Source: a virus
IMG/VR virus record: IMGVR_UViG_3300025781_000027
Coordinates: 1-35,291 of that record
DNA length: 35,291 nt
Strand: one strand, 5' to 3'
The position numbers and the translations under genes were made by a program. Shown here one piece after another: positions 1 through 35,291 of this stretch. The notes under the pieces were generated by a model. It did no database searches, was not told where the DNA came from, and was given only the letters and a program-made list of their open reading frames with translations. How positions within the stretch are numbered: position 1 is the stretch's first letter; every line of letters begins with the position of its first letter.

Positions 1-5
1 CTAAA

Positions 6-1391
6 GTGTCTACGCTTATTAAAGCAAATGACTCTATCAATGCTCAGCTAACAAGCACCTACAATATTCCTTCCAACGACCTCTTTCCTAGTGACAGAGC
101 TAGCGCTACGACTATGGAAGAGCAAATTGCTGCCTATAACAAAGTAATCATCTGGGAACAAAATATAGTCACCGACAGTGACTGGGGCGCCAACTACACC
201 TTAGCTACTCCTGCCCCAAGCTCCACTATAACTAACACGTATAACAGACAAATACACGCTCGTGTAGGAACCTCTGCGTACAGTGGCACATTAAGCTCTC
301 CTGACAAAGCGTTGCTGAACAGCGACATTACTTACCTGCTTAGCCAGACCGCGAAGATTCAAGCTAAAGTAAACAGTCTAAAGGCGGCTCTCACTAAAAA
401 TAACAACCTCATTAATAACAATACTAAAACTCTGTTTTCAGGTACGTCGGCAAAGACAGTGCCTCCTGCGCAACCTCAAACTCAAGAGCTACCTCCAGAA
501 AATCCACCTGATAATTTTATGTGGAACTTGCCCCCTCACGCATGGAGCTTACCTGTAGACCCTTATGATATTGCTCCTGATACTACTAATAAAAGATTAG
601 ACCACTTTCACCAAACTCGTCGTGGGCGCATTTGGATGTACCAACCTTATTTAGGAACTACAACTACGGGAACTCCAACAACTGCATCTTCTAAAAAAGG
701 AAAGGCAGCCCCTCCTCCTACAACGAATAACTATGGATTCCAGTTTATTTGGAACCCAGAAACGTTTAGCCAAGATACGTCTACGAACTCTAACATTACG
801 ACAAGCGCGTCTGACCCTTCTGCAGCATCTACAGGATTTGTTACGGGCAACTCTTCGTTAACCTTCACTCTTCGGTTAGACCGCACTAATGACTTTGCGT
901 CTATGAAAGCTGGCACACCTATTACTAGCGCAATCGCCGCAGACAATATAAACAACACACTGTTTAATAAATCTATTGGCCCTAAACAAAAGCTAGCAAC
1001 ACTTCCTACAGAACCAGAATTTGATAGTAGTTGGCTAAACTACTACAAAATTGGAACTCCAAGCGGCTCTGATACAAACATTGAGCAAAAGATTATTGAC
1101 CTTCTTACTTATGGTACTGAGGCTGACCTAGAGTATCTGTATGCGTCTACAAATGGAAAAGACGCTATCGGTATCGGTGGAAAAATTACAGCTAATATTG
1201 GGTACTTAAAAATGGCCTACGTGCGTGTAGACTTAGGTCAGCAAAAATTTGTTGGCGTTCTTTCTGACGTGAGTGTAAACCACCTAGCGTTCACTAGGGA
1301 CATGATTCCTATCAGAACAGATGTCAATATAACTATTGACCTTCGTGTTAATACGCAAATGGTCACAAATAGTGGGCTGGTGGGCAATTGA
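6..1391 (+). CDS. Tail/baseplate protein, tail-tube-initiator-like (possibly 5' partial)
   Basis: About 461 aa from a GTG at 6. The frame stays open to the left edge, so the true start may lie outside the window. Residues ~80-145 are helical, ~150-175 and ~225-240 are Pro/Thr/Lys-rich linkers, and the C-terminal ~200 residues form a beta-rich domain that opens with FQFIWNP and ends with an alternating strand pattern (FTRDMIPIRTDVNITIDLRV). That domain resembles the tube-like domain of contractile-tail proteins that sit next to LysM/gpX proteins. The next gene is a LysM/gpX-like protein overlapping by 4 nt, followed by hub, spike and wedge genes, so a role at the tube-baseplate junction is inferred. 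Family assignment is from pattern only and is moderate. Confidence 0.6.
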   Translation: MSTLIKANDSINAQLTSTYNIPSNDLFPSDRASATTMEEQIAAYNKVIIWEQNIVTDSDWGANYTLATPAPSSTITNTYNRQIHARVGTSAYSGTLSSPDKALLNSDITYLLSQTAKIQAKVNSLKAALTKNNNLINNNTKTLFSGTSAKTVPPAQPQTQELPPENPPDNFMWNLPPHAWSLPVDPYDIAPDTTNKRLDHFHQTRRGRIWMYQPYLGTTTTGTPTTASSKKGKAAPPPTTNNYGFQFIWNPETFSQDTSTNSNITTSASDPSAASTGFVTGNSSLTFTLRLDRTNDFASMKAGTPITSAIAADNINNTLFNKSIGPKQKLATLPTEPEFDSSWLNYYKIGTPSGSDTNIEQKIIDLLTYGTEADLEYLYASTNGKDAIGIGGKITANIGYLKMAYVRVDLGQQKFVGVLSDVSVNHLAFTRDMIPIRTDVNITIDLRVNTQMVTNSGLVGN

Positions 1392-1666
1392 TTTATCAAA
1401 ACTCTCGTTACTACAACGAACTGATTGACTTTGTTGCAATTACTGAGGAGGGCAACGCCAACCCTATTGTCTACTACAATGTGGACGCACCTGGCCTTAT
1501 TAGTTGGTGGGAGCATCAGTACGTTGAGGGTGAGCGCTTGGAACAAATCGCTTATCAATACTACAAACGTCCTGAGCTATGGTGGGTCATACCTGAGTAC
1601 AACCCTACAATTGTCGACTTTATTAATATAGCCCCTGGAACAATAATTAAGGTTCCTCGTGTTTAA
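1388..1666 (+). CDS. LysM/gpX-like baseplate protein
   Basis: 92 aa from a TTG at 1388 that overlaps the previous stop (TTGA). The C-terminal half reads as a LysM-like fold: YVEGERLEQIAYQYYKRPEL, then WWVIPEYNP, then a final PGTIIKVPRV strand. This is the layout of phage tail protein X and the LysM baseplate proteins of contractile tails, where the domain joins the tube or hub to the baseplate rather than binding cell wall. Its place directly before a gpD-like hub gene matches the X-D order of P2-like tails. An internal ATG exists but would delete the N-terminal strands, so the TTG is preferred. Confidence 0.65.
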   Translation: MIYQNSRYYNELIDFVAITEEGNANPIVYYNVDAPGLISWWEHQYVEGERLEQIAYQYYKRPELWWVIPEYNPTIVDFINIAPGTIIKVPRV

Positions 1667-2981
1667 TTACCTTAACGTAGAGTTTCCTACTTTAAGTATC
1701 CCACCTAGTCGCGGATACAGCCTACACTCGTCCTGGTCCAGGTACGAGCATGAGCTTTTAACCGTCAGATTTATCGACTGGGCTGTTCCGTACGATTCAA
1801 TTTCAGATGGAACACCTGTCACTGTTACCTTACGTGGAGTAGGCAATAACAGAGTTTTTAATGGGTATGTTCATCATATTGTCCCTGACCTAGCCCCCGA
1901 TAAAAACTATGTAGATATCACCCTTATTGGTGCCTCCAGGGTCCTTAAGCAGCAGTCTCAACGAGTATGGTTAAACACAACTGCTGACCAAGTAATAGCC
2001 GATATTGCTAACGCTAATAACTTTTCTTACATCGCAGTACCCACTCCTCGCATGTACGACCAGATTTCACAGGCAGGAATGTCTGATTGGGAGCTGATGG
2101 TAAAGCTAGCCAAGCAAAACGGGTACTCTTTAAAAGCCGATAATACAACTATCATCTTTCAACCGTTAACCCAAGAGTTTACTGATACCCGCCAAGAGGC
2201 TGCGTATTTCATAATGAAAGGGCTAGACGTAAAATTTACAGGTATATTCTCTTTCACTCCTATGGTGGGAGAAGCCATTCCTTACGCAGATGCGACTAAA
2301 ACTACAGTTGCTGTTAGTGGCGTAGACAGGTCATCTGTTACCGAGCATACCCATGTTAACCAGACTCCTATTAACCATACGCGAGCAAAGCAAGTTGCGC
2401 CTATATTTGACGCTTATCACACTAAAGTAGTAGCGCCTACCTATGAAATTGCGCAGTATGAGGCTACCGCTGCTGACGAAAGAAACCGATATGCTTACCG
2501 AGGCGAGGCAGTTGTTTTAGGAAACCCCTCGTTATTGCCTGATAGCCCTGTATATCTGGATGGAATAGGCCCTACGTATTCTGGATACTGGACAGTGCTC
2601 TCTGTATCTCATAACATTAAAGGCAACGCTGAATACACAACTACTATAACAGTAGGTGCTGATTCCCTAGGGCTATCTACCCAATGGACAGATAACAAAA
2701 ACATCGTGTCTCCCAACGAAACCATCAAAAGAGCTGTCACCCCTGGGGTACGTCAAAAGAACTCTTTGCCAACTACGTCACTAAAAAAGGTCGGAGTTAC
2801 AGTAAAGGAGTCATACAAAGCTCCTGTGTCTAAAGTAAAAAACGTTTCTAAGGTCTCTGCCAAAGGCATTCCTACGCACCAATGGGTAGGGGCTGGAGGG
2901 AACTTAAAAGCCCCCACTACTGCAGAGAAAAAGATGCCAGCGGCAGTTATGAAAAAGATGGTGAATACATATGGTCGATAA
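1659..2981 (+). CDS. gpD-like baseplate hub protein
   Basis: 440 aa from a GTG at 1659, overlapping the previous gene by 8 nt. Residues ~1-110 have the beta-barrel pattern of late-control D/VgrG hub proteins (VTVTLRGVGNNRVFNGYVHH). Residues ~115-170 contain an ADQVIADIA helix and a SDWELMVKLAKQNGYSL segment typical of the second hub domain. Residues ~270-335 give the ATAADERNRYAYRGEAVVLG stretch and closing strands. The last ~80 residues are Lys/Ala/Pro-rich and look like a flexible tail. The hub trimer links tail tube to spike, and the next gene is the spike OB protein. The family call rests on domain order and neighbours. Confidence 0.7.
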   Translation: MFNYLNVEFPTLSIPPSRGYSLHSSWSRYEHELLTVRFIDWAVPYDSISDGTPVTVTLRGVGNNRVFNGYVHHIVPDLAPDKNYVDITLIGASRVLKQQSQRVWLNTTADQVIADIANANNFSYIAVPTPRMYDQISQAGMSDWELMVKLAKQNGYSLKADNTTIIFQPLTQEFTDTRQEAAYFIMKGLDVKFTGIFSFTPMVGEAIPYADATKTTVAVSGVDRSSVTEHTHVNQTPINHTRAKQVAPIFDAYHTKVVAPTYEIAQYEATAADERNRYAYRGEAVVLGNPSLLPDSPVYLDGIGPTYSGYWTVLSVSHNIKGNAEYTTTITVGADSLGLSTQWTDNKNIVSPNETIKRAVTPGVRQKNSLPTTSLKKVGVTVKESYKAPVSKVKNVSKVSAKGIPTHQWVGAGGNLKAPTTAEKKMPAAVMKKMVNTYGR

Positions 2982-3318
2982 CATGTACTACGGAATATAC
3001 CGAGGCATATGCCAGGATAACCAGGACCCCGATAACGCAAATAAAATTCGCCTTACGGTCCCACAGGTGCTAAATACAAATTGGACAACCTGGGCCTATC
3101 CAGTAAACCCAATTACAGGAAACGCTACGCATGACCCGCATACGGATTCCTACACGACTACGGCGGCTAGCGTGGGAAGCTCTGGCTCCCACACACATTC
3201 GGTAACTTTAAACTCATCACATTCTGACCACATTAAAGTTCCGTCTATCGGTCAAGGTGTATGGGTTATGTTTGAAGGTGGAGATACCAACTTTCCTCTA
3301 TGGGTAGGAGTGTACTAA
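2971..3318 (+). CDS. Spike OB-fold protein (gp5/gpV-like)
   Basis: 115 aa from ATG 2971, overlapping the hub gene by 11 nt. The N-terminus (YYGIYRGICQDNQDPDNANKIRLTVPQVLN) and the C-terminus (KVPSIGQGVWVMFEGGDTNFPLWVGVY) match the OB-fold domain of gp5/gpV/VgrG proteins, with their usual start 'G.C.DN.DPD...KIR..VP' and end 'VWV.FEGGD..FPLW.G'. The His/Ser/Thr-rich stretch at residues ~70-88 (GSHTHSVTLNSSHSDH) sits between strands. No lysozyme or long beta-helix is present, so this is a minimal OB domain, and the cell-piercing tip must be another protein or this short form. Confidence 0.72.
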   Translation: MVDNMYYGIYRGICQDNQDPDNANKIRLTVPQVLNTNWTTWAYPVNPITGNATHDPHTDSYTTTAASVGSSGSHTHSVTLNSSHSDHIKVPSIGQGVWVMFEGGDTNFPLWVGVY

Positions 3319-3714
3319 ATGGAACGCGCAATAATTCTTCCTTTTTCTGTGGATGCTTCGGGCTCAATTCTGTCGTCCAATGACCAACGAGCAATCTGGC
3401 AAAGCCGAGTAACTGCTGCCGTTATGACTGGAGTTGGGGAACGAGTATTTAGAAACGGATACGGTGGCACTATACGAAGCGCTCTATTTCAGGCTCCACA
3501 AGACGCGGCTAACACAGCGGCTGCAAGCGTGCGCGAAGTATTCGCCAAGCACTTAGACGCCCTCGTACTTAACAATGTGTCGGTCAGTATGGACCAGCAA
3601 TCAGGCGTATTAACCATTACAATTGACTATACCCTGCCTAATAAAGAAAAGGCTCAAACTTCTTTGAAGACAGGAACCCTTACCCGTTCTGGCGACGTTA
3701 TTCAGGAGTACTAA
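3319..3714 (+). CDS. gp25-like baseplate wedge protein (gpW)
   Basis: 131 aa, starting directly after the previous stop. The N-terminus (ILPFSVDASGSI), the central GVGERVFRNGYGGTIRSALF segment and the C-terminal LTITIDYTLPN strand are the standard signature of gp25/gpW proteins. In that family the GERV/..PxFG region folds like lysozyme but is not catalytic. It nucleates the sheath and holds the wedge to the hub in contractile tails, so it is one of the best indicators that this phage has a contractile tail. It is joined to the J-like gene by a TAATG overlap. Confidence 0.82.
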   Translation: MERAIILPFSVDASGSILSSNDQRAIWQSRVTAAVMTGVGERVFRNGYGGTIRSALFQAPQDAANTAAASVREVFAKHLDALVLNNVSVSMDQQSGVLTITIDYTLPNKEKAQTSLKTGTLTRSGDVIQEY

Positions 3715-5450
3715 TGGCATCGAACTTTATCCCGCAGGTGGACTACACCTCACGTGATTATGCCGCTATTCGTGACGACATGATTAACCTTATTCCGTCT
3801 CTTTTGCCAGAGTGGACAAGTACAGACGCCTCAGACTTTGGTATCACCCTTATTGAACTGTTTGCCTACATGGGTGACATGCTGAACTACTATATTGACC
3901 GAGCAGCCAACGAAGGCTTTATCCAGACAGCTACACAACGTAGCTCAGTATTGTCTATTGCTAACATGCTTGGGTACACTCCTAGTCCAGGAGCCCCTGC
4001 AAAGGTAACGTTGACATTTACCAACTCCACAGGCTCTACGCTAAACGTGGGGCCAAAGACTCAAGTGGCTACTACCACTACTGTTAACGGCGTCAATACT
4101 CAGATTGTTTTTGAAACAGATAACACAACTCCTGTAAGCGTGGCAGCTAACTCATCTGTTTCTGTTACCGCTACTCAAGGAACTACGATTAATTACGAGT
4201 ATGTAGGCGACTCAAACGGAAATGCTAATCAGGTATTCTCTCTATCTAAATCCCCTTTAATTGCTAACACATCAAGCGTCATTGTCGGCTCACTAGTCGG
4301 TGGAGTACCGACAGGTTCTTCATACACAGAGCTCTCTTACCTTATTGATGCTGGATATAACGACCCTGTGTACTCTGTGTCCACAGACGCCAACAATGTT
4401 TCATATATTACATTTGGCGACGGTATCAGCGGACGAATTCCTCCTACAAGCTCTATCTATGTTACTTACCGCGTGGGTGGCGGAGCTTCAGGAAACGTTG
4501 GTCCAGGAACGCTGACCTATCAACTAAACAATGTGGTTGCGGGTCTTAAAGTAACCAACGCATCTGCGGCTACTGGTGGAGCTGACCCAGAGACTACAGA
4601 CAGCATTCGTATCAATGCTCCTCTAGCGTACACGGCTCTGAACCGCCTAGTATCACTAGCTGACGCTGGAGCTCTTGCTGTACAGGTTCCATCCGTAGCA
4701 AAAGCTATCGCAGATTCTGGCGCTGCTTACAACAGCATTGTTTTGTATATCGCGCCTTTTGGAGACTCTAGCCTAGGAACTCCTGGCGTAGCTGCTGACG
4801 GAAGCCAGACAACAACCTTTACTAACGCATCCAGTGACGTTATCACTTTTATTACGGACAAAGCCCCAGCTACTACGACTATTACTATTAACCCTCCAAC
4901 CTATGTACCTATTAACATTTCGTTAAACGCACATATTCTCCCTAACTACAAACAGAGCGATGTAACAAAGGGAATTAACGCAGCTTTGTTATCTCTTCTT
5001 GACTTTGACAATGTGGTATTTGGCGAAACCGTTGCTCTTCAATATATCCACAACGTTATCTCTGCTTCGGTTCCTGGTGTGGATTACGTAGATGTAACCC
5101 TACTTACTCGAGCAGATGCAGCGTTCACAGGAAGCATTACAGCGGGGTCACCTACCATTAGTGGCGTATCGTCATTTTTAAACGTAGCTGTGGGACAAGA
5201 TGTGTCTCTTGTTGTAGGAATTTCTAGCGCAGTAACTATTCCTGATGGTACGACAATCACAGCTATTAACACAGGCTCGGGAACCATCACTATGTCCGCT
5301 AATGCTGGCGGCACTGGAACAAACGCAAGTGCTAATATCTGGACATCTTCATTAGCATTAACTGGAGTTAACACGGTTTCTTGTGCGCTAAACGAGCTCC
5401 CTATGCGCGGAGTATTCGATATCACTCCTATCGGCGGAATCATAAGTTAA
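3714..5450 (+). CDS. Baseplate J-like wedge protein
   Basis: 578 aa from ATG 3714 (TAATG overlap). Residues 1-80 contain the classic J/gp6 start: DYTSRDYAAIRDDMINLIP, then SDFGITLIELFAYMGDMLNYYIDRAANE and RSSVLSIANMLGYTP. The middle (FGDGISGRIPP at ~240 and GGADPETTDSIRINAPLAYTALNRLVS at ~290-320) is also diagnostic. Residues ~470-545 differ: they form a glycine/threonine beta module (SITAGSPTISGVSSFLNVAVGQ ... TTITAINTGSGTITMSANAG, broken here for length) of the type found repeated in tail fibres, inserted before the last domain. The protein forms the wedge ring with gp25-like protein. The family call is secure. Confidence 0.88.
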   Translation: MASNFIPQVDYTSRDYAAIRDDMINLIPSLLPEWTSTDASDFGITLIELFAYMGDMLNYYIDRAANEGFIQTATQRSSVLSIANMLGYTPSPGAPAKVTLTFTNSTGSTLNVGPKTQVATTTTVNGVNTQIVFETDNTTPVSVAANSSVSVTATQGTTINYEYVGDSNGNANQVFSLSKSPLIANTSSVIVGSLVGGVPTGSSYTELSYLIDAGYNDPVYSVSTDANNVSYITFGDGISGRIPPTSSIYVTYRVGGGASGNVGPGTLTYQLNNVVAGLKVTNASAATGGADPETTDSIRINAPLAYTALNRLVSLADAGALAVQVPSVAKAIADSGAAYNSIVLYIAPFGDSSLGTPGVAADGSQTTTFTNASSDVITFITDKAPATTTITINPPTYVPINISLNAHILPNYKQSDVTKGINAALLSLLDFDNVVFGETVALQYIHNVISASVPGVDYVDVTLLTRADAAFTGSITAGSPTISGVSSFLNVAVGQDVSLVVGISSAVTIPDGTTITAINTGSGTITMSANAGGTGTNASANIWTSSLALTGVNTVSCALNELPMRGVFDITPIGGIIS

Positions 5451-5458
5451 GGATAAAA

Positions 5459-5944
5459 ATGACCTCATACACACCCACATACCCAGCTAGCGTTGTTAAC
5501 TTTGGGCCTAATAAGCAAAACAACGTTGACATTATTGACGCAGCTGACCCAAATACACTTCGTGTAGAGGTAGTTGCTATTGAAACTACCCTGGGAGCTA
5601 CTCCATCGATTTCTACTTCTCCAACAGCATCTTCTTCTTGGTACAACGATGGGCGTGATTTTTCCACCGTTATTGCTCGTCTCGCCAATATTGAAGCAGG
5701 AATCGTCGCTGATACTCACTCTCAATACGTAAAAGTAGCTGGTGGAAGCACGATATCTCCCACAGCAAGCACGGTAGGTATTACTATTACTGCTGCCTCG
5801 GGCCAAACCGCTGACCTTATGCAATGGAAGAACTCCAGCGGAACGGTGATGACTCGTATCGGTCCAGACGGCATTTTGTACGCAACTAACCCTCAACTGG
5901 GCGCCACCGACTACACAGAAAACCTATTATTAGGCGGAATGTAA
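5459..5944 (+). CDS. Short tail-fibre-like structural protein
   Basis: 161 aa from ATG 5459, with AAGG 7-10 nt upstream; an in-frame earlier start lies inside the J-like gene and is not used. The N-terminal region (NVDIIDAADPNTLRVEVVAIETTLGA) is a motif of phage fibre and minor tail proteins. It is followed by a helix (FSTVIARLANIEAGI), a DTHSQYV turn, and a beta-repeat-like end (TADLMQWKNSSGTVMTRIGPDG) seen in fibre shafts and caps. It lies between the J-like and I-like genes, where it probably forms or caps a small baseplate fibre. The exact role is not established. Confidence 0.7.
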   Translation: MTSYTPTYPASVVNFGPNKQNNVDIIDAADPNTLRVEVVAIETTLGATPSISTSPTASSSWYNDGRDFSTVIARLANIEAGIVADTHSQYVKVAGGSTISPTASTVGITITAASGQTADLMQWKNSSGTVMTRIGPDGILYATNPQLGATDYTENLLLGGM

Positions 5945-7987
5945 TTGGCTAAATATGGAATTGATTATTATGACACCGCGTATTACGGTGCCAATAATCT
6001 TACAGAATACGTTGCGGGAAACTTTGTAGCTAAGCCTTACTACTACCAACAGGTTCAGCTTTCGTGGTTTACCCCTTCAGGAGCGTGGGATTTTATTCGC
6101 TTAGTTCGCAGCCCATACGGATTTGCTGTGAACGCTGAGGATGGCGACCTATTGTTTGAGGATGCAAACGGCGCCTCACGCACTTCGTATCTAGACGAAG
6201 GTCAAGTCCCTAACAACGTTAAACTTGCTCCAGCTAAGCCCTATTACTATAGCCTTTTTGTTCGTGAACCAGTCCACAGTACTTGGCAACGTGCGGGCGA
6301 CGCTATTGGAGTTTCTGTTAAAGACTACGGAACTTCTGCGGCAATGTTTAGATACTTGCCTGAAATCCTTAGCTCACAGATTCCTAACGACACCTCATTA
6401 GAGTCAACCAACACCTTTTTACAACGTTTTATTACTCTATTTGCTTTTCAGCTAGATGTGTACAAAAGCTCTGCTGAGAACATCACCAATCGCTATGATG
6501 TAACCAATCTTAATGGCCTTCTTATCCCTACCTTTATGCAAGAATTTGGGCTTAAATACGAACCTGCTCTAGGAATCAAACAATCTAAAATCTTTTTGCG
6601 TAATATCTCACGACTGTTCCTTATCAAAGGAACTCTACTAGGCCTCAAAGACTTTATTAAGTCTTACGCTGGGTATGACAATATTATATCTATAGGTAAA
6701 AACTTAATGCTAGACATCAACGACTCTTCTTTTGAGCAGTCTGTTGGTTCTTGGAGTGCAATATCTAACGCGGTTATTGAGCACCACTCTGTCAACGACT
6801 CTCCGCACGTTGCTCCATACTCTGAGCCTGCTTTACCTGCTATGTTTCCTAATCTTCAAAAAGGAGTGTTAAAGGTAACTAACGTGGCAAATGGACCTGC
6901 GATAATATCTTTAGCAGGAGACACACCACTTCATTACGGAATACCTATCTCTCCCAATACGTCGTACGCATTTAGCGCTTATGTAAAAGGTGGTCCTGGA
7001 GCTACTGAAGTTCAGTTAAAGTGGTATGACAAAAATGGCGCATTAATATCTTCAACTGATGCGTGGGAAGCCCCTGCGGGAGGAAGCTCGTGGTCACAAA
7101 TTGGGTACAGCTGGACATCGCCCGCTAACGCTGTGTACGCAGTTCCTGTTATAAAGCTTTACCAACTTGCTAATGCCGTGTGGTACGTAGACGCCGTTCA
7201 ATTTGAAAAAGCTGTGTATAACGCGGATTACGAAATGGATTGGTCAACCTCTTTTGAAGATGCGCGTCAAATTAAGATAACGTTGATTGCCACACGTATA
7301 AATGAGATTCTTAACCCGAACTTTGCATTTCCTCAAACATTTTGGTCCGTAAATAACGGAACCATTGCGCTTTCCACAGACCCTACAGATATTCTGGGGT
7401 TGACTGGCTCTGTCGTTAACAGTACTGAGGCAGGAGAAATGTACGCCAGCGCTGCTGGAACGGTGACTCTTTCTTCAGCACCTATGGACATCCTTGCAAA
7501 TAACGACTACACGTTCAGTATTTATTCGTGCGCTACTGACCCAGGAGATTCTCCGACTCCAGTCACTGCGTTTATTAAGTGGTATGACAGCAGTAACTCG
7601 TTAATCAGTACTGCTACTGGTACGCCTCAGACAGCGACTACTCATTTTGTTCGCCCTTTTGTCACTGATATCGCCCCTGATACCGCAGCTACCGCTGTTG
7701 TAGGAATAACCTGGCACGCCACTGCTGCGGGAAGTGCGAACAGCGGAAATCAGGTTGTAGTTGATTCTGCGCTCTTTGAAAAGAGCTCTAGCGTTAACAC
7801 GTACTTTGACGGTGCCCACGGAGTAGCAGAACTAAGTGACGTATTCTGGGAAGGAACGACGGATGACTCCAGAAGCCACTATTACAAGAACCGCTTTGCT
7901 ATTGAAAGCCGCCTCATCGCTAAAATCCCTGATTGGGTAAACTCAGGCAGCGCCTTTCAACTGTTCTTTGCACAGCCTAATACGTAG
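5945..7987 (+). CDS. Tail protein I-like baseplate protein with two C-terminal jelly rolls
   Basis: 680 aa from a TTG at 5945, directly after the previous stop. Residues ~1-120 are Tyr-rich and beta-rich. Residues ~130-235 look like phage tail protein I: FRYLPEILSSQIPND, FLQRFITLFAFQLDVYKS, IPTFMQEFGLKYEP, FLRNISRLFLIKGTLLGLKDFIKSYAG (broken here for length). Residues ~245-420 and ~435-615 are two copies of a carbohydrate-binding-like beta domain, each with 'N.SFE' or 'NPNFAFP' at its start, a KWYD strand, and a 'WYVDAVQFEK' or 'VVVDSALFEK' closing strand. The I-like part would attach to the wedge and the tandem domains may bind host surface glycan or attach fibres. The fusion is inferred from the single uninterrupted frame. 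Confidence 0.75.
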   Translation: MAKYGIDYYDTAYYGANNLTEYVAGNFVAKPYYYQQVQLSWFTPSGAWDFIRLVRSPYGFAVNAEDGDLLFEDANGASRTSYLDEGQVPNNVKLAPAKPYYYSLFVREPVHSTWQRAGDAIGVSVKDYGTSAAMFRYLPEILSSQIPNDTSLESTNTFLQRFITLFAFQLDVYKSSAENITNRYDVTNLNGLLIPTFMQEFGLKYEPALGIKQSKIFLRNISRLFLIKGTLLGLKDFIKSYAGYDNIISIGKNLMLDINDSSFEQSVGSWSAISNAVIEHHSVNDSPHVAPYSEPALPAMFPNLQKGVLKVTNVANGPAIISLAGDTPLHYGIPISPNTSYAFSAYVKGGPGATEVQLKWYDKNGALISSTDAWEAPAGGSSWSQIGYSWTSPANAVYAVPVIKLYQLANAVWYVDAVQFEKAVYNADYEMDWSTSFEDARQIKITLIATRINEILNPNFAFPQTFWSVNNGTIALSTDPTDILGLTGSVVNSTEAGEMYASAAGTVTLSSAPMDILANNDYTFSIYSCATDPGDSPTPVTAFIKWYDSSNSLISTATGTPQTATTHFVRPFVTDIAPDTAATAVVGITWHATAAGSANSGNQVVVDSALFEKSSSVNTYFDGAHGVAELSDVFWEGTTDDSRSHYYKNRFAIESRLIAKIPDWVNSGSAFQLFFAQPNT

Positions 7988-7993
7988 TACGAT
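7988..7993 (+). promoter_or_regulatory. Possible -10 hexamer TACGAT, 6 nt before ATG 8000
   Basis: TACGAT fits TAnnnT and lies exactly 6 nt before the ATG at 8000, overlapping the end of the previous gene by nothing (stop at 7985-7987). No -35 is visible. The start has only AAGG with a spacer of 2 nt, too close for a normal Shine-Dalgarno. This is the weakest hexamer of the set, included because the spacing is identical to stronger cases at 21170, 27346 and 31351. Confidence 0.35.
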
Positions 7994-7999
7994 AAGGTC

Positions 8000-8284
8000 A
8001 TGCTGACCTTACTACTTATCTCTGGATTTACTGCGTTTGTTTTTGCTGTCATTAATCAGCTTATCTCTGTTCTAGAAGCCTTTATGGATATGAGACTTAT
8101 TAGGGCTTTTTTATGCCTCCTCACCTCTGCTGGAGCTACTGGTCTTAGTAGCGTAGGAGGAGTCAAGCAGTTTATTATTTATTCGGTTGCTGGAGCTTTT
8201 TTTGGCTCTTTACTGGTTATAGTGGCAGAACGTATCAACACCTACCAAGCCGCGGTTATTCACGCGGTTGGCAAAGAGCGCTAA
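8000..8284 (+). CDS. Small membrane protein, holin candidate
   Basis: 94 aa from ATG 8000. Hydrophobic stretches at residues ~2-24, ~33-52 and ~57-76 suggest two or three membrane segments, with a charged C-terminal tail (ERINTYQAAVIHAVGKER). Size and topology fit a phage holin, and it directly follows the tail genes. However, no lysin is next to it, so the holin reading is only a possibility. Otherwise it is an unrecognised small inner-membrane protein. Confidence 0.65.
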   Translation: MLTLLLISGFTAFVFAVINQLISVLEAFMDMRLIRAFLCLLTSAGATGLSSVGGVKQFIIYSVAGAFFGSLLVIVAERINTYQAAVIHAVGKER

Positions 8285-8297
8285 AGCTGTGTAGTCT
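8268..8297 (+). promoter_or_regulatory. Candidate sigma70-type promoter for the 8321 gene
   Basis: TTGGCA at 8268-8273, an 18-nt spacer and TAGTCT at 8292-8297. The predicted start of transcription (~8304) would give a leader of ~17 nt that still includes the strong Shine-Dalgarno AAAGGAGG at 8310-8317. The -35 lies inside the end of the membrane-protein gene. It would separate tail genes from the replication operon. Confidence 0.45.
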
Positions 8298-8320
8298 GTG
8301 CATCCACTAAAGGAGGGTGC

Positions 8321-8857
8321 ATGACGTATTACGTTCTGGTCGCAGGTAGCGGAGAAACTACTCGACCAAATATTGAAGCTTTAATGGAAGACTTTTACTA
8401 TGCCAAAGGCGATGGCGGAACTCTAGTGATTGCCTATGACAATCAACCTAGCAAGAGCCAAAGCTTTGCTGCCCAGTACGCAAAAGAAATCGGCAAAGAC
8501 ATTATGGTCTTTTGCCATGATGACGCAAGCACTATAGGAATTCCTGGCGCTTCACAGTCCCCGTCTACTAATCCTGTAGAGGACGCTATCAAGTTTATGG
8601 CGGGTCAGGATTCGGTTGCCTACCTACTGTGGAACGAAGATAACTACATTCTGTCATCCTGCATAAATAACAGCATTCCTGCCTTTAACCTCTGTGACGG
8701 GCTTGTGCCCCTCAATGAAGTACAAGAAACGCCGAAGCCTGCGGTTAAGGTGCCAGACCCCAATGAATTACCCCTAGACTCCGCTCCTGTGGATGATATA
8801 AAGATAAAGCTACAAAAGATTCTAGAACTAACCCAAGAGGCTCTGAAGAACCTTTAA
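8321..8857 (+). CDS. Unrecognised protein with Rossmann-like N-terminal half
   Basis: 178 aa from ATG 8321, with the strongest Shine-Dalgarno of the window (AAAGGAGG, spacer 3-4 nt). Residues ~1-130 alternate strand and helix (YYVLVAGSGETTRPNIEALM, TLVIAYDNQ, DIMVFCHDD, SVAYLLWNED), with an early GSGETTR turn after strand 1. This suggests a nucleotide-binding Rossmann-like fold. Residues ~135-160 are a Pro/Asp-rich linker and the end is an amphipathic helix. It is coupled to the following initiator-like gene by TAATG, so it may act in replication control. I do not recognise a family. Confidence 0.6.
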   Translation: MTYYVLVAGSGETTRPNIEALMEDFYYAKGDGGTLVIAYDNQPSKSQSFAAQYAKEIGKDIMVFCHDDASTIGIPGASQSPSTNPVEDAIKFMAGQDSVAYLLWNEDNYILSSCINNSIPAFNLCDGLVPLNEVQETPKPAVKVPDPNELPLDSAPVDDIKIKLQKILELTQEALKNL

Positions 8858-9723
8858 TGGAAAAGAAGCTATCTCTTCGGGCACGTGGTGCCTTGGCGTA
8901 CTTCATCAACGCTGATATGTCCATTAGCGCTGCACGCTTAGCTGAAGAGGTAGCTGAAGGACGAGACGCAATACGAACCGCACTGAAAGAGTTGCGAGAG
9001 GCTGGGCTGATTGTTACTCGTAAAGAACGGGTCAACAACGAGGTCAAGACTGTAAGTTATGTAACGGAAAAGGGATTCCTGGAGGCGGCTTCCTGGGGCC
9101 TGAAAAGCCGTCCTCAGATACTACACAGTGAGCAGAATAGCTTAATACAAGTATTAGCTAATTCAGTTATAGATATTAATAAAACATCAATCGGGCGATT
9201 GGAGGAAAAAATGGGGTACGATTTTTTCAATAGCACCTCAAGCTCCGATGCTGATGAGCGTCAAGCCGAACGCCTTAAAGCGATGGCTGAGCGCAAAGCT
9301 ACCTATCAACAGCAGAAGTCAGAAAAACACGCTAAAGACGTCGTTGACAGAGAGACCGCTTCTCCTAAAGGCTGGAACGTTAACCAGTCCGCTAATGAGT
9401 TTGTTTCTCAGATGAGTGCCATTTGGGGGATTCCTCCGTGGAAACTTGCTGGAAGCCGATTTTTTATAGCGTTATCTAAAGCTCGTCAGACATACGACAC
9501 TGACGGAGAAGTAGAACAAGAAATGATGCGGTTGTTTTTTGGCGCCCTTAAAGTCAATAAAGAGACTAACGGCGACATGTTGTGGAAATCCTTTATCAAA
9601 CGTTTTCCTGAGCTAGCCCTCCAAGCCAAAGCTCGTCTCAATTCGTCAGATGATTTGGCAACCGCTATGGTTGAGGCAGAAGAAGAGTGGAAACGAGAGT
9701 TTGGGGATGATTTTGATGTTTAA
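8857..9723 (+). CDS. Winged-helix DNA-binding protein, replication-initiator-like
   Basis: 288 aa from ATG 8857. Residues ~5-75 form a winged helix: SISAARLAEEVAEGRDAIRT, LKELREAGLIVTRKERV, then a wing with SYVTEKG. Residues ~80-165 are a low-conservation, Lys/Gln-rich linker. The C-terminal ~120 residues are helical (WGIPPWKLAGSRFFIALSKA, MRLFFGALKV, LWKSFIKRFPELA). A wHTH followed by a helical C-terminal domain, immediately before a DnaC-like loader and DnaB-like helicase, is the organisation of phage initiators such as lambda O and DnaD-like proteins. The coding sequence has an AT-rich palindromic stretch at 9143-9190. A transcription-regulator role is the alternative. Confidence 0.65.
   Translation: MEKKLSLRARGALAYFINADMSISAARLAEEVAEGRDAIRTALKELREAGLIVTRKERVNNEVKTVSYVTEKGFLEAASWGLKSRPQILHSEQNSLIQVLANSVIDINKTSIGRLEEKMGYDFFNSTSSSDADERQAERLKAMAERKATYQQQKSEKHAKDVVDRETASPKGWNVNQSANEFVSQMSAIWGIPPWKLAGSRFFIALSKARQTYDTDGEVEQEMMRLFFGALKVNKETNGDMLWKSFIKRFPELALQAKARLNSSDDLATAMVEAEEEWKREFGDDFDV
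9143..9190. other. AT-rich palindromic segment inside the initiator-like gene, possible origin
   Basis: TAATAC-AA-GTATTA is a perfect palindrome with a 2-nt centre at 9143-9156. It is followed by about 34 nt that are almost all A/T (9157-9190). The segment encodes the linker of the wHTH protein, the position at which lambda-type origins lie within their initiator gene. No set of longer iterons is apparent by eye, so this is a suggestion only. Confidence 0.28.
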
Positions 9724-10414
9724 GCTAGAGGACCTAAAAATTCGCCGTCGTTCATGGGTGCAATCCGCTTCCATACCCACAGCTCGTTTAGGATGGACTC
9801 TAGGTGACTGTACAGATGCCCCAGAAAAGGCTTTAGAGGCCGTTAGAGGCTGGGTTAAGCTTGCCCTGTCAGGTGAATACATCCTGAAGGCTGGAGGGGC
9901 TAAATGCGGCCGAGGAATCCTTTTTTACGGAGAGCCAGGTAGAGGAAAAACTACCCTTGCCTTAGCCCTCATTCAAGAGGCGATGACTACCTTTCCCTTA
10001 GAAACTTTTGTTCCACAAGAGGGCAAGGTCATTGTTCGCCCCTGCTACTTTGCTACCTTTAACGATGTCTTAGACCTAAAAGGGCGCCTTATGGACGACG
10101 AGCCTTATGAGAGCGATAAAGTCCTGTATGACGGAATGCTAGGTGACTGCAGAGACGACGCTTATAACATCCGAATTTTGGTTATTGATGACATAGGAAA
10201 AGAGCACTCCAGTCTATCTGGATGGCAAAAAAATATGCTTCATCATGTGTTGCGCACCAGATTTAACAATGGATTGCCTACGATTGTTACTAGCAATATT
10301 AAGCGAGACAACTGGGCAGAGACGTACGGAGATGCTACAGGAAGCTTTATACGAGAAGCGTTTCTTTATGTTCCCGTAGACGGAGAGGTAGATTTAAGAA
10401 GGTATCAACGATGA
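9716..10414 (+). CDS. DnaC/IstB-like AAA+ helicase loader
   Basis: 232 aa from ATG 9716 (ATG 9707 in the same frame is the alternative); it overlaps the previous gene by 8 nt. Walker A GEPGRGKT is at residues 72-79, Walker B LVIDD at ~155-159 and sensor-1 TSN at 192-194 within PTIVTSNIKRDNW. A plausible arginine-finger segment is SFIREAF near 210-216. This is the AAA+ core of DnaC-type loaders, which place the replicative helicase on DNA by ATP hydrolysis. The DnaB-like helicase gene lies three genes downstream in the same operon. The N-terminal ~60 residues would bind the helicase. Confidence 0.8.
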   Translation: MFKLEDLKIRRRSWVQSASIPTARLGWTLGDCTDAPEKALEAVRGWVKLALSGEYILKAGGAKCGRGILFYGEPGRGKTTLALALIQEAMTTFPLETFVPQEGKVIVRPCYFATFNDVLDLKGRLMDDEPYESDKVLYDGMLGDCRDDAYNIRILVIDDIGKEHSSLSGWQKNMLHHVLRTRFNNGLPTIVTSNIKRDNWAETYGDATGSFIREAFLYVPVDGEVDLRRYQR

Positions 10415-10725
10415 AGGAGCGTGCAGTGCAAGAGGACATCATGTTGTTTCAGATTTTTCTGAACGACACTCAAATCCCTTCACCCAGCGTTTTTGAAGTT
10501 GGTCTTACCCTTGATGACAAGCTCGTCTGCACCTGCCCAAATTACAAGGGGCGAGGAAAATGCAAGCACGTTAATCTTGTCCAGCTTCGTATGGATATGA
10601 ATGACGGTATTTACGAGCCATCATTGTCTAAAGATGTTACCGAAGCTGATGTAGCTAAAGCCAAACTTTCTACTAAACATAATAGAGAGTTCCTACTAAA
10701 GTTTGGGATACCAGAGGTTCTTTAA
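10411..10725 (+). CDS. SWIM-type zinc-finger small protein
   Basis: 104 aa from ATG 10411 (ATGA overlap with the loader gene). Residues ~39-56 carry VCTCPNYKGRGKCKHVNLV, with C40-x-C42 and C51-x-H53, the SWIM zinc-finger pattern CxC..CxH. SWIM domains bind DNA or proteins and occur in SNF2-family and recombination-associated proteins. An SNF2-type helicase is encoded further down the same operon, though a link is only inferred. No other domain is visible. Starts at internal codons (e.g. ATG 10441) are possible but have weaker coupling. Confidence 0.65.
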   Translation: MKERAVQEDIMLFQIFLNDTQIPSPSVFEVGLTLDDKLVCTCPNYKGRGKCKHVNLVQLRMDMNDGIYEPSLSKDVTEADVAKAKLSTKHNREFLLKFGIPEVL

Positions 10726-10726
10726 C

Positions 10727-11134
10727 GTGTATAAAGGGGACATCAGTAACGATTTGCCTAAGCGCATCATCGTTACCACAGATACGTTTTTTGATTATGA
10801 CATTACAGTCAAAAAAGTTCTTAAAATAATACCAGTAGCGTCTAAGGAAGCTAAGCTTAATAGGACGCTTCTTAGCCGTCTTTATGTGTACTCGCAAAAC
10901 AAGGGATACACTATGGAGCTTGCTTCGTTTACCTTAAGCGAGGACGCCTTGCAAGAGATGATTGACCGCTTAGATGAACTGGGTACTAACCCCTTTCGTT
11001 ATTTTACTAAGTATGAGTCAGTTGACCATTTAGTGTCAGAATTGCCCTACCGCCCAGAGGTCGTTGGAGTTTTGGATTTACCGACTAGGCTGCTACGGTA
11101 CGGACATTGGGGATTGGATTTTACACAACTATGA
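10727..11134 (+). CDS. Unrecognised replication-operon protein
   Basis: 135 aa from GTG 10727, chosen because AGAGG lies ~9 nt upstream; an in-frame TTG 24 nt earlier sits inside the SWIM gene. It alternates strands and helices (KRIIVTTDTFFDYDITVKKV, LLSRLYVYSQNKGYTMEL, EVVGVLDLPTRLLRYGHWGLDF). Three strand-ending acidic positions would be compatible with a Rossmann/HAD-like fold, but no complete catalytic motif set can be seen. It is coupled by ATGA to the DnaB-like helicase gene, which suggests a replication accessory role. I do not recognise the family. Confidence 0.6.
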   Translation: MYKGDISNDLPKRIIVTTDTFFDYDITVKKVLKIIPVASKEAKLNRTLLSRLYVYSQNKGYTMELASFTLSEDALQEMIDRLDELGTNPFRYFTKYESVDHLVSELPYRPEVVGVLDLPTRLLRYGHWGLDFTQL

Positions 11135-12357
11135 ACAAAGAGCAGCTTCTTCTTAGCAAGGTCATCGAAACTCGTGACCTTACTAAGCTATTTGAACGCA
11201 ACGTTAATGACTCATGGTTTATGGATAACGAAGACCGCAAAGTTTGGTCTCTTCTTAAATCTCATTTCACCAAGTACGGCGAATGCCCCAGCCTTGATGT
11301 TGTTACAGAGAATTTTCCTACATATAAAGTTGTCGAAGCTCAAGACAGCATCGACTATTTGTTGGATGAAATTGTTGCTCGTCGTCGCAAGATTGCCACC
11401 ATTACTATGGTGGGAGAGGCGATTGACCAGCTAGAAAAAGAACGCGACCACGAAGCCGCGCTGATTTCCCTGCAGCGCGGAATAGTGAAGCTTGAAGAAG
11501 AAGGATTAACTACATCCACCGACATTGACATTACGGAAAATCCGTTGGCTTTGTGGGATGAATACATGTTTCGTAAAAATAATCCAGGATTACTTGGGGT
11601 TCCTACTGGATTCCCTACTATTGACAAAGCAACTAACGGATTACAGAACGGTCAACTAATTATCATCGTTGCTCCACCAAAGACTGGTAAGTCAACGCTT
11701 GCTTTGCAAATTGCTCAGAACATCCATCTTAAGGGCAGTACTCCAATGTTTCAGTCTTTTGAAATGACGAACCAAGAACAGCTTTCTCGTTACGTTGCCA
11801 TGAGAGCGCGTGTATCCCATACTCGTTATCAAAGTGGTTCATTGACAGACGAAGAAGAGTCCCGCGTAAAAGCTAAGCTTCGTGCTATCTCAGAGATGCG
11901 TGAAAAGTTTTGGTTGGTGGGCGCTTCAGAAGGAGCCACGGTTTCAGCGGTTGCCAGCAAGATTCAGATACTCCAACCAGATGTTGTATTTATTGACGGT
12001 ATGTATTTGATGATTGATGAAAACGGCGAGAAGCCAGGAAGTCCACAGGCGCTTACTAACATTACTCGTTCACTTAAACGACTGGCGCAGCGTGTCAATA
12101 AGCCAGTTGTTATCTCCACTCAGATTTTGGAGAACAAAATGCGCAACGGTCAAGTGACCACGGATGCTATTGGTTACTCATCGTCATTTCATCAGGATGC
12201 CGACGTTATATTTGGTCTTCAACGCGAAGACGAAAATGTAGACAGCACCCGTCTTCTCAAGGTGATTGCTTCCCGTAACTCAGGAAACATGCAGGTATCC
12301 ATGTTGTGGGATTGGAATACAGGAGCTTTCCGAGAGATTGATGAAACCGACCTATGA
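11131..12357 (+). CDS. DnaB-like replicative helicase
   Basis: 408 aa from ATG 11131 (ATGA overlap). Residues ~1-125 are the helical N-terminal domain. The RecA-like ATPase starts near 155 (GVPTGFPTIDKATNGLQNGQLI), with Walker A APPKTGKST at 181-189, the SFEMT segment with the catalytic Glu at 211, Walker B VVFIDG at 285-290 and a late SSSFHQDADVIFGLQRE segment like the DnaB H4 region. It is shorter than E. coli DnaB (~470 aa), mostly in the N-terminal domain. It would unwind the fork and recruit the primase encoded next to it. The DnaC-like protein is the likely loader. Confidence 0.9.
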   Translation: MNKEQLLLSKVIETRDLTKLFERNVNDSWFMDNEDRKVWSLLKSHFTKYGECPSLDVVTENFPTYKVVEAQDSIDYLLDEIVARRRKIATITMVGEAIDQLEKERDHEAALISLQRGIVKLEEEGLTTSTDIDITENPLALWDEYMFRKNNPGLLGVPTGFPTIDKATNGLQNGQLIIIVAPPKTGKSTLALQIAQNIHLKGSTPMFQSFEMTNQEQLSRYVAMRARVSHTRYQSGSLTDEEESRVKAKLRAISEMREKFWLVGASEGATVSAVASKIQILQPDVVFIDGMYLMIDENGEKPGSPQALTNITRSLKRLAQRVNKPVVISTQILENKMRNGQVTTDAIGYSSSFHQDADVIFGLQREDENVDSTRLLKVIASRNSGNMQVSMLWDWNTGAFREIDETDL

Positions 12358-13283
12358 CAGTAGAAGAGATGGAAGACCTGCTCGACAGACTAGGTATTGA
12401 AATTGTTTCTATTCATGGCGATGAGATTAAAGGCCACTGCCCCGCTCATTTGGAGCGCAAAGGAAAGCTAGACAGCAACCCATCGTGGTCTATCAACGCT
12501 GAGACTGGTGCTCACAATTGTTTTTCTTGCCATTTTAAAGGCAGTGTGCAAAGTCTTGTTTCGTATGTTCAAGGGTTTGATTCAGAGATGGCAACTCAAT
12601 GGGTCAATAGCGGAGAGCGCAATTTAAGTAAAGCATTTCAGAAGCTCATTACCCCAGCACCATTACCCGAACGCACAGAGCCAGTTACTGAGTCTATGCT
12701 CAGCGCGTTTGTTTCACCGCCAGACTATGCTCTTAAATCTCGCGGTTTGACAGGTGTTGCGGCTGACTATTACGGCATCTTATGGAATGAGAAGAACAGC
12801 AGTTGGGTTTTGCCGTTACGCGACCCTTTTACTAATAAGCTTGTTGGTTGGCAAGAGAAATGGTTTAAGGAGCGTCGCTTTAATAACTTTCCGCCCAAGG
12901 TAAGTAAGTCTTCGTGTTTATTTGGCTATGAACGCTACAGCGGCTCTGAAATGATTGTTGTAGAGTCTCCGTTGGATGTAGCTCGGTTAGCTTCTGTAGG
13001 AATCTTAGGTGGTGTCTCTACCTGTGGTTCTGGAGTATCTAAAGAACAGATTAACCTTATTCGTTCAGCCGATAGGGTTGTTTTTGCTATGGACAATGAT
13101 GAGGCTGGAATAAGCTCATCAGCGACACTGCTGGAATATTCACGCACTATGGGATTTGAGTGCTGGTTCTTCAACTATGAGCAAACAGACATGAAGGATA
13201 TTGGCGGAATGAGCAAGGCTGAGATAATGTTCGGGTTAAATAACGCACGTCATTCAATTCACGGAAAGAGGGCATTTTTATGA
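12354..13283 (+). CDS. DnaG-like DNA primase
   Basis: 309 aa from ATG 12354 (ATGA overlap with the helicase gene). Residues 29-59 form a CHC2-type zinc finger: C29-P-A-H32 and C56-F-S-C59. The TOPRIM domain contains MIVVESPLDVARLASVG (E204) and RVVFAMDNDEAG (D247, D249, metal-binding DxD). It is about half the length of bacterial DnaG and lacks a recognisable C-terminal helicase-binding domain, which is common in phage primases. It synthesises RNA primers at the fork with the adjacent helicase. Confidence 0.87.
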   Translation: MTVEEMEDLLDRLGIEIVSIHGDEIKGHCPAHLERKGKLDSNPSWSINAETGAHNCFSCHFKGSVQSLVSYVQGFDSEMATQWVNSGERNLSKAFQKLITPAPLPERTEPVTESMLSAFVSPPDYALKSRGLTGVAADYYGILWNEKNSSWVLPLRDPFTNKLVGWQEKWFKERRFNNFPPKVSKSSCLFGYERYSGSEMIVVESPLDVARLASVGILGGVSTCGSGVSKEQINLIRSADRVVFAMDNDEAGISSSATLLEYSRTMGFECWFFNYEQTDMKDIGGMSKAEIMFGLNNARHSIHGKRAFL

Positions 13284-13816
13284 TTATTGGACTTTCTGGT
13301 TATAGTCAATCTGGCAAGGACACCGTGGCAGGAATGCTTATTGGACTGCATGGTTACGACAATCGCGCTTTTGCTGAGCCTATGCGTACCGCGCTTTACG
13401 CGTTAAACCCGTTTGTAGGTGGAAGCACGCGGCTTCAAGAAGTGATTGATATGCACGGATGGGAGTATGCCAAGCGTTATACCGACGCTCGTCGTTTGCT
13501 ACAGGTATTTGGCACTGAAGTTGGGCGCGATATGTTTGGTGAGAACTTTTGGATTGACCAAGCGATGAAGGGAGTATCTTCGTCACAGAAGGTCGTCTTT
13601 ACCGATGTTCGGTTTCCTAATGAAGCCAGCGCTATCAAAGATTTGAATGGTGAAGTATGGCGCGTTATGCGACCAGGTTACTCACCAGTAAACGACCACC
13701 CATCAGAGTCAGCGTTAGACTATTGGAAGTTTGACCGAATCATTATGAATAACACAGGGTTGGATGGTCTCAAAGGTCAGATTGCAGCCAATCTAGGGGA
13801 GCTTGATGTCGTTTAA
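13280..13816 (+). CDS. Deoxynucleoside monophosphate kinase
   Basis: 178 aa from ATG 13280 (ATGA overlap). The P-loop GYSQSGKDT is at residues 7-15. Further phage dNMP-kinase features are RAFAEPMR (~34-41), RRLLQVFGTEVGRDMFGENFW (~80-100, broken here), and VVFTDVRFPNEASAI (~115-129). This family (T4 gp1-like) phosphorylates dNMPs to dNDPs, feeding dNTP pools during phage replication; some versions accept modified nucleotides. Lying between primase and SNF2 helicase genes, it is part of the replication operon. NrdJ at the right edge would supply the other half of dNTP synthesis. Confidence 0.85.
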   Translation: MIIGLSGYSQSGKDTVAGMLIGLHGYDNRAFAEPMRTALYALNPFVGGSTRLQEVIDMHGWEYAKRYTDARRLLQVFGTEVGRDMFGENFWIDQAMKGVSSSQKVVFTDVRFPNEASAIKDLNGEVWRVMRPGYSPVNDHPSESALDYWKFDRIIMNNTGLDGLKGQIAANLGELDVV

Positions 13817-15395
13817 AGGAACGCTGCTTCCTTACCAACCTGAAGCAGTAGAGCGTATGTGCGAGCGCAAGAAGATGCTCGTTGCCTATGACTTAGGGTT
13901 GGGAAAAACCGTGCTGACAATTGCCGCAATAGAACGGCTTATGGATTCACGAGAAATTAAAGAGCCAGGTTTGGTAATCTGTTTATCATCACTGAAATAT
14001 CAGTGGGCTAATCAGATTGAGAAATTTACCGATGGTACTTCACGTGCTTTGGTCATTGATGGAACCAAAGCTAAAAGAGCAGAGCAGTACGACACTGCGT
14101 ACAATTGGCGAACCACCAAGGTCGACTACATTATCCTCAATTACGAGCAAATTGTTAACGACTGGGATTTCGTCAAAAAGCTCCCTAGAGGATTTGTAGT
14201 ACTTGACGAGGCAACGGCTATCAAGTCGTTTAAGTCTAAGCGCTCCAAGTACACCAAGCGTTTAGGTACAGCAGAGTTTAAGTTTGCCCTTACTGGCACC
14301 CCTATTGAAAACGGCAAACCAGAAGAGCTGTTCTCTATCATGCAGTTTGTAGACCCAGACGTACTTAAGCGCTTTGATTACTTTGACCAGCTTTATATTG
14401 TGCGCAACTCATGGGGTGGCGTAGAACGCTATAAAAACTTAGATGTGCTTTTTGGAATTATGCAAAACGCGTCTGTGCGTAAATCGCAAAAAGACCCAGA
14501 CGTTGCACCATTTCTTCCAGACTCTATTCATAAAGACCCTATTAAGGTTGTCTTTGACCGTAAATCTTCTCGTCTCTACGAACGTATTAGAAAAGACTTA
14601 CTTGCTGACTTAGATGAAGCGCAGGCGCTCTTTGGTGGCTCGTTCAACATCATGGCTCATTATGGGTATGAAAGTAAACGCAACGGTCCAGAGGATGAAT
14701 GGCGTGGCATGATTATGTCTAAAATCGGCGCCTTAAAGATGTTGTGCTCTCATCCAGACTTACTGCGTACAAGCGCACAAAAGTTCTTACAGCTTAATGG
14801 AGAAGGCTCTAGCTATGCCAATGAGTTAGTGCAAGAAGGTCTTCTAGAAGGGATTACCAGTTCCAGCAAGTTAGAGACTCTTGTGGAGTATGTATCTGAT
14901 TTTCTAGACGCTAACCCAGCTAACAAGGTAGTTATTTTTGCCACCTATGTAGATATGCTCGATAAGATAGCTGAACGCTTAGGAGCTGACCGTTGCCGTC
15001 TATACTCAGGTAAGTTAGATGCTAAGACCAAAGAGGAGAACAAAGTTGCTTTCAACACGTTACTGGATGTACGGGTCCTTATTAGCTCTGATGCAGGTGG
15101 TTACGGCGTTGATTTGCCCGCCGCAAATCTACTGGTTAACTATGATTTACCTTGGTCTTCAGGCGCTGCTACTCAGCGTAACGGACGAATCAAACGTGCG
15201 TCCTCTACCTGGCCCTCAATCGTTATCCAAGACATCTTAATCGACGGCTCTATTGAAGAACGTCAATATGAGTCGCTACAGCAAAAGACGTCAGTAGCTA
15301 GCGCTATTATTGACGGAGAAGGAATCGATGACCAAGGCGGAGTTCCGCTTACGGTAGGTAGTTTGCGACAATTCCTACAACTAGCATCAGTATAA
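13806..15395 (+). CDS. SNF2-type superfamily 2 helicase
   Basis: 529 aa from ATG 13806, overlapping the kinase gene by 11 nt; a TTG one codon earlier is the alternative. Motif I DLGLGKT is at 29-35, motif Ia-like CLSSLKYQW at ~59-67, motif II VLDEATAIK with DEAT at 134-137 and motif III ALTGTPIENG at ~161-170. The C-terminal lobe has VVIFATYVDMLDKIAERL, a SSDAGGYGVDLPAANLLVNY segment (motif V) and GAATQRNGRIKRASS (motif VI). These are SNF2/DEAD-like ATP-dependent translocases. In phages such proteins occur with replication genes and may remodel forks or strip bound proteins. A terminator hairpin follows the stop. Confidence 0.85.
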   Translation: MSFKGTLLPYQPEAVERMCERKKMLVAYDLGLGKTVLTIAAIERLMDSREIKEPGLVICLSSLKYQWANQIEKFTDGTSRALVIDGTKAKRAEQYDTAYNWRTTKVDYIILNYEQIVNDWDFVKKLPRGFVVLDEATAIKSFKSKRSKYTKRLGTAEFKFALTGTPIENGKPEELFSIMQFVDPDVLKRFDYFDQLYIVRNSWGGVERYKNLDVLFGIMQNASVRKSQKDPDVAPFLPDSIHKDPIKVVFDRKSSRLYERIRKDLLADLDEAQALFGGSFNIMAHYGYESKRNGPEDEWRGMIMSKIGALKMLCSHPDLLRTSAQKFLQLNGEGSSYANELVQEGLLEGITSSSKLETLVEYVSDFLDANPANKVVIFATYVDMLDKIAERLGADRCRLYSGKLDAKTKEENKVAFNTLLDVRVLISSDAGGYGVDLPAANLLVNYDLPWSSGAATQRNGRIKRASSTWPSIVIQDILIDGSIEERQYESLQQKTSVASAIIDGEGIDDQGGVPLTVGSLRQFLQLASV

Positions 15396-15418
15396 AAAGC
15401 CTTTTAAGGTCTTTTTTT
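15394..15418 (+). terminator. Intrinsic terminator after the SNF2 helicase gene
   Basis: AAAAAGCCTT pairs with AAGGTCTTTTT (one bulge), separated by a 2-nt loop core, and ends in seven T's at 15412-15418. The A-run on the 5' side could make it work in both directions, though no reverse-strand genes are seen. It closes the replication operon that started near 8300. Confidence 0.6.
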
Positions 15419-15431
15419 ATCCTATAGTCTT

Positions 15432-15437
15432 TAGAAT
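15432..15437 (+). promoter_or_regulatory. -10 hexamer TAGAAT, 6 nt before ATG 15444 (leaderless start)
   Basis: TAGAAT has four of six consensus bases, including the key T1, A2 and T6. It is exactly 6 nt before ATG 15444, and the next in-frame ATG is at 15453. No Shine-Dalgarno precedes either. No good -35 is present, since the terminator T-run occupies that position. Confidence 0.5.
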
Positions 15438-15443
15438 ATATGG

Positions 15444-15593
15444 ATGCCTAATATGCCTAAGACCCCTACGCGTACCATTCGCGTCTCTGATGACATCTGG
15501 AAAGCCGTACAGAAGAAGGCTGCCAGCGAAGGCATCACCGTGACTAGCGTTATTGTTACTGCGCTTGAATCCTATCTAGTTGACAAGGCGTAA
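15444..15593 (+). CDS. Ribbon-helix-helix DNA-binding protein
   Basis: 49 aa from ATG 15444 (or 46 aa from ATG 15453). The sequence RTIRVSDDIWKAVQKKAASE, then ITVTSVIVTALESYL, is a textbook Arc/MetJ/CopG-type fold: one N-terminal strand (TIRVSDD), helix A and helix B. Such proteins bind DNA as dimers through the paired strand and usually autoregulate. A near-consensus promoter for the next operon (TTGACA at 15580) overlaps its 3' end, so it is well placed as a repressor of that promoter; this is inference. I prefer 15444 because of the -10 hexamer spacing. Confidence 0.8.
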   Translation: MPNMPKTPTRTIRVSDDIWKAVQKKAASEGITVTSVIVTALESYLVDKA

Positions 15594-15608
15594 ATAGCCT
15601 ACTAATCT
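15580..15608 (+). promoter_or_regulatory. Near-consensus sigma70 promoter for the 15633 operon
   Basis: TTGACA at 15580-15585, a 17-nt spacer and TAATCT at 15603-15608. Transcription would start near 15615, leaving ~18 nt of leader with the Shine-Dalgarno AAGGGGA before ATG 15633. The -35 lies within the last codons of the ribbon-helix-helix gene. The first ten bases (TTGACAAGGC) are identical to those of the promoter at 21147. Confidence 0.72.
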
Positions 15609-15632
15609 CGTCCATGAATCGAAGGGGATTTC

Positions 15633-16022
15633 ATGGATACAGCAGAAGTCAATCAATACGCAAAGCAGTATTTAGCTCTAAAACAACAGATGAAGTTTTT
15701 GTCTGAACGTGAATCAGAGTTAAAAAAGCGCCTTCTGGAATCAGTAGAGGCTATCGGTGAGCTAGACGCCAAAGGACATACCGTTCTTGAAGTTGACGGA
15801 ATAAAGTTAACTAAACAGCGTAAAGAATCTCAAAACCTCGATATGGATATCGCAAAGCAAATCCTTCAAGAGCATGGCTTGGAAGAGTCATGCACTAAGG
15901 TAGTCACTACTTTAGACCAAGATGCGATTATGATTGCGTATGCAAAGGACCTACTTACAGAAGAAGAGATTGAAAAGATGTTCCCTGTTAAAGTCTCCTA
16001 CGCATTCCTGGTCAACGGATAA
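15633..16022 (+). CDS. Coiled-coil protein of unknown function
   Basis: 129 aa from ATG 15633 with AAGGGG upstream. Residues ~5-50 are a charged helix with heptad character (YAKQYLALKQQMKFLSERES, ELKKRLLESVEAIGELD), then a small beta hairpin (HTVLEVDGIKLTKQ) and helices (MDIAKQILQEHGLEE). It is the first gene of an operon driven by the 15580 promoter, leading to a MerR-like protein and a candidate ssDNA-binding protein. The layout faintly recalls Gam-like or other DNA-end-binding small phage proteins, but the resemblance is too weak to name. Confidence 0.7.
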   Translation: MDTAEVNQYAKQYLALKQQMKFLSERESELKKRLLESVEAIGELDAKGHTVLEVDGIKLTKQRKESQNLDMDIAKQILQEHGLEESCTKVVTTLDQDAIMIAYAKDLLTEEEIEKMFPVKVSYAFLVNG

Positions 16023-16024
16023 CA

Positions 16025-16492
16025 ATGTCCGACGACTTCATTGATTCAACGTTTGCTGACTTGGATGTTTTTTATCCAGGCAGTAAGCGAAAGCGACGTG
16101 AACCACAGGTAAAAGCAATCAAAGCAGACGTGCCTGCTTGGGATGCCAAACCTTTTGTTAAAACACTATCCAATGGCAAAGACATTGAATTGTTTGCAGC
16201 AGGGTCACTAGCTCAAGCTTTAGGAAGACCGTTTGCTTCTATCAGATTATGGAACAAGCTTGGTTACCTTCCTACAGCTCCGTACCGCCTACCTACTAAA
16301 AAGAACAAGCATGGTGAGGAACATAAGGGGCGTCGCCTCTATAGCCGAGCCATGATTGAAGCTGCGGTGGAACTATTTGATAAAGCTGGACTTTTAGAAG
16401 TCAAGCGTATAGAATGGTCTGAACACCAGCAGCTCCCCGTGGAGTTAGCTGAGGCTTGGAGTAAAATCCTCGCTAATGAAACAAAAAACTAG
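16025..16492 (+). CDS. MerR-like helix-turn-helix protein
   Basis: 155 aa from ATG 16025, 2 nt after the previous stop. Residues ~1-50 are a basic, flexible arm (KRKRREPQVK). Residues ~55-120 look like the DNA-binding part of a MerR/excisionase fold: FAAGSLAQALGRPFASIRLW, NKLGYLPTAPYRLPT, then GRRLYSRAMIEAAVELFDKA as the wing and following helix. No effector domain or Cys ligand site is visible. Three direct repeats (CAGTTCAAA) flank the next start codon, so regulation of the downstream gene is a possible role. Confidence 0.72.
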   Translation: MSDDFIDSTFADLDVFYPGSKRKRREPQVKAIKADVPAWDAKPFVKTLSNGKDIELFAAGSLAQALGRPFASIRLWNKLGYLPTAPYRLPTKKNKHGEEHKGRRLYSRAMIEAAVELFDKAGLLEVKRIEWSEHQQLPVELAEAWSKILANETKN

Positions 16493-16549
16493 CAGTTCAA
16501 AGTCAAGCAGTTCAAACATACAAAGGAGCAGTACCCATGTCAGTTCAAA
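16491..16549. repeat. Three CAGTTCAAA direct repeats around the 16537 start
   Basis: AGCAGTTCAAA occurs at 16491-16501 and again at 16506-16516 (15-nt period). CAGTTCAAA occurs a third time at 16541-16549, inside the first codons of the following gene. The first copy spans the stop codon of the MerR-like gene. The layout suits an operator or an RNA-binding site overlapping the ribosome-binding site, for example autoregulation by the protein made from 16537. Confidence 0.45.
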
Positions 16550-17181
16550 CAGATTCATTCGTTCCAGAAGTTGACGAGTTTTCATTAGACGCTCGTCCAG
16601 CAGGAACTCCCACAGATGCTATTAAGTCTGGTTGGGGAGCAGCCGAGGAACTCATTAAGCCAAAGGAATTTGCTAAGGATTTCAAGATTACTGAAACCCT
16701 TCAAGTAATTAAGTTCCTAGACCCAGACGGCCCATACGCCATTTACGGTTTCCACTTCCTTACTGAAAAAACAGAAGGACAACGTTCATACACTTGCCTT
16801 GGTAGCGGATGCCCAATTTGCGTTCGCCTTAACCACAAGCCAGAGAAGAAGTACGCATTCTCTGTAGCAGTTCTCACTTCCGAGGGAACTACCCTAACAA
16901 AAATGATTGTTTCTCCATTGTTCTTTAAGTCGCTTCATGCAGCGCATCACTCACCAGCAGGTCCATTGTCTAAGAACTATTGGGCAGTTGCTCGTCGTGG
17001 TCAGATGCAACAGACTACTTACATCCTCAACCCTGTTAAGGGTCGTGACCTCCAAGAAGATTGGGGCATTGACGAGGCTAAGGCCGAAGCTGCAATTGCA
17101 GAGATGGTTCCATTTACTGCTGAGTCAGTAATTCGTAAGTCTGTTGAAGAACTTAACGAAGTCGTAGACGCACTCGTCTAA
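16537..17181 (+). CDS. Zinc-binding protein, candidate ssDNA-binding protein
   Basis: 214 aa from ATG 16537, with AAAGGAG ~10 nt upstream. The central region has TLQVIKFLDPDGPYAIYGFHF strands (broken by residue ~75), then C87-x4-C92-x2-C95 and H100 (SYTCLGSGCPICVRLNHK), giving a likely structural zinc. More strands follow (YAFSVAVLTSEG, TLTKMIVSP). The acidic ends, OB-like strand pattern, zinc in the middle and position just before DNA polymerase fit a phage ssDNA-binding protein of the gp32 kind. The family is not proven. A strong hairpin terminator follows, as expected for a highly expressed gene. Confidence 0.6.
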   Translation: MSVQTDSFVPEVDEFSLDARPAGTPTDAIKSGWGAAEELIKPKEFAKDFKITETLQVIKFLDPDGPYAIYGFHFLTEKTEGQRSYTCLGSGCPICVRLNHKPEKKYAFSVAVLTSEGTTLTKMIVSPLFFKSLHAAHHSPAGPLSKNYWAVARRGQMQQTTYILNPVKGRDLQEDWGIDEAKAEAAIAEMVPFTAESVIRKSVEELNEVVDALV

Positions 17182-17193
17182 AATAAATGTGGG

Positions 17194-17224
17194 AAAGGCA
17201 GGCTACCCCCTTGGCCTGCCTTTT
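17194..17224 (+). terminator. GC-rich hairpin terminator
   Basis: AAAGGCAGGC (17194-17203) pairs with GCCTGCCTTT (17214-17223) around a 10-nt loop, ending in a short T4 run at 17221-17224. It lies 13 nt after the stop of the candidate ssDNA-binding protein. The short T-run could allow read-through to the polymerase gene, for which no clear separate promoter is visible. Confidence 0.65.
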
Positions 17225-17244
17225 CCGCCCATAAGGGGAACTAT

Positions 17245-19245
17245 ATGAATATTATTACGACTAAAGAGCAGTTAGAAGAGTTAGTCGAGTATTACCTTAA
17301 ACAAGACGCGTTTGCTTACGACGTTGAAACAGTAGGCCCTCAAAGAGGCGTCACAGTAGTTAACGAAGTTTTATGGATTTCTCTCGCAACACACGGGCGA
17401 GGAGATGTCATTCCTTTAGGACATCCAAACGGAGAATTTCTTTCAGAAGAGTTTCCCCTTACAGGTGTAGGAGAAAAACGAGCCGCTGCAGGACTTACCC
17501 TGCGCGAAAGTGATTACTCCAAAGATAAGAAAAAAGCAGTTATTACTTTTGGTCCTCCTCCTAAGCAACTATTTCCTGCAGAAGTTTTTGCCGCCCTCAA
17601 ACCTTTGATGTTTGGTACAGGTAGAACCCTTGTAGGACATAACTTAGCTTTTGACCTTACCTCGGTAGCTAAATACTACGAGGGAAGCGTGCCCACAGGT
17701 CCTTACTTTGACACCATGATTGCTTCATTCTTGTACAGCAATAAGAACAAGAACAAAGTTGGTCTTGATGATTGCTTGGCGCGAGAATTTGGCTACCACA
17801 TGGTCAAAGGCGTTGGTAAAGAGGTAGAGAAATACTCCTTTAGCACCGTAGCTAAATACGCTTATCTTGACGCTAAATACACATTTTTGCTTTACAAGAA
17901 CGTTCTTATTAAGAAGCTTGAAGAGGGACAACTGACTAAGGTAATGAACTTAGAGATGGGCGTACTTAAGGTCTTGTGTGAGATGAAGCTGACTGGCGCC
18001 CCTATAGACACTGACCAGCTTATTAAGCTCCATGACCAGCTAGAAATCAATATTGAAAAAGCGCGTTCGGATATCTACCGTATTGCTGGCAAAGTATTTA
18101 ACATTAACTCCAATCCAGAGAAGCAACAGATGCTTTACGGAAGCGTGGAGAATGGCGGTCAGGGGCTAAAGCCAAAGGTATTGACTCCTAAAGGACAGGC
18201 TAAAGAAGCCGATAACATCCCACTAGAACTATCCGATTACTCGGTAGCAGCTGATGCTTTAGAGCCTTATCGTAATAGCAACGAGCTAGTACGAGCCATG
18301 TTGGAATACGCTGACCTTAACAAGTTACTGTCTACCTATGTAATTCCTTATCTTGGCGGAGAAGTAACACGCACCACCGCAGGAAAATCAAAGACAGAGA
18401 CTAAAGAGAGTATTTTGATTAACGGCAAGATTCATTGTGACTTTGTTCAGCACGGAGCTGAAACAGGTCGTTTCTCTAGCCGTAACCCTAACCTACAGAA
18501 TATTCCCGCCCCTGAAGACCCTGAAAAGGTTCCAGAGGATAAGCAGTATGGTCGTATGTTGCGTAACCTTTTCTACGCTCCACCAGGGTATAAGTTAGTG
18601 GTTGCTGACTACTCCCAGATTGAGCCACGCGTTATTGCCTCTATGTCTAAAGACCCGATTATGATGCAGAATTACCTTGAAGGTGGGGACATCTACACTA
18701 CTGTAGGTAACACTATGGGGGTCAACCGTAAGGCAGGAAAGGTTCTTGTTCTTGCTATGGCTTACGGCGTAGGTCCTGACAAGATTGCTCACCAGATTGG
18801 CTGTAAGCTCAATGAAGCCAAGCAGCTCCTTAACGACTTTGCTGAAAAGTTTGGTTCAGTTAACAAGTACCGAAATGTTGTTGTTTCAACCACCCGCCAG
18901 CGTGGATACGTAACCACCATTCTGGGTCGCCGTCGGTATATCCCTGAAATTAACTCCAAGAGCTTTAGTGAAAAATCGGGCGCAGAGCGCCAGGCTTTCA
19001 ACACGCGTATTCAAGGTTCAGCGGCAGATATTATTAAACTCGCCATGATTCGCGCACAGGATATGGTTCCTAAAGAAGCTAAGATACTCCTTACCGTACA
19101 CGATGAACTTGTCACCCTAACCCCCGATAGTAAAGCTGAGGAAACGGCAGAAGCTATTAGAGAGGCTATGGAAGGCATCAACCTTCTAGATGTACCTTTA
19201 TTAGCAGACGTTAAAATTGTCCAGCGTTGGGGAGAGGCAAAGTGA
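17245..19245 (+). CDS. Family A DNA polymerase with 3'-5' exonuclease
   Basis: 666 aa from ATG 17245, with AAGGGGA upstream. Exonuclease motifs: AYDVET (D26, E28), GHNLAFDLTS and YAYLDAKYT (YxxxD). Polymerase motif A is VADYSQIEPR (DYSQIE at 455-460), motif B is R495-x3-K499-x3-L503-x3-Y507-G508, and motif C is TVHDEL (H619, D620, E621). There is no 5'-3' exonuclease domain. At the position equivalent to E. coli Phe762 this enzyme has Leu503, a variant linked with altered processivity and fidelity in environmental phages. It is the phage's own replicative polymerase. Confidence 0.94.
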   Translation: MNIITTKEQLEELVEYYLKQDAFAYDVETVGPQRGVTVVNEVLWISLATHGRGDVIPLGHPNGEFLSEEFPLTGVGEKRAAAGLTLRESDYSKDKKKAVITFGPPPKQLFPAEVFAALKPLMFGTGRTLVGHNLAFDLTSVAKYYEGSVPTGPYFDTMIASFLYSNKNKNKVGLDDCLAREFGYHMVKGVGKEVEKYSFSTVAKYAYLDAKYTFLLYKNVLIKKLEEGQLTKVMNLEMGVLKVLCEMKLTGAPIDTDQLIKLHDQLEINIEKARSDIYRIAGKVFNINSNPEKQQMLYGSVENGGQGLKPKVLTPKGQAKEADNIPLELSDYSVAADALEPYRNSNELVRAMLEYADLNKLLSTYVIPYLGGEVTRTTAGKSKTETKESILINGKIHCDFVQHGAETGRFSSRNPNLQNIPAPEDPEKVPEDKQYGRMLRNLFYAPPGYKLVVADYSQIEPRVIASMSKDPIMMQNYLEGGDIYTTVGNTMGVNRKAGKVLVLAMAYGVGPDKIAHQIGCKLNEAKQLLNDFAEKFGSVNKYRNVVVSTTRQRGYVTTILGRRRYIPEINSKSFSEKSGAERQAFNTRIQGSAADIIKLAMIRAQDMVPKEAKILLTVHDELVTLTPDSKAEETAEAIREAMEGINLLDVPLLADVKIVQRWGEAK

Positions 19246-19706
19246 GTTGGTTCGATAAGTTTTTTAGGCACAATGATGAGTCCAGTATTGAACGTACTGA
19301 GGTTCCTTTCAGCACCATATTGCGATGGGCACTGTATGACCTCAGTATTGAAGACCCTAATGAAATTGCAGTTATCCTCGGTCTAAATCCTGTTAGCGAA
19401 GAGGGAAACAATAAAGAAGTTGAGGACAGCGAGCTTCGTCTGTCATACCTTGATGATTTAATTCCCTACATAGACATCATTAGTGAACTTAACGCAAAAA
19501 TAGTAGTTGCTACTCAAGTACGTGATTTGCCTACTTGGGACGGCCCTCCTCCTAGCGAGGAAGAGATTGAGATGATGGGCAGCTTCTATAAAGCCGTAGG
19601 TTTTTCGGCGCTAGTAACCGCCTTTTCATCTGGCATACAACTTGATATTCTACATACCCATGCAATAGGCACTGGGACAGGCTATAGGGAGGAAGATGAT
19701 GAGTAG
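19242..19706 (+). CDS. Unrecognised acidic protein
   Basis: 154 aa from GTG 19242 (GTGA overlap with the polymerase stop; GGAGAGG 6-12 nt upstream). It is acidic and mostly helical: FSTILRWALYDLSIEDPNEI, LSYLDDLIPYIDIISELNAK, SEEEIEMMGSFYKAVGFSAL. The C-terminus ends HAIGTGTGYREEDDE. No catalytic motif is visible. Tight coupling to polymerase and to the zinc-ribbon gene suggests a replication or recombination accessory role. I do not recognise the family. Confidence 0.68.
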   Translation: MSWFDKFFRHNDESSIERTEVPFSTILRWALYDLSIEDPNEIAVILGLNPVSEEGNNKEVEDSELRLSYLDDLIPYIDIISELNAKIVVATQVRDLPTWDGPPPSEEEIEMMGSFYKAVGFSALVTAFSSGIQLDILHTHAIGTGTGYREEDDE

Positions 19707-20088
19707 TAATTGGTGGTCTACAAAGTTAACAGGAGCACCAGCGCAGCCACAAGCCCCACAAGCTCCTACTCCTCAATACGCTGCTCCACAGCCAGCGCAA
19801 TACGCACAACCACAACAGCCACAGTATCCACCGCAGCAACAAATGGTGCCACAAGCGCCACGTTGTCCTGGATGCGGTAGCGGTAACTATGGAAGTCTTA
19901 CAGATGCAGCGCGTGGCATGCAAGCCATGGCTCGTTGTTATGACTGCGGATACCCAGTTCAACAGTCAGGTTCAGGTTTAGGCAAAGGAATTGTTGGTCA
20001 AGGCGGTAGCAGCGGAGGCGCTGCAATTCCAGCAAAGCAGGTAGCATCAGGCGGATTTAATCCACAGACAATCATTGGACATATTTAA
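19696..20088 (+). CDS. Pro/Gln-rich protein with a zinc ribbon
   Basis: 130 aa from ATG 19696 (the next codon is also ATG), with GGGAGG just upstream. The start SSNWWSTKLTG is followed by a Pro/Gln/Ala/Tyr-rich tract at residues ~14-55. Then come C57-x2-C60 (RCPGCGSGNYG) and C81-x2-C84 (RCYDCGYP), a zinc ribbon, and a Gly/Ser-rich end. The tract looks disordered and could mediate protein-protein contacts or condensation. It sits between polymerase-linked and RecA-like genes (TAATG coupling to the latter), so it may connect recombinase and replisome. Function unknown. Confidence 0.68.
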   Translation: MMSSNWWSTKLTGAPAQPQAPQAPTPQYAAPQPAQYAQPQQPQYPPQQQMVPQAPRCPGCGSGNYGSLTDAARGMQAMARCYDCGYPVQQSGSGLGKGIVGQGGSSGGAAIPAKQVASGGFNPQTIIGHI

Positions 20089-21143
20089 TGGCAAATGCAG
20101 AACTTATTAAAGTAATTAACAAGATTAATAAAAAGCTGGGCGCCGATACTGTGGTGCTTGGTGAAGACATTATTGATATTAGTGGTCGCATGACTACAGG
20201 TTCATTGTCCTTTGACGTTGCACTTGGCGGCGGATGGCCCGTCAACCAGTGGCACGAAATTATCGGTGAAGCATCCAACGGTAAGACCGCTATCGCCCTC
20301 AAGACTATTGCAGCAAACCAAGCCAAAGACCCAGAGTTCACTACTGTCTGGGTTGCCGCAGAAGAATGGGTTCCTGCATACGCTGAGATGTGTGGGGTTG
20401 ATTTATCGCGCATCTACGTTATCTCAACTAACATCATGGAGGACGCTTATGAAGCGGTCATTGAAATCGTCGAGAGTAAGGCTGTTGATTGCGTTGTCAT
20501 TGATAGCCTTCCTGCCCTTGTTCCTAGCTCAGAGAACGAGAAAGAAATGGAAGAGTCAACAGTAGGTCGTACCGCCCTGCTGACTAACAAGTTCTTCCGC
20601 AAGGTAGGCAAGGCATCCAAGCGCTCGCTAACAGAGGCTGAACGACCATTTATTGGAATTATGATTAACCAGTGGCGCTCCAAGATTGGCGTCATGTACG
20701 GAGACCCACGCACCACTCCAGGCGGTCTAGGTAAGGACTACGCGTTCTTTACCCGCATTGAGATTAAGCGTGATGACTGGATTGAAGAGGGTACTGGTCA
20801 GGACAAGCACCGTGTAGGACAGACCATCAAAATTCGCACCTTGAAGAATAAGTCCGCTCCCCCACAGCAGACTGCCTTCATTGACTTTTATTTTGCCCCT
20901 GGGGGAGTGGTTGACCGCGGTAACTATGACTTCGCTAAGGAGATAGTTGCTATGGGAATCATCAATAAGGTCATAACACGCGCAGGAGCCTATTATCGGT
21001 ACGCAGGTCGCCAATGGCAGGGTGCTGACTCAATGTTGGACTCTATACGAGAAGAAATAGACCTTAAAGAAGGTTTAGAACGGGACGTTTTAGACTCTAT
21101 AAAAGCTGGGTCTAAATTTGTAGCAGAAAGTCCTGATGAGTAA
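20088..21143 (+). CDS. RecA/UvsX-like recombinase
   Basis: 351 aa from ATG 20088 (TAATG). Residues ~30-55 (SGRMTTGSLSFDVALGGGWP) match the RecA entry to the core. Walker A GEASNGKT is at 60-67, the AAEEW segment with the likely catalytic Glu at ~91-94, and Walker B DCVVIDSL at ~134-141. The L2-like segment INQWRSKIGVMYGDPRTTPG at ~193-212 parallels RecA's [20 protein letters not shown]. The ~100 C-terminal residues differ and likely regulate filament formation. It catalyses homologous pairing and probably supports recombination-dependent replication together with the nucleases that follow. Confidence 0.88.
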   Translation: MANAELIKVINKINKKLGADTVVLGEDIIDISGRMTTGSLSFDVALGGGWPVNQWHEIIGEASNGKTAIALKTIAANQAKDPEFTTVWVAAEEWVPAYAEMCGVDLSRIYVISTNIMEDAYEAVIEIVESKAVDCVVIDSLPALVPSSENEKEMEESTVGRTALLTNKFFRKVGKASKRSLTEAERPFIGIMINQWRSKIGVMYGDPRTTPGGLGKDYAFFTRIEIKRDDWIEEGTGQDKHRVGQTIKIRTLKNKSAPPQQTAFIDFYFAPGGVVDRGNYDFAKEIVAMGIINKVITRAGAYYRYAGRQWQGADSMLDSIREEIDLKEGLERDVLDSIKAGSKFVAESPDE

Positions 21144-21146
21144 ACG

Positions 21147-21175
21147 TTGACAAGGCTTTTGCCATTGTTTACACT
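21147..21175 (+). promoter_or_regulatory. Strong sigma70-type promoter giving a leaderless HNH transcript
   Basis: TTGACA at 21147-21152, a 17-nt spacer, and TACACT at 21170-21175. The ATG of the HNH gene at 21182 lies 6 nt after the -10, the expected transcription start, and there is no Shine-Dalgarno. This is the clearest promoter in the window and the only leaderless one with a consensus -35. It lies just after the RecA-like stop (21141-21143). Confidence 0.8.
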
Positions 21176-21181
21176 TTAAGT

Positions 21182-21679
21182 ATGGAAACAAAAGTGTGCA
21201 GTAGGTGTTTTGAAGAAAAACCAAATACGTCTGATTTTTTTGGGGCAAAATCCCCATCGCAGATAAAAGACGGCACTAAAAATCTTTTACATGGGGTGTG
21301 CAAAGCCTGTAAGTCTAAACGTTCAGTGGCGTGGACAAAAGCCAATAGGGGAAAGGTAAACGCCTACCACGCAGCCGTCAGAGCTAATAAAAAGGCGTAC
21401 ATAGACTCGTTAAAGTCAAAACCATGTATGGATTGCAGGCAAACCTTCCCCCCATATGTTATGGATTATGACCACCTTCCCCAGTTTGAAAAGCTATTTG
21501 AAATAAGTGAGGCTTGGGCTAGAAAACTAAGTTTAAAAAAGATACTTGAAGAGATAAAAAAATGCGAGTTAGTTTGTCATAACTGCCATCGAATTCGTGA
21601 ATATAACAGAAGGAATGATACTATTAAGGCACTACGGGAAAAAGTAGCTGCCAAGTCCTTGGTGTCCGATGAGGAGTGA
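21182..21679 (+). CDS. HNH endonuclease with N-terminal zinc motif
   Basis: 165 aa from ATG 21182. An N-terminal C6-x2-C9 and C40-x2-C43 give a zinc-ribbon-like region (CSRCFEEK, VCKACKSKRS). A basic helical linker is followed by the HNH core: C82-x2-C85, VMDYDH (D97, H98), and C132-H-N-C135-H136. These are the zinc- and metal-binding elements of phage HNH nucleases, many of which are free-standing homing enzymes. It has its own promoter and looks AT-richer than its neighbours, which suggests insertion as a mobile gene. It overlaps the next gene by 11 nt, so it could have been there long enough to be integrated. Confidence 0.85.
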   Translation: METKVCSRCFEEKPNTSDFFGAKSPSQIKDGTKNLLHGVCKACKSKRSVAWTKANRGKVNAYHAAVRANKKAYIDSLKSKPCMDCRQTFPPYVMDYDHLPQFEKLFEISEAWARKLSLKKILEEIKKCELVCHNCHRIREYNRRNDTIKALREKVAAKSLVSDEE

Positions 21680-22013
21680 AGGACAAAAGCAGTCTAAGAA
21701 GCATGAGGCACGATTAGCAAAAGCTATCGATGGCAAGCGTACAGCTGCTAGCGGAGCCTTTTGGAATCGTAAAGGCGATGTCCGAAGTAGCGATTTACTT
21801 ATAGAACATAAGTGGACGGGCAAAGCCTCCTTCACTGTCAAAGCGACAGTTTTGGAGAAGATTGTCAACGAAGCAATTCTTGATAGCCGAATGCCCGTAT
21901 TAGGTATTAGTCTTAACAACGAGAATTATGTAATGCTTTTAGAAGATGACTTCCTGGAACTTCGCCAGAATATTCAGGAGTGCACTTGTCATACGAAGGC
22001 TCAGGCTACGTAG
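21669..22013 (+). CDS. PD-(D/E)XK nuclease, Holliday-junction-resolvase-like
   Basis: 114 aa from ATG 21669, overlapping the HNH gene by 11 nt. E13 lies in the first helix (KKHEARLAKAIDG). The catalytic stretch TAASGAFWNRKGDVRSSDLL contains D37, followed by E46-x-K48 (LIEHKWTG), then a long helix (KATVLEKIVNEA) and final strands. This is the size and motif order of Hjc-like or T7-endonuclease-I-like junction resolvases within the PD-(D/E)XK superfamily. Restriction- or repair-type nucleases of the same superfamily remain possible. It sits between recombinase and Cas4-like exonuclease genes. Confidence 0.7.
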   Translation: MRSEGQKQSKKHEARLAKAIDGKRTAASGAFWNRKGDVRSSDLLIEHKWTGKASFTVKATVLEKIVNEAILDSRMPVLGISLNNENYVMLLEDDFLELRQNIQECTCHTKAQAT

Positions 22014-22318
22014 AAGACTGGCGTCATAGCGCAAAATGCCGTGGCATGGATACAGAGTTGTGGTATCCCCCACGCGATAAAGCTAAATACAAGAACATAG
22101 CCGATAAGTCTAAAGCCGTTTGCTTTGGTAAAGATGGCGCCCCTGAATGTCCAGTTCGTCTTAAATGTCTGCTTTATGCAGAAGAGATGGATGAACAGCA
22201 CGGTATATGGGGAGGACTCAGCCACCGAGAGCGTAACGCATTAAAGCGAAAAGCTGCTAAGGTTGGTCTCTCACTAGAAGGTTGGTTGGAAAAACATGGC
22301 AAAGGAAGAAAAGTTTAA
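21986..22318 (+). CDS. WhiB-family iron-sulfur transcription factor
   Basis: 110 aa from TTG 21986, preferred over GTG 21980 because CAGGAG at 21975-21980 sits 5 nt before it; it overlaps the nuclease gene. Features: DWRHSAKCRGMDTELWYPP (C18), AVCFGKDGAPECPVRLKC (C46, C55, C61), GIWGGLSHRERNALKRK (the G[VI]WGG turn and basic tail). Wbl proteins bind a [4Fe-4S] cluster through four Cys and act with the primary sigma factor. The spacing between Cys 2 and 3 is eight residues rather than the usual two. WhiB proteins are restricted to Actinobacteria and their phages, which identifies the host group. Confidence 0.9.
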   Translation: MSYEGSGYVEDWRHSAKCRGMDTELWYPPRDKAKYKNIADKSKAVCFGKDGAPECPVRLKCLLYAEEMDEQHGIWGGLSHRERNALKRKAAKVGLSLEGWLEKHGKGRKV

Positions 22319-23174
22319 GCCAGAGGGAACGCTCAAACGTTTTCTTGAAGCGGGGAAAAAAGAGTCTCGCGTGCTCACCACCGTAGAACGTTATTTAATT
22401 ACGCTACCAGCCGATACTTCACGTCGTTCAGACGTGCTACACCCATCAGCAATGGTTAAAGATGATTGGTGCTACCGAGGCTCGTACTTTCAACTGTTAG
22501 GGTTTCCACCACCGCCCAGCAAGTACCGTGTCACACTAAGTCAAAAGCGCGTCTTTCAAACAGGTCACGATATCCATAATGGTTGGCAAAACATATTTAA
22601 AGATATGGGAAACCTGTGGGGCAAGTATTACTGCAAAGACTGCCGTTCAACGTTTATTGGTATTCCATCTGACCACAAAGCTGACGCCAGCTATTTAGAG
22701 TACAGAGAAGTACCTCTAGTGTATGAACCATTGCGCATCGCAGGTCATGCGGATGGAATCCTATTAAACTTTGGCGACCCGCTACTCCTTGAGATTAAGT
22801 CCATTGGAGCAGGTACCTTTAGATTTGAAGCCCCTAACCTTATGGCAGAACACGACGGTAATTTAGACGCCATGTGGAAAGCGCTAGATGCGCCATTTAT
22901 GTCGCATATCAAACAGGCACAGATGTACATGAAGCTAGCAGAGCTCATGGGTATGGAGATTCAGCCTCAAGAGGCGCTGTTCTTGTATGAGAACAAGTCT
23001 AATCAAAGCCACAAGGAATTTGTTGTTCCTAAGAGCGACTTCGGTATTAGCCACATCTTAGAAGCCGCTCAAATGATTGTAGATGCAGTTGACAAGGGTG
23101 AAGCGCCCTCGTGTAATATTAATCAAAACGAAGGCTGCTACCAGTGTAAGGTGTATAACGATGTTCAAGCTTGA
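22296..23174 (+). CDS. Cas4/RecB-like exonuclease with predicted iron-sulfur cluster
   Basis: 292 aa from ATG 22296, overlapping whiB by 23 nt. RecB-nuclease motifs: H91 in FQTGHDIHNGW, D153 in AGHADGILLNFG, E166-x-K168 in LLLEIKSIG and QAQMYMKL (motif with Q207-x-x-x-Y211). Four Cys match the Cas4/AddB arrangement, with one N-terminal (C59, DDWCYRGSYF) and three C-terminal (C273, C281, C284 in SCNINQNEGCYQC). An extra C113-x2-C116 pair may bind zinc. There are no cas1/cas2 genes, so a role in phage recombination or end resection with the RecA-like protein is more likely than CRISPR adaptation. Confidence 0.85.
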   Translation: MAKEEKFKPEGTLKRFLEAGKKESRVLTTVERYLITLPADTSRRSDVLHPSAMVKDDWCYRGSYFQLLGFPPPPSKYRVTLSQKRVFQTGHDIHNGWQNIFKDMGNLWGKYYCKDCRSTFIGIPSDHKADASYLEYREVPLVYEPLRIAGHADGILLNFGDPLLLEIKSIGAGTFRFEAPNLMAEHDGNLDAMWKALDAPFMSHIKQAQMYMKLAELMGMEIQPQEALFLYENKSNQSHKEFVVPKSDFGISHILEAAQMIVDAVDKGEAPSCNINQNEGCYQCKVYNDVQA

Positions 23175-23658
23175 GACCACAGGAATTAGTAAAGACATCA
23201 TTAAGCTTTTGGGTGAGCAAGGATTAAACATCCGTCAAGTGCTTGACCTAGATATGCCAGAGTTTCCCGAGGACATCACTTTGGTAGACGACCAAGAGCT
23301 TATGGTGATGGCGTCTAAGTACATGGAGAACTACAACATGATGCGCACGCAGACAGCCTGCGCTCAGGTCGCCGAACTCGAGGCAGAGAACGAGTATGAC
23401 CGTGCCGAGGCATACGCCCTTATGGAGACTTCTACAGGTAAGGCAACAGAAAAGGCTGGCTTACTTAAAGCTGCTGTTTTATTGCGCCCTGAAATCCAAG
23501 AGAAGCTACAGGTAAAGAGCTATGTGTATGCTTACCGCAAGCTTATGGAGACTACTCAGGACAACATGGAGCGCTATTACAACCTAGTTAGCCGCGAGTT
23601 AACACGTCGTACCTCTAGCGATAGAGACCGTATGCGTAACAATAGATTTACTGCTTAA
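23161..23658 (+). CDS. Helical protein between exonuclease and RuvC-like genes
   Basis: 165 aa from ATG 23161, overlapping the exonuclease gene by 14 nt; earlier in-frame starts lie deep in that gene. It is largely helical and charged: SKDIIKLLGEQGLNIRQVL, then EYDRAEAYALMETSTGKATE, AAVLLRPEIQEKLQVKSYVY and a basic C-terminus (LTRRTSSDRDRMRNNRF). No catalytic motif is seen. It is coupled by TAATG to the RuvC-like gene, so it could be a partner of one of the nucleases (recombination mediator, or regulator of resection). Family not recognised. Confidence 0.68.
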   Translation: MFKLETTGISKDIIKLLGEQGLNIRQVLDLDMPEFPEDITLVDDQELMVMASKYMENYNMMRTQTACAQVAELEAENEYDRAEAYALMETSTGKATEKAGLLKAAVLLRPEIQEKLQVKSYVYAYRKLMETTQDNMERYYNLVSRELTRRTSSDRDRMRNNRFTA

Positions 23659-24212
23659 TGGCAAAGCCTAAGCTTTTTAATGGCGGGTTGGTAGAAGGTA
23701 AGCCTGTATATATCGGCATCGACCAGTCGTATAGCGGATTTGCCATAACTGCTTTAGACGCCGAAAACAAGACTGATTACTACAGCGTTGTCTATAAGGC
23801 TGAAGGCTCAGGTGTTCAACGTCTAAAAAATATTCAGGGCTTTATGATGGATGTCCTGTATCAATATGAGATTGTTGATGCCGCTATGGAGGGCTACGCC
23901 TTCGGGTCTCAGATGGCAAACATGCTGGGAGAACTAGGGGCTGTGGTCAAAATGACCATGTATGAATTTGGCGTCTATCCATTGATTGTTCCGCCCACTA
24001 ACTTGAAGAAATATGTGACAGGCAAAGGCAACGGCATATCCAAAAGCCAAATGCTCCTATACGTATTTAAGAAGTGGGGAGCAGACATTAGCGATGACAA
24101 TGCTGCAGACTCCTACGCCTTAGCTAAGCTTGTCTCAGGTTCAGCGGAATTGGAGTATGAAAAGGATGTGTATACTAAGCTTCAAGACCCCAAGTTTAGG
24201 GAGAAACCATGA
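23658..24212 (+). CDS. RuvC-like Holliday junction resolvase
   Basis: 184 aa from ATG 23658 (TAATG). It shows the RNase H-fold acidic residues of RuvC: D22 in YIGIDQSYSGFAI, E78 in DAAMEGYAFGS, and D146/D147 with D151 in ISDDNAADSYALAKL. The segment PPTNLKKYVTGKGNGISKSQ (~112-131) matches the DNA-binding stretch (P..vK...tG.G.a.K.q) found in RuvC proteins. It would cut four-way junctions or branched replication intermediates before packaging. A second possible resolvase is encoded at 21669. Confidence 0.87.
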   Translation: MAKPKLFNGGLVEGKPVYIGIDQSYSGFAITALDAENKTDYYSVVYKAEGSGVQRLKNIQGFMMDVLYQYEIVDAAMEGYAFGSQMANMLGELGAVVKMTMYEFGVYPLIVPPTNLKKYVTGKGNGISKSQMLLYVFKKWGADISDDNAADSYALAKLVSGSAELEYEKDVYTKLQDPKFREKP

Positions 24213-24403
24213 GTGAAGCACAAGAAGTGCTAACGCGCTTACGCAGGGCCAAAGAAGAAGTTGTTAAGCTTGAAGACCTGTATCGAAAAATTTGCAAATG
24301 CAATGACAGACTTCCAGGAACAGAAAATTTGCCCTTAAACACCTATCAAAAACTATATGACACTTGCGACTATCATCAACTAAGGATACGAAATCATGGC
24401 TAA
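24209..24403 (+). CDS. Small Cys-containing helical protein
   Basis: 64 aa from ATG 24209 (ATGA overlap). The first half is one amphipathic helix (SEAQEVLTRLRRAKEEVVKL), followed by YRKICKCNDRLPG and a C-terminal YDTCDYHQLRI. Three Cys plus a His (C29, C31, C53, H56 approximately) could bind a metal. It overlaps the next gene by 8 nt. No family recognised. Confidence 0.58.
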   Translation: MSEAQEVLTRLRRAKEEVVKLEDLYRKICKCNDRLPGTENLPLNTYQKLYDTCDYHQLRIRNHG

Positions 24404-24545
24404 AGCTAAAGGAAATAGAAACGATGCCCGTCCAAACGGCAAGGCATCTAAGAAGAACCCAAAAACCAACGTTAAAAAGGGCAAGACCGTAGGCGGCTAT
24501 TCACCAGCCAAGCTGAAGGTTCGTGCAGCTAAGCGAGCTGGATAA
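24396..24545 (+). CDS. Tiny basic protein
   Basis: 49 aa from ATG 24396, overlapping the previous gene by 8 nt. It is strongly basic with many Lys/Arg/Gly/Asn and few hydrophobics (MAKAKGNRNDARPNGKASKK, then KVRAAKRAG at the end), as expected for a nucleic-acid-binding peptide. It is coupled by TAATG to the FmdB-like gene. It shares its 'AK...K...K' composition with other small proteins in this region but has no recognisable domain. The Lys/Arg pattern and overlaps on both sides support a real gene. Confidence 0.62.
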   Translation: MAKAKGNRNDARPNGKASKKNPKTNVKKGKTVGGYSPAKLKVRAAKRAG

Positions 24546-24712
24546 TGCCACGTTACGATTACAGCTGTATTGAGTGCGATATGACTATTGAGATGAACCA
24601 CGGTATGCAGGAGTCGCCGTTAGTTCCATGCCCTAAGTGTGGTTATGATATGACCAAGGTATATTCCGTACCAGGAATACAGTTTAAAGGCGGAGGATGG
24701 GGCGGACAATGA
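24545..24712 (+). CDS. FmdB-type zinc-ribbon protein
   Basis: 55 aa from ATG 24545. The sequence runs MPRYDYSCIECDMTIEMNHG, then CPKCG, and ends PGIQFKGGGWGGQ. It has the two CxxC pairs (C8-x2-C11 and C34-x2-C37, approximately) and the start 'P.YdY.C..C' plus the end 'pGi.FkGgGW' of the FmdB/zinc-ribbon-8 family. The family was first described as a putative regulatory protein for formamidase/amidase genes; a function in phages is unknown. It overlaps the following gene by 4 nt. Confidence 0.78.
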   Translation: MPRYDYSCIECDMTIEMNHGMQESPLVPCPKCGYDMTKVYSVPGIQFKGGGWGGQ

Positions 24713-24942
24713 GCGAAGAATCATTTGTAATTAATGACCCAACATGGGCATCACAGTTCCAAAAAGACCTTGATGAGTACATGATGGTTGTACAGGACAG
24801 CGTAGACTCAGACGAAGATGTGGAAACCCTTTCAGGTCAGCCTTATTGCGGATGTATGGATTGTTATTGGAGAGAAGTGTTAACTTTTGCGTCCCCACGA
24901 ATTATGCGTGCTCAACTAGAAAAGAAGATTGAGCTGCTCTAA
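24709..24942 (+). CDS. Small acidic protein with CxCxxC motif
   Basis: 77 aa from ATG 24709 (ATGA overlap). The N-terminal half is acidic (DPTWASQFQKDLDEYMM, DSVDSDEDVE). The central motif PYCGCMDCYWREVL has C-x-C-x2-C and could bind zinc or an iron-sulfur cluster, perhaps between subunits, as only three Cys are present. It ends with a helix (PRIMRAQLEKKIELL). Family not recognised; translationally coupled on both sides. Confidence 0.65.
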   Translation: MSEESFVINDPTWASQFQKDLDEYMMVVQDSVDSDEDVETLSGQPYCGCMDCYWREVLTFASPRIMRAQLEKKIELL

Positions 24943-25115
24943 TGGCCCTTGACCTACGAGATAAAGACAATCCCCTACACGTCTGTATCTGTGGGTCCAT
25001 GCTTTGGAACGTCCAAGCCATGTTTGAGGACGGCGAAATATCCTTATATATGCTGGATATGGATTGCGCCCTTTGTGGTTCAAAGGCCACAGCACCAACT
25101 CCCATAGACGTTTAG
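24942..25115 (+). CDS. Small CxC/CxxC zinc-binding-like protein
   Basis: 57 aa from ATG 24942 (TAATG overlap). It has C15-x-C17 (LHVCICGSMLWNV) and C42-x2-C45 (MDCALCGSKATAPTPID), with strands between, giving a probable two-knuckle zinc ribbon. It continues the run of four adjacent genes encoding basic or Cys-rich small proteins. No enzymatic motif. The coupling by TAATG and the paired Cys knuckles support a real gene. Confidence 0.65.
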   Translation: MALDLRDKDNPLHVCICGSMLWNVQAMFEDGEISLYMLDMDCALCGSKATAPTPIDV

Positions 25116-25130
25116 CCTGAAATTCGGCGC

Positions 25131-25158
25131 TTGGAAACCCATACTTTAGGGGTAATAC
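25131..25158 (+). promoter_or_regulatory. Possible promoter for the SpoVS gene
   Basis: TTGGAA at 25131-25136, a 16-nt spacer and TAATAC at 25153-25158. Transcription would start near 25165, leaving a leader that contains the Shine-Dalgarno AAGAAGG at 25171-25177 before ATG 25183. The -10 is imperfect at its last base. Confidence 0.35.
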
Positions 25159-25182
25159 TAATCCGAGCATAAGAAGGTAAAC

Positions 25183-25470
25183 ATGTCTGAAGTAGTAAAA
25201 GAAGAAGAAGAGGGCATCCTCCGCGTAGGCGCAGGAAGCAACCCACAAGCCGTAGCATCAGCAATCGCCCACAGCATCTATGAGACTCGCGGATGCAAGA
25301 TTCGTGCTGTTGGAGCAGGCGCAGTAAATCAAGCCGTTAAAGCCATTGCAATCGCCCGTGGATACACGGCTCCACGCGGTCTCGACCTCAGTTGCATTCC
25401 TGGTTTTGCCAGCATTGAAAGCCACGATGGACAGATTTCTGCCATTGTGTTCGTAGTCGAAGCCCGTTAA
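25183..25470 (+). CDS. SpoVS-family protein
   Basis: 95 aa from ATG 25183, with AAGAAGG ~5 nt upstream. After an acidic N-terminal arm, the whole SpoVS fold follows: ILRVGAGSNPQAVASAIAHS, then IRAVGAGAVNQAVKAIAIAR, GYTAPRGLDLSCIPGFASI, and ISAIVFVVEAR. Stage V sporulation protein S is a small Alba-like, probably nucleic-acid-binding protein of Bacilli, Thermus and others. Phage copies have been proposed as auxiliary genes. Non-sporulating hosts make a sporulation role unlikely; chromatin- or RNA-binding is more plausible. The match spans the full domain. Confidence 0.88.
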   Translation: MSEVVKEEEEGILRVGAGSNPQAVASAIAHSIYETRGCKIRAVGAGAVNQAVKAIAIARGYTAPRGLDLSCIPGFASIESHDGQISAIVFVVEAR

Positions 25471-25529
25471 GCACTAATTTCGCGCCTAAAGGTTCTATTC
25501 TTATTTAACCCCCTTTGCAAAGGAAAACC

Positions 25530-25841
25530 ATGGAAAAACCAAAGAGCGAACCACATCTTGCTCCAGCTTCGGCTAAAGTAAGCAAGGTAGATTTTAAGAC
25601 AGCTTCACCTGAAAAGGGCAAACTTGTCAAGAAGAAGGGCGCACAAGCTGGCGACCCTTCAATCAAGGATGCAGCCCACCGTTCACACGTTAAGGCGCGT
25701 TCAGGCGCTCGTTACGGAATCAAAGTTGGATTCGAGAAGCAGACATCACCAGAAGCTGGCGCAACCCAGGGCAATGGTCGTTTGATTCCTCCAGCGATTA
25801 ACCGTAGCAAGCCTAACTTCTCAGCAGGTATGGCTGAATAA
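25530..25841 (+). CDS. Basic, low-complexity protein
   Basis: 103 aa from ATG 25530, with AAAGGAAAA upstream; an in-frame TTG 15 nt earlier is not preferred. Lys/Ala/Ser/Pro-rich throughout (HLAPASAKVSKVDFKTASPE, GKLVKKKGAQAGDPSIKDAA, HRSHVKARSGARYGIKVGF). It has no hydrophobic core and is predicted to be largely disordered and positively charged, fitting DNA binding or a packaged internal protein. The codon use is regular and a clean terminator follows, suggesting high expression. Family not recognised. Confidence 0.7.
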   Translation: MEKPKSEPHLAPASAKVSKVDFKTASPEKGKLVKKKGAQAGDPSIKDAAHRSHVKARSGARYGIKVGFEKQTSPEAGATQGNGRLIPPAINRSKPNFSAGMAE

Positions 25842-25856
25842 AAGAACTTGCAAAAC

Positions 25857-25881
25857 GCCCTCCAGAAATGGGGGGCTTTTT
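25857..25881 (+). terminator. Intrinsic terminator
   Basis: GCCCTCC (25857-25863) pairs with GGGGGGC (25870-25876, one G-T pair) around an AGAAAT loop and is followed by TTTTT (25877-25881). The A-run before the stem (25852-25855) extends the pairing. This is the clearest terminator in the window, isolating the basic-protein gene from the following operon. Confidence 0.78.
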
Positions 25882-25887
25882 GTTTGC

Positions 25888-25918
25888 TATAACCCTAAAG
25901 GTGTGGTTGAATAACACC
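25888..25918 (+). promoter_or_regulatory. Possible extended -10 and 5' hairpin before the 25920 gene
   Basis: TGC-TATAAC (25885-25893) resembles an extended -10. Transcription would begin near 25900. The first bases would then form a small hairpin, GGTGT (25900-25904) with ACACC (25914-25918), ending 1 nt before ATG 25920. No Shine-Dalgarno is present. A short 5' hairpin touching the start codon could stabilise the mRNA or control initiation. Confidence 0.33.
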
Positions 25919-25919
25919 C

Positions 25920-26174
25920 ATGTCATTAAAAGATGAACTAGCTAACCTAACAAAAGTTGCCGCTAGCGCGGGTCCCGCTTCTAAAGGTAGATGCTCAGTT
26001 GCAGAATGGCTAAAAGAGCAAGATGACCAGTTGGTAGCCGAATTTAAAGAGCTGTTAGAGACAAAGACATCCACATTAGAGCTACATAGGTTTTTAGTTT
26101 TAAAGTTCCCTGATTTACCTTTCCGAACAACCACATTTCGTTCACACAGAAACCATTGGTGCTCATGTCTATAA
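25920..26174 (+). CDS. Small helical protein ending in CxC, partner of the phosphoesterase gene
   Basis: 84 aa from ATG 25920. The core is CSVAEWLKEQDDQLVAEFKE, then LLETKTSTLELHRFLVLKF, PDLPFRTTTFRSHRNHWCSC. The helix-turn-helix spacing and the ending 'TFR.HRN.WC.C' recur, to my recollection, in small proteins encoded before phosphoesterase genes in other actinobacterial phages. A DNA-binding role is possible. It overlaps the following phosphoesterase gene by 10 nt, so the two are probably made together. Confidence 0.68.
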   Translation: MSLKDELANLTKVAASAGPASKGRCSVAEWLKEQDDQLVAEFKELLETKTSTLELHRFLVLKFPDLPFRTTTFRSHRNHWCSCL

Positions 26175-27343
26175 AAGATGACTTTAATAGTTTTATAAAA
26201 GCAGGAAAAGAAGGTTCAGATAAAGTTACAAAAGATGTTCCAGAAGCGTGGCGACCACGCTCTGAAATTAGTGAAACAGGCGGATATGTAGTTTCCTCAC
26301 CAGCAGCTGGTGAAACAGTGCCAGGCGCACGAGACGCACTTATTGAGGCTAACTTAAACCCAGATGAGTGGACAGTCACTTCTGTACGCCGTGGACGTTG
26401 GCAGCGTTACGATGGAGAATGGTTAGAGTCGCTTCGACTTAATATCGTTCCTTCTAGTGGCGCAGGTATTGACTACGATGCTCAGGCCCTTATTGACGAG
26501 CTAAATAAATGGAAGCCAGGAAAGTCAAACGAACAAACTGATGGAGATTTAACTGCCGTCTATAGCCTCGGTGATACTCAATATGGAAAAGATGACACCC
26601 CAGCTATTGTTGACCGAGTATTGCGTGCTTTTGATGAGTGCGTAGAGCACCACAAGTTGTTGATGAAGAAGTATCCCAACCGCATCACACAGATTGCCCT
26701 TCCTCAGCTTGGCGACTGCATCGAGGGAATGACTAGCCAAAAAGGTAAGGTCATGGGTCGCCACGATATTGGAGTAGCCCAGCAGGTACAGGTTGGTCGT
26801 CGTGTGCTTATGGCGCAGATTAAGGCGATGGCTCCCTTTGCCAGCAAGATTATTGTTCCTGTCGTTCCAGGAAACCACGATGAAGTACAGCGGTTCTTAG
26901 TTTCGCGCCCAGAAGATTCGTGGCAGATTGAGATTGTTCGCGCCGTGGAAGACGCCTGTCAAGAGAACGAGTACCTACGTAATAAAGTAGAGTTCCGCTA
27001 CCCAGCTAAGGACGACAGCACCTTGTGCGTTAACTTAAACGGCACCATGTACGGCATGGCTCATGGTCATCAAAAGTCCGATATGGTCAAGTGGTGGTCA
27101 GGTCAGGTTATGGGTAACTGTGCAGTTGCACAGGCAGATATCCTCAATGTTGGTCACCTTCACCACTACGATGTACAAAGCGTAGGAACTAGACTATTTA
27201 TTCAAAACCCAGCTATGGACAATGGTTCAGGTTGGTGGCGTGATAAGTCAGGTTTAGAGTCGCACCCAGGAATCGTGTCTTTAGTTGTAGGTCAAGGTTT
27301 TGATGCCCGTCGTGAGTTAGTAGTACTAGGCGGGTTTCGCTAG
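26165..27343 (+). CDS. Calcineurin-like metallophosphoesterase
   Basis: 392 aa from ATG 26165; in-frame TTG 26156 is less likely. Residues ~1-125 are an extra N-terminal region, with VTSVRRGRWQRYDGEWL (~71-87) looking like a small beta domain. The phosphoesterase core follows: SLGDTQYGKD (D137), LGDCIEG (D184), VVPGNHDEV (N237, H238), MAHGHQ (H300, H302) and VGHLHHYD (H331, H333). The usual first motif DxH reads DTQ here. Members hydrolyse phosphodiesters; Mre11/SbcD nucleases belong to this superfamily. No partner SbcC ATPase is present in the window, so substrate is unknown. Confidence 0.83.
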   Translation: MSIKDDFNSFIKAGKEGSDKVTKDVPEAWRPRSEISETGGYVVSSPAAGETVPGARDALIEANLNPDEWTVTSVRRGRWQRYDGEWLESLRLNIVPSSGAGIDYDAQALIDELNKWKPGKSNEQTDGDLTAVYSLGDTQYGKDDTPAIVDRVLRAFDECVEHHKLLMKKYPNRITQIALPQLGDCIEGMTSQKGKVMGRHDIGVAQQVQVGRRVLMAQIKAMAPFASKIIVPVVPGNHDEVQRFLVSRPEDSWQIEIVRAVEDACQENEYLRNKVEFRYPAKDDSTLCVNLNGTMYGMAHGHQKSDMVKWWSGQVMGNCAVAQADILNVGHLHHYDVQSVGTRLFIQNPAMDNGSGWWRDKSGLESHPGIVSLVVGQGFDARRELVVLGGFR

Positions 27344-27345
27344 CC

Positions 27346-27351
27346 TATAAT
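27346..27351 (+). promoter_or_regulatory. Perfect -10 hexamer TATAAT, 6 nt before ATG 27358 (leaderless start)
   Basis: TATAAT lies 2 nt after the phosphoesterase stop (27341-27343) and exactly 6 nt before ATG 27358. There is no Shine-Dalgarno and no good -35 at 16-18 nt. It would drive the chain of small genes 27358-30242. Confidence 0.6.
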
Positions 27352-27357
27352 GGCTAT

Positions 27358-27897
27358 ATGCCAGGCACACATCAAAATGTCCAAAATCTCGGCGCAGCTG
27401 GGATGTACGGAACCAACACCAATTACGGTGGCGGTGGTGTTCCTGTCGCACGTTCTGAACTTGACTTCCTTCGCTTAGGTGTTGGCCGTCAACCATCCGC
27501 AGAATATCCAGACGGTTATTTAGGAACAATTCGTACACGACGCGATGACCGTGGACGCCCAGGTTCTACATCAGAGAACGTTTTAGACTCACTCAAGGTT
27601 CGCATTACACAGCGCGGCTACCAACGCGGTGTGCACAAAGGCGAACGTATTGACGCCGCTGGTTATTACTATCCAGCTGACTTAGGTCCAGAACGTGGAA
27701 TTCGCCGTCAAATGGCAGGTGTTCGTGACGGTAACGTTATTAGAACTAAGCGTAATACAGATAACCAATACCTAGCTCCAGCACCACACTTGCCTAATGA
27801 TGGTAAGGCGGGCCCAGCAGCGAAGAGCGATTCACCTATGGGTGTGAACTTGAACCGAGCACAGCGCTTGAGTTCCCTATCACCAAATTGGAAATAA
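27358..27897 (+). CDS. Gly/Arg/Tyr-rich hydrophilic protein, first of the small-gene chain
   Basis: 179 aa from ATG 27358. The start is Gly/Asn-rich (GAAGMYGTNTNYGGGGVPV). The central region (ARSELDFLRLGVGRQPSAEY, PDGYLGTIRTRRDDRGRP, ITQRGYQRGVHKGERID, DAAGYYYPADLGPERG) is Arg- and Tyr-rich, and the end is Pro/Ala/Ser-rich. It lacks hydrophobic helices and catalytic motifs, and looks like a virion-associated or nucleic-acid-contacting protein. The gene is next to, but not overlapping, the 27898 gene. No family recognised. Confidence 0.68.
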   Translation: MPGTHQNVQNLGAAGMYGTNTNYGGGGVPVARSELDFLRLGVGRQPSAEYPDGYLGTIRTRRDDRGRPGSTSENVLDSLKVRITQRGYQRGVHKGERIDAAGYYYPADLGPERGIRRQMAGVRDGNVIRTKRNTDNQYLAPAPHLPNDGKAGPAAKSDSPMGVNLNRAQRLSSLSPNWK

Positions 27898-28254
27898 ATG
27901 ACAGGTAGACAATCAGACGGTGTTTACTCCCGCAAACCATGGCAAGCACCACCAGAGGCTGCCTACCCACCCCAAGCTTATATTGGCCCTTTTGCCTCTA
28001 ATCAAGAGCGTCTACTGAGCCAATCACTAGCAGCTAATCTAATGACAGGCGCCGAACTACAAGAATATGTGCGCCCTCCACTACCCCAGGTTGTACTATT
28101 TCCTGAGCGCTATGGATACACAGATACAGAATTGAGTATTGAGGACATCATTCAGCTCCCTGGACGTGCTCAGCAGCGTGTAGAATCAGACTTTAGCCAA
28201 ACTCCAAATACAACCGAATCAAGCAGCAGAAACGACTTAGGAGGTTCCGTTTAA
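27898..28254 (+). CDS. Pro/Gln-rich hydrophilic protein
   Basis: 118 aa from ATG 27898, immediately after the previous stop. Pro/Tyr/Gln-rich at the start (YSRKPWQAPPEAAYPPQAYI), a helix (SNQERLLSQSLAANLMTGAE), then PLPQVVLFPERYGYTDTEL and an acidic, Ser/Thr/Asn-rich end. It appears partly disordered. It is coupled by TAATG to the next small gene. No domain recognised. Confidence 0.65.
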   Translation: MTGRQSDGVYSRKPWQAPPEAAYPPQAYIGPFASNQERLLSQSLAANLMTGAELQEYVRPPLPQVVLFPERYGYTDTELSIEDIIQLPGRAQQRVESDFSQTPNTTESSSRNDLGGSV

Positions 28255-28403
28255 TGGGACGCAATAAAAAAGACTTTGATTACGAAACGGCCAATGAGCC
28301 AAACCCTTCACGCGTAAACGCCGAAACCCCTAACCGTACTGTTTCCCACGAAAACCGTGCAAAGATTGCCGCTGATATGGCAAAAATGTTTGGTAAAAAA
28401 TGA
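28254..28403 (+). CDS. Tiny hydrophilic protein
   Basis: 49 aa from ATG 28254 (TAATG overlap; AGGAGG 13-8 nt upstream, a strong Shine-Dalgarno at 28240-28245). The start is basic (MGRNKKDFDYETANEPN), the middle Asn/Thr-rich, and the end a short basic helix (ENRAKIAADMAKMFGKK). The next gene overlaps it by 4 nt (ATGA). No family recognised, but the strong ribosome-binding site supports translation. Confidence 0.62.
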   Translation: MGRNKKDFDYETANEPNPSRVNAETPNRTVSHENRAKIAADMAKMFGKK

Positions 28404-28630
28404 ACAACGACCCAGGATTACTTACAGACTCGACTGGCGATGGTATGGCAGGGGCTGAAGATGTTGCCCTTTCCACCCAACGCGACCTTAAAACCACCTA
28501 TTACAACGGTTCTAGGCCTTGTATTGAGTGTGGCATGACCTTAAATCCCGTACAATCGTTACATACGGATACGTGCCCAAATTGCACACGCCGTAAGCAA
28601 GCTAAACACCTCAAAGGACGGATGGCCTAA
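28400..28630 (+). CDS. Zinc-ribbon protein of the small-gene chain
   Basis: 76 aa from ATG 28400 (ATGA overlap). After an acidic, Gly/Asp-rich start, it has RPCIECGMTLNPVQSLHTDT, then CPNCTRRKQAKHLKGRM, with C42-x2-C45 and C60-x2-C63 (approximately), a zinc ribbon with a strongly basic tail suited to nucleic-acid contact. It is coupled to the next gene by TAATG. Family unknown beyond the zinc-ribbon motif. Confidence 0.68.
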   Translation: MNNDPGLLTDSTGDGMAGAEDVALSTQRDLKTTYYNGSRPCIECGMTLNPVQSLHTDTCPNCTRRKQAKHLKGRMA

Positions 28631-28836
28631 TGACCGTAAATAATTCGCGTTCCATGAACGCTTCACTTGATGAGGGCGCAACTGACGGCAAGTACCGTAA
28701 GGCACGTCCAAACACCACTGTTATTCCTGGTCTTGGTGACCAGATTGTTAAGCAAGAGCGTGCAGGTTTGCACCCATATATGAACTATGGCTTTATTAAC
28801 TCTGAAGAAGCTAATAAGGTTAACCCAGGTAAGTAA
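28630..28836 (+). CDS. Small hydrophilic protein
   Basis: 68 aa from ATG 28630 (TAATG overlap). The sequence NSRSMNASLDEGATDGKYRK, ARPNTTVIPGLGDQIVKQER and AGLHPYMNYGFINSEEANKV shows no hydrophobic core and likely partial disorder. The repeated 'N/D-G-K' and 'R..N' composition is shared with neighbours in the chain. No domain recognised. The next gene starts 1 nt after its stop. Confidence 0.6.
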   Translation: MTVNNSRSMNASLDEGATDGKYRKARPNTTVIPGLGDQIVKQERAGLHPYMNYGFINSEEANKVNPGK

Positions 28837-28837
28837 C

Positions 28838-29080
28838 ATGTCAAAAGACCGCGCACACGACTCTAAGCGAGTTACTGGTTCTGCAGCAGAGATGCTTGGA
28901 CCAAGACAACATGTTTTGGTAACACCTGCTGAAGAAGATGTACAGCCCTACGCCACAGCCAGCTATGAATTTGACGTACATCCAGAAGCAACTTCTAAAG
29001 ACGTTGGTATGCACATTGCACGAGCAATTAAAGGTGGCATGCCAAAGCCTGCTAAAGTTGAATGGAATCCAAAGAAGTAA
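28838..29080 (+). CDS. Small protein of the chain, possible compact fold
   Basis: 80 aa from ATG 28838; in-frame earlier starts lie inside the previous gene. SKDRAHDSKRVTGSAAEMLG, then PRQHVLVTPAEEDVQPYATA, and YEFDVHPEATSKDVGMHIAR, AIKGGMPKPAKVEW. The second half alternates strand and helix (YEFDVHPE, then DVGMHIARAIKGG, then KVEW), which could be a small alpha/beta fold. It is coupled by TAATG to the next gene. No family recognised. Confidence 0.62.
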   Translation: MSKDRAHDSKRVTGSAAEMLGPRQHVLVTPAEEDVQPYATASYEFDVHPEATSKDVGMHIARAIKGGMPKPAKVEWNPKK

Positions 29081-29277
29081 TGAACCCTAAAGAACCGCAG
29101 TTTGCCGATAAGGGAAAGAAAATCCCTAACTTCCCACAGCCACATATGTGGCCTAAGGGCTCGATTGCTGCGGGTGGCGACGACGACTATCGTCATATTA
29201 GTATTGATGACTACGAAGCAGCTCGTGAGCATAACCGTGAATGGCAAGCTCAGCGTGCAGCATGGGAAAAGGAATAA
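29080..29277 (+). CDS. Small Pro/Asp-rich protein
   Basis: 65 aa from ATG 29080 (TAATG overlap, chosen over an in-frame ATG at 29062 inside the previous gene). NPKEPQFADKGKKIPNFPQP, then HMWPKGSIAAGGDDDYRHIS and a C-terminal helix (DYEAAREHNREWQAQRAAWE). Short, hydrophilic and acidic at the end. No domain recognised. Confidence 0.6.
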   Translation: MNPKEPQFADKGKKIPNFPQPHMWPKGSIAAGGDDDYRHISIDDYEAAREHNREWQAQRAAWEKE

Positions 29278-29279
29278 TC

Positions 29280-29561
29280 ATGGAGCCTACACACAATCAG
29301 TTCCCACCAAGCGGCAAGTTTAATGAATCTGGTTCGGTAAAAGTAACACGTAAAAATGACATCCCCGAGGACCGCCCAGACGCCAGGGTTAATTATGTAT
29401 TAAACAAAAAATACAAAGAAAAGCTAAACGCTTTTGGTTTTTCCGAGGCCCAACAAAATATGTCTGACACTAACAATAAAATTTGGGCAAGAAAAGATAA
29501 AGCTTTTCAACGTGCACAAGGTGAAATTAAGACTATTAAGATTGATTCAGGTAAAAAGTGA
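29280..29561 (+). CDS. Small Lys/Asn-rich protein
   Basis: 93 aa from ATG 29280, 2 nt after the previous stop, with AAAGGAAT upstream at 29268-29275. The sequence EPTHNQFPPSGKFNESGSVK, VTRKNDIPEDRPDARVNYVL and NKKYKEKLNAFGFSEAQQNM, then KIWARKDKAFQRAQGEIKTI is helical in its second half and strongly Lys-rich. No catalytic motif. It overlaps the following gene by 4 nt (GTGA). Confidence 0.62.
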   Translation: MEPTHNQFPPSGKFNESGSVKVTRKNDIPEDRPDARVNYVLNKKYKEKLNAFGFSEAQQNMSDTNNKIWARKDKAFQRAQGEIKTIKIDSGKK

Positions 29562-29710
29562 AGCCAACAGAGTCACAATTTCCTGAGCAGACTGACGACC
29601 GTCCAGAGGGCTGGGATTACATAACCCCAGAAACCATGGATGAGATGGAAAACCATTTCACCAGCACTCAGCCTCAAGAGCACTCACAGAAGAAGATTAA
29701 CAATGTCTGA
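29558..29710 (+). CDS. Tiny acidic protein
   Basis: 50 aa from GTG 29558 (GTGA overlap). The first part (TESQFPEQTDDRPEGWDYIT) echoes the 'Q-F-P' and 'E-D-R-P' wording of the preceding protein (THNQFPPSG, PEDRPDARV), which might reflect a shared origin. The rest is acidic and Gln/His-rich (PETMDEMENHFTSTQPQEHS). It overlaps the next gene by 8 nt. No domain recognised. Confidence 0.58.
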   Translation: MKPTESQFPEQTDDRPEGWDYITPETMDEMENHFTSTQPQEHSQKKINNV

Positions 29711-30242
29711 AACACCAGGAGACCGCGGTCCTAGTAGCCTTCGCGTTGTAAATTTTGACGCCAAGAACCCTATTCATCAAGGCATTATGGCTAGTCGAGA
29801 TGTAAACCATAACATTGACGTGGCTAAGGGCAAGGACAACAAAAAGCGCATCATTATGCCTGTTGCACCTGGCATGGAATCAGAGCCTAAGCAATCGACG
29901 CGTTACCCTTCCACTAATACGCACACCGAACCTTATGTATACAAAGAAGAGAAGCCAGCCGCTAAAAAAGCTGCGCCTAAGAAGAAGGCTGCTCCAGCAC
30001 CTAAAAAAGCAGAGGCACCAGCACCTAAAACTACTGCTAAGCCTGCCCCTAAGAAGACAGCCGCCCCTGCTGTTGCTGTTGAGTCTGGCGTAAAGATTAA
30101 GACCGATGCCACACTCGCAGCTAAAGCTGCGGCTGAAAAAGAGGCGGAAAAAGCTGCAGCAGAGGCTAAAAGAAAAGCCGAAAGAAAGCGCCAGCTTAAA
30201 GAAGGACACAACCCGATTAGGGCTAATTACTACAACGATTAG
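29703..30242 (+). CDS. Lys/Ala/Pro-rich, histone-H1-like-tailed protein
   Basis: 179 aa from ATG 29703. Residues ~1-80 are hydrophilic (RVVNFDAKNPIHQGIMASRD, VAKGKDNKKRIIMPVAPG). Residues ~82-125 are an alternating Ala/Lys/Pro tract (EKPAAKKAAPKKKAAPAPKK) like histone-H1 tails and bacterial AlgP/HU-type extensions. Residues ~130-168 form a long Ala/Lys/Glu helix (LAAKAAAEKEAEKAAAEAKR), and the end is EGHNPIRANYYND. The tract suits non-specific DNA binding or a packaged condensing protein. It is the last gene of the 27358 chain. No family assigned. Confidence 0.68.
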   Translation: MSETPGDRGPSSLRVVNFDAKNPIHQGIMASRDVNHNIDVAKGKDNKKRIIMPVAPGMESEPKQSTRYPSTNTHTEPYVYKEEKPAAKKAAPKKKAAPAPKKAEAPAPKTTAKPAPKKTAAPAVAVESGVKIKTDATLAAKAAAEKEAEKAAAEAKRKAERKRQLKEGHNPIRANYYND

Positions 30243-30251
30243 TAGTTAGTC

Positions 30252-30257
30252 TATGAT
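30252..30257 (+). promoter_or_regulatory. Possible -10 TATGAT before the 30269 gene
   Basis: TATGAT matches five of six consensus bases and would start transcription ~5 nt before ATG 30269, nearly leaderless. No Shine-Dalgarno precedes the ATG. No -35 is visible. The distance to the start codon (11 nt) is longer than in the N6 set. Confidence 0.38.
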
Positions 30258-30268
30258 AAGCTTCGGTT

Positions 30269-30817
30269 ATGGCCGATACCTTTGAGACCGAACGTTTTAA
30301 CCTTCTTGTTTGTAAAACATGCCAAACAATCGAAGAGCTTCCCTATACTAAAACTGGTGAGTATCTAGGCGAAGGTAAGTATAAGCAAGACGACAACCCT
30401 TTTGTTGAGCTGGCTGCAAGTAAGCATGGTCCAGACCACATTGGTTATCCGCTTATGGACGTGCTCCAAGGATACTGGATGACCCCAAAGGTCAAAGAAA
30501 GTATTGTCGCAGAATTGCGTGAAACCTTTTTCGGTAAGGGCGCGTCGTCAGGTCTTGATGTTTTCGGTACAGGATTTTACGGACTTAAAGACACCTACAG
30601 CCAAGACGCAATGAGCTGTTGGAAGATTCATAATAGCCCTAAGGGTCAGTGCTCCGATTACAAGCATGAGCGTAAGAAGTTGAACGCAGGAACAGATGCT
30701 GAACGCCGAGCCGAAGGCCTAGGTAAGTCAAACATCAAAGTTTATCTGTGTGATTTTTGCCCTGTAAAAATGTACAACCAGCACAAGGCGTACAAGGAGC
30801 GCGGGTTGTATGAGTGA
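30269..30817 (+). CDS. Conserved-type phage protein with two CxxC knuckles
   Basis: 182 aa from ATG 30269. ERFNLLVCKTCQTIEELPYT carries C15-x2-C18, and VYLCDFCPVKMYNQHKAYK near the end carries C-x2-C; together they can build one zinc ribbon across the fold. The middle contains HGPDHIGYPLMDVLQGYW, SGLDVFGTGFYGLKDTYSQD, AMSCWKIHNSPKGQCSDYKH (more Cys/His), and RKKLNAGTDAERRAEGLG. From memory this type recurs in actinobacterial phages as a conserved protein of unknown function; this cannot be verified here. It overlaps the next gene by 8 nt. Confidence 0.7.
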   Translation: MADTFETERFNLLVCKTCQTIEELPYTKTGEYLGEGKYKQDDNPFVELAASKHGPDHIGYPLMDVLQGYWMTPKVKESIVAELRETFFGKGASSGLDVFGTGFYGLKDTYSQDAMSCWKIHNSPKGQCSDYKHERKKLNAGTDAERRAEGLGKSNIKVYLCDFCPVKMYNQHKAYKERGLYE

Positions 30818-31088
30818 CGTTGTTGTAGATGTAGAGGCCGTCTTTGCTATCGCCCTTCGTAAAGACGGCACATTTTTTGCCACCACAGACGTCGACACCA
30901 ATTTTGCCCCCCAAAGGGACGCTACAATCCTAGACGTTCGACGGGGCTGTACTGACGTTCTAGAAGTTATGTCCAATAACGACCTAGCCAACTTAATTAT
31001 GGCAAAATTGACAGCAAATAGCCAAACTGAGTCTGAACGCACAGCCAGTTCAATCCGCCAGGCGCTGTCAGACAAAGGTATACTGTAA
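30810..31088 (+). CDS. Small protein of unknown function
   Basis: 92 aa from ATG 30810, overlapping the previous gene by 8 nt. It begins with a beta segment (VDVEAVFAIALRKDGTFFAT, then TDVDTNFAPQRDATILDVRR) and ends in helices (CTDVLEVMSNNDLANLIMAK, TASSIRQALSDKGIL). The order strand-strand-helix-helix suggests a compact domain. No catalytic residues or known motif are recognised. Confidence 0.65.
   Translation: MSDVVVDVEAVFAIALRKDGTFFATTDVDTNFAPQRDATILDVRRGCTDVLEVMSNNDLANLIMAKLTANSQTESERTASSIRQALSDKGIL
31079..31084 (+). promoter_or_regulatory. Possible -10 TATACT before the 31112 gene
   Basis: TATACT at the end of the previous gene would start transcription near 31091. The leader would contain the Shine-Dalgarno AAGGGG at 31100-31105 before ATG 31112. 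A -35 is not apparent. Confidence 0.33.
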
Positions 31089-31111
31089 CTACACAGACCT
31101 AAGGGGCGATT

Positions 31112-31348
31112 ATGGCAACTCCTCGTAAGAAACCTACTAAAAGAGTTTCTGTTGTCAAAAATGAAGAGCTAACGCCGTTAGATATTCATGCTATTCAACT
31201 GCATGAACTGTACAAATCATTTCGTCGCGCAGGATTTCCTGTAGATATTTCGATGGCGCTTATTACTGATAAAAGCGCACATCCTGATTGGTTTTACACA
31301 ATGGTTCCTGATTTAGAAGTTTTAGAAGAAGAAGACGACGAAGACTAG
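31112..31348 (+). CDS. Small protein with acidic tail
   Basis: 78 aa from ATG 31112, with AAGGGG ~6 nt upstream. It starts basic (ATPRKKPTKRVSVVKNEE), continues with a helical core (DIHAIQLHELYKSFRRAGFP, VDISMALITDKSAHPDWFYT), and ends in a run of nine acidic residues out of eleven (LEEEDDED). It may bind another phage protein. No family recognised. Confidence 0.66.
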   Translation: MATPRKKPTKRVSVVKNEELTPLDIHAIQLHELYKSFRRAGFPVDISMALITDKSAHPDWFYTMVPDLEVLEEEDDED

Positions 31349-31350
31349 AC

Positions 31351-31356
31351 TATACT
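31351..31356 (+). promoter_or_regulatory. -10 hexamer TATACT, 6 nt before ATG 31363 (leaderless start)
   Basis: TATACT begins 2 nt after the previous stop (31346-31348) and ends exactly 6 nt before ATG 31363. No Shine-Dalgarno and no -35 are present. It would drive the nucleotidyltransferase-like gene and the genes after it. Confidence 0.58.
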
Positions 31357-31362
31357 AAGCTA

Positions 31363-32295
31363 ATGAACATCTACGAAGCATTAGCTAAGAACGCTGTGCC
31401 CGTAGAGCTAGCGCCATCAGAAACATCGTACTTTAGCGCCCCTAATGCAGGCTTAGACCCTCGCCTATTTCGCAACAACAAGCTTATTGGCAGTGTACGC
31501 AACGGTATCTTGAGCATTTTGTTCGACCACTTGCGTCGCCACTATTACAACCCTGAAGCTTACATTTACGCTTGGCTTGCTGGCTCTGGCGTTTCTTATC
31601 AGTGGGCAGCTAACCGCACACCAGCAGACCTCGATTGTCTAGTAGGCATTGATTACATAGCGTTCCGTCGCTCCAACACAAAATTTGCGGGTCTTAGCGA
31701 CCAAGAAATTGCCAGTATGTTCAACGATGATTTTCGCGCTGAGCTTTACCCGCTGACAGAAAACTATTTGGATTCCTTTGAGCTGACCTTCTATGTCAAT
31801 GTCAATACTGATATCAGAAACATCAAGCCCTACGCCGCGTATTCACTAACAGATGACGACTGGACAGTTGAGCCTAGCGAACCCAACATCAAAAGCAAAC
31901 CACAGTGGGAACAGAAGATTGCCCGTGATGAAAACATGGCTGTTGAGATTCTAGAACGCTACTCACAGGCGCTTGCCAACATTGGTTCTGCTACTACTGC
32001 CTCCGCTCGTCTTAATGCTGAGGCTGCGCTTAAACTGGCTGTAGACCAGGGCGCAGCGTTATTTGAGGACATTCATCACGGACGCGGGTCTGCGTTTAGC
32101 CCCAGCGGTAAGGGGTACGCCGACTATGCTAACTACCGTTGGCAAGCAGGAAAGAAGGGTGGAGTGGTCCAAGCCCTCAAGCAATTGAAGGACATTTCCA
32201 CAAAGACACGAGAAGATTTTGAAGCACATACCTACGGAATGACGCTGCCAGATGCTAGTGTTCTAGTCCGTAGAGCCGCAACATACAAGCACTAA
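31363..32295 (+). CDS. Nucleotidyltransferase-like protein
   Basis: 310 aa from ATG 31363. The AYIYAWLAGSGVSYQWAANR segment (GS at 74-75) is followed by TPADLDCLVGIDYIAFRRS (D89 and D91), giving the 'GS...DxD' signature of the nucleotidyltransferase fold. A third acidic residue would be in ELTFYVNVNTDIRNIKPYA (~144-162). The C-terminal ~100 residues are helical. Substrate is unknown. From memory, similar proteins recur in actinobacterial phages next to the kind of genes found here. It may modify a nucleotide, tRNA or protein; the exact reaction cannot be assigned. Confidence 0.6.
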   Translation: MNIYEALAKNAVPVELAPSETSYFSAPNAGLDPRLFRNNKLIGSVRNGILSILFDHLRRHYYNPEAYIYAWLAGSGVSYQWAANRTPADLDCLVGIDYIAFRRSNTKFAGLSDQEIASMFNDDFRAELYPLTENYLDSFELTFYVNVNTDIRNIKPYAAYSLTDDDWTVEPSEPNIKSKPQWEQKIARDENMAVEILERYSQALANIGSATTASARLNAEAALKLAVDQGAALFEDIHHGRGSAFSPSGKGYADYANYRWQAGKKGGVVQALKQLKDISTKTREDFEAHTYGMTLPDASVLVRRAATYKH

Positions 32296-32318
32296 CCTAA
32301 GTTCAATCGGAGCATATT

Positions 32319-32774
32319 TTGGCAATAGTAATGTTCGTAGACGACGTATTGCGTTCGGATACAGGAAGCCCTATCTATCAGGGTCTAGCCCTTTATCGAA
32401 TGTTCAATGAGGACGTTCGAGTTATCTTGCTCTGTGACGATAAAGCAAAAACCAATCGTTGGCTACTTGAGCACAAGATAAATAAGTTTGACGACCTCGT
32501 AGACCTGAACGTTCCAGGTGTGTTAGACGACCCAGACATTGAACAAGTCAAGTACGTTCGTTCTCAAGGCAAGGTGGAGTTGGTAGTCACAGGCAACACC
32601 GACCTAGCCAAGAAGCTGTTAGAGATTGGGCTAGATACTCTATTGTTTTTGCACCCTACTTATCTGCGCCCAGAGTTCCGTCCAGATGGACGTCAAGGAA
32701 TGAAGAGCTGGGCAGCTATTGAAGATGAGCTGGACAAGCAGATTGAAATGATTAAGGAAGACCCTAGAGTCTAA
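32319..32774 (+). CDS. Unrecognised alpha/beta protein, possible HAD-like fold
   Basis: 151 aa from TTG 32319, with CGGAGC ~6 nt upstream; ATG 32331 is a shorter alternative. It begins AIVMFVDDVLRSDTGSPIYQ (strand then DD, as in HAD motif I), then LALYRMFNEDVRVILLCDD, KTNRWLLEHKINKFDDLVD, a KVELVVTGNTDLAKKLLEIG segment (second Rossmann-like unit) and TLLFLHPTYLRPEFRPD. A phosphatase or nucleotide-binding role is possible, but the complete HAD motif set is not visible. It is coupled by TAATG to the 490-aa gene downstream. Confidence 0.58.
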   Translation: MAIVMFVDDVLRSDTGSPIYQGLALYRMFNEDVRVILLCDDKAKTNRWLLEHKINKFDDLVDLNVPGVLDDPDIEQVKYVRSQGKVELVVTGNTDLAKKLLEIGLDTLLFLHPTYLRPEFRPDGRQGMKSWAAIEDELDKQIEMIKEDPRV

Positions 32775-34246
32775 TGCGTATCATTTACTTAGGTGCGGAA
32801 GTTCCATCCAACCGTACCCTTCTAGAGTCCACCACCGCCAACCATGTTGGGGTTAGTTTTTGGCGCCTATATCGTCGTGGGCTACCCAAGACCAAGGCAT
32901 ACCTTCTAGAGAATTACTTTACGCCCGATACCCATATTTACGCCCACGCAGGTATCCCCAAGCCCGAGAAGCTAACACAGGAAGAGCTAGAAGAATTTTG
33001 CGCCCTGTACGAGGAGTTCATCGCTAATAACATAGACAGGATTGTGAGCTTTAACGAGGTTGTTCATCCCACGCTCACTCCTGAGTTTATTACAGAGCAG
33101 AGGAAAACCTGCTGGAATGAAGTTCCGCCCTCTAAGTTCCAACCAGTTTGGCAGCCCCAGACAGGAATAGATGGCTTTAAGAAGATGGTCGAGCACTACC
33201 TAGATATAGGAATCATGGGCGACGACATAGAGCACGAGACCCAGCTAGCTGCCCTCACACGGGGATATACAGCCCGAGGAACCCGTTTCCACGCCATCAA
33301 TACCGCCAAGCCCTACAACCTACGTCAGGTCAAGGTAGAGACCGCCAGCACCCTGTCTTGGCTGGCCCCCATGCTTCACGGTGAAACGATTGTCTGGGAC
33401 GGTACTAAGCTTGTTAGATACAACAAGGGCATGAAAGAACAGGCTCGTGTACGCTACGCCAAGATATATGAAAAGGCGGGCTTGGACTACGACCTGATTA
33501 TGGAAGATGACCCACAAGAAGTCTGTCGTCTGGCTGTATGGTCATACGAACAATACGAAGCGAGGATGAACATGAGTGGCGCAGAAGACGGCTTCCTATC
33601 GCATAACAGCGAGTGGAGCGATGTGGAGGATAGTGGGGAAACTACCCCCTCCGTAAGCGATAACAAGGGTATTGGCATGCGGAAAGTTGAGAGCCGAAAT
33701 CCAGAAGAAATGGGCAATTTACCCGTCTTCGGATACGACTTTAAGACCGTTGTAGAGACCGATGAAGACGGTCAAGACATCATCAAAGACGTCCCTGTTG
33801 TGCGCTCGCAAAGTAGCACTATTCGTCAGTGCGATACCTGTTTTGTAGCTGCTAACTGCCCCGCATTTAAGCCGCAAACAATGTGCGCTTTTAACCTTCC
33901 TATTGAGGTAAAGACTAAAGACCAGCTTAAGAGTTTGATTAACGCAATGATTGAAATGCAGGGTCAAAGAGTCGCTTTTATGCGTTTTACTGAAGAAATG
34001 AATGGTGGATACGCAGACCCCAACGTTTCCCAAGAGATTGACAGATTGTTCAAGCTCATCAAAACCACCAAGGATTTGGACGACTCAGCCTCGTTTATTC
34101 GCATGACTGTAGAGGCAAAAAATGGGTCTGCTGGTGTGCTCTCTAACATCTTTGGAGACAAGGCGCAAGCCCTCCGAGAGCTTCCTAACGGCGGCTTAAA
34201 TGAAGAGCAAACCACCAAAATTATTAAAGATATCAGCGAAGGCTGA
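32774..34246 (+). CDS. 490-aa protein, possible TIM barrel plus Cys4 cluster
   Basis: 490 aa from ATG 32774 (TAATG overlap). The N-terminal ~290 residues repeat strand-helix units: MRIIYLGAEVPSNRTLLE, THIYAHAGIPK, NNIDRIVSFNEVV, PVWQPQTGIDGFKKMVEHYL, DIGIMGDDIEHETQLAAL, RGTRFHAINTAKPY, TLSWLAPMLHGETIVWDGTK. This could be a TIM barrel, with a faint likeness to TGT/DpdA-type proteins; no binding site is proven. The linker (~275-320) is acidic and Ser/Asn-rich. The C-terminal domain has C353-x2-C356-x5-C362-x8-C371, a likely zinc or iron-sulfur site, then helices. Function unknown. Confidence 0.55.
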   Translation: MRIIYLGAEVPSNRTLLESTTANHVGVSFWRLYRRGLPKTKAYLLENYFTPDTHIYAHAGIPKPEKLTQEELEEFCALYEEFIANNIDRIVSFNEVVHPTLTPEFITEQRKTCWNEVPPSKFQPVWQPQTGIDGFKKMVEHYLDIGIMGDDIEHETQLAALTRGYTARGTRFHAINTAKPYNLRQVKVETASTLSWLAPMLHGETIVWDGTKLVRYNKGMKEQARVRYAKIYEKAGLDYDLIMEDDPQEVCRLAVWSYEQYEARMNMSGAEDGFLSHNSEWSDVEDSGETTPSVSDNKGIGMRKVESRNPEEMGNLPVFGYDFKTVVETDEDGQDIIKDVPVVRSQSSTIRQCDTCFVAANCPAFKPQTMCAFNLPIEVKTKDQLKSLINAMIEMQGQRVAFMRFTEEMNGGYADPNVSQEIDRLFKLIKTTKDLDDSASFIRMTVEAKNGSAGVLSNIFGDKAQALRELPNGGLNEEQTTKIIKDISEG

Positions 34247-34249
34247 TAT

Positions 34250-34282
34250 GCGATAGGAGTGATAAAACTCCTATGGAATCGC
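34250..34282 (+). other. Bulged hairpin upstream of nrdJ
   Basis: AGGAGT (34255-34260) pairs with ACTCCT (34267-34272) around GATAAA; AT/AT at 34253-34254 and 34273-34274 can extend it. Alternatively, GCGAT (34250-34254) pairs with ATCGC (34278-34282) leaving a 5-nt bulge on one side. There is no T-run, so it is not a typical terminator. It lies 3 nt after the stop of the previous gene and within the 144-nt gap before nrdJ, the longest gap in the window. No cobalamin-riboswitch core element is recognisable by eye. Confidence 0.45.
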
Positions 34283-34341
34283 TTGTGCTCTAATTGGCAC
34301 TTAGTCTGCCTGTGTACTACTGTAACGCATCGCTAAACTTA

Positions 34342-34347
34342 TACACT
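34342..34347 (+). promoter_or_regulatory. -10 hexamer TACACT, 6 nt before ATG 34354, in the nrdJ leader
   Basis: TACACT, identical to the HNH -10 hexamer, ends exactly 6 nt before ATG 34354. That ATG opens a 100-codon frame (to 34656) that overlaps nrdJ out of frame. The same transcript would also carry the nrdJ Shine-Dalgarno AGAAGG (34379-34384) before ATG 34391. The hexamer is therefore a plausible nrdJ promoter, whatever the status of the overlapping frame. Confidence 0.45.
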
Positions 34348-34390
34348 CCCCGCATGATGAGGGTGCTAACTACAAAGAGAGAAGGTCGAA

Positions 34391-35291
34391 ATGGGTTTGT
34401 CTTTCCGTCTGACAGAAGATTTCCTGACAGGATATCGGGACAAGAAAGTTCCGTGGGGATACCAAGACGCGGCAGGCAACTCGGTAGGAGAAATTACTTT
34501 TCTTCGTACCTATTCCCGACTCAAAGAAGATGGCACCAAAGAAACGTGGACAGATGTCTGCGAGCGAGTCATCAACGGTATGTATTCGCTTCAGAAAGAC
34601 CACGCCAAGTTAAACCGACTTCCATGGTCAGACTCCAAGGCAGCTGCCTCAGCTAAAGAGGCTTTCGACCGACTATGGAACCTCAAGTGGACGCCACCAG
34701 GACGCGGACTATGGGTCATGGGTACTCCGCTTGTTAATGAACAACGCAACTCAGCTGCGCTCCAAAACTGTGCTTTTGTCTCCACAGACTCCATGACTAA
34801 GCTCAACCCAGCCAAGCCTTTTGCCTTCCTCATGGAGGCGTCGATGCTCGGCGTAGGTGTTGGATTCGATGACAAAGGTGCGGACAAAGACTTCGCAATT
34901 TTTGCCCCTACTGAAGGAGATACATATGTCATCCCCGACACCAGAGAAGGCTGGGTGGAATCACTTACCGCCCTCCTCAATTCCTACCTTAAGCCAGATA
35001 CGAAGAAGCCTATCTTTGACTACTCAAAAATCCGCCCAGCAGGTACTCCGATTAAAACCTTTGGAGGAACAGCCGCGGGACACGAGCCATTAGAGAAGCT
35101 TCATAACCACATTACTAAGATGTTCACTGGCCGAGCAGGTCAAAAGCTGACTCGCGTGGATATCGCTGATATTGGAAATATGATTGGCGTCTGCGTTGTA
35201 TCAGGAAACGTCCGTCGTTCAGCTGAGTTGTTGATGGGTCGTATTGACGACCAAGACTTCCTCAATCTCAAGAACGCTGAGAAGTTTCCTG
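34391..35291 (+). CDS. nrdJ: Class II (B12-dependent) ribonucleoside triphosphate reductase, N-terminal part
   Basis: 300 codons from ATG 34391 (Shine-Dalgarno AGAAGG), cut by the right edge; the family is ~740 aa. It matches monomeric adenosylcobalamin-dependent reductases of the Lactobacillus leichmannii type along its length: TPPGRGLWVMGT (~101-112), NCAFVST with C127 at the position of redox Cys119, FAFLMEASMLGVGVGFDDKG (~144-163), IPDTREGWVE, SKIRPAGTPIKTFGGTAAGH and VVSGNVRRSAELLMG. It converts NTPs to dNTPs without oxygen. Its activity would depend on the host's cobalamin. Confidence 0.92.
   Translation, partial: MGLSFRLTEDFLTGYRDKKVPWGYQDAAGNSVGEITFLRTYSRLKEDGTKETWTDVCERVINGMYSLQKDHAKLNRLPWSDSKAAASAKEAFDRLWNLKWTPPGRGLWVMGTPLVNEQRNSAALQNCAFVSTDSMTKLNPAKPFAFLMEASMLGVGVGFDDKGADKDFAIFAPTEGDTYVIPDTREGWVESLTALLNSYLKPDTKKPIFDYSKIRPAGTPIKTFGGTAAGHEPLEKLHNHITKMFTGRAGQKLTRVDIADIGNMIGVCVVSGNVRRSAELLMGRIDDQDFLNLKNAEKFP

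Follow-up and report, generated by a model that had tools for sequence, protein, structure and literature searches.

Conserved TAnnnT-N6-ATG gene starts in a phage group, predicted to give leaderless mRNAs

In Actinobacteria, a TANNNT motif some 12 bp before the start codon marks leaderless genes, and these were reported to account for more than 20% of the genes (Zheng 2011; PMC3160421). For M. smegmatis, having ATG or GTG at the 5' end of the transcript was described as both necessary and sufficient (PMC4633059). As for phages, genes without leaders are described in few cases, in E. coli, for lambda and P2 (PMC4633059), and the promoter of gene 90 in mycobacteriophage Adephagia is predicted to give a leaderless transcript of that single gene (PMC11373665). 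Leaderless genes are common in actinobacteria, and the phage literature that we examined offers mostly single predictions of this kind. Among the matches listed for open-access literature on phage leaderless starts and freshwater actinobacteria phages, none named leaderless starts in the present group.

We analysed a viral sequence of 35,291 nt (the whole stretch, hereafter the window, in which all site coordinates are counted) for the spacing d, i.e. the number of nucleotides between the end of a TAnnnT hexamer and an ATG, so that d=6 denotes TAnnnT-N6-ATG. An initial annotation had listed six such strings as leaderless gene starts, and all six were found where it had placed them. Five of them are plausible gene starts (8000, 15444, 21182, 27358 and 31363; gaps of 12–48 nt) and the one at 34354 is not supported as such; a seventh string had been overlooked: TAAGCT-N6-ATG with its ATG at 30269 and TG at -15/-14. 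We consider it very likely that the six starts at 8000, 15444, 21182, 27358, 30269 and 31363 carry promoters that would give leaderless mRNAs. The features are as follows:

7988..7993, + strand: -10-like hexamer TACGAT, d=6 to ATG 8000 (string scan)
8000..8284, + strand: gene for a 94-aa protein, hydrophobic by eye, after the baseplate/tail region; predicted leaderless; no match in PHROGs and Pfam searches
15432..15437, + strand: -10-like hexamer TAGAAT, d=6 to ATG 15444 (string scan)
15444..15593, + strand: gene for a 49-aa Arc-like repressor (phrog_6506, E 4.4e-13; Pfam matches only under the cut-off); predicted leaderless
21147..21175, + strand: promoter-like TTGACA-17-TACACT, d=6 to ATG 21182 (promoter scan)
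21182..21679, + strand: HNH endonuclease gene (phrog_2255, E 4.2e-28); predicted leaderless
27346..27351, + strand: -10-like hexamer TATAAT, d=6 to ATG 27358 (string scan)
27358..27897, + strand: gene for a 179-aa protein, function not assigned by family searches (no match in PHROGs and Pfam); predicted leaderless
30254..30262, + strand: extended -10-like TGATAAGCT, d=6 to ATG 30269; absent from the initial list
30269..30817, + strand: gene for a 182-aa protein, no match in PHROGs and Pfam searches; predicted leaderless in the window and leadered in part of the relatives
31351..31356, + strand: -10-like hexamer TATACT, d=6 to ATG 31363 (string scan)
31363..32295, + strand: gene for a 310-aa protein; predicted leaderless
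34334..34339, + strand: TAAACT, candidate -10 of the leadered RNR gene (start 34391)
34342..34356, + strand: TACACT-N6-ATG with ATG 34354; not supported as a gene start

The Rfam search of the window at gathering scores gave no match, and the phage nucleotide search with its first 24 kb found nothing.

AT-rich gaps could yield TAnnnT at any spacing, and the listed matches could have been hand-picked from such a background. The string as such is not enriched across the window (17 found, compared with a mean of 19.84 in shuffled sequence, and 81 out of 100 shuffles gave at least 17), which speaks for chance, as does the lack of support for 34354, one of the six listed sites, as a gene start. The enrichment appears at called gene starts. 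In the window, 5 out of 20 genes with an ATG start and a preceding gap of 8 nt or more had the hexamer at d=6, compared with 0.6 for each other spacing (naive p 2.6e-4), as counted with a home-made gene caller that omitted the HNH ORF and all starts between 20900 and 22000. Across 14 records that are related to each other (13 of the 15 named records were used; G014 and G015 were left out), the home-made caller gave 601 ATG genes with such a gap, of which 58 had TAnnnT at d=6; at 30 other spacings the number averaged 11.7 and did not exceed 25. A second excess was seen at d=11 (25/601). Permuted patterns at d=6 were much rarer (AT...T in 4 and TT...A in 13 of the 601 genes). The pattern T...AT peaked at d=6 as well (31/601), which is expected from real TATAAT-like sites but is not independent of them. 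At the level of gene families, 6 out of 89 had d=6 in at least half of their members, and none did at each other spacing from 0 to 30. Control stretches of 50 kb from T4 and SPO1 gave 0/40 and 0/41 genes at d=6, respectively. We therefore rejected chance or base composition on the comparison with other spacings and permuted patterns, and regard it as extremely improbable, unless the starts were assigned badly wrong.

We then compared the upstream sequences of orthologues, counting each identical upstream once; loci overlap on some contigs. The hexamer was found at d=6 in 10 out of 12 distinct orthologue upstreams of 8000, 44 out of 50 of 15444 (with 2 more at d=7), and 26 out of 29 of 27358 (again 2 more at d=7). 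For 31363 it stood at d=6 to the assigned start in 23 out of 28, and the remaining 5 read TAGACT-ATGTCT-ATG, so that an in-frame ATG is also present at d=6. Four relatives at 15444 and the 27358 orthologue in locus L009 had neither signal. These counts depend on a rule that prefers ATG and accepts starts up to 15 codons from the aligned position; it gave no start for 9 of the 57 genes, and some starts at 30269 and probably those five at 31363 are misplaced. Under this rule ATG was the start in 12/12 (8000), 50/50 (15444), 29/29 (27358), 35/36 (30269) and 27/28 (31363) upstreams. In most d=6 cases an in-frame stop lies further upstream and the interval holds no second start codon, which fixes the start (8000, 9/10; 15444, 38/44; 27358, 24/26; 30269, 11/11; 31363, 20/22).

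The spacing and the T, A and T positions persist in the relatives although the surrounding upstream DNA has diverged. This is clearest at 15444, where columns -12, -11 and -7 agree in 75, 75 and 100% of 1080 diverged pairs, and the upstream columns of the same pairs agree in 29% on average and 67% at most. Agreement over the three columns is weaker elsewhere (0.50 in 22 pairs at 8000, 0.31–0.32 in 551 pairs at 30269), and for 27358 and 8000 there are upstream columns with equal or higher agreement. Because related phages keep the spacing, the placing of a promoter such that the transcript should begin on the start codon, seen in several genes, is probably a real feature. Five of the six starts are conserved; the HNH copy is lineage-specific, its gene being an insert flanked by recA-like and Holliday-resolvase-like genes and present at the same place in 1 of 56 measured loci (L064).

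The site at 34354 behaves differently from these. The ORF beginning at its ATG overlaps the RNR gene in another frame and had no match in PHROGs and Pfam searches, the RNR start itself lies at 34391 behind the Shine-Dalgarno-like GAGAGAAGG, and TACACT-N6-ATG is common to only 1 out of 26 distinct relatives (L009). A leaderless gene start at 34354 is thus unsupported. Upstream of the RNR gene, 56–60 nt from its start, a TA[AGC]ACT hexamer (at 34334 in the window) was present in 6 of the 26 relatives, these being six of the eight closest. By eye, a TG-extended promoter also stands upstream of leadered RNR genes in distant relatives.

A SigA-type promoter has a -35 near TTGACA at 16–18 nt. As the initial annotation had noted, such an element accompanies the HNH copy only: the promoter scan lists just TTGACA-17-TACACT (21147–21175) among the seven window sites. 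In the conserved set there was none, and the best -35 match in 53 conserved upstreams of relatives averaged 2.64 out of 6 positions, compared with 2.92 in shuffled sequence. The TG of an extended -10 was enriched at -15/-14 (17 of the 58 d=6 starts, against 25 of the 543 others). Its share was specific to the gene, with 11/11 at 30269, 8/44 at 15444 and none at 27358 (0/26), 31363 (0/23) and 8000 (0/10). Instead of acting as a -10 element, the conserved TAnnnT might bind a regulator at the start codon, and one of the genes does encode an Arc-like repressor; we hold this to be highly improbable, as conservation falls on the -10 positions and the TG enrichment is that of an extended -10.

The hexamer would probably be recognised by the host primary sigma factor. 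We considered a phage-encoded sigma factor and set it aside: Sigma70_r2 was detected in 1 and not found in 13 of the 14 records, and Sigma70_r4 was detected in 2 (some records are fragments). Two cultured 'Ca. Planktophila' phages, which may or may not belong to the present group, do carry a sigma factor (PMC10202952). Terminator-like sites were near the shuffled background in two scans (17 against 15.1 expected, and 20 against 18.1), and promoter-like sites fell short of it (20 against 25.2 expected, and 12 against 22.9), so we did not argue operon heads from them.

The -10 element at the six starts would position RNA polymerase to begin about 7 nt beyond the hexamer, on the A of the ATG, and the ribosome would initiate on the 5' terminal AUG of the resulting leaderless mRNA, as actinobacterial ribosomes can. 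The claimed lack of a Shine-Dalgarno holds in general: SD-like 4-mers were present at 13 of the 58 d=6 starts and at 386 of the 543 others, although AAGG lies close to the ATG at 8000. The scarcity is partly mechanical, because the hexamer sits in the Shine-Dalgarno position, and other T/A hexamers at that position likewise reduce SD-like 4-mers. Many of the remaining genes have a Shine-Dalgarno leader or overlap the preceding gene. Two initiation modes would coexist, as initially proposed. At some genes transcription might begin a few nucleotides off the ATG, giving nearly leaderless mRNAs with very short leaders. The minority of orthologues at d=7 (2 at 15444, 2 at 27358 and 5 at 30269), together with four Streptomyces relatives at d=7 for 31363, would fit this. 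We judge it improbable, since most orthologues have a spacing of exactly 6 and TGnTAnnnT, the extended -10, with 17 cases at d=6 and 32 at d=24–45, is nearly missing at d=8–23 (3 cases).

The orthologues of 30269 form a predicted switch between leaderless and leadered starts. Their 37 distinct upstreams comprise 13 at d=6, 5 at d=7, 18 with a Shine-Dalgarno and 1 with neither; 18 of the 37 are thus leaderless in form in this recount, in which the start choice prefers leaderless, compared with 11 out of 36 in the first start assignment. In 7 of the other orthologue upstreams the extended -10 is retained at 24–30 nt, ahead of AGGAG. Since a similar promoter occurs in either mode, these relatives allow a direct comparison of how a leader is gained or lost. 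A speculative and unlikely extension would be that the group toggles the start mode of orthologous genes, gaining or losing about 18 nt and a Shine-Dalgarno behind a kept promoter, with the mix maintaining the translation of part of the genes while ribosomes are altered in infection (e.g. anti-SD loss, altered initiation factors). The initial annotation had instead suggested that the two modes may serve different temporal classes of the phage programme, and the gene-specific promoter subtype (TG-extended in all 30269 cases and in none at 27358) could suggest as much. That idea is unsupported, because the predicted leaderless starts are spread over the stretch between 8000 and 31363, and the TG-extended promoter of the 30269 orthologues is found in both modes; the start mode changes between orthologues, and the leadered RNR genes of distant relatives add the same promoter type by eye. 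We find separate temporal classes quite unlikely.

The setting looks actinobacterial. A WhiB gene is present (Pfam) and the nearest isolates are Streptomyces phages, which would point to an actinobacterial host; the host search of genome contigs with DNA polymerase and RNR as queries found no relative in either scan. In the phage collection the 31363 and 27358 proteins occurred in only 6 records, all Streptomyces phages, the latter as a part-length homologue in BRock-like phages. BRock has TAAACT-N6-ATG at its 31363 orthologue (37% protein identity), and LuckySocke, Alone3, GiJojo and pSt2308 have TAnnnT at d=7 there. The Streptomyces phages differ at their 27358 and 30269 orthologues, whose annotated starts follow SD-like leaders, and their polymerases are 38–39% identical to that of the window phage. 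Over 202 genes of five such phages there was no clear overall peak (4 at d=6, 3 at d=7, at most 6 elsewhere).

Comparative sequence thus supports the leaderless reading well, with one of its six original sites wrong and one overlooked. The phage group would supply a set of conserved leaderless starts, and calling starts by Shine-Dalgarno may misplace them in such phages. Such promoters have already been described in actinobacteria, and some actinobacterial phages are predicted to have them. Those of the present group resemble the actinobacterial TA-led genes, with TANNNT about 12 bp before the start codon (PMC3160421), and here too the last T lies 6–7 nt before that codon; they differ in belonging to a virus, in concerning few genes and in being compared gene by gene over a phage group. 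For Cluster O mycobacteriophages, leaderless SigA-like promoters were predicted from sequence, whereas in the present group spacing and conservation were tested against controls, no -35 was found at the conserved starts, and the start mode changes between relatives.

The window is one virus record in its entirety (35,291 nt, GC 45.7%); it is probably a fragment, as some relatives lie on 95-96 kb contigs. The + strand carries all 49 script-called genes, and family matches in the window include baseplate proteins, DnaB-like helicase, primase, DNA helicase, family A DNA polymerase, RecA, HNH endonuclease, RNR, a Holliday junction resolvase (phrog_2002) and WhiB (PF02467, E 1.4e-16). Genes are named below by start-codon coordinate. 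Relatives were gathered by the 31363 protein (55 loci) and by the polymerase (80 of 154 loci kept). An actinobacterial host appears likely, because the 31363 and 27358 proteins had matches to just six records of the phage collection, all Streptomyces phages, and the top polymerase matches, among the matches listed, were the same phages. The window GC is close to the 44.8 and 44.7% reported for two cultured phages that infect freshwater 'Ca. Planktophila' (PMC10202952), which is only a hint of a freshwater habitat.

The six TAnnnT-N6-ATG strings of the initial annotation (8000, 15444, 21182, 27358, 31363 and 34354), read there as leaderless starts, are all present in the window, and window-wide enrichment over shuffles was not borne out (17 found, 19.84 expected, equal to background). 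At called starts it did exceed background; d is the number of nucleotides between hexamer and start codon, and the gene caller was blind to promoters and Shine-Dalgarno (SD) sequences. The hexamer stood at d=6 in 5 out of 20 window ATG genes with a gap of at least 8 nt, a called set from which the HNH ORF is absent, against 0.6 per other spacing. Across 14 records it did so in 58 out of 601 such genes (other spacings: mean 11.7, maximum 25 at d=11), and in 6 out of 400 genes with a gap of 0 or less. By family, TAnnnT was kept at d=6 in 6 out of 89, and not one family kept it at any of the 30 other spacings; control patterns gave at most 1 at any spacing, except T...AT (4 at d=6), which has letters in common with TATAAT. 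Outside actinophages, the controls were limited to a single 50-kb stretch from T4 and another from SPO1.

Orthologue starts for 57 window genes were drawn from 135 loci, with none for 9 genes.

TAnnnT at d=6 among distinct upstreams of orthologues (start coordinates, + strand)
8000: 10 of 12
15444 (15444-15593, 49-aa Arc-like repressor): 44 of 50, the most motif-bearing orthologues
27358 (unknown function): 26 of 29
31363 (unknown function): 23 of 28
30269 (unknown function): 11 of 36
21182 (HNH endonuclease): 1 of 3, namely L064, near-identical to the window
22296: 14 of 57, not claimed as leaderless
32774: 12 of 33, not claimed as leaderless
13803: 8 of 37, not claimed as leaderless
21980: 6 of 53, not claimed as leaderless
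23658: 6 of 33, not claimed as leaderless

In the five exceptions at 31363 the sequence is TAGACT-ATGTCT-ATG, whose second ATG stands at d=6. Four exceptions at 15444 are without either signal. Window starts of the last five genes overlap the preceding gene; some 22296 relatives carry TGATAGGTT-N6-ATG. Among diverged pairs, the three -10 columns agreed far more often than upstream columns did on average at 15444 (0.75, 0.75 and 1.00 vs 0.29), 27358 (0.74, 0.74 and 0.75 vs 0.31) and 31363 (0.58, 1.00 and 0.58 vs 0.33); the contrast was smaller at 8000 (0.50 each vs 0.23; 22 pairs) and there was hardly any at 30269 (0.31-0.32 vs 0.26). Additional candidate leaderless starts beyond the window gene set were seen in G005 (25992 and 26692), in G003 (40527) and in a 332-aa family (G002, G006, G012; motif in 3 of 6 members).

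The site list needed two corrections. The 34354 string is not supported as a gene start: its ORF overlaps RNR out of frame, RNR starts at 34391 preceded by GAGAGAAGG, and TACACT-N6-ATG occurs in just 1 of 26 distinct relatives. TA[AGC]ACT lies 56-60 nt upstream of the RNR start in 6 of these 26 (six of the eight closest). The overlooked site is 30269, with TGATAAGCT-N6-ATG. The RNR leader (34334-34390) runs from a candidate -10 through a short C-rich/G-rich inverted repeat, seen by eye, to an SD, and had no Rfam match; distant relatives have TGTGATAGGTT farther upstream and a CCCATCGAGGGG-like repeat.

No -35 element was found in the conserved upstream set. TG at -15/-14 preceded 17 out of 58 d=6 starts vs 25 out of 543 others (30269, 11/11; 27358, 0/26; 31363, 0/23); some of the genes thus use a predicted extended -10. 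On the main strand, TGnTAnnnT before ATG genes with a gap of at least 4 nt concentrated at d=6 (17) and d=24-45 (32), with 1 at d=7 and 3 at d=8-23, which suggests that leaders are either missing or of sufficient length to hold an SD. SD composition may lie behind part of the d=8-23 depletion; control counts there were 14 (GT.TA...T), 9 (TG.TT...A) and 9 (AC.TA...T), and low for TG.AT...T (2) and CA.TA...T (3). The HNH gene (21182-21679), inserted between a recA-like and a Holliday-resolvase-like gene, carries its own TTGACA-17-TACACT; the start distance between those neighbours is 1000-1100 nt in 55 of 56 loci measured and 1581 nt in L064.

Orthologues of 30269 appear to switch between leaderless and leadered forms. 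Its 37 distinct upstreams, in a count whose start choice favours leaderless starts, comprised 13 at d=6, 5 at d=7, 18 with SD and 1 with neither, and 7 of the 18 SD upstreams retain TGnTAnnnT at d=24-30, ahead of an AGGAG leader. In the close relative G001 (L144-L148), an ORF that looks HNH-like by eye separates a -10/spacer remnant from the start codon of the 27358 orthologue. This ATG now overlaps the ORF stop (taATG); it seems that an insertion made a formerly leaderless start a coupled one.

Most likely, the RNA polymerase of the host would read the -10 through its primary sigma factor and begin the transcript on the ATG itself, and the ribosome would then initiate at the 5' AUG; in M. smegmatis, RTG at the transcript start is described as necessary and sufficient (PMC4633059). 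A search for Sigma70_r2 had no match in 13 of 14 records, some being fragments; the other encodes a sigma-70 family factor that has both region 2 and region 4 (L210, L211; G004 35650-36099). The suggestion that leaderless and leadered genes form temporal classes was not supported.

In Streptomyces phages, TAnnnT precedes the 31363 orthologue at d=6 in BRock and at d=7 in four others, whereas the annotated starts of the 27358 and 30269 orthologues follow SD-like leaders; overall, these phages gave no clear spacing peak (4 at d=6 and 3 at d=7 among 202 genes). Bacterial orthologues likewise change mode, according to Zheng 2011 (PMC3160421). Leaderless phage promoters have already been predicted in Cluster O mycobacteriophages (PMC4351075) and for one gene of Adephagia (PMC11373665); new here are the mode switch and, for a different phage group, support from statistics and from comparison of relatives.
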